Of a DNA stretch of 64,000 bases, positions 1 to 64,000 are shown in pieces. Under the pieces are notes generated by a model. It saw only the letters and a program-made list of their open reading frames with translations. It was not told the DNA's origin and ran no database searches. Origin of the DNA: Xiphias gladius (Eukaryota; Chordata; Actinopteri; Istiophoriformes; Xiphiidae); assembly GCF_016859285.1 (NCBI RefSeq), contig NC_053414.1, forward strand, positions 1 to 64,000, read 5' to 3'. Each line of letters begins with the position of its first letter. The first letter of the stretch is position 1. The translations under genes were made by a program, and so were the position numbers.

Positions 1-1860
1 CATTATGCACAAAATACCCCTGAGCAGCAGTTTCCATGTCCCCCTCAGGAGACACCGGCTCAAAAGGGCCTTCAGCGAGTGATCAGACTATTGTTCCTGA
101 GCTACCTCACTATGAGAAATGGCCTTGAGAGGCACAGGTATGACTACAACTTTTTCCAGAGCAGCCTCATCGTTTCTGCGAACCATAGCTCGAGTTCTTA
201 CGCAAGCTGGGAACAACTCCGCCTCAGGGACAGACTCTGCTGTTTTAACCACCTCTGACTTTGAGGGCAGCGATACTGTAATGCGGGTAACCACATTAGG
301 GGGCGGAGCATCGGCCCAGACTTTACATCCTACCGGGTAATTCCCCAAAATCATCTCGACCTCCTCCACAGGCAATGCCGGACACACCCCAACTGCTACC
401 TATCTGGTGACCGAACCGCAGACTAGCTCCAGTTTATGCACTGGTACTGGAATAATAGTCATACCCATACCCTGCATCGTGTAGCCTACCAGGGTCTCTC
501 AAAATTTTAACTGCAAGTTACTTCTTTCCAGGCAGGGACACATGACCATCTGAAAGAAACGCTGAATAATCCCCTTTACTTTCAGGCACACAAGCAGGGG
601 AACCGGGGGAATCAGAATGACCCACTGTTTGTAGTGCCAGCTGGGCAGAAGAAACGACAGGGGCAGCCAAAGCAGCAGATTTTACTTGTGCATTACCTGA
701 AAACTTTGCTTTCCTCTAAGAGCAGGACATTCATTTTTCCAGTGCCCTTACATTGGCAATAATTACAAGTTCTACCGAATCATTTCTCTTCCAAGTACTG
801 TGTTTAGGTCCATAAGAACTGGACTCTATATGACATAAAGATTTACCCATGCGTGCTGAAAAACTACTCTGCTGCACATTAGCCAGGTTAAACGATTTCG
901 CCAAATGTATGTTTATGAGTCAGAATTTACTCATCGCCAAAACGGCTGCTTCTTGGGGGCCTTTTAACTTTTCGGTCATTTATGTAAGTAGCAATATTAT
1001 CTGACACGCAGTTTTACAGTTGCTCAAGTGCTACTAAATCACACAGTTATTGAAAAGTTTTAACCTCTGATGCAGAACACCAGCAAATAAGCTGTACAAC
1101 CAAATCTCTCATAAATTCGGTCTGGTGTTCCTTCTTTCTCAAATTCCTGAAACGTTGCCGATAGGCCTCAGGAACAAACTCTTACACCCGCAACACTGCA
1201 GACTTAAAACTACCATATCTTTTTACTCCCTACCACCATCAAAGACGCATGGGCCTCCTGTGCCTTACCTGTGAGGACGATTACAACAATAAGCTGCGAT
1301 GCTCATCAAACCAGTCACGGGACTCTGCCACCCGCTCAAACAAAGAAAACAACTGGTCTGGATCTTTTTCTATGATCTTGGGAAGCAATTTCAGGTTAGT
1401 TCCAATATCAAATCCACTTTTTTCCTGAACAGCACCCCCACCAAACAGCTTTCCCTCTATTATCAGCTTCATTTTATAGTGTTCCAATTCTAATTTTGCC
1501 TTCTCATTTTTTGTTTCATCACTTCCACTTCCAATTGTTTATACTGTAACATTTTGTCCTGTTCTAATTCAATCATTAACTGCTTTTCAAATGTTAAAGC
1601 ATCATGGGTCACTGTAGGTGGAGCCCATCATGTTTACCCACAACTTCAGACAAAATCTCATCATCAACCAGTTTATTTTTCAGAAAAGCTTTTAAAAATT
1701 TTCTTTCAAACGTTTATCAGTCACCTCAATATCAAAGTGCTCAGCAATCTTTAATAATTGGTCCTTCTTACACTGATCCAATAACTCCACTGAAGGAGTC
1801 TGAATAAATCTCAAAAGAGACCATATTCATAGTCATACCTTCAAATAGAGGACAAAGAGT
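1..1860 (-). mobile_element. Gmr1-like Ty3/Gypsy fossil, gag part, cut by the window edge
   Basis: On the minus strand the reading matches the gag part of the fuller copy at 55703-60290, including the stretch with FGGGAVQEKSGFDIGTNLKL near 1281-1487. The pol part lies left of the window. It sits antisense to the TRG cassette, in the V-J interval of cassette 1. It is broken, with many breaks. The same insertion is present in the other cassettes, so it predates their duplication. Confidence 0.8.
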
Positions 1861-3050
1861 GTAACAGGTGCACCTCAACAAAAATATTTTGTTACTATCA
1901 GCTTATTTGGTTTACAATTAAAGAATATTTTTTTCCCCAGTTTCCCGCTATTAAAATAGGTTGGAAGTGGATTCCAGGGAATCTCTTTTCCTGGGATTAA
2001 ACACTACACCAAAGTTATGACAATTCATCAAGAATTCATTGGGCAACAAAACAATGGACTTTATCACAGGATATAGCTGTTCGTGTCCCATCTCCAACAG
2101 AGAGTCGCTTTTGATTTGTTTTAAAGAATCACAACGATGTTTCCCTGACCTTAAGGTTATTATAGCTTTATCCATGACGACAAAGCTCATCAAACCTTAA
2201 CAAAGTGTTTATTTTAACACAAATCATGATCTTTACTTGAACCTGACCAAACATGAACCAAAGTGTTGTCACATCATAAAACCGACAAGTCCTCAAACCT
2301 AAATGACCATATGAGTCCTTTGTCACTAGTCTCTGATACGACCCCTGGGAGTGTTTCATGAATTAGTGCCCCTACGGCGGCAGGAGAGATGCCACAGATC
2401 GACTTAAACAGTGTTGTATAAACAAAGAACTAACCCATTTATGCTGAGACAATGCTATGGTCAAGGTTTGATTAGGTTTAGGTACAAAAACAACTTATTG
2501 AGGTTTAGGGAGAGATCATGGTTTGGGTTACAATAAGTAACTCATTAAGGTTACAGGACCTTTGTTGTCATGGTTACAATAATCAACAAGTGGTTAAGGT
2601 AATTGAACGCTCATGGTCATGGTTAAGAGAAACAGCATTAATTATCGATTTGAAATGGTAAACAAACAGCAGTGTCCCCTGTTAAAGTCCAATGTGTTGT
2701 CAACCCATTCATCCATCCACAATCTCCTCCCTCGTGAAGTTTGTGGAGCTATAACATCGTCACCTGACTTCCTCCTTTAATACCATTATACTTCCTGCAG
2801 CCACGAGATGGCTTCATCAGTTGAATGTAAACTTGTGGTTTTGGGATATTTGCCAGAAAAACTGACGGTTTCTCACTCGACTGTAAGATATCACTCAACA
2901 ATGAAAGGTAAACATGGGTGATAAGCTGTTTGCAGCAACGACATATGGGCTGCTTGTTTATGGGAGGACAGTCTCCATAAAACGGATTTATTTTCCTACA
3001 GTGATTTGTAACAGGTTTGGAAGAAACAGACAAATAATGTTGTCCTGCTG
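1861..3050. repeat. Noncoding repeat stretch in the V-J interval of cassette 1
   Basis: No gene is recognised. The stretch around 2450-2640 is rich in AACC/GGTT words (aaggtttgattaggtttagg and similar), of a kind common in fish interspersed repeats. A 103-codon open frame lies on the minus strand at 2749-3060 and is also open in three other cassettes, but it resembles nothing I know. The inverted counterparts lie at 15790-16960 and 45330-46490, with a direct copy at 60290-61467. Confidence 0.6.
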
Positions 3051-4165
3051 ATGGAGGCATCTGGTCAGAAAAACTTGCGTGTGTTTGTTGTAGAGAACAG
3101 TTACAATCAACAAAAAAGTCACAAAATAGTCACAATGGACGTCACACAAGGCAAGTTGGTTCCACTGACTTTCAGCTGCTACAGTCTGGAACTCAATGGA
3201 TTAGTCCACTACTTGTCTACCTCCCTGGCTCAAATTCAGCAGATCCCCCACAGCATCCCTCCTGGGGGCAGTATGGTGAGCACCTTCCTCAGCTCAGACG
3301 TGAACAGTTTGACCTATGAATAGATAGGAGACTGCCTCTCCCGCTCTGCTGTTCCCCAGAGTCTCGCTAGGCCGGTAAGAAAGGAGATGGTGTAAGTGGT
3401 TCTGGCTTTTTTGATGGGGACAGAGGAAGGCTGGAGTTTGAAAGGTTTGCAGGCTCCTGGCTCCCTGGAGTAGCATTCAGGTGGTTATAGGCAGGGTTTG
3501 GAGGTGGAAACCGCCAGAGCAGGAACTGGAGACACTGCAGGAAGTGGCTGGGTTTGGATCAGCTCAATGGAGCCCAGGATGCACTCATGGAGGGAAGCCT
3601 CATGCAGTCCAATAGCTATCGATGTGAATTGATGTTCATGGCGCATTTAATGGCGTTGGTCAACTCAGTTCCTGGTCCCAAAGAGCTCGCAGCTGAGGTT
3701 TAGTCCATACTGTTCACATTGTACTGTGACGGCTCAGGTTGAGAAGGACTCAATAGAAAGACTCAGGACTTAGAGACATCGGTAAAAGTTCAGAACAGTT
3801 CATCTTCATCATGGCTCGTCAAAAAGGAGGAGGCAAGGGAAAAAAGTAGGCGGTGGGCCGTGTTGGGTAACAGGCAGGAAGATGAACCAGGCAAAAGGCG
3901 AAAGGAGCAGGCAGGAGGCTCAATCTAAGACCAGGCAGGTAATCAGAACCAGGAAAAAACAAGAAAAACAGCCAAAAAAGGCAGGAAAGCTACAGCGTGG
4001 AAAGCACAATAGGCAATCTGGCAGGAAAGGAGCGAAAATGGGCCAGTATAAATACTACGACCTGATTAGGGAGTTGGGAACAGGTGAGTAGGTGGAAGGG
4101 GAGGAGTCAGGTGGCTGAAAGGCGGGAAAGCCGGGGGGACTGCAGGACAGGAGGTCGTGGCAGGG
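3051..4165 (-). mobile_element. Second Ty3/Gypsy fossil: gag fragment plus LTR-like end
   Basis: On the minus strand the gag fragment shows the patterns TYTISFLTGLARLWGTAE and, further on, an AAESQWNQLAL-like motif, both typical of Ty3/Gypsy gag. Ahead of it (about 3790-4165) is a stretch with a TATTTATAC box and polypyrimidine runs that looks like an LTR. It is a different family from the Gmr1-like element. Only the 5' part of an element is present and it is broken in several places. Copies sit at the same place in all five cassettes. Confidence 0.65.
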
Positions 4166-4730
4166 TCTGAAATGAAATGAGGAGAGTTAGTAATGTGGAA
4201 AAATGAATGAATGCATGAATGAACTGTGACAAATCAAACATTTCTTAAATCTACCTCCTTATCTAAGCTTAATGAGCGAACCACATGAAATACTGTTGAG
4301 TTCTTTTATGTTGTAGAGATGGTTTTGTAGTGATATGCATCATTACACTTGTCTGCAATACATTGTGTATTTTATTGTGTTGTGTTTTATTTTTATTATG
4401 TATATTGATTTTGTTTTGTACTTTTTACATGGTATGTTGTATAATGCTTAAGAGAGACTGTCTGTCACAGAAGAGGAATTCAAAAAAAAATGTTGATGAT
4501 GATGTGAAGTCAAGGACCAAAAAGTTACCACAGTTCATCCTGGGGGGAACGTGAACGTCTGAAACTATTTATATGTGAATATTTGTTGAGATATTTGAGC
4601 AAAAAAGAGAAGAAAGGAAGAGACAGTCATGTTGATGTGAACATGAGAGAAACACTTGGTGGAGCTGAAACATGATCCTGGTTCATCATTTGGACTCGTT
4701 CACCTCAGCTGACACATTCAACAGCAGACA
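4166..4730. other. Noncoding DNA upstream of J, cassette 1
   Basis: AT-rich, with a short GAATGAATGCATGAATG simple repeat near 4204-4222. No gene is seen. An ATG at 4672 opens a frame that runs through the RSS into J; see the J entry. Confidence 0.5.
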
Positions 4731-4758
4731 GGTTTTTGTACCAGTCTGTTTCACTGTG
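4731..4758 (+). other. J recombination signal, 12-bp spacer (cassette 1)
   Basis: Nonamer GGTTTTTGT (4731-4739), a 12-bp spacer, and heptamer CACTGTG (4752-4758) abutting the J coding end. Both elements match the consensus exactly. A 12-RSS on J paired with a long-spacer RSS on V is the arrangement expected of TRG. Confidence 0.95.
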
Positions 4759-4810
4759 AGAGGAAAGTACTACTTCATCTTTGGCTCTGGAACTAAACTG
4801 TATGTAAAAG
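4759..4810 (+). CDS. TRGJ: TCR gamma J segment (cassette 1)
   Basis: This 52-bp J segment encodes RGKYYFIFGSGTKLYVK and ends in phase 1 at a clear splice donor (AAAAG|GTAAG). It supplies the end of CDR3 and the G strand of the gamma-chain V domain after V-J joining. The FGSG motif and the KLYV ending resemble mammalian TRGJ (FGSGTTLVV). The last base combines with AT at the start of the C exon to give Asp (DEP). An ATG at 4672 lies in frame with J and the frame stays open across the RSS. No other J was found in this cassette. Confidence 0.93.
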
Positions 4811-6498
4811 GTAAGAATCTACATTTATTTTCCTTCAGTTGTTTTACTGAAGAAGTTTAAAATGTGTTTTCAGTCAGTTTCTGCTGCTTCAGACTTTACA
4901 TGTTAGTTTTTTCATAGTTAGTACAAAGTTCCTTATGCAGCCGCTCTGAAATGGAAAGGTTGGATAATTTGTGAAAAGATGTTTAAATCTCACTGCACAG
5001 CAGAAGGAATTCTTTATTTCTGCTCGAGGTAAAAAGTTCTGATATTGTGAGTGCAATCTGAATCAGCTGCTGCTGAATGAATCATCAGACGTCTTCTCTC
5101 TCCTGAAATCAATTCATTTTTAGACAAATGACTGTGGAGGATTTTCCTGCTCAGTTGACTTTTTGTACAAAATTTAGAGTTGATCAAAGTGAATTTCAGT
5201 GATGAGCAGAATTCTTCACATTCAGTCTAATTCATAAAAGTAAAATGTTTCCTAAACGTTCATTTTGTTCACGGGAAATGATATTTCTAAAGTTTCTGGA
5301 GGTAAATACATTAAATGAACACAGTTGTTTTCTGATAATAGATTTATTCTGTATGAAATATTGGGAAAAAATTACGTTTTATATTCAACATTACATAAAA
5401 GTTGTTTGATGTTAAATGATCAAGAGAGTGTCAATTAAATATAATTAATAGACTGAAAAGACATTTTCTGTTCATGCAGTATATCAGCATGATGATGTAC
5501 AATATATAAATCTATATTACCAAGGTAAAATTCACAGTAAATACATGTTTCAGGTTAAAACTGTATATTTAATGATTGTAATGTCTCTTTATTTAATGGT
5601 GAATGTGTTTTTTTGTGTAAGATATATTAACAATAAGGTGAAATATATTTGGCATTATCTCAAGAGAAATAGGCTATATGTTATTTTTATTATATTTGTT
5701 TTCTGTTGTTTCTATGACTGGAAATATTTTTTGCAAAATGTAGAATTTAAAGTAGCTTTTGTGGTTTAATGTAGAATTTGTTCAAAATTATAAGAGGTTA
5801 AATTTTAAGTGTACATTTTCATCATGACATTATGAAAAAATTATTTATTTGACACAAAATGGAATATATACATATGTATATACATATATATATGTGTGTG
5901 TGTGTGTTTAATGTTTAGAGACATTCTACTTGTGTAGCTACGAGAAAATACAAAAACACGCTCAAACTTCTTTATTTAAAATCAAACATATATGACCAAA
6001 CTATATCATGGTCAATGTTTCAGGAATAAAATCTTGTGATATTATTCATATTGTGAAATCTGCCGTTAACACTGTTTATCTCACGACTGTCATTGTATGT
6101 TAAATAATGCTAAGTGTGTCTTTTGTAAAAGATATAGTTAAAATATTGAAAACATCCTAATATAATATTATGATGACACATATATTCCGAGCTTATGATT
6201 TATAAAAGTGAAACATGAATCTAAAGAATTGAACTGCTGTTGCCATCTTTAACTTCCTTTAGCTTCCTCTTCTTTCTCTGATCGTAGACATAATATACAA
6301 CCATGATATATAGCACAGTAAATATATGTGGAGGTGAATCCAGTGCATGTGCTGAACTTTGTGCTGTATTGATGAGTAGTTTAGTGACCAGAGTCCATGT
6401 AGTTTCCAGGATCAGACTGAATGCAGTGCAGTGCTGGAAGCTGCTGCTGACTGTGTGAATGTGTGTCTGTGCTGCTTGTTGCTGCTGTCACGCTTCAG
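4811..6498. other. J-C intron, cassette 1
   Basis: About 1.7 kb of AT-rich intron between the J donor and the C acceptor. A TATA/CATA tract leads into a (TG)n microsatellite near 5868-5908. A 74-codon open frame at 5545-5769 is very AT-rich and is not considered a gene. The inverted copies are at 12338-14051 and 41871-43583. Confidence 0.8.
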
Positions 6499-7783
6499 AT
6501 GAGCCGGTAGTGAAGCCTGTGGTGAGCGTGTACCCAGCAGCATCCAGAGCCCACCTGGAGGAAGAGCTCCCTGCTGTGTCTGGCCTCAGACATGTCTCCT
6601 CCTCTGGTCCAGTTCTCCTGAAAAGACAGAAGCAGGATGGTCCTCTGGAGGAGCTGCCCCTGCTGAGGGAGAGCAGCTGGAGCTCACAGGGTCGGATCGC
6701 GCCGCTGCCTTGCTGATTCATCAGCCAGAGAACAGCACCTATAAATACCGCTGCTACGTCAGGCACGAGGGGGGCACAGTGGAGGCCCAGACAGAACAAG
6801 GTAATGAAGGCTGGGTGACTGTGTTCAGCAGTGATTCAGCTTCACGTGGAGACACTGTCAAAGACAGCAGAGCAGCAGAGGACTGACTGATTTCTCACTG
6901 CAACGCCAAACATTTGAATCCTTTTCTGTTTCAGAGGTTCCAGCTCCAGCAGCCTCCTGTCCTCCAGAGAGAGAGCCACCTGCCCTGCCAGCTGTGCAGC
7001 AAGCTGACGGTAAGATCCCCTGCTGCCTCTCTGCATGGACAGCTCCAATGTTCTGCTGCAGTTAGGGCTGCATATCAGTCTGTTCACCCTCTGCACATCC
7101 CTGAGGGATTTAAACCCACACTCTTCGATTCTGTTAGAGTTTCCAACAGCACAACAAATCCCAGTAACAGAGCCTTCACATCACCATTCTGACTAATAAC
7201 ACGTGTTGGGGGCTCTATACTAAATGTGGGGCTTTGAGGGTCCTAATAACAACTTGAGGGACTATATCTTAAAGTTCCACTAATTAATATTTCTGTATGA
7301 CGAATGAATCGAATGACTCTGTGTAAGGTGAAAGGTCAGAGATGACTTTTTCACTAGTTGTGGAGTTCTTCTGCCCCCAAGTGGCTGCAAAAAGAAAATC
7401 AATGAATCCAACTTCAAACTCATAATAATCAGATTTTCTTATATTTGCACTTTCCATTTGTTTCTGGAGTTACTTTAATTGTCATAAACACTTAGCAGAA
7501 CAAGGTAATGAAGTCTTGGTGACTGTGTTCAGCAGTGGTTCAGCTTCATGTGGAGACGCTGTCAAAGACAGCAGAGCAGCAGAGGACTGACTGATTTCTT
7601 TTTTCATCCCTTTCTATTTCAGTGGTTCCCCTGGATCCTCTCCAGCGTCAGTGCAGGGTGAAGCTGTTCTGTCTGCTGTACACAGCGCTGATAGTGAAGA
7701 GTCTGGTGTACTGCTGTGGACTCTCTCTGATCAGGATCCTCAGAAACAAGGGACCATCCACCAGTGGCACACATGCCGACTGA
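6499..7783 (+). CDS. TRGC: TCR gamma constant gene, long form; first exon frame-disrupted (cassette 1)
   Basis: There are three exons. Exon 1 (6499-6800) encodes the Ig-C domain, starting DEPVVKPVVSVYPAASRAHL. Exon 2 (6935-7009, 75 bp, phase 1-1) encodes a proline-rich connecting peptide with one Cys, EVPAPAASCPPEREPP then ALPAVQQAD. Exon 3 (7623-7783) encodes QRQC, a membrane span with its charged Lys (TALIVKSLVYCC) and a short tail ending GTHAD. The Lys is the residue that pairs with CD3 in gamma chains. Exon 1 is 302 bp against 309 bp in cassettes 2-4. The 7-bp shortfall is spread over four places (near 6560, 6619, 6658 and 6706) and breaks the frame. Exons 2 and 3 look sound. This could be a pseudogene or uncorrected base-call errors; the losses fall partly in G or C runs. 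Splice sites are intact. Confidence 0.88.
6793..6895 (+). repeat. Direct repeat, left copy, flanking the connecting-peptide exon
   Basis: This 103-bp stretch starts at AGAACAAGGTAATGAAG, the end of C exon 1 and its donor. It recurs at 7497-7599 with a handful of differences. Exon 2 lies between the two copies. Minus-strand cassettes have a single hybrid copy and no exon 2. Confidence 0.85.
7497..7599 (+). repeat. Direct repeat, right copy, flanking the connecting-peptide exon
   Basis: Partner of 6793-6895. It ends just ahead of the polypyrimidine tract of the transmembrane exon. It also carries a copy of the exon 1 donor sequence, here without an exon in front of it. Confidence 0.85.
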
Positions 7784-8106
7784 CTGTTTTCTGCTTTTCT
7801 GCCTTTTCTCACCATCAGTTCATCTCATCTACTCATTGCTCAGGAGTCAGAAGTGCACAGTCTAGATTCAGTCATCCGAAATACATACACATGTATATTT
7901 GCAGTTCCTCAGTGGGAATTCTGTGTTTGAGTGTTATTTTGATACACCTTTTTACAATATTTCCAATGCTACATTCTGACTTGTGCGATAATAGAAATTT
8001 AAGCTGAATCATTAGCTGCTTGGTAGATTTTGTCTTACTCACAGTATTTTTTTCAATACATTCTGCAGGGTTTAGGTTTGTCAGATGTATTCACTGTAAA
8101 CGTCTC

Positions 8107-8112
8107 AATAAA
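8107..8112 (+). terminator. Poly(A) signal of the cassette 1 TRGC transcript
   Basis: AATAAA 324 bp after the stop codon, followed by a GTGTGTTTGTTCTTT-rich stretch. This gives a plausible 3' UTR of about 0.34 kb. Confidence 0.55.
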
Positions 8113-8377
8113 CCGAAAAATCAGTGTGTTTGTTCTTTATAATCATCATGTATTTTATTGATTTCAAACAGAAAATGTGCTTCATTGGCAAGTTTGTTGA
8201 AATATACAAGTAACTTGACTCTGGTTATAAGTAGCTCTTAATATACTTTCACATAATGTCAAAAACAAACTGACAGGATGATATAAATATAGGCACACAG
8301 CTAAAAAAAACGCATAGCGACACTACAAAACATAAGCAAACATAAACATGTAGTTATTTTATGTAAACCAGTGGCTG

Positions 8378-8640
8378 TGGGTGTACCACCAGGCTCAGTG
8401 CTGGGTCCCCTGATCATTTAGGTTGTAAATTAATCATCTTTTATAACTGTGTCATAGTGGACGTCAAACTCTATGCTGATGAAACAATGGTTTACGACCA
8501 TGAACAATCAGCAGATGGAGCTGCTTTAAAACTACACTTGTTATAAAAATGATCACACAGCAGCTTGATCAGTCGAGGCTGAAGTTTAAATGTTGAAAAC
8601 GATGGGTTTGTTTATTTTGTTTCAGAAAACCCAAATACAA
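8378..8640 (+). mobile_element. LINE reverse transcriptase fragment
   Basis: The stretch translates to VAVGVPPGSVLGPLII and, in a neighbouring frame, VKLYADETMVY, followed by an SRLKFNVGKTM-like stretch (clearer in the duplicate at 37909). These are the GVPQGSVLGP, YADDT and RLKLN.KT motifs of a non-LTR RT of the L2/Rex/jockey kind. The YADD box reads YADE. Only about 260 bp remain, frameshifted, without 5' or 3' ends. Confidence 0.75.
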
Positions 8641-9012
8641 CTTCAGTTTCACATTTCTATCATTAGAAAAAATGTTTGGTATAGTTACTGATTATGAGTG
8701 AACTAAGATTTATATTTATCTAACACGTTACAAGACAGAATCACAAAATAATTCACACAGAAATACACAAGTAACATATGCAATGTAAAAGAAAAACACA
8801 GCATGTTGTACAGTAACATATAATGTAGATAACATACAATGGGTCAGTGGGATTGATGAGATGAAGGAATTAACATCTGGTACTGATTGAGATGTACAGA
8901 CTCCCCTGACAAAAGGTGTTTTTTTTTAATCAACTGTAACTTACTAAAATAACGAGACCTGAGGTGAACCAACATGGACGCTGTAGTTCTGCTTCGAGAA
9001 GAGAACGACAAC

Positions 9013-9055
9013 ATGACTTGTTTGTCTCAGTGGTTTGTGGTTGTGTCTCTGTGTG
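9013..9055 (+). pseudogene. Possible orphan V leader exon
   Basis: ATG opens MTCLSQWFVVVSLC and ends in phase 1 at G|GTGAG. Length (43 bp) and phase match the leader exons of the TRGV genes at 51068 and 54183. A polypyrimidine tract and CAG follow at 9112; beyond it GRDSVLNMLSWYQFK contains a WYQ like framework 2, but the frame soon stops and no RSS was found. It may be a V remnant or a chance ORF. It is duplicated at 38545-38587. Confidence 0.3.
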
Positions 9056-10055
9056 GTGAGTTTTCTTGCTCGGATTAATGACAACAAATGTACTTTTTTT
9101 TTTAATTTGCAGGCAGGGACTCGGTGTTGAACATGCTCTCATGGTATCAATTTAAATACTGTGAAATGTAATTTTTCTAAAGGAGAAATTCATGAGAGGA
9201 TGTAAGATTTCAGAAACACCAACATTTCAGAATGAATCTCTTTTATTAATATTTCATATGAGAAATTACTGATAATTTGATAATAAAATAAGAACATAGT
9301 AATGAAAATATGAATTATTATATGCCTAAATCAAAACGTCTTACTTGCTATAATACTGATCCTTTCATTACCTTCAAGTTTTAGTAGTCAAAGAATAATT
9401 AATTATTATTAACATCTTATATATACAAAAAAACCCACAGAAATATTTAGTTTCCTTCTTCCTAAAAACCTGCAGGAGGATATTTTATGTAAATCGGATG
9501 TTTATTCATATTCTAATGTAAAGCATTTATTTCTATGTGTTTAAAATTCACAAAAATCTCTGAAAATCATGATTTCAGTTGCGTTCTTAATATTAAAATC
9601 TTTTCTACTTTTTAAAAAAATATTTCTACTTTTTTCAAGTGTTCTTCATCTGTGTAGGAGTCAGTCATTATTTATTATTATAATAATGACGCCCACCAAC
9701 ACCTCACAGTTTTATTCTGAATTCTCTCATGTTCAGACTTCTTTTAGTAATTTGTCTAGTTTAAATGCTCTAAAGGCTGAAAACACAGTTCGATTTAGTG
9801 ACAGGTAATAAAATGGGACCTTTGCAGACTGAAGGAGCTTTAACTTCTTTTTATTTCATCCAGGTTCATTTCTCAGCTCCGAGGTCAGGATTTGAGCTGG
9901 TTCTCTCACAGAGTGAGAACACAGATCCTTCCTGGAATGATTCTTTAACCAGAGTGGATGCTTGTAACTGTCATTGTGTTGTCACAGTGAAAGCCCAGAG
10001 CTGACGGCGTGAAGGCTGCAGAGCAGGAACCCACACAGCCCATCTACTGCAGGAA

Positions 10056-10593
10056 AGGAAGTGTTGATTTTTTATGAGTCCTAATAACCACTGAGAACAG
10101 ATTCATATCTGCTGCTGTACACACTCATGAACCCCCCCTCCCTCTCTGTAGTTTGTCTCTTAGTGACACTTTTTCCAATGAGTCCTCCACCCACACAGAG
10201 TTAAACTGAGCCCAGCGACCCACAGAGATGAACCACCCGGAGGTCTCGCCCTTTGGATTTCTTTTATAGAGATTTGGAGTTTTAGCACTTAAAGGTCGCT
10301 TTACAGTTTTACTGCCAACAAGTTCTCCTACATACCTGACACAGGTTGTTTGTCAGGACCCTCCAGAACTACAAGAATCAGAGTTTTCTGATCTGACGTC
10401 TCTAGAATTTGTCATCTAAGCTATCTAAGCTCTGAGGACCGTGGTTATGCAAATTAATTATTGTTAAGTTTCAGAGACCCAAGTAGTGAGGAGGTCCGGG
10501 AGCTAAAGTCAGGACCTAAATCAGGAGCTTCAGTGCGTTCATGTTCTGATTTCAGCCAAAAACGTAATGAACCGTTCTTATAACCAACCACAA
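10056..10593. promoter_or_regulatory. Candidate shared TRG 3' enhancer: Ets, octamer and RUNX-like sites
   Basis: The region contains AGGAAGTG (10056-10063, Ets-like), CGTGGTT next to a perfect octamer ATGCAAAT (10447-10454), and AACCACAA (10586-10593, RUNX-like). Ets, octamer and RUNX sites are typical of antigen-receptor enhancers, and mammalian TRG enhancers lie 3' of C. This spot is 3' of two convergent C genes. The motifs are short, so this is inference. Confidence 0.3.
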
Positions 10594-11750
10594 CACTGCA
10601 TAAGTGACATTTCTTATACTGATCAAAGTGATAAATGAGATGAACTGATGAGATTTTAATCTGTTGAATACCGATGAAAACTGAAGGTGTCGCTGTTGTA
10701 TGACTTTTGCTTCACAGCCAATGCAGACAATGTAAAAAACATCCCAAAAAAAGACAAAATTTAATTTTTTCCACTTTCTCAGTTACTAAAATATATTTAA
10801 TTGTATCATTTTCAACATGTTTTAAGATGAAGTTTGGAGTGTAAATCGTGTCATAGATGTAACTTTAAAAATTTTAGTCAGCTTTTAACTGAGGTCGTAC
10901 TGTATAAGTAACTTTATATGTACTTTGAGTAGCTTGTAAATGATGTCATACACGTATTTTTGTATTTATTTAAATTAGTTTGTAAATAATATCTTATATT
11001 TAACTAAATGTAAAATAAATGATTTCATATGTTTAACTTTATATGGATCTTAAGTAACTTGCCCTGCTGTTTTATTTGTGTGTGTAAACAACAGTTTCAT
11101 CAGCATAGAGTTTTACCTTGACACTGACGCATTTGTAAAGATGGTTAATGTTCAAGTTAACTCCCCAGTTAAGCTGTGCGCTTATAATTGTATCTTCCCG
11201 TTCATTTGTTCCTGGCACTTTATTAAAGTATACTGAAAGCTATTTACAGCCACAGTCAAATTACTTGTAGGTGTCAGTATATCTGGCCAACATAGTCGAT
11301 TCTGTTCCTAATTGTTTGATCCAAAATCAAATTTAAATTCATAAAAAAGAGGATGTTGATACTAAACAGACAGTGTGATTTTTTTTAATATACATTGAGA
11401 ATGTTACAGTGATTGAATTTGGCAAACTGGCCACACTCTGCAGAAAGTATTAAAAAAAAAAAACATAAGAACCGAAAAAATACTAACAACAACAGAATAT
11501 TTACCAGACACCTAATGATTCAGCTTAATTTCCTATGAATGTACGAGTCCCTATTGTCCCAAAGTGGATATAGAGTATTACAATGACACTATAGTACACA
11601 ATTTAAACTTAGTAACTGCTAATATATGTATATGACATATGTATTTATTATTTTTAGACTGACTGTATCTAACATGTGAATGAAAACAGTCCTTCTACGT
11701 GATGAATGAGATGAACTGATGGTGAGAAAAGGCAGAAAAGCAGAAAACAG

Positions 11751-12337
11751 TCAGTCGGCATGTGTGCCACTGGTGGATGGTCCCTTGTTTCTGAGGATCC
11801 TGATCAGAGAGAGTCCACAGCAGTACACCAGACTCTTCACTATCAGCGCTGTGTACAGCAGACAGAGCAGCTTCACCCTGCACTGAGGCTGGAGAGGATC
11901 CAGGGGAACCACTGCAACAGAAAGGGATGAAAAAGAAATCAGTCAGTCCTCTGCTGCTCTGCTGTCTTTGACAGCGTCTCCACGTGAAAATGAATCACTG
12001 CTGAACACAGTCACCAAGCCTTCATTACCTTGTTCTGTCTGGGCCGCCACTGTGCCCCCCTCGTGCCTGACGTAGCAGCGGTATTTATATGTGTAGAAAG
12101 CGTCCCGGTCAACCACCCTGATGGCGGCGGCGCGACCCGACCCTCTGAGCTCCAGCTGCTCTCCCTCAGCAGGGGGCAGCTCCTCCAGAGGACCATCCTG
12201 CTTCTGTCTTTTCCAGGAGAACTGGACCAGAGGAGGAGACATGTCTGAGGCCAGACACAGCAGGGAGCTCTTCCCCTCCAGGTGGGCTCTGGATGCTGCT
12301 GGGTACACGCTCACCACGGGCTTCACTACCGGCTCAT
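11751..12337 (-). CDS. TRGC: TCR gamma constant gene, short form (cassette 2)
   Basis: Two exons on the minus strand. Exon 1 (12029-12337, 309 bp) encodes a complete Ig-C domain. It has the Cys pair in SSLLCLAS and KYRCYVRHEG and the core Trp in VQFSWKRQ, and ends at a good donor. Exon 2 (11751-11911) encodes VVPLDPLQPQCRVKLLCLLY, then the membrane span with Lys (TALIVKSLVYCC), and ends GTHAD and a stop. The separate connecting-peptide exon of the plus-strand cassettes is absent, so the hinge is shorter by 25 residues and has one Cys (PQC). The intron is only 117 bp. Before the second Cys this form reads AIRVVDRDAFYTYKY where the long form reads AVLLIHQPENSTYKY. Reading frame and splice phases are intact, so it looks functional. 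Confidence 0.93.
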
Positions 12338-12926
12338 CTGAAGCTTGACAGCAGCAACAAGCAGCACAGACACACATTCACACAGTCAGCAGCAGCTTCC
12401 AGCACTGCACTGCATTCAGTCTGATCCTGGAAACTACATGGACTCTGGTCACTAAACTACTCATCAATACAGCACAAAGTTCAGCACATGCACTGGATTC
12501 ACCTCCACATATATTTACTGTGCTATATATCATGGTTGTATATTATGTCTACGATCAGAGAAAGAGGAAGCTAAAGGAAGTTAAAGATGGCAACAGCAGT
12601 TCAATTCTTTAGATTCATGTTTCACTTTTATAAATCATAAGCTCGGAATATATGTGTCATCATAATATTATATTAGGATGTTTTCAATATTTTAACTATA
12701 TCTTTTACAAAAAGACACACTTAGCATTATTTAACATACAATGACAGTCGTGAGATAAACAGTGTTAACGGCAGATTTCACAATATGAATAATATCACAA
12801 GATTTTATTCCTGAAACATTGACCATGATATAGTTTGGTCATATATGTTTGATTTTAAATAAAAAGGTTTGAACGTGTTTTTGTATTTTCTCGTAGCTAC
12901 ACAAGTAGAATGTCTCTAAACATTAA

Positions 12927-12958
<32 letters not shown>

Positions 12959-14051
12959 GTGTATATACATATGTATATATTCCATTTTGTGTCAAATAAA
13001 TAATTTATTGATCAATCATAATGTCATGATGAAAATGTACACTTAAAATTTACACTTAAAATTTAACCTCTTATAATTTTGAACAAATTCTACATTAAAC
13101 CACAAAAGCTACTTTAAATTCTACATTTTGCAAAAAATATTTCCAGTCATAGAAACAACAGAAAACAAATATAATAAAAATAACATATAGCCTATTTCTC
13201 TTCAGATAATGTCAAATATATTTCACCTTATTGTTAATATATCTTACACAAAAACACAAACTCACCGTTAAATAAAGAGACATTACAATCATTAAATATA
13301 CAGTTTTAACCTGAAACATGTATTTACTGTGAATTTTACCTTGGTAATATAGATTTATATATTGTACATCATCATGCTGATATACTGCATGAACAGAAAA
13401 TGTCTTTTCAGTCTATTAATTATATTCATTCTATAATTTAACATCATAAAACTTTTATGTAATGTTGAATATAAAATGTAATTTTTTCCCCAATATTTCA
13501 TACAGAATAAATCTATTATCAGAAAACAACTGTGTTAATTTAATGTATTTACCACCAGAAACTTTAAAAATATCATTTCCCGTGTACAAAATGAACGTTT
13601 AGGAAACATTTTACTTTTATGAATTAGACTGAATGTGAAGAATCCTGCTCATCACTGAAATTCACTTTGATCAACTCTAAATTTTGTACAAAAAGTCAAC
13701 TGAGCAGGAAAATCCTCCACAGTCATTTGTCTAAAAATGAATTGATTTCAGGAGAGAGAAGAGAGAAGACGTCTGATGATTCATTCAGCAGCAGCTGATT
13801 CCAGATTGCACTCACGATATCAGAACTTTTTACCTCGAGCAGAAATAAAGAATTCCTTCTGCTGTGCAGTGAGATTTAAACATCTTTTCACAAATTATCC
13901 AACCTTTCCATTTCAGAGCGGCTGCATAAGGAACTTTGTACTAACTATGAAAAAACTAACATGTAAAGTCTGAAGCAGCAGAAACTGACTGAAAACACAT
14001 TTTAAACTTCTTCAGTAAAACAACTGAAGGAAAATAAATGTAGATTCTTAC
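12338..14051. other. J-C intron, cassette 2
   Basis: Inverted copy of 4811-6498, with a (CA)n microsatellite at about 12927-12952. No gene is seen. Confidence 0.8.
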
Positions 14052-14103
14052 CTGTTACATACAGTTTAGTTCCAGAGCCAAAGATGTAGTAGTACTTTCC
14101 TCT
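14052..14103 (-). CDS. TRGJ: TCR gamma J segment (cassette 2)
   Basis: This 52-bp J on the minus strand encodes RGKYYYIFGSGTKLYVT and has an intact FGSG. It ends in phase 1 at CAG|GTAAG (donor read on the minus strand), which splices in frame to the C exon at 12337. An ATG at 14190 opens a frame that runs through the RSS into J, as in the other cassettes. Confidence 0.93.
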
Positions 14104-14131
14104 CACAGTGAAACAGACTGGTACAAAAACC
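14104..14131 (-). other. J recombination signal, 12-bp spacer (cassette 2)
   Basis: On the minus strand, nonamer GGTTTTTGT (14123-14131), 12-bp spacer, heptamer CACTGTG (14104-14110). Both match consensus. Confidence 0.95.
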
Positions 14132-14689
14132 TGTCTGCTGTTGAATGTGTCAGCTGAGGTGAACGAGTCCAAATGATGAACCAGGATCATGTTTCAGCTC
14201 CACCAAGTGTTTCTCTCATGTTCACATCAACATGACTGTCTCTTCCTTTCTTCTCTTTTTTGCTCAAATATCTCAACAAATATTCACATATAAATAGTTT
14301 CAGACGTTCACGTTCCCCTCAGGATGAACTGTGGTAACTTTGGTCCTTTGACTTCGCCACCATCAGGTCAACATTTGAATTTGTCGAAGTCTTTGACTGT
14401 GACGGTCTCTTGTATGCATTATACAACATACCATGTAAAAAGTACAAAGCTAAAATCACGATACATAATAAAAATACACAGAACACAATAAAATACACAA
14501 TGTATTGCAGACAAGTGTAATGATGCAGATCACTTCAAATCCATCTCTACAACATAAACGTACTCAACAGTATGTCATGTGGTTCGCCTTGCTTAGATAA
14601 GGAGGTAGATTTAAGAAATGTTTGATTTGTCACAGTTCATTCATGCATTCATTCATTTTTCCACATTACTAACTCTCCTCATTTCATTT
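14132..14689. other. Noncoding DNA upstream of J, cassette 2
   Basis: Inverted copy of the stretch upstream of J in cassette 1. No gene is seen. Confidence 0.5.
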
Positions 14690-15790
14690 CAGACCCTGCC
14701 ACGACCTCCTGTCCTGCAGTCCCCCCGGCTTTCCCGCCTTTCAGCTGCCCGGCTCCTCCCCTTCCACCTACTCACCTGTTCCCAACTCCGTAATCAGGTC
14801 GTAGTATTTATACCGGCCCATTTTCGCTCCTTTCCTGCCAGATTGTCTATTGTGCTTTCCACGCTGTAGCTTTCCTGCCTTTTTTGGCTGTTTTTCTTGT
14901 TTTTTCCTGGTATTGACGACCTGCCTGGTCTTAGATTGAGCCTCCTGCCTGCTACTTTCGCCTTTTGCCTGGTTCATCTTCCTGCCTGTTACCCAACACA
15001 GCCCACCGCCTACTTTTTTCCCTTGCCTCCTCCTTTTTGACGAGCCATGATGAAGATGAACTGTTCTGAACTTTTACCGATGTCTCTAAGTCCTGAGTCT
15101 TTCTATTGAGTCCTTCTCAACCTGAGCCGTCACAGTACAATGTGAACAGTATGGACTAAACCTCAGCTGCGAGCTCTTTGTGACCAGGAACTGAGTTGAC
15201 CAACGCCATTCGTCTCCATGAACATCAATTCACATCGGTAGCTATTGGACTGCATGCTTCCCTCCATGAGTGCATCCTGGGCTCCATTGAGCTGATCCAA
15301 ACCCAGCCACTTCCTGCAGTGTCTCCAGTTCCTGCTCTGGCGGTTTCCACCTCCAAACCCTGCCTATAACCACCTGAATGCTACTCCGGGGAGCCAGGAG
15401 CCTGCAAACCTTTCAAACTCCAGCCTTCCTCTGTCCTCATCAAAAAAGCCAGAACCACTTACACCATCTCCTTTCTTACCGGCCTAGCGAGACTCTGGGG
15501 AACAGCAGAGCGGGAGAGGCAGTCTCCTATCTATTCATAGGTCCAATTGTTCACGTCTGAGCTGAGGAAGGTGCTCACCATACTGCCCCCAGGACGGATG
15601 CTGTGGGGGGTCTGCTGAATTTGAGCCAGGGAGGTAGACAAGTAGTGGACTAATCCATTGAGTTCCAGACTGTAGCAGCTGAAAGTCAGTGGAACCAACT
15701 TGCCTTGTGTGACGTCCATTGTGACTATTTTGTGACTTTTTTGTTGATTGTAACTGTTCTCTACAACAAACACACGCAAGTTTTTCTGAC
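14690..15790 (+). mobile_element. Second Ty3/Gypsy fossil: LTR-like end plus gag fragment
   Basis: LTR-like DNA (about 14690-15060, with TATTTATACCGG) is followed by gag-like sequence. Recognisable pieces are NAIRLHEHQFTSVAIGLH, TYTISFLTGLARLWGTAE, FTSELRKVLTILPPG and VAAESQWNQLAL, in the usual gag order. No pol part follows. It is broken in several places. It is antisense to TRG, as in every cassette, and is the inverted counterpart of 3051-4165. Confidence 0.7.
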
Positions 15791-17103
15791 CAGATGCCAC
15801 CATCAGCAGGACAACATTATTTGTCTGTTTCTTCCAAACCTGTTACAAATCACTGTAGGAAAATAAATCCATTTCATGGAGACTGTCCTCCCATAAACAA
15901 GCAGCCCATAGGTCGTTGCTGCAAACAGCTTATCACCCATGTTTACCTTTCATTGTTGAGTGATATCTTACAGTCGAGTGAGACGGTCGTAGTTTTTCTA
16001 GCAAATATCCCAAAACCACAAGTTTACATTCAACTGATGAAGCCATCTCGTGGCTGCAGGAAGTATAATGGTATTGAAGGAGGAAGTCAGGTGACGATGT
16101 TATAGATCCACAAACTTCACGGGGGAGGAGCTTGTGGACGGATGAATGGGTTCACAACACATTGGACTTTAACACGGGAGACCGCTGTTTATTTACAATT
16201 TCAAACCGATAATTAATGCTGTTTCTCTTAACCATGACCATGTGCGTTCAGTTACCTTACCCACTTTTTGATTATTGTAACCATGACAACAAAGGTCCTG
16301 TAACCTTAATGAGTTACTTATTGTAACCCAAACCATGATCTCTCCCTAAACCTCAATAAGTTGTTTTTGTACCTAACCCTAATCAAACCTTGACCATAGC
16401 ATTGTCTCAGCATAAATGGGTTAGTTCTTTGTTTATACAACACTGTTTAAGTCGATCTGTGGCATCTCTCCTGTCCTGGGGCGCTAATTCATGAAACACT
16501 CCCAGGGGTCGTATCAGAGACTAGGGACAAAGGACTCATATGGTCATTTAGGTTTGAGGACTTGTCGGTTTTATGATGTCACAACACTCTGGTTCATGTT
16601 TGGTCAGGTTCAAGTAAAGATAATGATTTGTGTTAAAATAAACACTTTGTTAAGGTATAATGAGCTTTGTCGTCATGGATACAGCTATAATCACCTTAAG
16701 GTCAGGGAACCATCGTTGTGATTCTTTAAAACAAATCAAAAGTGACTTCCTGTTGGAGATGGGACATGAACAGCTATATCCTGTGATAAAGGTCCAATGT
16801 TTTGTTGCCCAATGAATTGTTGATGAATTGTCATAACTTTGGTGTAGCGTTTAATCCCGGGAAACGGAATTCCCTGGAATCCACTTCCAACCTATTTTAA
16901 TAGCAGGAAACTGGGGAAAAAAATATTCATTAAGTGTAAACCAAATAAGCTGATAGTAACAGAATATTTCGTATCCCTATTCCCTACTGAAATACGTGAT
17001 TCCTTTACGTAAATCCTTTACATCCTCCCACAGGGATGCAAGTGCTGTAGCCGTCAGAGGGCACTGATCCACAACTCAGTTAACCAACTTAGTTAGCGTA
17101 CGA
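15791..17103. repeat. Noncoding repeat stretch in the V-J interval of cassette 2
   Basis: Inverted counterpart of 1861-3050, with AACC-rich repeat DNA near 16230-16400 and a 103-codon open frame (15794-16105) of unknown meaning. From about 16970 it continues into DNA that the plus-strand cassettes lack. Confidence 0.55.
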
Positions 17104-17512
17104 CATGATGTCTAACAACAGCTTTGTGTGGAAAGAGTTAACAATGAAGATGCAAAACGTGTGCTCCGTGAACGAGTGATCAAATGTGCCAGAGGTTCAA
17201 CAAGTGGTTTGTGGAGACATTTGGAATCTGAGCATGAGAAAACTGAAAGTGAAAGTCCACCAAAGAATGCAAGAACATTGGGTTCATAGCTTATACAAAA
17301 CACTTCCCACCGCGAAATACTGGCAGAGATGGCAGCATATTAGGGATTTACATTCAAAAGTGTGGTGAAATGCGCCTATCTCAGAACAGCACTGAAGAAA
17401 GACGTTCATGATCTCCTGACGAATCCATCCAAGACCTCACAACAAGTGACAAAGATAAGCTGAAAAGTTACAAGACTTGGTGAAGTGTGGTGCAGGCTTT
17501 TCTTATTACTGA
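17104..17512 (+). mobile_element. hAT-type transposase fragment with BED-finger remnant
   Basis: SFVWKEL, then in another frame NEDAKRVLRERVIKCARGST followed by SGLWRHLESEHEKTE. The C..(G)STSGLWRHL.S.H pattern is that of the BED zinc finger at the start of hAT transposases. Frameshifts and stops are present and only the N-terminal part survives. The LTR of the Gmr1-like element begins directly after it. Present only in minus-strand cassettes (also 46637-47048). Confidence 0.6.
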
Positions 17513-20500
17513 TGTGATGCCCCCTCCCACTCTGTTTGGGGCTTCTCGTGTGTGTGTTTTTCCTGTTCTCTTAGGATGCAGGCAGAGTGGCAGAGGTGCG
17601 TCCAGACGGATGATGAGCTACACCTGAAGCAACTCCTCCTGATTGCTAGCTTATATAAGAGGGCTGGATATGACAGTTCTCTCTCTCCTCCCAGCAGACA
17701 GTAGTTTAGGTTTTCATTACTATTTTACTTTATCCTTTGCCTACACTAGACGTTCACACGTTCAAGCACTCATCTCGCTACTGATAAAATGGACTCGCAT
17801 TGGAGGTCGATTTTTGAGCTTTCCTGGTAAGTGACACTTGGGAAAGTTTATTTTGTGCCACATTTAATTGCGAAAGTATTCACTCGTGTAAATTGTGGGA
17901 GATGCACACAGGTATTTGGTTTAGGTCTTGAGTGGGAGAGGGCTTGGTCAGTCTTTGGTAGATCATTAAGTGGCTGAGTGCTGGCCTTAAATGAATGGCT
18001 TTGCGTGGAGTTTTTTCTTCCCCTGCTAAATTTTAAACAGTGGATTCTGTTCAGGGAATCCGTTTCAACCAAGTGTGTGGTGAACATGGGTAGAGCATTC
18101 TGCTCGGGAACACCTCAGGGGTTTCTGGGGGGTAGCTGGTTTAACTGGTCACCTTCCCTCCCCACTGAGAGTGTATAAGTATCCCCCACAATTAGCAACT
18201 CGAAGACGAGAGTTGAGTTAGGTAGTATTTGTTGAGGTAGGCTTTTTGTTGAGGTGCACAATCACTCTTTGTCCTCTATTTGAAGGTATGACTATGAATA
18301 TGGTCTCTTTTGAGATTTATTCAGACTCCTTCAGTGGAGTTATTGGATCAGTGTAAGAAGGACCAATTATTAAAGATTGCTGAGCACTTTGATATTGAGG
18401 TGACTGATAAACGTTTGAAAGAAAATTTAAAACCTTTTCTGAAAAATAAACTGGTGGTTGAGATTTTGTCTGAAGTTGTGGGTAAACATGATGGGCTCCA
18501 CCTACAGTGACCCATGATGCTTCAACATTTGAACAGCAGTTAATGATTGAATTAGAACAGGACAAAATGTTACAGTATAAACAATTGAAATTGGAAGTGA
18601 TGAAACAAAAAATAAGGCAAAATTAGAATTGGAACACTATTTATTGAAGCTGATAATAGAGGGAAAGCTGTTTGGTGGGGGTGCTGTTCAGGAAAAAAGT
18701 GGATTTGATATTGGAACTAACCTGAAATTGCTTCCCAAGTTCACAGAAAAAGATCCTGACCTGTTGTTTTCTTTGTTTGAGCGGGTGGCAGAGTCCCGTG
18801 ACTGGTTTGATGAGCATCGCAGCTTATTGTTGTAATGCGTCCTCACAGGTAAGGCACAGGAGGCCCATGCTTCTTTGATGGTGGTAGGGAGTAAAAAGAT
18901 ATGGTAGTTTTAAGTCTGCAGTGTTGCGGGTGTATGAGTTGGTTCCTGAGGCCTATCGGCAACGTTTCAGGAATTTGAGAAGAGGAACACCAGACCGAAT
19001 TTATGAGAGAGATGGTTGTACAGCTTTGCTGGTGTTCTGCATCAGAGGTTAAAACTTTTCAATAACTGTGCGGCTTAGTAGCACTTGAGCAACTGAAAAA
19101 CTGCGTGTCGGATAATATTGCTACTTAAACAAATGACCGAAAAGTTAAAAGGCCCCAAGAAGCAGCCGTTTTGGCCGATGATTAAATTCTGACTCATAAA
19201 CAAACATTTGGCGAAACCATTTAACCGTGCTTTACCTGTGCCTCTCAAGGCCATTTCTCATAGTGAGTTAGCTCAGGAACAAAAGTCTGATCACTCGCTG
19301 AAGGCCCTTTTTGAGCCGGTGTCTCCTGAGGGGGACATGGAAACTGCTGCTCAGGGGTATTTTGTGCATAATGATGTCTTGTCTCAGGATGTCTCAGAAA
19401 CAGTTTTGTAGGAAACCAACTGAGCAAATTGTGGTGCCTGCTAAATTTAGAGAAGCGGTGATGAAAGCTTCCCATGATCATGTAGTGGGTCAAATGGGTT
19501 TTTAAAAAAAACATACCATCGCATCTTGCGTCATTTCTTTTGGTCCTGGTTGAAAAGGGATGTATCTGCGTTCACAAAAACTTGCCACACTTGCCAGCTG
19601 ATGGATAAGCCAAATCAGTCCATAAGTCCGGCTCCGCTGTGTCCAATTCAAGCTTTGGATCAGCCATTTGAGCATTTACTCATGGACTGTGGGTCTGCTG
19701 CCTCCCCCAAAGGCGGTAGGCAATATTTGTTGACAGTGAATGTGATGTGGCAGGCTACCCGCTATCCAGTAGCCTACTCATTGCGTTCTATTACAGCCCA
19801 GTGTGTGTTGAAGGCACTGTCTCAATTCATTTCTGTGTTTGGCATTCCCAAAGTCATAGAAACTCACCACGGTTCCAATTTTCGCTCTCAGCTGTTTTCA
19901 CAGGTTTAGCAGCAGCTTCAGATGAAACACGAGCAGGCGTCGGCTTATCATCCCTTGGTTGCTGTTGGCTGCGAGAGAGTTAGTCCAGGAGAGCACCGGA
20001 TTTCTGTCTCTGAACAGAATTATTTGATTTCAAGTGTGCTTCTGAAGATTCAGTTCCTATCAGTTGAACTATTCTGTCGTTGAGAAGGAGGCCCTGGCAT
20101 TAATTTGGGGATTACAGCATTTTGAGGTGACTGTTGGTTCTGGGACTCCTCTCGTAGTGTACACAGACCATAATCCTCTTTCTTGTTTTTTTTACAAAAT
20201 CCTCATCAACTCTTAATGAGATGGACATTATTTTTGCAGCCATATCGTTTGGATATCTGCCATATTAAAGGTGCTGAAAATGTAACGGCGGCTGCCCTTT
20301 CCCGCGTCTTGTAGATGCACAGTGCATAACTGTAGCTAAACATTGCCCATATTTGAAGAAATTGTAGTATTTAACATTGGACCTTTTTGTGATGTTGTGG
20401 CGGAGAGCCTGGCGGGGCTCCGTTTTTATGCGGGGGGTGTGATGCCCCCTCCCACTCTGTTTGGGGCTTCTCGTGTGTGTGTTTTTCCTGTTCTTGTAGG

Positions 20501-20845
20501 ATGCAGGCAGAGTGGCAGAGGTGCGTCCAGACGGATGATGAGCTACACCTGAAGCAACTCCTCCTGATTGCTACCTTATATAAGAGGGCTGGATATGACA
20601 GTTCTCTCTCTCTCCTCCCAGCAGACAGTAGTTTGGGTTTTCATTACTATTTTACTTCATCCTTTGCCTACACCAGACGTTCAATTGTTCAAGCACTCAT
20701 CTCACTACTGATACAATGGACTCGCATATCTCCCAGTAAAATTTGTGGATTGTCTACTATTAGTGAAATAAATGTGTGTTACTTTGATCCTTGATTCTTG
20801 GTGTGGTCAACCTTGTTTGTCACGAAGTTGAGCTTGTTCGTGACA
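17513..20845 (+). mobile_element. Gmr1-like Ty3/Gypsy fossil with both ends recognisable (cassette 2)
   Basis: A 5' LTR-like repeat begins TGTGATGCCCCC at 17513. The gag region follows (from about 18300), then integrase (HHCC finger and core, about 19210-19909), RNase H (about 20060-20310) and the 3' LTR (20438-20845, TGTGATG...GTGACA). Integrase precedes RNase H, as expected for Gmr1 rather than for standard Gypsy elements. Many breaks. Antisense to TRG. It was inserted before the cassettes duplicated. Confidence 0.8.
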
Positions 20846-21345
20846 CTGATTGCACTTCCTCTTAGAACAAAAAGATTCATGAGCGTGAATCTGAAGCTGG
20901 TTTGAATACTAGGAGAAAATGGAATCTGTCTCAGCTCAATAGATTTTGAAAACTTACTTTCAAATGACAAATAAAAACTACTTGCTTCAACGAATTTGTC
21001 TTTTTTTATACATTGAAAATGTGTCACATATCACCTCCGTGAGGCTGTTCTCAGCAGACACATCACAGGCAAATCACCTGGTATTTCATATTCCTCCTCA
21101 CAGGTATAATGAAGTTCAAGCTGCATGTGAACTTTATGTTTATGTTCATTCTAATGTCTATTAACATTAATGGTGTTTTTTTTGCCTTAATAGTTATTCA
21201 TTGTATTATATTAATAGCAAAAAATACACTAAAGCTCTCAGGTATTGAACTCGCAGATTTATCCATATTTCTCCTTGTTGCATTTAGTGGTGTTTGACTA
21301 TTGCTAAAGCGTTTTGATGCTAGCGAGTGAACATGGTCAACACCA
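20846..21345. repeat. V-LTR spacer segment, rearranged
   Basis: 20846-20930 continues the flank seen after the LTR in cassette 4. 20931-21318 is the reverse complement of part of the 0.8-kb insertion at 54826-55619. Two abrupt jumps follow within about 30 bp, the second landing inside a second piece of the Gmr1-like element. Confidence 0.6.
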
Positions 21346-22436
21346 TACCGGCTATCCAGTAGCCTACTCATTATGCTTCATTGCTGCTAAGCCCAGTGTG
21401 TGTTGAAGGCATCATCTCAGTTCATTCCTGTGTTTGGTGCATTCCCAAAGCTGGCAGAAACTCACCACGGTTCCACTTTCGCCTCTCATCTGTTTTCGGT
21501 TTTTTCAGCAGCCAGATGAAACCCAGCAGGCGCCGCCGGCTTATCATCCCTTGGTTGCTGTTGGCTGCTAGAGAGTTAGTCCAGGAGAGCACCGATTTCT
21601 GTCTCTGAACAGAATTATTTGATTTCCAAGTGTGCTTGAAGGATTCAGTTCCTATCAGTTGAACTATTCTGTCGCTGGACATGAGGCCCCGGCATTAATT
21701 TGGGGATTACAGGCAGCATTTTGAGGCTTAATGTTGGCTCCTGAATTCCTCTCAGAGTGTACACAGACCATGATCCCCATTTCTCTCTTGCTCTCTTTAC
21801 AAAATCCTCATCAACTCTAAATGAGATGGACATTATTTTTGGAGCCATGTCGCTTGATATCTGCCATATTAAAAGGTGTTGAAAATGCAACGGCGGCTGC
21901 CCTTTCCAGTGGCTCTTGTAGATGCACAGTGCATAACTGTAGCTAAACATTGCCCCTATTTGAAGAAATTGTAGTATTTAACATTGACCTTTTAGATAAG
22001 TTGTGAGAACCTGGTGCAGGTCTCCTCGCTTTTATGGGGGGTGTGATGCCCCCTCCCACTCTGTTTGGGGGGCTTCTCGTGTGTATGTTTTTCCTCTGTT
22101 CTTGTAGGGGATGGCAGTGGCAGAGGTGCGCCCAGACGGATGATGAGCTACACCTGAAGCATTCTCCTGATTGTCACTTTATATAAGAGGCTGATGGCGA
22201 CAGTTCTCTCTCTCCCAGCAGACAGGCTTAGGTTTTCATTAATATTTTACTTTTTTTATCCATGCCTACACTCAGACGCTCAATTGTTCAAGCACTCATC
22301 TCACTACTGATACAATGGACTCAAGATATTCCAGCAAATTTGTGGATTGTCTAATATTAGGTGAACAAATGTGTTACTTTGATCCTGATTCTGGTGTGGC
22401 TCTTGTTTGTCACTTAGGTTGAGCTTGTTCATGACA
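21346..22436 (+). mobile_element. Second piece of the Gmr1-like element: integrase, RNase H and LTR
   Basis: Repeats the 3' end of the element at 17513-20845: end of integrase, RNase H and an LTR at 22042-22436. It is much noisier than the first copy. It may be an assembly duplicate rather than a second insertion. Confidence 0.6.
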
Positions 22437-22710
22437 CACTGATTGAACTCCTTAGAACAAAAGATCTCATGTGAGCGTGAATCTGAACTCCTGGTTTGAA
22501 CACTAGGAGAAATGGAATCTGTCCCTGTTAATCTGTATCTCAGGCTTGGCTTGAGCCTCATCAGACTTGGTTCCTTGTGTCCTGAGCTGGAGGTGAAATA
22601 AGTGAACTTGGGCTGTGGCTTAAGTTGCCTCTCTTCCTGTCACAAAACACTATTTGGACATCTGTTCATCTGTAGGCTATTGTTCAGGCCAGGATCATTT
22701 TCTCATCAGG

Positions 22711-23162
22711 GAATCAAACTTCCAGCAGGCGCAGTAGTAGGTGGCTGAATGAGAGAGTTCAACTTTCATCTTCAACTCACAGCTGTTCTGTTTGTTCTCA
22801 GCTGTGAAATCATCTTTCTGAGGATGATCAGAATCTGAATATATATCGCAATTGCTCTCAATAGCAAGAATCAATGTGAATGTTTCGTGTCTTTCTTTCT
22901 GAACCAGTATATAATCTATGTCACACTGGTGAGTTCCTCCACATTGAAGGAGACTGTGTCACCAACTTTCCCGGCTAATGATAACTGGAATCCTGAATCA
23001 GCTCTTCTGGTTGCAGCAAATCAGGGGCGCCAGAGAGAAACAGACAGATGAAGGTTCAGGTGACAGTGTTTGTTGTGTTAGTTGAGTTTGTTGGCTCCCT
23101 ATTATTGAAACACTCCACCTGAACACAGACAGCACAGAGCAGTAGCTGGGAGGAAAAAGCAT
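22711..23162 (-). pseudogene. TRGV: TCR gamma V gene, damaged as given (cassette 2)
   Basis: Leader exon at 23119-23162 (44 bp; intact V genes have 43). V exon at about 22711-23030, ending CTACTACTGCGCCTGC (YYCAC). Framework and loops are recognisable: GDTVSF, LILAIES, the PQKDDFTAENK region and SHSATYYC. CDR2 differs from the other three V genes. Several 1-3 bp insertions and deletions break the frame and the heptamer position reads poorly (CCTGATG at 22704-22710 on the minus strand). It lies in the indel-rich part of the window, so it may be a functional gene read badly. The leader reads MLF then shifts frame. Confidence 0.8.
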
Positions 23163-23320
23163 TTTGTGCAGTGGTGTTTCCTCCCAGAATTTGGGGAGAA
23201 GTGGCGCCTGACGAGCCGAGGCCAAACAAGGACGAGCTAGAGATCAGACCGGGGGCTAGCTGGAGCTTGGATAGCCCTCAAACTCCCATCAGCCCCCACG
23301 CCCACAGAAGAGAGGCTGCT

Positions 23321-25860
23321 GATGATTGACGGCTCAACCGCCAGGTGGAGTCATTGAGTGGGAGGTTTAAGGGGAAAGAAAAGTGACAAACTCTAGTGAG
23401 TTGAACGGGGAAAACGACTTTGGCTTCATGGTAGCAGGAACATTCAAGTATAACACGCCTTCTATTTTCAGTGTGTGGATTGGTCAAACTGGGACCTTCA
23501 GTCTCCAACATGCTGTTTATGTTAAATCTCTCAAATGTCTGCTGTAGAAAAGATGAAGGCTGCTGTCGTCCTGCAGGAGGGGATTATTTATTATTTCATA
23601 ACCTGTGCCTTTGTCTAGTATCATTATTTTCATCTTTTTTTTTTCTCAGTGATTATTTTTCCAGACTTCTGTTTCCTCTGAACCGATTGGAGTGAAAAGT
23701 TTCCTGCCTGATTTTAATCCCACAGCAGATAAAAATCTGTCACCATGATGCAGAAAATACAAACCAACCTCCATGTTCCCCCAGACACATCCAGGTTGGT
23801 GGTGATTTTAGTAACAATAATTGTTATGTGTTGTTTAACAGCTGCATGGAAATACAAGACCCAAAACCACAGAGCTCCTCAGCTGTGATTTGAACCCCAA
23901 AGTTCCCTATAATTGATTCAGTCTAATAACTGAATCATTTAAAAGTCTATGACCTTTGAATTCTCTTCTCAGTCTGTTCTTATAGTGTCATAACGTTTGT
24001 GTGGTGTTTTACTTCATGATAATTCCACTGAGTGAAATATTCACAGAGACTCCACTCAAATGTTCTGTTGCATCATTTTATCCACTTTTCCCCTGAAATC
24101 TGCCCGACATGTTGGTAGTCTTGGAAACTCTGTACCTTGCACTGCTTTTGTAAAATAAAGTTGGGCTTTAATGATCAGTTTGTAAAGACAAAGCCCAACA
24201 CTTCTTACACTGTACTGACATTTGTAATTCTGCAGGAAATGTGTGCAGGTTCTGCTGCTTTAGAGAACACAGAGATAACAGTTGTTACACAGCAAGACTT
24301 TCTTCTTCTTTTACTCGAACAGTTACACCCAGGTGATTGTATCAATATCAATCAGTCAAACACGCTACACTCTGAACGCAGGGATGGAAGAAGCATCAGA
24401 TCCTTTCCTCAAGTAAAAAAGCACCCAGCTTCATGTAGGTACGCATCAGTGGTGTGGACTTAGCCTCTCTGGGCAGGCCTCTGCAGGAGCCTGGTTCGGG
24501 GAGTTGGTCAGGGGACTCAGCTCACCTGTTCTGGCTTCACTCAGAGAAGCTGGTGGCAGTCAGCCAGTCCTGCTACTTTCACAGCTCCACACACCTGATC
24601 AATCACTGCAAAAAGGGCTGAATCGCGTAAACAAGCCAGGATTTGAGCCTGGCCAGGTGGTCTGAGGGAAATGTGGGTTCAGATGCTGCTTCTGGATTGT
24701 TTAAGGTTGTCATGGCATTTGTTGGCATGAGAAAATAGAGAGAGTCAGCTAGATTTTTAATCAAAGTGAAACGAGCAAACTGGGGCAGGTATTATTCCAG
24801 TGGAGTGAAACAGGATGGCTTGTGGGGTAAATGGTTGGGGGGAATGTGTGTGGTTGGGGCTGAATAGGGCCCACGGTTCCTGTTGCCCTCCTGTATGTTC
24901 TGCTGATGCTGCTGGAAACAGGAGGTGACTGCGGCTTGCCCTTCCACATGCAGCCGCCTGCTCTCCTCCAACTTCCAGGTGAAGTCAAGTCCACCCCAAA
25001 GGAGCCAGCCTGACTTCTCTGTACTCCAGGAAATACATGATGGTTCTTCTGCCTACTACAGGCGCAAATAAAATCCTCACTTTGGTCAAATCACCATCAT
25101 AGCTCTAGCTGCCGCCTCCGTTCTGTCAAAGCCAGCCACACAAACACAGTGAAGGACTCGCTGACTGATGTGACACCTGTCTAAGATCAGGAGAGATTAT
25201 TTACAGTTTCACCAAAACACAGAGTTGGTCTTACCAGTTCTTCGTGGTGAAAGTGATCAAACTGATCAGAGGCAGAGATACTGTCCAAGAATAAATATTA
25301 AGAGATGAGTTGCTGTTTGAGTTCTTTTTTAAATTAAAATATAAATACAAACCAAAAAACAACTCAAATGAAATTCACAAAAGTTTGTTTTGTGTCAGAG
25401 TAAATTTAAAACGAAACTTCAGTTCAAACATTCAGATTTTAGCAAAATGCATCAGATTGAAAAACCAAAAGCTGAGTCTACAGATTGTGTTACTCAGTTC
25501 TAAACTCTGTCAAAAAAATCTGTTCTACCTCAAAACCAGATTAGGCTAAATGACTTACACTGTAAGGAAAACAGTGACAGAGGACACCAAATCTTTTACA
25601 ATAGGCCTTTTTTCACTGCAGAGACTTTATTATTAGAATACAAAGGTAAATGATAAAATAAATGAGGCTGAATTCCATTTAGCTGCTTTTTCCACTTTCA
25701 GGTCCTGGTGTGGTTCCTGGAGACTCACTGTCCCACTGTCCTGGTTTACCGGGGACACTTGAATAGAATAGGAGCCGCTGGCACGTCATTAACGACACCT
25801 GTGCTTCCTGCTGTGACAAGTCAAAATGTCTGCAGTGAAAAAAGGTCTTTCGGCCAGGAG
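23321..25860. other. V-V spacer between cassettes 2 (-) and 3 (+)
   Basis: Spacer of about 2.5 kb at the centre of a head-to-head inverted repeat; the arms meet it at AGCAGCCTCTTCTGTG words. No gene recognised. It is the noisier duplicate of 51272-54021 and lacks about 190 bp present there near 53280-53470. Confidence 0.65.
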
Positions 25861-26033
25861 AGCAGCCTCTTCTGTGGGGCCGTGGGGGTTGATGGGAGGT
25901 TTGAGGACCTGTCAGAAAACCACGCGGCCCCTGGCCTGATCTCCGCCAGCCTCGCCCTTTTGCTTTTTGGCCTCGCCGCGCTGCCAGAGCGCCACCTCCC
26001 AGGTTCACCAGGAGTGAAACACCACTGCACAAA

Positions 26034-26526
26034 ATGCTTTTCCTCCCAGCTGCTGCTTCCTGTGCTGCTCTGTGTTCAGTGTGAGTGTTTCCAGCCAATA
26101 GGGAGCCAACAAACTCAACTCTTTAACAAACACTGTCACATCGAACCTTCATCTGTCTGTTTCTTCATACAGCGCTTGGTTGCCATGGCAGAAGAGCCAG
26201 ATCCAGGACCAAAGTTATCATTGCCAGACCAGAAAAGTTGGTGATACAGTTGTGCTCCTTCAGCTGTGGAGGAACTCTACCAGTGTAGCATAATTACTTA
26301 TAGATACTGGTACTCCAGAAGAAAGACACAGAAACATTTACATTGATTCTTGATATTGACAAGAGAGATGGCAAAATAGATCCAGGTTGACGGGTCTATC
26401 CTCAGAAAGATGATTTCACAGCTGAGAATAAGTCAGAACGGCTGTGAGTTGAAGTATAAAGAAAAGTGCTGAAACACTCTCATTCAGCCACCTACTACTG
26501 GGCGCCTGTGTGGAGGTTTGATTCCC
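26034..26526 (+). pseudogene. TRGV: TCR gamma V gene, damaged as given (cassette 3)
   Basis: Leader exon at 26034-26079, starting MLFLPAAA. V exon at 26173-26526, 354 bp against 323 bp in the intact genes at 50653 and 54318. The excess is spread over many small insertions. Recognisable pieces are GDTV, FSCGGT, LILDIDKRDGKID, PQKDDFTAE and the YYC region. The RSS behind it is good. The insertion-heavy pattern resembles raw long-read error more than decay, so the functional state is unknown. Confidence 0.8.
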
Positions 26527-26564
26527 CACAGTGAGAAATGATCCCTGCAGCCTGAACAATAACC
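26527..26564 (+). other. V recombination signal, long spacer (cassette 3)
   Basis: Heptamer CACAGTG (26527-26533), 22-bp spacer, nonamer ACAATAACC (26556-26564; one mismatch to consensus). 22 or 23 bp is the long-spacer class. Confidence 0.85.
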
Positions 26565-27634
26565 TACAGATGAACAGATGTCAAACAGCACGTTTTGTGA
26601 CAGGAACAGAGCAGCAAACCACAGCTCCAGGTTCACTTTATTTCACCTCCAGCTCCAAGCGACACACAGACAAGTCTGATGAGGCTCCAAGCCAAAGCCT
26701 GAGATACAGATTAACAGGAGTCTACGGCCACGCAGCAGCTCTGTGAGGCCGTACTTACACACAGTGTTGCTTTGAGCCAAATGCTAACATGGCCGGTGTT
26801 TAGCCGGTATGATGTTGACCATGTTCGTCAAGTCAGTTTATATAGGAAAATGTTAGCATGCTAACACGTGCCATAATAATCACTAAAAACAAAGTGGAAG
26901 TTAGAGGCTGATGGGAACGCCGTTAGTTCTGCAGGTGTTTGCTCATAAACCAAAGTATTGACAAATTCTAAATGTTGACCTCATGATGATGGCGCTTGTG
27001 TTAAACAACTTAAGATTTACTCAAAGTAAGTGGATTAATGATTTCTCCCAAAAATCAGATATATTCCTTTCCCCGGAGAAGAATCTCTCTTCGCCTCGCC
27101 TTCCTCGGAAACCTTGGAAAATGAGTTGTTTTTGAAGGTGTAACATCCGCTAGCATCAAAACGCTTTTAGCCATAGGTCAAACACCACTAAATGCAAATA
27201 AGGAGAAATCTGGATAAATCTGCGTAGTTCAATACCTGAAAGCTTTAGTGTATTTTTTGGTATTAATATAATTAATACAATGAATAACTATTAAGGCCAA
27301 AAAAAAACACCATTAATGTTAATAGACATTAGAATGAACACAACATAAAGTTCACATGCAGCTTGAACTTCACTTTAGCTGTGAGGAGGAATATGAAATA
27401 CCAGGTGATTTGCCTGTGATGTGTCTGCTGAGAACAGCCTCATGGAGGTGATATGTGACACATTTTCACGTATAAAAAAAGACAAATTCGTTGAAGCAAG
27501 TAGTTTTTATTTGTCATTTGAAAGTAAGTTTTCAAAATCTATTGAGCTGAGACAGATTCAATTTTCTCCTGTGTTCAAACCAGGTTCAGATTCATGTACA
27601 TGAATCTTTTTGTTCTAAGAGGAATTGCAATCAG
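26565..27634. repeat. V-LTR spacer, cassette 3, with a percomorph-type repeat
   Basis: From about 26719 to 27550 it matches the insertion at 54826-55619, with the GAGGCCGTACTTACACACAG and ATGCTAACATG words common in perch-like fish genomes. No gene seen. Confidence 0.6.
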
Positions 27635-30600
27635 TGTCACTTAACAAGCTCAACTTCTGTGATAAACAAGGGTTGACTACACCAAGAATCAAGGATCAAA
27701 GTAACACACATTTATTTCACTAATATTAGACAATCCACAAATTTTTACTGGGAGATATGCTAGTCCATTGTATCAGTAGTGAGATGAGTGCTTGAACGTA
27801 GAACGCCTGGGTGTAGGCAAAGGATGAAGAAAATAGTAATGAAAAACCCAAACTATTGTCTGCTGGGAGGAGAGAGAGAGAACTGTCATATCCAGCCCTC
27901 TTATATAAGGTAGCAATCAGGAGGAGTTGCTTCAGGTGTAGCTCATCATCCGGCTCTGACGCACTCTCTGCCACTCTGCCTGCATCCTACAAGAACAGGA
28001 AAACACACACACTTATGAAGCCCTAAAACAGAGTGGGGGAGGGGCATCACACCCCTGCAAAAAACGGAGCTCCCCGCAGGTTCTACAGTTCTGTACTGTG
28101 CATCTACAAGACGCGAAAAGGGCATCAGCCGCTGCTACATTTTCAGCACTCTTTAATATGGCAGATATCCAAACGAGCATGGCTGCAAAAAATAATGTCC
28201 ATCTCATTAAGAGTTGATGAGATTTTGTAAAGAAAAACAAGAAAGTAAGAGGATTATGGTCTGTGTAATACTATGAGAGGAGTCCCAGAACCAACAGTCA
28301 CCCCAAAAGGCTGTAATCCCCAAATTAATGCCAGGGCCTCCTTCTCAACAACAGAATAGTTCAACTGGATAGGAACTGAATCTTCAGAAGGCCACTGACC
28401 TTGGCTGACTAAACAAGCTTGACCTCAGACTTCAAAAGGTCAGAGGGGCGCCACAACTGAAGAGAAGTTCTACAAAAACTTTATAATAGCCCACCATGCC
28501 AGGAAAACTTTTTTACTTAAGAGTGATTGAAAATTCTGACTGATTCCACTTTGGCCTTTAACGTGGGACGCAGAACTCCCCCACTAGTCACTTTCTTTAA
28601 GTAGGTAACCTCTAGCTTGAGCAAATTCACTGTTAACTGTGCCCGGACAAAACCTGTCAAAACAGTGCACCTAATCCTCTCAGATGTTTGTCCCATGTGT
28701 CACTGAAGTTGACAAATTCATCAGATACACATGCACAACCCCACAGATCTGAACTGCCACAATTACACGTTCATCGGCCTGAATGTGGGCCGGGCATTAC
28801 GTAAACCAAAAAAGGCATCACCCTATAAGAATACAAACTGTAGGAGTTATAAACGCGATTTATCTCCTGGGCCCGGTGGAGACAGTGTCACCGCCAGTAT
28901 CCTTAAGAGATCAAATTTGCTTGTTCACCAAATTCTAGCTGAGCCTACTTGGTTGACATAATCCTCCATGCGTGGGTAAAGAGAGCAGATCCAGTTTGTG
29001 GACACTGTTAACCTTGCTGAAGTCAGTGCATGGCCGGCAAGTGAATCAGGTTTTTTCACCAGTAAACATGGGAGATGCCCAGCTAGAAATGGAAGGTTCC
29101 GCTATTTTAATATCTAGCATATATTGAACCTCTTATCCAATTGTGCCCTCTTATCTGGCGAACGCGATAAAAGCGTTGTTTAATTGGTTGAGCATCAACA
29201 ACATCTATGTCATGTTCATTAAGATGTGATTGTGACGGAGCATCTGAAAATAGTGCTGGGTAGCTATTATAAGTGAAACCAGTTCATTGCGCCAACCTCA
29301 TCTAAATGCCCAAGCAATACTGGCAAAGACTTTAATGCCTGTGAGTTGTTTAAACTTACTTGCAACATACACCATCTGTAGGCCATTCCCGACCCATTAA
29401 CTCAGCCCCACCAGCAAAGACACCTCTGTACTTACACAAAGTCCAGGTTTTACACATGGGACCTGATTAGAGCCCAGGAACAACTACCACGGGCATAAGA
29501 ATGCTTCATCAAATTGACGTGACACAATCTAGATTTTCCTTTTTTCTGGCAATGAGATCAAATAATTCCTGTTCAGAGACAGGTGAATCCGGTGCTCACC
29601 TGACTAACTCTCTCACAGCCAACAGCAACCAAGGCAGGCCTCCCCAGTAGTGATCAAGCTTTGTGAAGAAGGTACACACGAGTGAATTCAAGGTTTTAAA
29701 GAAAACGCCTCAGCACCTTTGACTTTGGGGGGGATGATAAGCGACGTGCCTGGTTGTGTTTAATCTGAAGCTGCTGAAAACCTGTGAAACAGATGAGAGA
29801 GAGCGAAAATTGGAACCGGGTGGGTGAGTTTCTACATGACTTTGGGAATGCCAAACACAGAAATGAACTGAGACAGTGCCTCAACACACACTTCCTGGCT
29901 GTAATAGAACGCAATGAGTAGGCTACTGGATAGCGGGTCACCCGGCACATCACATTCACAGTCAACAAATATTGACTACCGGCTTTTGAGGGAGGTGCAG
30001 CGTAATCCACACAGTCCATGAGTAATGCTCAAATGGCTGATCCAAAGCTTGAATTGGACACAGCGGAGCCGGACTTATGGACGGATTTGGCTTATCCATC
30101 AGCTGGGCAAGTGTGCGGGCAAAGTTTTGTGAACGCAGATACATCCTTTTCAACCGTGGGGACTAAAAGAAATGACGAAGATGCGAGCGGGTATGTTTTT
30201 TAAAACCCATTTGACCCACTACATGATCATGGGAAGCTTTCATCACCGCTTCTCTAAAATGTAGCAGGCACTGAAATTGGTTCAGTTGGTTTTCCCACCA
30301 AACTGGCTTCCTGGAGACATCCTGGGAGACAAGACATCATTATGCACAAAATACCCCTGAGCAGCAGTTTTCCATGTCCCCCAGGAGACACCGCCTCAAA
30401 AGGGCCTCTTCAGCGAAAGTGATCAGACTATTGTTCCTGAGCTACCTCACTATGAGAAATGGCCTTGAGAGGCACAGGTATGCGACTACAACTTTTTTCC
30501 AGAGCAGCCTCATCAAGCTTTCAAGTAACTATAGCGCTTCGAGTTCTTACGCAAGCTGGGGAACAACTCCGCCCTCAGGGACACAGACTCTGCTGTTTTA

Positions 30601-32260
30601 ACTACCTCTGACTTTGAGGGTAGCGATACTTGTCATGCGGGTAACCACATTAGGGGCGGAGCATCGGCCCAGACTTTACATCCTACCGGTAATTCCCCTC
30701 AAAATCATCTCATGACCTCTCCCACAGGCAATGCCGGACACAATTCCCAACTGCTACCTATCTGGTCAGACCTAAATCATAGCAGACTAGGGCTCCAGTT
30801 TATGCACTGGTACTTGGAATAATAGTCATAGTACCCCATATTCCGCAAGACGTGGTAGCTTCTACCAGGGTCTTCAAAATTTTAACTGCAAGTTACTTTT
30901 CCAGGCAGGGACATACATGACCATCTGAAAGAAACGCTGAATAATCCTTTTACTTTCAGGCACACAAGCAGGGGAACCGGGGGAATCAGAATGACCCACT
31001 GTTTGTAGTGCCAGCTGGGCAGAAGAAACGAAAGGGCAGCCAAAGCAGCAGATTTTACTTGTGCATTACCTGAAAACTTTGCTTTCCCTCTAAGAGCAGG
31101 ATACACTCATTTCTCCAGTGCCCATACATTGGGCCACTACAAGTTCCCACCGAATCATTTCTTCCAAGTACTGTGTTTAGGTCCATAAGAACTGACTCTA
31201 CATGCGATTAGCAAAAGTGATTTACCATGCGCATGAAAAATCCTACTCTGCTGCACATTAGCCAGGTTATACGATTTCGCCAAATGTATGTTTTGAGTCA
31301 GAATTTACTTCCATCGGCCAAACGGCTGCTTCTTGGGGCCTTTTTAACTTTTCGGTCATTTATGTAAGTAGCAATATTATCTGACACGCAGTTTTACAGT
31401 TGCTCAAGTGCTAGCTAAGCCGCACATAGTTATTGAAAAGTTTTAACCTCTGATGCAGAACACCAGCAAATAAGCTGTACAACCAAATCTCTCTCACACC
31501 TGGTCTGGTGTTCTTCTTTCAAATTCCTGAAACGCTAGTCGATAGGCCCCAGGAACAAACTCTCACACCAATCTTCAACACTGCAGACTTAAAAACTATC
31601 ATATCTTTTTACTCCTTTACCACCATCAAAGACGTATGGGCCTCTGTGCAGTTTACCTGTGAGGACGTGACATAACAATAAGCTGCTATGCTCATCAAAC
31701 CAGTCACGTGGACTCTGACACCCGCCAAACAAAGAAAACAACAGGTCAGATCTTTTTCAGAACTTGGAAGCAATTTCTGGTTAGTTCCAATATCAAATCC
31801 ACTTTTTTCCTGAACAGCACCCCTACCAAACAGCTTTCCTCTATTATCAGCTTCATTTTATAGTGTTCCAATTTAATTTTGCCTTTCTCATTTTTTTTGT
31901 TTCATCACTTCCACTTCCAATTGTTTATACTGCAACATTTTGTCCTGTTCTAATTCAATCATTAACTGCTTTTCAAATGTTAAAGCATCATGGGTCACTG
32001 TAGGTGGAGCCCATCATGTTTACTTCTGCACAACTTCAGACAAAATCTCATCATCAAACCAGTTTATTTTTCAGAAAAGCTTTTTAAAAATTTTCTTTCA
32101 AACGTTTATCAGTCACCTCAATATCAAAGTGCTCAGCAATCTTTTAATAATTGGTCCTTTCACACTGATCCAATAACTCCACTGAAGGAGTCTGAATAAA
32201 TCTCAAAAGAGACCATATTCATAGTCATACCTTTCAAATAGAGACAAAGAGTGTAAATAG
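27635..32260 (-). mobile_element. Gmr1-like Ty3/Gypsy fossil (cassette 3)
   Basis: On the minus strand, from its 5' side: gag (near 32200-30900), integrase (about 30150-29700), reverse transcriptase, RNase H and a 3' LTR (27635-28051). Same order and same site as at 55703-60290. Very many breaks, more than in the sister copies, in part probably from poor sequence. Confidence 0.75.
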
Positions 32261-32566
32261 GTGTACCCTTTTGGTTTCAAACAGCTTGACCTTTATTTTA
32301 ACACAATCATCTATTATTCTGACAGTCCTCAGTCAGCTGAAGGATCAAATTAGAGCTTGGGATATTTGCCAGAAAAACTGACGGTTTCTCACTCGACTGT
32401 AAGATATCACTCAACAATGAAAGGTAAACATGGGTAATAAGCTGTTTGCAGCAACAACATATGGGCTGCTTGTTTATGGGAGGACAGTCTCCATAAAACG
32501 GATTTATTTTCCTACAGTGATTTGTAACAGGTTTGGAAGAAACAGACAAATAATGTTGTCCTGCTG

Positions 32567-33675
32567 ATGGAGGCATCTGGTCAGAAAAACTTGCGTGTGT
32601 TTGTTGTAGAGAACAGTTACAATCAACAAAAAAGTCACAAAATAGTCACAATGGACGTCACACAAGGCAAGTTGGTTCCACTGACTTTCAGCTGCTACAG
32701 TCTGGAACTCAATGGATTAGTCCACTACTTGTCTACCTCCCTGGCTCAAATTCAGCAGATCCCCCACAGCATCCCTCCTGGGGGCAGTATGGTGAGCACC
32801 TTCCTCAGTTCAGACGTGAACAGTTTGACCTATGAATAGAGAGGAGACTGCCTCTCCCGCTCTACTGTTCCCCAGAGCCTCGCTAGGCCGGTAAGAAAGG
32901 AGATGGTGTAAGTGGTTCTGGCTTTTTTGATGGGGACAGAGGAAGGCTGGAGTTTGAAAGGTTTGCAGGCTCCTGGCTCCCTGGAGTAGCATTCAGGTGG
33001 TTATAGGCAGGGTTTGGAGGTGGAAACCGCCAGAGCAGGAACTGGAGACACTGCAGGAAGTGGCTGGGTTTGGATCAGCTCAATGGAGCCCAGGATGCAC
33101 TCATGGAGGGAAGCATGCAGTCTAATAGCTACCGAAGTGAACTGATGTTCATGGCGACGAATGGCGTTAGTCAACTCAGTTCCTGGTCACAAAGAGCTTG
33201 CAGCTGAGGTTGAGTCCATACTGTTCACATTGTACTGTGACGGCTCAGGTTGAGAAGGACTCAATAGAAAGACTCAGGACTAAGAGACATCGGTAAAAGT
33301 TCAGAACAGTTCATCTTCATCATGGCTCGTCAAAAAGGAGGAGGCAAGGGAAAAAAGTAGGCGGTGGGCCGTGTTGGGTAACAGGCAGGAAGATGAACCA
33401 GGCAAAAGGCGAAAGGAGCAGGCAGGAGGCTCAATCTAAGACCAGGCAGGTGGTCAAAACCAGGAAAAAACAAGAAAAACAGCCAAGAAAGGCGGGAAAG
33501 CTACAGCGTGGAAAGCACAATAGGCAATCTGGCAGGAAAGGAGCGAAAATGGGCCGGTATAAATACTACGACCTGATTAAGGAGTTGGGAACAGGTGAGT
33601 AGGTGGAAGGGGAGGAGTCAGGTGGCTGAAAGACAGGAAAGCCGGGGGGACTGCAGGACAGGAGGTTGTGGCAGG
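32567..33675 (-). mobile_element. Second Ty3/Gypsy fossil: gag fragment plus LTR-like end (cassette 3)
   Basis: Direct counterpart of 3051-4165, same orientation and place, with nearly identical sequence. LTR-like part about 33300-33675. Broken. Confidence 0.65.
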
Positions 33676-34241
33676 GTCTGAAATGAAAAGAGGAGAGTTA
33701 GTAATGTGGAAAAATGAATGAATGCATGAATGAACTGTGACAAATCAAACATTTCTTAAATCTACCTCCTTATCTAAGCTTAAGGAGCGAACCACATGAC
33801 ATACTGTTGAGTACGTTTATGTTGTAGAGATGGATTTGAAGTGATCTGCATCATTACACTTGTCTGCAATACATTGTGTATTTTATTGTGTTCTGTGTAT
33901 TTTTATTATGTATCGTGATTTTAGCTTTGTACTTTTTACATGGTATGTTGTATAATGCTTACAAGAGACTGTCACAGTCAAAGACTTGGACAAATTCAAA
34001 TGTTGACCTGATGGTGGCGAAGTCAAAGGACCAAAGTTACCACAGTTCATCCTGAGGGGAACGTGAACGTCTGAAACTATTTATATGTGAATATTTGTTG
34101 AGATATTTGAGCAAAAAGAGAAGAAAGGAAGAGACAGTCATGTTGATGTGAACATGAGAGAAACACTTGGTGGAGCTGAAACATGATCCTGGTTCATCAT
34201 TTGGACTCGTTCACCTCAGCTGACACATTCAACAGCAGACA

Positions 34242-34269
34242 GGTTTTTGTACCAGTCTGTTTCACTGTG
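34242..34269 (+). other. J recombination signal, 12-bp spacer (cassette 3)
   Basis: GGTTTTTGT (34242-34250), 12-bp spacer, CACTGTG (34263-34269). Perfect consensus. Confidence 0.95.
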
Positions 34270-34321
34270 AGAGGAAATTACTACGGCATCTTTGGCTCTG
34301 GAACTAAACTGTATGTAAAAG
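34270..34321 (+). CDS. TRGJ: TCR gamma J segment (cassette 3)
   Basis: Encodes RGNYYGIFGSGTKLYVK in 52 bp and ends in phase 1 at AAAAG|GTAAG. NYYG replaces the KYYF or KYYY of cassettes 1, 2 and 4, so the CDR3-contributing end differs while FGSG is kept. The in-frame ATG upstream (34183) and the open frame across the RSS are also present. Confidence 0.93.
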
Positions 34322-36026
34322 GTAAGAATCCACATTTATTTTCCTTCAGTTGTTTTACTGAAGAAGTTTAAAATGTGTTTTCAGTCAGTTTCTTCTGCTT
34401 CAGACTTTACATGTTAGTTTTTTCATAGTTAGTACAAAGTTCCTTATGCAGCCGATCTGAAATGGAAAGGTTGGATAATTTGTGAAAAGATGTTTAAATG
34501 TCACTGCACAGCAGAAGGAATTCTTTATTTCTGCTCGAGGTAAAAAGTTCTGATATTGTGAGTGCAATCTGGAATCAGCTGCTGCTGAATGAATCATCAG
34601 ACGTCTTCTCTCTCCTGAAATCAATTCATTTTTAGACAAATGACTGTGGAGGATTTTCCTGCTCAGTTGACTTTTTGTACAAAATTTAGAGTTGATCAAA
34701 GTGAATTTCAGTGATGAGCAGAATTCTTCACATTCAGTCTAATTCATAAAAGTAAAATGTTTCCTAAACGTTCATTTTGTTCACGGGAAATTATATTTCT
34801 AACGTTTCTGGAGGTAAATACATTAAATGAACACAGTCGTTTTCTGATAATAGATTTATTCTGTATGAAATATTGGGAAAAAAATTACGTTTTATATTCA
34901 ACATTACATAAAAGTTGTTTGATGTTAAATGATCAAGAGAGTGTCAATTAAATATAATTAATAGACTGAAAAGACATTTTCTGTTCATGCAGTATATCAG
35001 CATGATGATGTACAATATATAAATCTATATTACCAAGGTAAAATTCACAGTAAATACATGTTTCAGGTTAAAACTGTATATTTAATGATTGTAATGTCTC
35101 TTTATTTAATGGTGAATGTGTTTTTTTGTGTAAGATATATTAACAATAAGGTGAAATATATTTGGCATTATCTCAAGAGAAATAGGCTATATGTTATTTT
35201 TATTATATTTGTTTTCTGTTGTTTCTATGACTGGAAATATTTTTTGCAAAATGTAGAATTTAAAGTAGCTTTTGTGGTTTAATGTAGAATTTGTTCAAAA
35301 TTATAAGAGGTTAAATTTTAAGTGTAAATTTTAAGTGTACATTTTCATCATGACATTATGAAAAAATTATTTATTTGACACAAAATGGAATATATACATA
35401 TGTATATACACATATATGTGTGTGTGTGTGTGTATGTTTAATGTTTAGAGACATTCTACTTGTGTAGCTACGAGAAAATACAAAAACACGTTCAAACTTC
35501 TTTATTTAAAATCAAACATATATGACCAAACTATATCATGGTCAATGTTTCAGGAATAAAATCTTGTGATATTATTCATATTGTGAAATCTGCCGTTAAC
35601 ACTGTTTGTCTCACGACTGTCATTGTATGTTAAATAATGCTAAGTGTGTCTTTTTGTAAAAGATATAGTTAAAATATTGAAAACATCCTAATATAATATT
35701 ATGATGACACATATATTCCGAGCTTATGATTTATAAAAGTGAAACATGAATCTAAAGAATTGAACTGCTGTTGCCATCTTTAACTTCCTTTAGCTTCCTC
35801 TTTCTCTGATCGTAGACATAATATACAACCATGATATATAGCACAGTAAATATATGTGGAGGTGAATCCAGTGCATGTGCTGAACTTTGTGCTGTATTGA
35901 TGAGTAGTTTAGTGACCAGAGTCCATGTAGTTTCCAGGATCAGACTGAATGCAGTGCAGTGCTGGAAGCTGCTGCTGACTGTGTGAATGTGTGTCTGTGC
36001 TGCTTGTTGCTGCTGTCACGCTTCAG
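34322..36026. other. J-C intron, cassette 3
   Basis: Nearly identical to 4811-6498, with a (TG)n run near 35417-35433. No gene. Confidence 0.8.
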
Positions 36027-37311
36027 ATGAGCCGGTAGTGAAGCCCGTGGTGAGCGTGTACCCAGCAGCATCCAGAGCCCACCTGGAGGGGAAGAGCTCC
36101 CTGCTGTGTCTGGCCTCAGACATGTCTCCTCCTCTGGTCCAGTTCTCCTGGAAAAGACAGAAGCAGGATGGTCCTCTGGAGGAGCTGCCCCCTGCTGAGG
36201 GAGAGCAGCTGGAGCTCACAGGGTCGGATCGCGCCGCCGCCGTCTTGCTGATTCATCAGCCAGAGAACAGCACCTATAAATACCGCTGCTACGTCAGGCA
36301 CGAGGGGGGCACAGTGGAGGCCCAGACAGAACAAGGTAATGAAGGCTGGGTGACTGTGTTCAGCAGTGATTCACGTGGAGACGCTATCAAAGACAGCAGA
36401 GCAGCAGAGGACTGACTGATTTCTCACTGCAACGCCAAACATTTGAATCCTTTTCTGTTTCAGAGGTTCCAGCTCCAGCAGCCTCCTGTCCTCCAGAGAG
36501 AGCCACCTGCCCTGCCAGCTGTGCAGCAAGCTGACTGTAAGATCCCCTGCTGCCTCGCTGCATGGACAGCTCCAATGTTCTGCTGCAGTTAGGGCTGCAT
36601 ATCAGTCTGTTCACCCTCTGCACATCCCTGAGGGATTTAAACCCACACTCTTCGATTCTGTTAGAGTTTCCAACAGCACAAAAGATCCCAGTAACAGAGC
36701 CTTCACATCACCATTCTGACTAATAACACGTGTTGGGGGCTCTATACTAAATGTGGGGCTTTGAGGGTCCTGATAACAACTTGAGTGACTATATCTTAAA
36801 GTTCCACTAATTAATATTTCTGTATGACGAATGAATCTAATGACTCTGTGTAAGGTGAAAGGTCAGAGATGACTTTTTTCACTAGTTGTGGAGTTCTTCT
36901 GCCCCCAAGTGGCTGCAAAAAGAAAATCAATGAATCCAACTTCAAACTCATAATAATCAGATTTTCTTATATTTGCACTTTCCATTTGTTTCTGGAGTTA
37001 CTTTAATTGTCATAAACACTTAGCAGAACAAGGTAATGAAGTCTTGGTGACTGTGTTCAGCAGTGGTTCAGCTTCATGTGGAGACGCTGTCAAAGACAGC
37101 AGAGCAGCAGAGGACTGACTGATTTCTTTTTTCATCCCTTTCTATTTCAGTGGTTCCCCTGGATCCTCTCCAGCGTCAGTGCAGGGTGAAGCTGTTCTGT
37201 CTGCTGTACACAGCGCTGATAGTGAAGAGTCTGGTGTACTGCTGTGGACTCTCTCTGATCAGGATCCTCAGAAACAAGGGACCATCCACCAGTGGCACAC
37301 ATGCCGACTGA
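36027..37311 (+). CDS. TRGC: TCR gamma constant gene, long form, with a stop in the connecting-peptide exon (cassette 3)
   Basis: Exon 1 (36027-36335, 309 bp) encodes an intact Ig-C domain. It has the Cys pair (SSLLCLAS, KYRCYV), the core Trp (VQFSWKRQ), and AVLLIHQPENSTYKY with a possible N-glycan site (NST) before the second Cys. Exon 2 (36464-36536) is 73 bp, 2 bp shorter than in cassette 1 (one AG fewer in an AG run). The frame shifts and reaches TGA at the end of the exon (36532-36534). Exon 3 (37151-37311) encodes the normal membrane span and tail (TALIVKSLVYCC...GTHAD). All exons start and end in phase 1, so skipping exon 2 gives an in-frame chain like the short form. Inclusion would give a chain with no membrane anchor. 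A 2-bp base-calling slip in the AG run is the alternative. Confidence 0.9.
36328..36424 (+). repeat. Direct repeat, left copy, cassette 3
   Basis: Counterpart of 6793-6895, 6 bp shorter. The partner copy is 37025-37127. Exon 2 lies between them. Confidence 0.8.
37025..37127 (+). repeat. Direct repeat, right copy, cassette 3
   Basis: 103 bp, partner of 36328-36424, ending just ahead of the transmembrane exon acceptor. Confidence 0.8.
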
Positions 37312-37633
37312 CTGTTTTCTGCTTTTCTGCCTTTTCTCACCATCAGTTCATCTCATCTACTCATTGCTCAGGAGTCAGAAGTGCACAGTCTAGATTCAGT
37401 CATCCGAAATACATACACATGTATATTTGCAGTTCCTCAGTGGGAATTCTGTGTTTGAGTGTTATTTTGATACACCTTTTTACAATATTTCCACGTTACA
37501 TTCTGACTTGTGCGATAATAGAAATTTAAGCTGAATCATTAGCTGCTTGGTAGATTTTGTCTTACTCACAGTATTTTTTTCAATACATTCTGCAGGGTTT
37601 AGGTTTGTCAGATGTATTCACTGTAAACGTCTC

Positions 37634-37639
37634 AATAAA
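37634..37639 (+). terminator. Poly(A) signal of the cassette 3 TRGC transcript
   Basis: AATAAA 322 bp after the stop codon, with GT-rich DNA downstream. Same position as in cassette 1. Confidence 0.55.
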
Positions 37640-37908
37640 CTGAAAAATCAGTGTGTTTGTTCTTTATAATCATCATGTATTTTATTGATTTCAAACAGAA
37701 AATGTGCTTCATTGGCAAGTTTGTTGAAATATACAAGTAACTTGACTCTGGTTATAAGTAGCTCTTAATATACTTTCACATAATGTCAAAAACAAACTGA
37801 CAGGATGATATAAATATAGGCACACAGCTAAAAAAAAAAACGCAACGACACTACAAAACATAAGCAAACATAAACATGTAGTTATTTTATGTAAACCAGT
37901 GGCTGTGG

Positions 37909-38172
37909 GTGTACAACCAGGCTCAGTGCTGGGTCCCCTGATCATTTAGGTTGTAAATTAATCATCTTTTATAACTGTGTCATAGTGGACGTCAAACTCT
38001 ATGCTGATGAAACAATGGTTTACGCCCATGAACAATCAGCAGATGGAGCTGCTTTAAAACTACACTTGTTATAAAAATGATCACACAGCAGCTTGATCAG
38101 TCGAGGCTGAAGTTTAAATGTTGGCAAAACGATGGGTTTGTTTATTTTGTTTCAGAAAAACCCAAATACAAC
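37909..38172 (+). mobile_element. LINE reverse transcriptase fragment (duplicate)
   Basis: Same fragment as 8378-8640. Here the last part reads NVGKTM, the usual end of the RT palm region. Truncated at both ends. Confidence 0.75.
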
Positions 38173-38544
38173 TTCAGTTTCACATTTCTATCATTAGAAA
38201 AAATGTTTGGTATAGTTACTGATTATGAGTGAACTAAGATTTATATTTATCTAACACGTTACAAGACAGAATCACAAAATAATTCACACAGAAATACACA
38301 AGTAACATATGCAATGTAAAAGAAAAACACAGCATGTTGTACAGTAACATATAATGTAGATAACATACAATGGGTCAGTGGGATTGATGAGATGAAGGAA
38401 TTAACATCTGGTACTGATTGAGATGTACAGACTCCCCTGACAAAAGGTGTTTTTTTTTTAATCAACTGTAACTTACTAAAATAACGAGACCTGAGGTGAA
38501 CCAACATGGACGCTGTAGTTCTGCTTCGAGAAGAGAACGACAAC

Positions 38545-38587
38545 ATGACTTGTTTGTCTCAGTGGTTTGTGGTTGTGTCTCTGTGTG
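38545..38587 (+). pseudogene. Possible orphan V leader exon (duplicate)
   Basis: Identical to 9013-9055 (MTCLSQWFVVVSLC, donor G|GTGAG). Confidence 0.3.
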
Positions 38588-39588
38588 GTGAGTTTTCTTG
38601 CTCGGATTAATGACAACAAATGTACTTTTTTTTTTTAATTTGCAGGCAGGGACTCAGTGTTGAACATGCTCTCATGGTATCAATTTAAATACTGTGAAAT
38701 GTAATTTTTCTAAAGGAGAAATTCATGAGAGGATGTAAGATTTCAGAAACACCAACATTTCAGAATTAATCTCTTTTATTAATATTTCATATGAGAAATT
38801 ACTGATAATTTGATAATAAAATAAGAACATAGTAATGAAAATATGAATTATTATATGCCTAAATCAAAACGTCTTACTTGCTATAATACTGATCATTTCA
38901 TTACCTTCATGTTTTAGTAGTCAAAGAATAATTAATTATTATTAACATCTTATATATACAAAAAACCCCACAGGAAATATTTAGTTTCCTTCTTCCTAAA
39001 AACCTGCAGGAGGATATTTGATGTAAATCGGATGTTTATTCATATTCTAATGTAAAGCATTTATTTCTATGTGTTTAAAATTCACAAAAATCTCTGAAAA
39101 TCATGATTTCAGTTGCGTTCTTAATATTAAAATCTTTTCTACTTTTTAAAAAATATTTCTACTTTTTGCAAGTGTTCTTCATCTGTGTAGGAGTCAGTCA
39201 TTATTTATTATTATAATAATGACGTCCACCAACACCTCACAGTTTTATTCTGCATACTCTCATGTTCAGACTTCATTTAGTAATTTGTCTCGTGTAAATG
39301 CTCTAAAGGCTGAAAACACAGTTCGATTTAGTGACAGGTAATAAAATGGGACCTTTGCAGACTGAAGGAGCTTTAACTTCTTTTTATTTCATCCAGGTTC
39401 ATTTCTCAGCTCCGAGGTCAGGATTTGAGCTGGTTCTCTCACAGAGTGAGAACACAGATCCTTCCTGGAATGATTCTTTAACCAGAGTGGATGCTTGTAA
39501 CTGTCATTGTGTTGTCACAGTGAAAGCCCAGAGCTGACGGCGTGAAGGCTGCAGAGCAGGAACCCACACAGCCCATCTACTGCAGGAA

Positions 39589-40126
39589 AGGAAGTGTTGA
39601 TTTTTTATGAGTCCTAATAACCACTGAGAACAGATTCATATCTGCTGCTGTACACACTCATGAACTCCCCCTCCCTCTCTGTAGTTTGTCTCTTAGTGAC
39701 ACTTTTTCCAATGAGTCCTCCACCCACACAGAGTTAAACTGAGCCCAGCGACCCACAGAGACGAACCACCCGGAGGTCTCGCCCTTTGGATTTCTTTTAT
39801 AGAGATTTGGAGTTTTAGCACTTAAAGGTCGCTTTACAGTTTTACTGCCAACAAGTTCTCCTACATACCTGACACAGGTTGTTTGTCAGGACCCTCCAGA
39901 ACTACAAGAATCAGAGTTTTCTGATCTGACGTCTCTAGAATTTGTCATCTAAGCTATCTAAGCTCTGAGGACCGTGGTTATGCAAATTAATTATTGTTAA
40001 GTTTCAGAGACCCAAGTAGTGAGGAGGTCCGGGAGCTAAAGTCATGACCTAAATCAGGAGCTTCAGTGCGTTCATGTTCTGATTTCAGCCAAAAACGTAA
40101 TGAACCGTTCTTATAACCAACCACAA
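39589..40126. promoter_or_regulatory. Candidate shared TRG 3' enhancer (duplicate)
   Basis: Duplicate of 10056-10593; octamer ATGCAAAT at 39980-39987 with the same neighbouring RUNX-like and Ets-like words. Confidence 0.3.
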
Positions 40127-41283
40127 CACTGCATAAGTGACATTTCTTATACTGATCAAAGTGATAAATGAGATGAACTGATGAGATTTTAATCTGTTGA
40201 ATACCGATGAAAACTGAAGGTGTCGCTGTTGTATGACTTTTGCTTCACAGCCAATGCAGACAATGTAAAAAACATCCCAAAAAAAGACAAAATTTAATTT
40301 TTTCCACTTTCTCAGTTACTAAAATATATTTAATTGTATCATTTTCAACATGTTTTAAGATGAAGTTTGGAGTGTAAATCGTGTCATAGATGTAACTTTA
40401 AAAATTTTAGTCAGCTTTTAACTGAGGTCGTACTGTATAAGTAACTTTATATGTACTTTGAGTAGCTTGTAAATGATGTCATACACGTACTTTTGTATTT
40501 ATTTATATTAGTTTGTAAATAATATCTTATATTTAACTAAATGTAAAATAAATGATTTCATATGTTTAACTTTATATGGATCTTAAGTAACTTGCCCTGC
40601 TGTTTTATTTGTGTGTGTAAGCAACAGTTTCATCAGCATAGAGTTTTACCTTGACACTGACGCATTTGTAAAGATGGTTAATGTTCAAGTTAACTCCCCA
40701 GTTAAGCTGTGCGCTTATAATTGTATCTTCCCGTTCATTTGTTCCTGGCACTTTATTAAAGTATACTGAAAGCTATTTACAGCCACAGTCAAATTACTTG
40801 TAGGTGTCAGTATATCTGGCCAACATAGTCGATTCTGTTCCTAATTGTTTGATCCAAAATCAAATTTAAATTCATAAAAAAGAGGATGTTGATACTAAAC
40901 AGACAGTGTGATTTTTTTTAATATACATTGAGAATGTTACAGGGATTGAATTTGGCAAACTGGCCACACTCTGCAGAAAGTATTAAAAAAAACAAACATA
41001 AGAACCGAAAAAATACTAACAACAACAGAATATTTACCAGACACCTAATGATTCAGCTTAATTTCCTATGAATGTACGAGTCCCTATTGTCCCAAAGTGG
41101 ATATAGAGTATTACAATGACACTATAGTACACAATTTAAACTTAGTAACTGCTAATATATGTATATGACATATGTATTTATTATTTTTAGACTGACTGTA
41201 TCTAACATGTGAATGAAAACAGTCCTTCTACGTGATGAATGAGATGAACTGATGGTGAGAAAAGGCAGAAAAGCAGAAAACAG

Positions 41284-41870
41284 TCAGTCGGCATGTGTGC
41301 CACTGGTGGATGGTCCCTTGTTTCTGAGGATCCTGATCAGAGAGAGTCCACAGCAGTACACCAGACTCTTCACTATCAGCGCTGTGTACAGCAGACAGAG
41401 CAGCTTCACCCTGCACTGAGGCTGGAGAGGATCCAGGGGAACCACTGCAACAGAAAGGGATGAAAAAGAAATCAGTCAGTCCTCTGCTGCTCTGCTGTCT
41501 TTGACAGCGTCTCCACGTGAAAATGAATCACTGCTGAACACAGTCACCAATCCTTCATTACCTTGTTCTGTCTGGGCCGCCACTGTGCCCCCCTCGTGCC
41601 TGACGTAGCAGCGGTATTTATATGTGTAGAAAGCGTCCCGGTCAACCACCCTGATGGCGGCGGCGCGACCCGACCCTCTGAGCTCCAGCTGCTCTCCCTC
41701 AGCAGGGGGCAGCTCCTCCAGAGGACCATCCTGCTTCTGTCTTTTCCAGGAGAACTGGACCAGAGGAGGAGACATGTCTGAGGCCAGACACAGCAGGGAG
41801 CTCTTCCCCTCCAGGTGGGCTCTGGATGCTGCTGGGTACACGCTCACCACGGGCTTCACTACCGGCTCAT
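41284..41870 (-). CDS. TRGC: TCR gamma constant gene, short form (cassette 4)
   Basis: Exon 1 (41562-41870, 309 bp) and exon 2 (41284-41444, 161 bp) are both intact, with phase-1 junctions and a 117-bp intron. The protein appears the same as that of cassette 2: an Ig-C domain with AIRVVDRDAFYTYKY, a short connecting peptide (VVPLDPLQPQC), a membrane span with Lys and a tail ending GTHAD. The connecting-peptide exon is missing. It partners with the intact J at 43584 and the intact V at 50653, so this is the most complete functional-looking cassette in the window. Confidence 0.94.
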
Positions 41871-42460
41871 CTGAAGCGTGACAGCAGCAACAAGCAGCAC
41901 AGACACACATTCACACAGTCAGCAGCTTCCAGCACTGCACTGCATTCAGTCTGATCCTGGAAACTACATGGACTCTGGTCACTAAACTACTCATCAATAC
42001 AGCACAAAGTTCAGCACATGCACTGGATTCACCTCCACATATATTTACTGTGCTATATATCATGGTTGTATATTATGTCTACGATCAGAGAAAGAGGAAG
42101 CTAAAGGAAGTTAAAGATGGCAACAGCAGTTCAATTCTTTAGATTCATGTTTCACTTTTATAAATCATAAGCTCGGAATATATGTGTCATCATAATATTA
42201 TATTAGGATGTTTTCAATATTTTAACTATATCTTTTACAAAAAGACACACTTAGCATTATTTAACATACAATGACAGTCGTGAGATAAACAGTGTTAACG
42301 GCAGATTTCATAATATGAATAATATCACAAGATTTTATTCCTGAAACATTGACCATGATATAGTTTGGTCATATATGTTTGATTTTAAATAAAAAAGTTT
42401 GAACGTGTTTTTGTATTTTCTCGTAGCTACACAAGTAGAATGTCTCTAAACATTAAACAT

Positions 42461-42492
<32 letters not shown>

Positions 42493-43583
42493 GTATATAC
42501 ATATGTATATATTCCATTTTGTGTCAAATAAATAATTTATTGATCAATCATAATGTCATGATGAAAATGTACACTTAAAATTTACACTTAAAATTTAACC
42601 TCATATAATTTTGAACAAACTCTACATTAAACCACAAAAGCTACTTTAAATTCTACATTTTGCAAAAAATATTTCCAGTCATAGAAACAACAGAAAACAA
42701 ATATAATAAAAATAACATATAGCCTATTTCTATTCAGATAATGTCAAATATATTTCACCTTATTGTTAATATATCTTACACAAAAACACAAACTCACCGT
42801 TAAATAAAGAGACATTACAATCATTAAATATACAGTTTTAACCTGAAACATGTATTTACTGTGAATTTTACCTTGGTAATATAGATTTATATATTGTACA
42901 TCATCATGATGATATACTGCATGAACAGAAAATGTCTTTTCAGTCTATTAATTATATTCATTCTATAATTTAACATCATAAAACTTTTATGTAATGTTGA
43001 ATATAAAACGTAATTTTTTTCCCAATATTTCATACAGAATAAATCTATTATCAGAAAACAACTGTGTTCATTTAATGTATTTACCTCCTGAAACTTTAGA
43101 AATATCATTTCCCGTGAACAAAATGAACGTTTAGGAAACATTTTACTTTTATGAATTAGACTGAATGTGAAGAATCCTGCTCATCACTGAAATTCACTTT
43201 GATCAACTCTAAATTTTGTACAAAAAGTCAACTGAGCAGGAAAATCCTCCACAGTCATTTGTCTAAAAATGAATTGATTTCAGGAGAGAGAAGAGAGAAG
43301 ACGTCTGATGATTCATTCAGCAGCAGCTGATTCCAGATTGCACTCACGATATCAGAACTTTTTACCTCGAGCAGAAATAAAGAATTCCTTCTGCTGTGCA
43401 GTGAGATTTAAACATCTTTTCACAAATTATCCAACCTTTCCATTTCAGATCGGCTGCATAAGGAACTTTGTACTAACTATGAAAAAACTAACATGTAAAG
43501 TCTGAAGCAGCAGAAACTGACTGAAAACACATTTTAAACTTCTTCAGTAAAACAACTGAAGGAAAATAAATGTAGATTCTTAC
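41871..43583. other. J-C intron, cassette 4
   Basis: Nearly identical to 12338-14051, with (CA)n near 42460-42485. No gene. Confidence 0.8.
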
Positions 43584-43635
43584 CTGTTACATACAGTTTA
43601 GTTCCAGAGCCAAAGATGTAGTAGTACTTTCCTCT
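43584..43635 (-). CDS. TRGJ: TCR gamma J segment (cassette 4)
   Basis: Encodes RGKYYYIFGSGTKLYVT, the same protein as the J of cassette 2. Ends in phase 1 at CAG|GTAAG on the minus strand. Its RSS is perfect and it lies about 1.7 kb ahead of the C gene. Confidence 0.94.
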
Positions 43636-43663
43636 CACAGTGAAACAGACTGGTACAAAAACC
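43636..43663 (-). other. J recombination signal, 12-bp spacer (cassette 4)
   Basis: On the minus strand, GGTTTTTGT (43655-43663), 12-bp spacer, CACTGTG (43636-43642). Perfect consensus. Confidence 0.95.
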
Positions 43664-44219
43664 TGTCTGCTGTTGAATGTGTCAGCTGAGGTGAACGAGT
43701 ACAAATGATGGACCAGGATCATGTTTCAGCTCCACCAAGTGTTTCTCTCATGTTCACATCAACATGACTGTCTCTTCCTTTCTTCTCTTTTTTGCTCAAA
43801 TATCTCAACAAATATTCAAATATAAATAGTTTCAGACGTTCACGTTCCCCTCAGGATGAACTGTGGTAACTTTGGTCCTTTGACTTCGCCACCATCAGGT
43901 CAACATTTGAATTTGTCCAAGTCTTTGACTGTGACAGTCTCTTGTATGCATTATACAACATACCATGTAAAAGTACAAAGCTAAAATCACGATACATAAT
44001 AAAAATACACAGAACACAATAAAATACACAATGTATTGCAGACAAGTGTAATGATGCAGATCACTTCAAATCCATCTCTACAACATAAACGTACTCAACA
44101 GTATGTCATGTGGTTCGCTCCTTAAGCTTAGATAAGGAGGTAGATTTAAGAAATGTTTGATTTGTCACAGTTCATTCATGCATTCATTCATTTTTCCACA
44201 TTACTAACTCTCCTCATTT

Positions 44220-45330
44220 CATTTCAGACCCTGCCACGACCTCCTGTCCTGCAGTCCCCCCGGCTTTCCCGCCTTTCAGCCACCTGACTCCTCCCCTTCC
44301 ACCTACTCACCTGTTCCCAACTCCCTAATCAGGTCGTAGTATTTATACCGGCCCATTTTCGCTCCTTTCCTGCCAGATTGTCTATTGTGCTTTCCACGCT
44401 GTAGCTTTCCTGCCTTTCTTGGCTGTTTTTCTTGTTTTTTCCTGGTATTGACGACCTGCCTGTTCTTAGATTGAGCCTCCTGCCTGCTACTTTCGCCTTT
44501 TGCCTGGTTCATCTTCCTGCCTGTTACCCAACACAGCCCACCGCCTACTTTTTTCCCTTACCTCCTCCTTTCTGACGAGCCATGATGAAGATGAACTGTT
44601 CTGAACTTTTACCGATGTCCTGAGTCCTGAGTCTTGCTATTGAGTCCTTCTCAACCTGAGCCGTCACAGTACAATGTGAACAGTATGGACTCAACCTCAG
44701 CTGCGAGCTCTTTGTGACCAGGAACTGAGTTGACCAACGCCATTCGTCTCCATGAACATCAATTCACATCGGTAGCTATTGGACTGCATGCTTCCCTCCA
44801 TGAGTGCATCCTGGGCTCCATTGAGCTGATCCAAACCCAGCCACTTCCTGCAGTGTCTCCAGTTCCTGCTCTGGCGGTTTCCACCTCCAAACCCTGCCTA
44901 TAACCACCTGAATGCTACTCCGGGGAGCCAGGAGCCTGCAAACCTTTCAAACTCCAGCCTTCCTGTCCCCATCAAAAAAGCCAGAACCACTCTCACCATC
45001 TCCTTTCTTACCGGCCTAGCGAGACTCTGGGGAACAGCAGAGTGGGAGAGGCAGTCTCCTCTCTATCCATAGGTCAAACTGTTCACGTCTGAGCTGAGGA
45101 AGGTGCTCACCATACTGCCCCCAGGACGGATGCTGTGGGGGGTCTGCTGAATTTGAGCCAGGGAGGTAGACAAGTAGTGGACTAATCCATTGAGTTCCAG
45201 ACTGTAGCAGCTGAAAGTCAGTGGAACAAACTTGCCTTATGTGACGTCCATTGTGACTATTTTGTGACTTTTTTGTTGATTGTAACTGTTCTCTACAACA
45301 AACACACGCAAGTTTTTCTGACCAGATGCC
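44220..45330 (+). mobile_element. Second Ty3/Gypsy fossil: LTR-like end plus gag fragment (cassette 4)
   Basis: Duplicate of 14690-15790 with the same gag motifs (NAIRLHEHQFTSVAIGLH, FLTGLARLWGTAE). No pol. Broken. Confidence 0.7.
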
Positions 45331-46636
45331 TCCATCAGCAGGACAACATCATTTGTCTGTTTCTTCCAAACCTGTTACAAATCACTGTAGGAAAATAAAT
45401 CCATTTCATGGAGACTGTCCTCCCATAAACAAGCAGCCCATAGGTCGTTGCTGCAAACAGCTTATCACCCATGTTTACCTTTCATTGTTGAGTGATATCT
45501 TACAGTCGAGTGAGACGGTCGTAGTTTTTCTAGCAAATATCCCAAAACCACAAGTTTACATTCAACTGATGAAGCCATCTCGTGGCTGCAGGAAGTATAA
45601 TGGTATTGAAGGAGGAAGTCAGGTGACGATGTTATAGATCCACAAACTTCACGGGGGAGGAGCTTGTGGACGGATGAATGGGTTCACAACACATTGGACT
45701 TTAACACGGGAGACCGCTGTTTATTTACCATTTCAAATCGATAATTAATGCTGTTTCTCTTAACCATGCCCATGAGGGTTGAATTACCTTAACCGCTTGT
45801 TGATTATTGTAACCATGACAACAAAGGTCCTGTAACCTTAATGAGTTACTTATTGTAACCCAAATCAAGATCTCTCCCTAAACCTCAATAAGTTGTTTTT
45901 GTACCTAAACCTAATCAAACCTTGACCATAGCATTGTCTCAGCATAAATGGGTTAGTTCTTTGTTTATACAACACTGTTTAAGTTGATCTGTGGCATCTC
46001 TCCTGTCGCCGTAGGGGCGCTAATTCATGAAACACTCCCAGGGGTCGTATCAGAGACTAGGGACAAAGGACTCATATGGTCATTTAGGTTTGAGGACTTG
46101 TCAGTTTTATGATCTCACAACACTCTGGTTCATGTTTGGTCAGGTTCAAGTAAAGATAATGATTTGTGTTAAAATAAACACTTTGTTAAGGTATAATGAG
46201 CTTTGTCGTCATGGATACAGCTATAATCACCTTAAGGTCAGGGAACCATCGTTGTGATTCTTTAAAACAAATCAAAAGTGACTTCCTGTTGGAGATGGGA
46301 CATGAACAGCTATATCCTGTGATAAAGGTCCAATGTTTTGTTGCCCAATGAATTGTTGATGAATTGTCATAACTTTGGTGTAGCGTTTAATCCCGGGAAA
46401 CGGAATTCCCTGGAATCCACTTCCAACCTATTTTAATAGCAGGAAACTGGGGAAAAAAATATTCATTAAGTGTAAACCAAATAAGCTGATAGTAACAGAA
46501 TATTTCGTATCCCTATTCCCTACTGAAATACGTGATTCCTTTACGTAAATCCTTTACATCCTCCCACAGGGATGCAAGTGCTGTAGCCGTCAGAGGGCAC
46601 TGATCCACAACTCAGTTAACCAACTTAGTTAGCGTA
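45331..46636. repeat. Noncoding repeat stretch in the V-J interval of cassette 4
   Basis: Duplicate of 15791-17103, with AACC-rich repeat DNA near 45770-45930. A 103-codon open frame (45326-45637) is unrecognised. No gene. Confidence 0.55.
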
Positions 46637-47048
46637 CGACATGATGTCTAACAACAGCTTTGTGTGGAAAGAGTTAACAATGAAGATGCAAAACGTGTGC
46701 TCCGTGAACGAGTGATCAAATGTGCCAGAGGTTCAACAAGTGGTTTGTGGAGACATTTGGAATCTGAGCATGAGAAAACTGAAAGTGAAAGTCCACCAAA
46801 GAATGCAAGAACATTGGGTTCATAGCTTATACAAAACACTTCCCACCGCGAAATACTGGCAGAGATGGCAGCATATTAGGGATTTACATTCAAAAGTGTG
46901 GTGAAATGCGCCTATCTCAGAACAGCAATGAAGAAAGATGTTCATGATCTCCTGACGAATCCATCCAAGACCTCACAACAAGTGACAAAGATAAGCTGAA
47001 AAGTTACAAGACTTGGTGAAGTGTGGTGCAGGCTTTTCTTATTACTGA
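46637..47048 (+). mobile_element. hAT-type transposase fragment with BED-finger remnant (duplicate)
   Basis: Same as 17104-17512, nearly base for base: the CARGSTSGLWRHLESEHEK pattern in a broken frame, followed directly by the Gmr1-like LTR. Confidence 0.6.
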
Positions 47049-50000
47049 TGTGATGCCCCCTCCCACTCTGTTTGGGGCTTCTCGTGTGTGTGTTTTTCCT
47101 GTTCTCTTAGGATGCAGGCAGAGTGGCAGAGGTGCGTCCAGACGGATGATGAGCCACACCTGAAGCAACTCCTCCTGATTGCTAGCTTATATAAGAGGGC
47201 TGGATATGACAGTTCTCTCTCTCTCCTCCCAGCAGACAGTAGTTTAGGTTTTCATTACTATTTTACTTTATCCTTTGCCTACACTAGACGTTCACACGTT
47301 CAAGCACTCATCTCGCTACTGATAAAATGGACTCGCATTGGAGGTCGATTTTTGAGCTTTCCTGGTAAGTGACACTTGGGAAAGTTTATTTTGTGCCACA
47401 TTTAATTGCGAAAGTATTCACTCGTGTAAATTGTGGGAGATGCACACAGGTATTTGGTTTAGGTCTTGAGTGGGAGAGGGCTTGGTCAGTCTTTGGTAGA
47501 TCATTAAGTGGCTGAGTGCTGGCCTTAAATGAATGGCTTTGCGTGGAGTTTTTTCTTCCCCTGCTAAATTTTAAACAGTGGATTCTGTTCAGGGAATCCG
47601 TTTCAACCAAGTGTGTGGTGAACATGGGTAGAGCATTCTGCTCGGGAACACCTCAGGGGTTTCTGGGGGGTAGCTGGTTTAACTGGTCACCTTCCCTCCC
47701 CACTGAGAGTGTATAAGTATCCCCCACAATTAGCAACTCGAAGACGAGAGTTGAGTTAGGTAGTATTTGTTGAGGTAGGCTTTTTGTTGAGGTGCACAAT
47801 CACTCTTTGTCCTCTATTTGAAGGTATGACTATGAATATGGTCTCTTTTGAGATTTATTCAGACTCCTTCAGTGGAGTTATTGGATCAGTGTAAGAAGGA
47901 CCAATTATTAAAGATTGCTGAGCACTTTGATATTGAGGTGACTGATAAACGTTTGAAAGAAAATTTAAAACCTTTTCTGAAAAATAAACTGGTGGTTGAG
48001 ATTTTGTCTGAAGTTGTGGGTAAACATGATGGGCTCCACCTACAGTGACCCATGATGCTTCAACATTTGAACAGCAGTTAATGATTGAATTAGAACAGGA
48101 CAAAATGTTACAGTATAAAAAATTGGAACTGGAAGGGATGAAACAAAAAATAAGGCAAAATTAGAATTGGAACACTATTTATTGAAGCTGATAATAGAGG
48201 GAAAGCTGTTTGGTGGGGGTGCTGTTCAGGAAAAAAGTGGATTTGATATTGGAACTAACTTGAAATTGCTTCCCAAGTTCACAGAAAAAGATCCTGACCT
48301 GTTGTTTTCTTTGTTTGAGCGGGTGGCAGAGTCCCGGGACTGGTTTGATGAGCATTGCAGCTTATTGTTGCAATGCGTCCTCACAGGTAAGGCACAGGAG
48401 GCCCATGCTTCTTTGATGGTGGTAGGGAGTAAAAAGATATGGTAGTTTTAAGTCTGCAGTGTTGCGGGTGTATGAGTTGGTTCCTGAGGCCTATCGGCAA
48501 CGTTTCAGGAATTTGAGAAGAGGAACACCAGACCGAATTTATGAGAGAGATGGTTGTACAGCTTTGCTGGTGTTCTGCATCAGAGGTTAAAACTTTTCAA
48601 TAACTGTGCGGCTTAGTAGCACTTGAGCAACTGAAAAACTGCGTGTCGGATAATATTGCTACTTAAACAAATGACCGAAAAGTTAAAAGGCCCCAAGAAG
48701 CAGCCCCTTTGGCCGATGAGTAAATTCTGACTCATAAACAAACATTTGGGGAAACCGTTTAACCGTGCTTTACCTGTGCCTCTCAAGGCCATTTCTCATA
48801 GTGAGTTAGCTCAGGAACAAAAGTCTGATCACTCGCTGAAGGCCCTTTTTGAGCCGGTGTCTCCTGAGGGGGACATGGAAACTGCTGCTCAGGGGTATTT
48901 TGTGCATAATGATGTCTTGTCTCAGGATGTCTCAAACAGTTTTGTAGGAAACCAACTGAGCAAATTGTGGTGCCTGCTAAATTTAGAGAAGCGGTGATGA
49001 AAGCTTCCCATGATCATGTAGTGGGTCAAATGGGTTTTTAAAAAAAACATACCATCGCATCTTGCGTCATTTCTTTTGGTCCTGGTTGAAAAGGGATGTA
49101 TCTGCGTTCACAAAAACTTGCCACACTTGCCAGCTGATGGATAAGCCAAATCAGTCCATAAGTCCGGCTCCGCTGTGTCCAATTCAAGCTTTGGATCAGC
49201 CATTTGAGCATTTACTCATGGACTGTGGGTCTGCTGCCTCCCCCAAAGGCGGTAGGCAATATTTGTTGACAGTGAATGTGATGTGGCAGGCTACCCGCTA
49301 TCCAGTAGCCTACTCATTGCGTTCTATTACAGCCCAGTGTGTGTTGAAGGCACTGTCTCAATTCATTTCTGTGTTTGGCATTCCCAAAGTCATAGAAACT
49401 CACCACGGTTCCAATTTTCGCTCTCAGCTGTTTTCACAGGTTTAGCAGCAGCTTGAGATGAAACACAAGCAGGCTTAGGCTTATCATCCCTTGGTTGCTG
49501 TTGGCTGCGAGAGAGTTAGTCCAGGAGAGCACCGGATTTCTGTCTCTGAACAGAATTATTTGATTTCAAGTGTGCTTCTGAAGATTCAGTTCCTATCAGT
49601 TGAACTATTCTGTCGTTGAGAAGGAGGCCCTGGCATTAATTTGGGGATTACAGCATTTTGAGGTGACTGTTGGTTCTGGGACTCCTCTCGTAGTGTACAC
49701 AGACCATAATCCCCTTACTTTCTTGCTCTCTTTACAAAATCCTCATCAACTCTTAATGAGATGGACATTATTTTTGCAGCCATATCGTTTGGATATCTGC
49801 CATATTAAAGGTGCTGAAAATGTAACGGCGGCTGCCCTTTCCCGCGTCTTGTAGATGCACAGTGCATAACTGTAGCTAAACATTGCCCCTATTTGAAGAA
49901 ATTGTAGTATTTAACATTGGACCTTTTTGTGATGTTGTGGCGGAGAACCTGGCAGGTCTCCGTTTTATGCGGGGGGTGTGATGCCCCCTCCCACTCTGTT

Positions 50001-50381
50001 TGGGGCTTCTCGTGTGTATGTTTTTCCTGTTCTTGTAGGATGCAGGCAGTGGCAGAGGTGCGTCCAGACGGATGATGAGCTACACCTGAAGCATCTCCTC
50101 CTGATTGCTACCTTTATATAAGAGGGCTGGATATGACAGTTCTCTCTCTCTCCTCCCAGCAGACAGTAGTTTGGGTTTTCATTACTATTTTACTTCATCC
50201 TTTGCCTACACCAGACGTTCAATTGTTCAAGCACTCATCTCACTACTGATACAATGGACTCGCATATCTCCCAGTAAAATTTGTGGATTGTCTAATATTA
50301 GTGAAATAAATGTGTTACTTTGATCCTTGATTCTTGGTGTGGTCTCCCTTGTTTGTCACGAAGTTGAGCTTGTTCATGACA
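47049..50381 (+). mobile_element. Gmr1-like Ty3/Gypsy fossil (cassette 4)
   Basis: 5' LTR-like repeat from 47049, gag (about 47850-48450), integrase (about 48750-49445; HHCC finger then core), RNase H (49600-49854) and 3' LTR (49977-50381). It is the duplicate of 17513-20845. Broken, with several breaks. Antisense to TRG, between V and J. Confidence 0.82.
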
Positions 50382-50614
50382 CTGATTGAACTTCCTCTTA
50401 GAACAAAAAGATTCATGAGCGTGAATCTGAACCTGGTTTGAACACTAGGAGAAAATGGAATCTGTCCCTGTTAATCTGTATCTCAGGCTTTGGCTTGGAG
50501 CCTCATCAGACTTGTCTTTGTGTCCTTGGAGCTGGAGGTGAAATAAGTGAACCTGGGCTGTGGTTTGCTGCTCTGTTCCTGTCACAAACACTGTTTGACA
50601 TCTGTTCATCTGTA

Positions 50615-50652
50615 GGTTATTGTTCAGGCTGCAGGGATCATTTCTCACTGTG
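50615..50652 (-). other. V recombination signal, long spacer (cassette 4)
   Basis: On the minus strand, heptamer CACAGTG (50646-50652), 22-bp spacer, nonamer ACAATAACC (50615-50623). The long-spacer class complements the 12-RSS of J. Confidence 0.92.
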
Positions 50653-51110
50653 GGAGCCAGACTTCTTACAGTAGCAGTAGTAGGTGGCTGAATGAGAGAG
50701 TTCAACTTTCTCTATCTTCAACTCACAGCCGTTCTGTTTATTCTCAGCTGTGAAATCATCTTTCTGAGGATGACCGTAATCTGAATCTATAATGCCATTG
50801 CTCTTGTCAATATCAAGAATCAATGTGAATGTTTCTGTGTCTTTCTTCTGGAACCAGTATATATAATTACTGCTACACTGGTGAGTTCCTCCACAGCTGA
50901 AGGAGACTGTGTCACCAACTTTCCTGGTCAATGATAACTGGTCCTGAATCAGCTCTTCTGCCGTGGCAACCAGCGCTGTAGAGAAACAGACAGACAGATG
51001 AAGGTTCGTGTGACAGTGTTTGTTAAAGGTTGAGTTTGTTGGCTCCCTATTGGCTGGAAACACTCACCTGAACACAGACAGCACAGAGCAGCAGCTGGGA
51101 GGAAAAGCAT
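50653..51110 (-). CDS. TRGV: TCR gamma V gene, intact (cassette 4)
   Basis: Leader exon 51068-51110 encodes MLFLPAAALCCLCS and ends in phase 1 at a GTGAG donor. A 92-bp intron follows. The V exon is 50653-50975 (323 bp). The mature part has the canonical Cys pair (VSFSCGG, SATYYC), the core Trp (YIYWFQKK) and framework 3 (DDFTAENKQNGCELKIEKVE), ending YCYCKKSGS at the heptamer. It forms the antigen-binding domain of the gamma chain after joining to J. Three extra Cys are present: one in CDR1 (THQCSSN), one in framework 3 (NGCELK) and one two residues after the canonical CDR3 Cys. No other V in view serves this cassette. An ATG-initiated frame starting in the intron at 51063 is a shadow; the leader with its splice donor decides the start. 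Confidence 0.93.
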
Positions 51111-51157
51111 TTTGTGCAGTGGTGTTTCCTCTGGTGAACCTGGGGAGAAGTGGCGCT

Positions 51158-51213
51158 CTGACGCAGCCGAGGCCAAACAAGGACGAGCTGTGAGATCAGA
51201 CCGGGGCCACGTG
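51158..51213 (-). promoter_or_regulatory. Possible V promoter elements (cassette 4)
   Basis: Within about 100 bp ahead of the leader ATG on the minus strand are AACCACGTGG (E-box CACGTG 51208-51213 beside a RUNX-like AACCAC) and TGCGTCAG (51158-51165, CRE/AP-1-like). No TATA box seen. Inference only. Confidence 0.3.
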
Positions 51214-51271
51214 GTTTCTGACAGGTCCTCAAACCTCCCATCAGCCCCCACGGCCCACAGAAGAGGCTGCT

Positions 51272-54021
51272 GATGATTGACGGCTCAACCGAAGCTGTGG
51301 TGTGGTTTTCCGCTGAGTGGGAGGTTTTAAGGGGGAAAGAAAAGTGACAAACTCTGGTGAGTTGAACGGTGAAAACGATCATTTCATGGCAGGAACATTC
51401 AAGTATAACACGCTTCTATTTTCAGTGTGTGATTGGTCAAACTGGGACCTTCAGTCTCCAACATGCTGTTTGTGTTAAATCTTCAAATGTCTGCTGTAGA
51501 AAAGATGAAGGTTGCTGTCGTCCTGCAGAGGGGATTCATTTATTATTTCAACTCTGTGCCTTTGTCTTAGTATCATTATTTTCATCTTTTTTTCTCAGTG
51601 ATTATTTTTCCCAGACTTCTGTTTCTCTGAACCGATTGAGTGAAAAGTTTCCTCGTCTTGATTTTAATCCGACAGCAGATAAAAAATCTGGGTCACCATG
51701 ATGCAGAAATACAAACCAACCTCCATGTTCCCCCAGACACATTCAGGTTGGTGGTGATTTTAGTAACACACTGTTATGTGTTGTTTAACAGCTGTGATGG
51801 AAATACAAGACTCCAAATCCACAGAGCTCCTCAGCTGTGATTTGAACCCTCAAAGTTCCCCTATAATTGATTCAGTTCAATAACTGGAATCATTTAAAGT
51901 CTATGACCTTGAATTCTCTTCCCAGTCTGTCTCATAGTGTCATAACTTTTGTGTATGGTGTTTTTTACTTCATGATGATTCCACTGAGTGAAATATTCAA
52001 GCAGAGACTCCATCAAATGTTCTGCTGCATCATTTTATTCACTTTTCCCCGAAATTCAGTCTGACATGTTTGGTGTCTTTGGAAACTCTGGGATCTGCAC
52101 TCGCCTTTAAAATAAAGTTGGGCTTCGAATGACGAGTTTGTAAAGACAAAGCCTCCAACACTTGCTACTGTACTGACATTTGTAATTCTGCAGGAAATGT
52201 GCAGGTTCTGCTGCTTTAGAGAACACAGAGATAACAGTTGTTACACAGCAAGACTTTCCTTCTTCTTTTATCGTCTGAACAGTTACACCTGTGTGATTGT
52301 ATCAATATCAATCAGTCAAACACGTTTACACTCTGAACGCAGGGATGGAAGAAGTACTCAGATGTACCCAGCTTCATGTAGGTAAAGTATCAGTGGTGTG
52401 ACGAGCCTCTCTGGGCAGGCCCCTCCCTGCAGGAGCCTGGTTCGGGGGAGTTGGGTCGTCAGGGGGACTCAGCTCACCTGGTTCTGGCTTCACTGTATAA
52501 GCTGGTGGCAGTCAGCCAGTCCTGCTACTTTCACAGCTCCACACACCTGATCAATCACTGCAAAAAAGGGCTGAAATCGTTAAACTGTGTCAGACGCAGC
52601 CCCGTCAGGTGGTCTGACAGTGGAAATGTGGGTTCAGATGATGCTTCTGATTGTTTGGGTTGCTGTCATGGCATTTGTTGGCAATGAGAAAATAGAGAGA
52701 GTCAGCGGACTTCTCCTTTAATCAAAGTGAAACGCAGCAAACCTGGGGCAGGTATTATTCCAGTGGAGGAATATGGATGGGTTTGTGGGTAAATGGTTGG
52801 GGGAATGTGTGTGAGTTGGGGGCTGAATAGGGGCCCACGGTTCCCTGTTGCCCTCCTGTATGTTCTGCTGATGCTGCTGGAAACAGAGGTGACTGCGGCT
52901 TTTTGGCTCTTCCACATGCAGCCGCCTGCTCTCCTCCACCTTCCAGGTGAAGTCAAGTCCACCTCAAAGGAGCCGTCTGGATCTCTCTGTACTTCCAGTG
53001 AGTCACCACATGATGGTTCTTCATTTCAGCCACAGGCGGCAACAAAATCCTCACTTTGGTCAAACGTCTCCATCACAGTTTCAGCGTCGCTCCTCGTTCT
53101 GTCAAAGCCGTCACACAAACACAGTGGAAGGACTCGCTGACTGATGTGACACCTGTCTAAGACTGTGGAGAGATTATTTTCACCGTTTCACCAAACCAGA
53201 GTTGGTCTTCTACCAGTTCTTCGTGGTGAAAGTGATCAAACTGATCAGAGGCAGAGATACTGTCTGGGATGTACTGTGATGAAAGAAGCTCAGCGACACA
53301 CACAAGGCACCAGACATCCTACTTAATATCATAAATAAGCTATTTTAAACAATATTTGTATTTATGTTAACTACTCCTTAAAGCTATTCACACACTTCTT
53401 AAAGGAACAGTCTGTCATTTTATCTGCTTGGGGTTGACTGTGTTTTTCCATTTAAAAAAGGTTTGAGAATAAATAAGAGATTAAGCTGCTGTTTGAGTTC
53501 TTTTAAATTAAAATATAAATACAAACCAAAAACAACTCAAATGAAATTCACAAAGTTTGTTTTGTGTCAGAGTAAATTTAAAACGAACTTCAGTTCAAAC
53601 ATTCAGATTTTAGCAAAAACGACCAGATTGAAACCAAAATATTCAGATTGTACACGAGTCTCAAACTCTGTCAAAAAATCGGTTCTACCAAAAACCAGAT
53701 TAGGCTAAAATGACTTACACTGTAAGAAAACAGCGACAGAGGACACCAAATCTTTACAATAGGCCTTTTTCACTGCAGACACTTTGACATATCACAGTTG
53801 TAAATGATAAAATAAATGAGGGCTGAATTCCATTTAGCTGCTTCACTTTCAGGTCCTGGTGTGGTTCCTGGTGTGGTTCCTGGTGACTCACTGTCCCACT
53901 GTCCTGGTTTACCGGGACACTTGAATAGAACAGAGCCGTCGTTAATGTCATTAACGACACCTGTGCTTTTCCTGCTGTGACAAGTCAAAATGTCTGCAGT
54001 GAAAAAGGTCTTTCGTCAGAG
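51272..54021. other. V-V spacer between cassettes 4 (-) and 5 (+)
   Basis: Spacer of 2750 bp at the centre of a head-to-head inverted repeat; arms end and begin at AGCAGCCTCTTCTGTG. It holds some short open frames (e.g. 52793-53140, 115 codons) that do not resemble known proteins, and AT-rich DNA. No gene supported. Confidence 0.65.
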
Positions 54022-54079
54022 AGCAGCCTCTTCTGTGGGCCGCAAGGGCTGATGGGAGGTTTGAGGACCTGTCAGAAAC

Positions 54080-54135
54080 CACGTGGCCCCGGTCTGATCT
54101 CACAGCTCGTCCTTGTTTGGCCTCGGCTGCGTCAG
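54080..54135 (+). promoter_or_regulatory. Possible V promoter elements (cassette 5)
   Basis: AACCACGTGG (CACGTG 54080-54085) and TGCGTCAG (54128-54135), the mirror of the sites in cassette 4, 50-100 bp ahead of the leader ATG. Inference only. Confidence 0.3.
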
Positions 54136-54182
54136 AGCGCCACTTCTCCCCAGGTTCACCAGAGGAAACACCACTGCACAAA

Positions 54183-54640
54183 ATGCTTTTCCTCCCAGCT
54201 GCTGCTCTGTGCTGTCTGTGTTCAGGTGAGTGTTTCCAGCCAATAGGGAGCCAACAAACTCAACCTTTAACAAACACTGTCACACGAACCTTCATCTGTC
54301 TGTCTGTTTCTCTACAGCGCTGGTTGCCACGGCAGAAGAGCTGATCCAGGACCAGTTATCATTGACCAGGAAAGTTGGTGACACAGTCTCCTTCAGCTGT
54401 GGAGGAACTCACCAGTGTAGCAGTAATTATACATACTGGTTCCAGAAGAAAGACACAGAAACATTCACATTGATTCTTGCTATTGACAAGAGAGATGGCA
54501 AAATAGATTCAGGTTACAATCATCCTCAGAAAGATGATTTCACAGCTGAGAATAAACAGAACGGCTGTGAGTTGAAGATAAAGAAAGTTGAACACTCTCA
54601 TTCAGCCACCTACTACTGCGCCTGTGTGAGGTTTGATTCC
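54183..54640 (+). CDS. TRGV: TCR gamma V gene, intact (cassette 5)
   Basis: Leader exon 54183-54225 (MLFLPAAALCCLCS, donor CAG|GTGAG, phase 1), 92-bp intron, V exon 54318-54640 (323 bp). Leader and framework 1 match the V of cassette 4. Differences gather in CDR1-CDR2 (YTYW; LILAIDKRDGKIDSGYNHP) and at the CDR3 end (YYCACVRFDS). Canonical Cys and Trp are in place. The same extra Cys residues are found in CDR1 (THQCSSN), framework 3 (NGCELK) and CDR3 (CAC). The RSS is perfect. It would join the J at 63181, 8.5 kb downstream across the Gmr1-like fossil. Confidence 0.93.
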
Positions 54641-54678
54641 CACAGTGAGAAATGATCCCTGCAGCCTGAACAAAAACC
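54641..54678 (+). other. V recombination signal, long spacer (cassette 5)
   Basis: CACAGTG (54641-54647), 22-bp spacer, ACAAAAACC (54670-54678). Heptamer and nonamer are both consensus. Confidence 0.94.
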
Positions 54679-54825
54679 TACAGATGAACAGATGTCAAAC
54701 AGTGTTTGTGACAGGAACAGAGCAGCAAACCACAGCCCAGGTTCACTTATTTCACCTCCAGCTCCAAGGACACAAAGACAAGTCTGATGAGGCTCCAAGC
54801 CAAAGCCTGAGATACAGATTAACAG

Positions 54826-55619
54826 GAGTCTACGGCCATGCAGCAGCTCTGTGAGGCCGTACTTACACACAGTGTTGCTTTGAGCCAAATGCTAACATGC
54901 TGATGTTTAGCCGGTATGATGTTGACCATGTTCACCATGTCAGTTTATATAGGAAATGTTAGCATGCTAACACGTGCTAATAATCACTAAAAACAAAGTG
55001 AAGTTGAGGCTGATGGGAACGTCGTTAGTTCTGCAGGTGTTTGCTCATAAACTAAAGTATTGGACAAATTCAAATGTTGACCTCATGATGGCGCTGTGTT
55101 AAAACTTAAGACGACCAAAGTAGTGATTAATGTATTTCCCAAAAATCAGATATATTCTTTCCCCGGAGAAGAAGCTCTCTCTCTCTCAGGAAACCTTGGA
55201 AATTGAGTTGTTTTAAAGGTGTAACATCCGCTAGCATCAAAACGCTTTAGCCATAGTCAAACACCACTAAATGCAACAAGGAGAAATATGGATAAATCTG
55301 CGAGTTCAATACCTGAGAGCTTTAGTGTATTTTTTGGTATTAATATAATTAATACAATGAATAACTATTAAGGCAAAAAAAACACCATTAATGTTAATAG
55401 ACATTAGAATGAACACAACATAAAGTTCACATGCAGCTTGAACTTCATTATACCTGTGAGGAGGAATATGAAATACCAGGTGATTTGCCTGTGATGTGTC
55501 TGCTGAGAACAACCTCACGGAGGTGATATGTGACACATTTTCAATGTATAAAAGACAAATTCGTTGAAGCAAGTAGTTTTTGTCATTTGAAAGTAAGTTT
55601 TCAAAATCTATTGAGCTGA
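54826..55619. repeat. 0.8-kb insertion with percomorph-type repeat (cassette 5)
   Basis: This segment interrupts sequence that is continuous in cassette 4 (near 50470): the flanks ATACAGATTAACAG and ACAGATTC adjoin there. It contains GAGGCCGTACTTACACACAG and ATGCTAACATG words that I associate with an abundant perch-like fish repeat, and AT-rich DNA. No coding sense recognised. Family unknown. Confidence 0.55.
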
Positions 55620-55702
55620 GACAGATTCAATTTTCTCCTGTGTTCAAACCAGGTTCAGATTCACGTACATGAATCTTTTGTTCTAAGAGGAAGTGCAATC
55701 AG

Positions 55703-58700
55703 TGTCACGAACAAGCTCAACTTCGTGACAAACAAGGGAGACCACACCAAGAATCAAGGATCAAAGTAACACATTTATTTCACTAATATTAGACAATCCA
55801 CAAATTTTACTGGGAGATATGCGAGTCCATTGTATCAGTAGTGAGATGAGTGCTTGAACGTGTGAACGTCTGGTGCAGGCAAAGGATGAAGTAAAATAGT
55901 AATGAAAACCCAAACTACTGTCTGCTGGGAGGAGAGAGAGAGAACTGTCATATCCAGCCCTCTTATATAAGCTAGCAATCAGGAGGAGTTGCTTCAGGTG
56001 TAGCTCATCATCCGTCTGGACGCACCTCTGCCACTCTGCCTGCATCCTACAAGAACAGGAAAAACACACACACGAGAAGCCCCAAACAGAGTGGGAGGGG
56101 GCATCACACCCCCCGCATAAAAACGGAGCCCCGCCAGGTTCTCCGCCACAACATCACAAAAAGGTCCAATGTTAAATACTACAATTTCTTCAAATATGAG
56201 CAATGTTTAGCTACAGTTATGCACTGTGCATCTACAAGACGCGGGAAAGGGCAGCCGCCGTTACATTTTCAGCACCTTTAATATGGCAGATATCCAAACG
56301 ATATGGCTGCAAAAATAATGTCCATCTCATTAAGAGTTGATGAGGATTTTGTAAAGAAAACAAGAAAGTAAGAGGATTATGGTCTGTGTACACTACGAGA
56401 GGAGTCCCAGAACCAACAGTCACCTCAAAATGCTGTAATCCCCAAATTAATGCCAGAGCCTCCTTCTCAACGACAGAATAGTTCAACTGAAGGGAACTGA
56501 ATCTTCAGAAGCACACTGGACCTTGGCTGACTAAACAAGCTTGACCTTAGACTTCAAAAGGTCAGTGAGGGGCGCCACAACTGAAGAGAAGTTCTTACAA
56601 AAACTTTTATAATAGCCCACCATGCCAGGAAAACTCCTTTTTTACTTACAAAGGATTGAAAATTCTTGATTGATTCCACTTTGGCCTTAACGGGATGAAC
56701 CTCCCCCACTAGTCACTTTCTTTAAGTAGGTAACTCTAGCTTGAGCAAATTCACCGTTAACTGTGCCCGGACAAACCTGTCAAACAGTGCACGAATCCTC
56801 TGTAGATGTTTGTCCCATGTGTCACTGAAGTTGACAAATTCATCAAGATACACATGCACAACCCCACAGATCTGCCACCACACGGTTCATCAGCCGCTGG
56901 AACGTGGCCGGGGCATTACGTAAACCAAAAGGCATCGCCCTATAAGAATACAAACTGGTAGGAGTTATAAACGCACTTATCTCCTGGGCCCGTGGAGACA
57001 GTGTCACCGGCCAGTATCCTTTAAGTAGATCAAATTTAGCTGAGCCTACTTGGTCGACGCAATCCTCCATGCGTGGCAAAGAGAGCAGATCCGGTTTTGT
57101 GACACTGTTAACCTTGCTGAAGTCAGTGCATGGCCGAAAAGTGGAATCAGGTTTTTTCACCAGTAAACATGGAGACGCCCAGCTAGAAATGGATGGTTCC
57201 GCTATTTTAATATCTAGCATATATTGAACCTCTTTATCCAATTGTGCCCTCTTATCTGGCGAAACGCGATAAAAGCGTTGCTTAATTGGTTGAGCATCAA
57301 CAACATCTATGTCATGTTCATTAAGATGTGATTGTGACGGAGCATCTGAAAATAGTGCTGGGTAGCTATTATAAGTGAAACCAGTTCATTGCGCTCAACC
57401 TCATCTAAATGCCCAAGCACTACCGGCAAAGACTTTAATGCCTCTGAGTTGTTTAAACTTACTTGCAACACACCATCTGTAGGCCATTCCCCCGACCCAT
57501 TAACTAGCCCCACCAGCAAAGACACCTCTGTACTTACACAAAGTCCAGGTTTTACACATGGGACCTGATTAGAGCCCAGGAACAACTACTCACGGGCATA
57601 AGAATGCTTCATCAAATTGACGTGACACAATCTAGATTTTCCTTTCGGCAATGAGATCAAATAATTCTGTTCAGAGACAGGAATCCGGTGCTCACCTGGA
57701 CTAACTCTCTCACAGCCAACAGCAACCAAGGCAGGCCCTCCCCCCAGTAGTGATCAAGCTTTGTGAAGAAGGCACACGAGTGAATTCAAGGTTTTAAAGA
57801 AAACGCTCTAAAGCACCTTGACTTTGGGGATGATAAGCGACGCCTGGTTGTGTTTAATCTGAAGCTGCTGAAAAACCTGTGAAAACAGATGAGAGCGAAA
57901 ATTGGAACCGTGGTGAGTTTCTATGACTTTGGGAATGCCAAACACAGAAATGAACTGAGACAGTGCCTTCAACACACACTTGGCTGTAATAGAACGCAAT
58001 GAGTAGGCTACTGGATAGCGGGTCGCCCGGCACATCACATTCACAGTCAACAAATATTGACTACCGCCTTTGAGGGAGGCAGCGTACCCACACAGTCCAT
58101 GAGTAAATGCTCAAATGGCTGATCCAAAGCTTGAATTGGACACAGCGGAGCCGGACTTATGGACGGATTTGGCTTATCCATCAGCTGGCAAGTGTGGCAA
58201 GTTTTTATGAACGCAGATACATCCCTTTTCAACCAGGACCAAAAGAAATGACGCAAGATGCGATGGTATGTTTTTTATTAAAACCCATTTGACCCACTAC
58301 ATGATCATGGGAAGCTTTCATCACCGCTTCTCTAAATTTAGCAGGCACCACAATTTGCTCAGTTGGTTTTCCCACAAAACTGTGTTCCTGAGACATCCTG
58401 AGACAAGACATCATTATGCACAAAATACCCCTGAGCAGCAGTTTCCATGTCCCCCTCAGGAGACACCGGCTCAAAAGGGCCTTCAGCGAGTGATCAGACT
58501 ATTGTTCCTGAGCTACCTCACTATGAGAAATGGCCTTGAGAGGCACAGGTATGACTACAACTTTTTCCAGAGCAGCCTCATCGTTTCTGCGAACCATAGC
58601 TCGAGAGTTCTTCGCAAGCTGGGAACAACTCCGCCTCAGGGACAGACTCTGCTGTTTTAACCACCTCTGACTTTGAGGGCAGCGATACTGTAATGCGGGT

Positions 58701-60290
58701 AACCACATTAGGGGGCGGAGCATCGGCCCAGACTTTACATCCTACCGGGTAATTCCCCAAAATCATCTCGACCTCCTCCACAGGCAATGCCATACACACC
58801 CCAACTGCTACCTATCTGGTGACCGAACCGCAGACTAGCTCCAGTTTATGCACTGGTACTGGAATAATAGTCATACCCATACCCCGCATCGTGTAGCCTA
58901 CCAGGGTCTCTCAAAATTTTAACTGCAAGTTACTTCTTTCCAGGCAGGGACACATGACCATCTGAAAGAAACGCTGAATAATCCCCTTTACTTTCAGGCA
59001 CACAAGCAGGGGAACCGGGGGAATCAGAATGACCCACTGTTTGTAGTGCCAGCTGGGCAGAAGAAACGAAAGGGGCAGCCAAAGCAGCAGATTTTACTTG
59101 TGCATTACCTGAAAACTTTGCTTTACCTCTAAGAGCAGGACATTCATTTTTCCAGTGCCCTAACATTGGCAATAATTACAAGTTCTACCGGAATCATTTC
59201 TCTTCCAAGTACTGTGTTTAGGTCCATAAGAACTGGACTCCCCATATGACATAAAAGATTTACCCATGCGTGCTGAAAAACTACTCTGCTGCACATTAGC
59301 CAGGTTAAACGATTTCGCCAAATGTATGTTTATGAGTCAGAATTTACTCATCGGCCAAAACGGCTGCTTCTTGGGGCCTTTTAACTTTTCGGTCATTTAT
59401 GTAAGTAGCAATATTATCTGACACGCAGTTTTACAGTTGCTCAAGTGCTACTAAATCACACAGTTATTGAAAAGTTTTAACCTCTGATGCAGAACACCAG
59501 CAAATAAGCTGTACAACCAAATCTCTCACAAATTCGGTCTGGTGTTCCTTCTTTCTCAAATTCCTGAAACGTTGCCGATAGGCCTCAGGAACAAACTCTT
59601 ACACCCGCAACACTGCAGACTTAAAACTACCATATCTTTTTACTCCCTACCACCATCAAAGACGCATGGGCCTCCTGTGCCTTACCTGTGAGGACGCATT
59701 ACAACAATAAGCTGCGATGCTCATCAAACCAGTCACGGGACTCTGACACCCGCTCAAACAAAGAAAACAACAGGTCAGGATCTTTTTCTGTGAACTTGGG
59801 AAGCAATTTCAAGTTAGTTCCAATATCAAATCCACTTTTTTCCTGAACAGCACCCCCACCAAACAGCTTTCCCTCTATTATCAGCTTCATTTTATAGTGT
59901 TCCAATTCTAATTTTGCCTTCTCATTTTTTGTTTCATCACTTCCACTTCCAATTGTTTATACTGTAACATTTTGTCCTGTTCTAATTCAATCATTAACTG
60001 CTTTTCAAATGTTAAAGCATCATGGGTCACTGTAGGTGGAGCCCATCATGTTTACCCACAACTTCAGACAAAATCTCATCATCAACCAGTTTATTTTTCA
60101 GAAAAGCTTTTAAAAATTTTCTTTCAAACGTTTATCAGTCACCTCAATATCAAAGTGCTCAGCAATCTTTAATAATTGGTCCTTCTTACACTGATCCAAT
60201 AACTCCACTGAAGGAGTCTGAATAAATCTCAAAAGAGACCATATTCATAGTCATACCTTCAAATAGAGGACAAAGAGTGTAACAGGTGCA
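55703..60290 (-). mobile_element. Gmr1-like Ty3/Gypsy fossil, fullest copy (cassette 5)
   Basis: On the minus strand, in 5' to 3' order: gag (about 60240-58900, with a zinc-knuckle-like GHWKNECPALRGK near 59150), integrase (about 58470-57810; HHCC finger, then core), reverse transcriptase (about 57240-56840; MPFGLRNAPATFQRLMN), RNase H (56486-56232; YTDHNPLTFL) and 3' LTR (56108-55703). Gypsy-type RT with integrase upstream of it is the hallmark of the Gmr1 family of fish elements. No 5' LTR is seen here. Broken, with many breaks. Older than the cassette duplications. Confidence 0.85.
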
Positions 60291-61467
60291 CCTCAACAAA
60301 AATATTTTGTTACTATCAGCTTATTTGGTTTACAATTAATGAATATTTTTTTCCCCAGTTTCCGCTATTAAAATAGGTTGGAAGTGGATTCCAGGGAATC
60401 TCTTTTCCTGGGATTAAACACTACACCAAAGTTATGACAATTCATCAAGAATTCATTGGGCAACAAAACAATGGACTTTATCACAGGATATAGCTGTTCG
60501 TGTCCCATCTCCAACAGAGAGTCGCTTTTGATTTGTTTTAAAGAATCACAACGATGTTTCCCTGACCTTAAGGTTATTATAGCTTTATCCATGACGACAA
60601 AGCTCATCAAACCTTAACAAAGTGTTTATTTTAACACAAATCATGATCTTTACTTGAACCTGACCAAACATGAACCAAAGTGTTGTCACATCATAAAACC
60701 GACAAGTCCTCAAACCTAAATGACCATATGAGTCCTTTGTCCCTAGTCTCTGATACGACCCCTGGGAGTGTTTCATGAATTAGCGCCCCTACGGCGACAG
60801 GAGAGATGCCACAGATCGACTTAAACAGTGTTGTAAAAACAAAGAACTAACCCATTTATGCTGAGACAATGCTATGGTCAAGGTTTGATTAGGTTTAGGT
60901 ACAATAACAATTTATTGAGGTTTAGGGAGAGATCATTGTTTTGGTTACAATAAGTAACTCATTAAGGTTACAGGACCTTTGTTGTCATGGTTACAATAAT
61001 CAACAAGTGGTTAAGGTAATTGAACGCTCATGGTCATGGTTAAGAGAAACAGCATTAATTATCGGTTTGAAATGGTAAACAAACAGCAGTCTCCCATGTT
61101 AAAGTCCAATGTGTTGTCAACCCATTCATCCGTCCACAAGCTCCTCCCCCGTGAAGTTTGTGGAGCTATAACATCGTCACCTGACTTCCTCCTTTAATAC
61201 CATTATACTTCCTGCAGCCACGAGATGGCTTCATCAGTTGAATGTAAACTTGTGGTTTTGGGATATTTGCCAGAAAAACTGACGGTTTCTCACTCGACTG
61301 TAAGATATCACTCAACAATGGAAGGTAAATATGGGTGATAAGCTGTTTGCAGCAACAACATATGGGCTGCTTGTTTATGGGAGGACAGTCTCCATAAAAT
61401 GGATTTATTTTCCTACAGTGATTTGTAACAGATTTGGAAGAAACAGACAAATGATGTTGTCCTGCTG
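60291..61467. repeat. Noncoding repeat stretch in the V-J interval of cassette 5
   Basis: Near-identical counterpart of 1861-3050, including the unrecognised 103-codon frame (61166-61477, minus). No gene. Confidence 0.55.
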
Positions 61468-62590
61468 ATGGAGGCATCTGGTCTGAGAAACTTGCGTGTG
61501 TTTGTTGTAGAGAACAGTTACAATCAACAAAAAAGTCACAAAATAGTCACAATGAACGTCACACAAGGCAAGTTGGTTCCACTGACTTTCAGCTGCTACA
61601 GTCTGGAACTCAATGGATTAGTCCACTACTTGTCTACCTCCCTGGCTCAAATTCAGCAGACCCCCCACAGCATCCGTCCTGGGGGCAGTATGGTGAGCAC
61701 CTTCCTCAGCTCAGACGTGAACAGTTTGACCTATGAAAAGATAGCCTTCCTCTGCTGTTCCCCAGAGTCTCGCTAGGCCGGTAAGAAAGGAGATGGTGTA
61801 AGTGGTTCTGGCTTTTTTGATGGGGACAGAGGAAGGCTGGAGTTTGAAAGGTTTGCAGGCTCCTGGCTCCCTGGAGTAGCATTCAGGTGGTTATAGGCAG
61901 GGTTTGGAGGTGGAAACCGCCAGAGCAGGAACTGGAGACACCGCAGGAAGTGGCTGGGTTTGGACAGTGAGTGACTGGATCAGCTTGTTAATGGAGCCCA
62001 GGATGCACTCATGGAAGGAAGCCTCATGCAGTCCATTACTACCGATGTGAACTGATGTTCATGGCGACGAATGGCGTTGGTCAACTCAGTTCCTGGTCAC
62101 AAAGAGCTTGCAGCTGAGGTTGAGTCCATACTGTTCACATTGTACTGTGACGGCTCAGGTTGAGAAGGACTCAATAGAAAGACTCAGGACTTAGAGACAT
62201 CGGTAAAAGTTCAGAACAGTTCATCTTCATCATGGCTCGTCAAAAAGGAGGAGGCAAGGGAAAAAAGTAGGCGGTGGGCCGTGTTGGGTAACAGGCAGGA
62301 AGATGAACCAGGCAAAAGGCGAAAGGAGCAGGCAGGAGGCTCAATCTAAGACCAGGCAGGTCGTCAATACCAGGAAAAAACAAGAAAAACAGCCAAAAAA
62401 GGCGGGAAAGCTACAGCGTGGAAAGCACAATAGGCAATCTGGCAGGAAAGGAGCGAAAATGGGCCGGTATAAATACTACGACCTGATTAGGGAGTTGGGA
62501 ACAGGTGAGTAGGTGGAAGGGGAGGAGTCAGGTGGCTGAAAGGCAGGAAAGCCGGGGGGACTGCAGGACAGGAGGTCGTGGCAGGGTCTG
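61468..62590 (-). mobile_element. Second Ty3/Gypsy fossil: gag fragment plus LTR-like end (cassette 5)
   Basis: Counterpart of 3051-4165 in the same orientation. LTR-like part about 62215-62590. Broken. Confidence 0.65.
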
Positions 62591-63152
62591 AAATGAAATG
62601 AGGAGAGTTAGTAATGTGGAAAAATGAATGAATGCATGAATGAACTGTGACAAATCAAACATTTCTTAAATCTACCTCCTTATCTAAGCTTAAGGAGCGA
62701 ACCACATGACATACTGTTGAGTACGTTTATGTTGTAGAGATGGATTTGAAGTGATCTGCATCATTACACTTGTCTGCAATACATTGTGTATTTTATTGTG
62801 TTCTGTGTATTTTTATTATGTATCGTGATTTTAGCTTTGTACTTTTTACATGGTATGTTGTATAATGCTTACAAGAGACTGTCACAGTCAAAGACTTGGA
62901 CAAATTCAAATGTTGACCTGATGGTGGCGAAGTCAAAGGACCAAAGTTACCACAGTTCATCCTGAGGGGAACGTGAACGTCTGAAACTATTTATATGTGA
63001 ATATTTGTTGAGATATTTGAGCAAAAAAGAGAAGAAAGGAAGAGACAGTCATGTTGATGTGAACATGAGAGAAACACTTGGTGGAGCTGAAACATGATCC
63101 TGGTTCATCATTTGGACTCGTTCACCTCAGCTGACACATTCAACAGCAGACA

Positions 63153-63180
63153 GGTTTTTGTACCAGTCTGTTTCACTGTG
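63153..63180 (+). other. J recombination signal, 12-bp spacer (cassette 5)
   Basis: GGTTTTTGT (63153-63161), 12-bp spacer, CACTGTG (63174-63180). Perfect consensus. Confidence 0.95.
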
Positions 63181-63232
63181 AGAGGAAAGTACTACAGCAT
63201 CTTCAGCTCTGGAACGAAACTGTATGTAACAG
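63181..63232 (+). CDS. TRGJ: TCR gamma J segment with altered FGXG motif (cassette 5)
   Basis: Encodes RGKYYSIFSSGTKLYVT in 52 bp with an intact RSS and donor (CAG|GTAAG). The conserved FGSG reads FSSG: GGC (Gly) in the other four J segments is AGC (Ser) here. The first Gly of the motif allows the G-strand bulge of V domains, so a chain using this J may fold less well. The frame is otherwise open. The C gene it would splice to lies beyond the right edge. Confidence 0.9.
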
Positions 63233-64000
63233 GTAAGAATCCACATTTATTTTCCTTCAGTTGTTTTACTGAAGAAGTTTAAAATGTGTTTTCAGTCAGT
63301 TTCATCTGCTTCAGACTTTACATGTTAGTTTTTTCATAGTTAGTACAAAGTTCCTTATGCAGCCGCTCTGAAATGGAAAGGTTGGATAATTTGTGAAAAG
63401 ATGTTTAAATCTCACTGCACAGCAGAAGGAATTCTTTATTTCTGCTCGAGGTAAAAAGTTCTGATATTGTGAGTGCAATCTGGAATCAGCTGCTGCTGAA
63501 TGAATCATCAGACGTCTTCTCTCTTCTCTCTCCTGAAATCAATTCATTTTTAGACAAATGACTGTGGAGGATTTTCCTGCTCAGTTGACTTTTTGTACAA
63601 AATTTAGAGTTGATCAAAGTGAATTTCAGTGATGAGCAGGATTCTTCACATTCAGTCTAATTCATAAAAGTAAAATGTTTCCTAAACGTTCATTTTGTTC
63701 ACGGGAAATGATATTTCTAAAGTTTCTGGTGGTAAATACATTAAATGAACACAGTTGTTTTCTGATAATAGATTTATTCTGTATGAAATATTGGGAAAAA
63801 AATTACGTTTTATATTCAACATTACATAAAAGTTGTATGATGTTAAATGATCAAGAGAGTGTCAATTAAATATAATTAATAGACTGAAAAGACATTTTCT
63901 GTTCATGCAGTATATCAGCATGATGATGTACAATATATAAATCTATATTACCAAGGTAAAATTCACAGTAAATACATGTTTCAGGTTAAAACTGTATATT
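63233..64000. other. J-C intron, cassette 5, cut by the window edge
   Basis: Near-identical to 4811-5600. The C gene, expected about 1.7 kb after J, would start near 64.9 kb, outside the window. Confidence 0.8.

Follow-up and report, generated by a model that had tools for sequence, protein, structure and literature searches.

Alternating V-J-C cassettes around a putative gap fill in a probable bony-fish-type TRG locus of Xiphias gladius

The 64,000-nucleotide stretch of DNA analysed here (the window) belongs, with a probability of roughly 0.8, to a TRG locus of the bony-fish, mini-cluster type, in which the cassettes alternate in orientation and a block of gap fill occupies the middle. We take the locus to be of the bony-fish type on the basis of a published C-domain motif and a presumed likeness to fish TRG. 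Cassette orientation determines whether V-J joining removes the remaining locus or keeps it; if the orientation alternates, a gamma locus could use neighbouring cassettes without loss. A caution also applies: antigen-receptor loci in draft assemblies can hold patched blocks, in which genes resemble pseudogenes, and such blocks may inflate cassette counts.

Several features identify the locus. The motif CX6PX6WX45C, which passages of PMC3485050 give for the C domain of fish TRG, including sea bass, was found by a six-frame scan of the whole window in C2, C3 and C4 (three matches, in C genes only) and was absent from C1, which is frameshifted. In C2, C3 and C4, the first C exon is followed by a spliceable exon encoding a hydrophobic stretch, a lysine, a short tail and a stop. 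The transmembrane pattern Y-X5-K (tyrosine and lysine six residues apart), which passages on sea bass TRG also describe, is present in C3 and C4, and its residues are also open in C2. V-set and C1-set domain matches were obtained at the locus, and V4, J4 and C4 form open frames with GT/AG splice sites. The recombination signals are of the TRG type, with a 12-base spacer at all five J segments and a 22-base spacer at three of the four V places. The J motif, for which the TRG criterion is FGXG, reads FGSG in four of the five J segments (J1–J4) and FSSG in J5. We conclude that TRG identity and the cassette structure are supported. AMPH and STARD3NL are the genes that flank TRG; no locus end is visible within the window.

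The PDB sequence searches were also considered. The C, V and joined-chain sequences matched antibody chains; in one of these searches, the best 60 of 9,430 rows were all antibody chains save one with an uninformative name, and no TRG row was among them. The transmembrane exon alone had no match in this search. These results favour antibody chains over TRG and were counted against the TRG reading. Light chains are favoured by the PDB rows, but an immunoglobulin light chain was rejected because a transmembrane exon is present.

Table 1. Gene segments, error-rich block and joints in the window
Feature	Positions	Strand	Details
J1, cassette 1	4759..4810	+	12-spacer signal 4731-4758
C1	6499..7783	+	EX1 6499-6800 (302 bp, frameshifted as written), EX2 7623-7783
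C2	11751..12337	-	EX1 12337-12029, EX2 11911-11751, open
J2	14052..14103	-	12-spacer signal 14104-14131
Left joint	20931..21354		insert form of V-J interval (inverse of 55,619-55,229), followed after a jump by a restart at the position equivalent to 19,756/49,292
Error-rich block	21346..32267		three pieces, 21346-25285, 25288-28084 and 28083-32267; read as unpolished gap fill
V2 sequence	22698..23074	-	broken as written, inside error-rich block
V3 sequence	26034..26564	+	broken as written, inside error-rich block; 22-spacer signal 26527-26564
Right joint	32268..32356		89 bases matching nothing else in the window
J3	34270..34321	+	12-spacer signal 34242-34269
C3	36027..37311	+	EX1 36027-36335, EX2 37151-37311, open
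C4	41284..41870	-	EX1 41870-41562, EX2 41444-41284, open
J4	43584..43635	-	12-spacer signal 43636-43663
V4	50615..51110	-	leader 51110-51068, V exon 50975-50653, 22-spacer signal 50652-50615; intact
V5	54183..54678	+	leader 54183-54225, V exon 54318-54640, 22-spacer signal 54641-54678; intact
J5	63181..63232	+	FSSG; 12-spacer signal 63153-63180

The J segments lie on strands +, -, +, -, +, and all five carry a perfect heptamer, a 12-base spacer and a perfect nonamer. The scan returned eight recombination signals, every one at the end of a V or J; at V2, none was detected at two or fewer mismatches. Using tblastn, V sequence was located at four places (strands -, +, -, +, at about 22.7, 26.1, 50.7 and 54.2 kb) and C sequence also at four. 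Across the whole window, no V or J segment was found beyond the four V places (tblastn) and the five J segments (signal scan). Wherever a cassette can be read it holds one V, one J and one C, which bears out the proposal in the earlier note of one V and one J per cassette. The C genes read fall into two forms, one per orientation, that are 87% identical (tblastn).

Only cassette 4 has a complete V-J-C set in accurate sequence. Cassettes 1, 2 and 3 are represented there by J-C, with C1 frameshifted as written, and cassette 5 by V-J. The accurate right piece (32,357-64,000) carries cassettes 3 (J-C), 4 (V-J-C) and 5 (V-J) in the order +, -, +, and the accurate left piece (1-21,325) carries a separate +, - pair of J-C ends. 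The first + cassette would have its V to the left of the window, and cassette 5 would have its C beyond it. Because the block between the two pieces is probably gap fill, both the cassette count and the link of the left pair to the rest are provisional. Of the five alternating cassettes claimed earlier, the J order and the alternation within the accurate right-hand 31.6 kb stand; their placement in one row is only partly supported, as the link to the left pair and two of the V places rest on an error-rich block with anomalous joints.

Self-BLAST recovered the long direct and inverted repeats, with the expected period of 28-29.5 kb. The direct repeats pair 2,841-20,930 with 32,357-50,466 (98.3% identity) and 1-5,569 with 58,412-64,000 (97.1%); the inverted repeats pair 1,882-6,895 with 11,934-16,969 (95.2%) and 42,827-46,505 with 60,300-64,000 (95.9%). 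The period is 29,516 bp (2,841 to 32,357) and then 28,901 bp (32,357 to 61,258). The arms, described earlier as 10-11.6 kb long, are not continuous at that length; each is made up of a chain of BLAST pieces, 0.3-5.1 kb long, and spans about 7-10 kb within the window. The idea that such arms favour gene conversion received little support: of the 43 informative sites in a five-arm alignment, 23 sort the arms by orientation, 14 divide the + arms among themselves and six unite a + arm with a - arm. On these counts, strong gene conversion between inverted arms is not shown.

The block at 21,346-32,267, between the two accurate pieces, is best read as unpolished long-read fill across an assembly gap, judging from its indel excess, its anomalous joints and an indel balance that changes internally. 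All 22 of its tiles contain 18.1-61.2 indel runs per kb, versus 12.2 at most (median 2.0) in all 95 tiles compared wholly outside it, and the ratio of indel runs to substitutions is 402:480 inside and 115:538 outside. Private indels reach 15-34 per kb in six of six block rows versus 0-5.4 in the 22 other rows; the block is rich in private substitutions too, at 44-120 per kb. The indel pattern shifts abruptly at both edges, and the indel balance takes a different value in each of the three pieces of the block, with sequence skipped between them. At the left joint about 1.2 kb is repeated and one form of the V-J interval gives way to another, and the right joint lacks 966 bp that the other four arms possess. 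A shift in quality together with repeated sequence at a contig boundary is described for false duplications in passages of PMC8081667; the block shows both differing consensus quality and repeated sequence at its boundary. Two mismatched pieces of accurate sequence could also come from real insertions, a consideration that speaks against gap fill. The block houses two of the four V places (V2 and V3), both broken, and the recombination signal of V3 retains a perfect heptamer despite the surrounding damage.

Two versions of this gap-fill explanation differ in how many cassettes are real. Five or more alternating cassettes may truly lie in series, the block being wrong at the base level only and right in gene order, which we regard as a serious possibility at somewhat less than even odds. 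The regular period and the 98.3% identity that the left and right pieces share over 18 kb are consistent with a true series. The block also has the same gene order (V- then V+) as the accurate V-V stretch at 50-55 kb, suggesting that its order may be right. Cassettes 3 and 5, both + and both inside the accurate right piece, differ by 16.9 substitutions per kb, so repetition of the + cassette is real, at least in that piece. The repeat and the switch of interval form at the left joint and the sequence missing at the right joint argue against a true series.

The 98.3% identity also allows the left piece (1-21,325) to be the other haplotype of 32,357-50,466, serialized by the assembler through the fill, in which case a single chromosome would carry fewer cassettes. 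This version is plausible, though less likely than not. The two pieces differ by 11.6 substitutions per kb, within the 0.1-1.6% heterozygosity of vertebrate genomes given in passages of PMC8081667, where heterotype duplications are described; furthermore, the flank that the right piece lacks at its start is present on the left piece. However, the divergence fits paralogues too, as the comparison of cassettes 3 and 5 within one accurate piece indicates, and the 793-bp insert form found in the left piece is absent at 50,466/50,467, which would need an allelic difference.

It is improbable that the block is a truly diverged, decaying cassette pair that was correctly sequenced. Its many private substitutions and its two broken V places speak for decay, but the share of indels is far above that among the other copies, the edges are abrupt, the three pieces differ in indel balance with sequence skipped between them, and the V3 heptamer is intact amid damage. 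Real decay of the middle V genes was judged unlikely from the indel pattern. That the entire inverted layout arose as an assembly or read artefact, for example from palindromic chimeric reads, is very improbable and was rejected: part of the window is demonstrably irregular, but oppositely oriented long J-C arms diverge by 25-32 substitutions per kb and bear two C forms, indicating that the inversion is not a read palindrome. The arms are also separated by spacers without a long inverted counterpart in the window, one of about 2.9 kb where C genes adjoin (8,305-11,169) and one of 2.75 kb where V genes adjoin (51,271-54,022).

In the alternating layout, a cassette has one V with a 22-base-spacer signal and one J whose signal has a 12-base spacer; its C comprises two exons and encodes a transmembrane lysine. 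Neighbouring C genes lie tail to tail, neighbouring V genes head to head. Joining of a V to the J of its own cassette would be expected to delete about 7.0-8.5 kb. For a V joining the adjacent opposite cassette, inversion would be the only route, and intervening segments would be kept for later joins; the orientations of the signals support the logic of the earlier note on this point. Strict alternation of V-J-C cassettes throughout the locus would make every join between adjacent cassettes inversional, with all other segments kept, although we consider this extension doubtful. If it applied, repeated rounds of inversion could edit the gamma chain anew and exchange the two orientation-specific C forms. 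When nine further open frames were searched against Pfam, the single match was to a reverse transcriptase. The locus may have arisen from a cassette already holding a retroelement fragment, by inverted duplication and then copying of the pair.

Repeated small V/J/C units are shared with the teleost TRG mini-clusters of cod, catfish and flounder, the last as cited in PMC3485050. In passages of PMC13149839 on Atlantic cod, six TRG clusters run forward and one further, partial cluster is reversed, the unit being one V, one J and one C; passages of PMC8656973 give four cassettes for channel catfish and mention no inverted one. In the window, by contrast, neighbouring cassettes alternate. The statement that known TRG loci mostly run in one direction is fair, but cod, mouse and cat provide published exceptions. 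According to passages of PMC7349638 and PMC6945721, the mouse TRGC2 cassette and cat cassettes 4 and 5 are inverted relative to the rest of TRG. As in the window, whole V-J-C cassettes are inverted there, but as a single cassette or a single block of two rather than in alternation. Mixed V and J orientation akin to that of the window is also seen in teleost light-chain clusters, for which passages report that clusters join to one another by inversion, as cDNA shows for zebrafish (PMC3014032) and as is proposed for torafugu (PMC5241823). In these light chains, V is often opposite to its own J-C, whereas in the window V, J and C agree and whole cassettes flip. Among the matches listed, no title or abstract start described a TRG locus with alternating cassettes, and the passages described a receptor-editing layout for fish light chains and not for TRG. 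The regular alternation thus appears to be an unusual variant of a known TRG layout, new for TRG among the matches listed.

Self-BLAST of the window (64,000 bases, 0 N, G+C 41%) bears out the nested direct and inverted repeats claimed in an earlier note made from the sequence. Direct repeats pair 2,841–20,930 with 32,357–50,466 (98.3% identity) and 1–5,569 with 58,412–64,000 (97.1%), and the repeat periods are 29,516 and 28,901 bp. Inverted repeats pair 1,882–6,895 with 11,934–16,969 (95.2%), 32,357–36,424 with 41,467–45,545 (96.3%) and 42,827–46,505 with 60,300–64,000 (95.9%); about 2.9 kb separates the arms at the C end and 2.75 kb at the V end. The inverted arms are chains of BLAST pieces, not the continuous stretches of 10–11.6 kb described in that note.

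Both strands were scanned for recombination signals with a heptamer starting CAC, at most two mismatches in total and spacers of 11–13 or 22–24. Eight signals were found in the window, every one at a V or J end: five perfect J signals with spacer 12 and three V signals with spacer 22. Using tblastn, V sequence was located at four places and the first C exon (EX1) at four.

V, J and C segments, numbered by cassette from left to right
Segment	Position	Strand	Method
J1	4,759–4,810	+	signal scan
J2	14,052–14,103	-	signal scan
J3	34,270–34,321	+	signal scan
J4	43,584–43,635	-	signal scan
J5	63,181–63,232	+	signal scan
V2	22.7–23.1 kb	-	tblastn
V3	26.1–26.5 kb	+	tblastn
V4	50.6–51.1 kb	-	tblastn
V5	54.2–54.7 kb	+	tblastn
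C1 EX1	6.5–6.9 kb	+	tblastn
C2 EX1	11.9–12.3 kb	-	tblastn
C3 EX1	36.0–36.4 kb	+	tblastn
C4 EX1	41.5–41.9 kb	-	tblastn

Further short tblastn matches at 7.5 and 37.0 kb come from an intron copy of C sequence. In the + cassettes, the EX1 end and the intron sequence after it occur a second time within the C intron (7,462–7,587 and 36,990–37,115), so the gap between EX1 and the transmembrane exon, EX2, is about 0.8 kb there versus about 0.12 kb in the - cassettes. Pfam detects V-set domains in V4 and V5 and C1-set domains in C2, C3 and C4; V2 scores too low to pass as V-set, and no immunoglobulin domain is matched by the first part of C1. The leader, V exon, J, EX1 and EX2 of cassette 4 are all open with GT/AG splice sites, and as read from its sequence this cassette is a complete gene on the - strand. 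V5 is intact, and C2 and C3 are open. C1 EX1 (6,499–6,800) measures 302 bp versus the expected 309 bp and is frameshifted as written, with one 2-base, two 1-base and one 3-base deletions relative to the other three C genes. Either C1 is a pseudogene or the damage is leftover error in the sequence, the latter being possible because the + arm at 1–21,325 has 3.9 private indels per kb versus 0.2–1.0 in three other arms. The J5 motif reads FSSG instead of the usual FGSG, a change that may weaken J5 use.

The motif CX6PX6WX45C is present in the C domain, and in the transmembrane segment a tyrosine and a lysine lie six residues from each other; both features are given as conserved for sea bass TRG (PMC3485050). 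An ordinary immunoglobulin light chain is countered by the transmembrane exon. TRG loci usually pair 12-type J signals with long-type V signals, and the signals in the window are consistent with this pairing. Among the best 60 PDB rows for the joined chain, all are antibody chains save one with an uninformative name, which we read as a lack of resolving power.

The middle block (21,346–32,267) is rich in indels. We compared 128 tiles of 500 bases, each with its best other copy within the window. Every one of the 22 tiles whose centre falls in the block has 18.1–61.2 indel runs per kb, versus 0–12.2 (median 2.0) in the 95 outside tiles whose best partner also lies outside; the remaining 11 outside tiles, with best partners inside, have 19.4–49.6. 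The ratio of indel runs to substitutions is 402:480 in the block and 115:538 outside (Fisher p = 1e-31, mutually matching tiles being counted from both sides). Across seven multiple alignments, private indels number 15–34 per kb in 6/6 block rows versus 0–5.4 in 22/22 others, and private substitutions 44–120 versus 0–18. Single-base insertions in these rows have no clear homopolymer preference (21/44 adjoin an equal base). The block consists of three pieces, with 201 bp skipped at 25,285/25,288 and 68 bp at 28,084/28,083, and insertions/deletions of 71/101, 97/17 and 91/60 per piece.

At the left joint, accurate sequence continues beyond 20,930 as the inverse of 55,619–55,229, which belongs to a 793-bp insert form of the V-J interval; the sequence then jumps and restarts at 21,346 with the equivalent of 19,756/49,292. 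About 1.2 kb is thus present twice, one copy accurate and one noisy, at 84.2% identity. At the right joint, the end of the block corresponds to 1,874/60,292. The next 89 bases match nothing else in the window, and accurate sequence then begins again at the counterpart of 2,841/61,258, skipping 966 bases that the other four arms have. Judged from the sequence, these joints are what unpolished fill between two contigs would leave. A vertebrate assembly survey (PMC8081667) describes false duplication both of haplotypes and of contig boundaries, with differing consensus quality as the mark of the boundary type. The 793-bp V-J segment occurs whole or in part at 54,827–55,619, 20,931–21,325 and 26,719–27,550 and is absent at 50,466/50,467; its presence or absence is a useful marker to sort reads by copy.

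On the accurate right piece (32,357–64,000), the order is J+ C+ C- J- V- V+ J+, hence three consecutive cassettes alternate. This part of the proposed series of five stands; the link to the accurate left piece (1–21,325; J+ C+ C- J-) passes through the noisy block. The left piece may be a further cassette pair or the other haplotype of 32,357–50,466: its 11.6 substitutions per kb relative to that sequence are compatible with both.

Long J-C arms differ by 25–32 substitutions per kb in opposite orientation and by 12–17 in the same orientation; shorter accurate inverted pieces differ by 19 to 39. Towards their 3' ends the C genes share only about 75% identity between inverted arms, and C3 and C4 are 87% identical by tblastn, in an alignment extending beyond the exon end. 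Aligning about 2.7 kb from all five arms gave 43 sites with a two-versus-three split: at 23 the split follows orientation, at 14 it falls within the + arms, and 6 pair a + with a - arm. Divergence and site grouping suggest that inverted duplication probably came first, followed by copying of the pair or by its sampling as two alleles. Inverted arms had been expected to favour gene conversion; with 6/43 informative sites joining opposite arms, exchange appears minor at most. A patch at about 4,340–4,640 is private to cassette 1 (about 143 substitutions per kb versus all four other arms). Retroelement fragments, presumably Ty3/gypsy, lie antisense between V and J (49,014–49,851, +; 56,235–57,385, -; 57,827–58,551; plus copies), with Pfam matches to integrase zinc-binding, RNase H and reverse transcriptase domains. 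Because both orientations carry them, insertion would predate the inverted duplication.

V and J of one cassette point the same way and would join by deletion; by their coordinates, a V4-J4 join would remove 7.0 kb and a V5-J5 join 8.5 kb. Between neighbouring cassettes, the signal orientations support the earlier proposal that inversion would be required, keeping the intervening segments, over 11 kb for V5-J4, 12.5 kb for V4-J5 and 16.4 kb for V4-J3. Deletion would again be possible between cassettes two apart with J downstream. For zebrafish light chains, cDNA has shown inversional joins between clusters (PMC3014032).

Inverted TRG cassettes are published for mouse and cat (PMC7349638, PMC6945721), and the catfish TRG text consulted gives four V-J-C cassettes and mentions no inverted one (PMC8656973). 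None of the literature matches listed has a TRG locus with regular cassette alternation. Cod TRG has one reversed partial cluster, whose V sees little use, alongside six forward clusters (PMC13149839), whereas neighbours alternate on the accurate right piece of the window.
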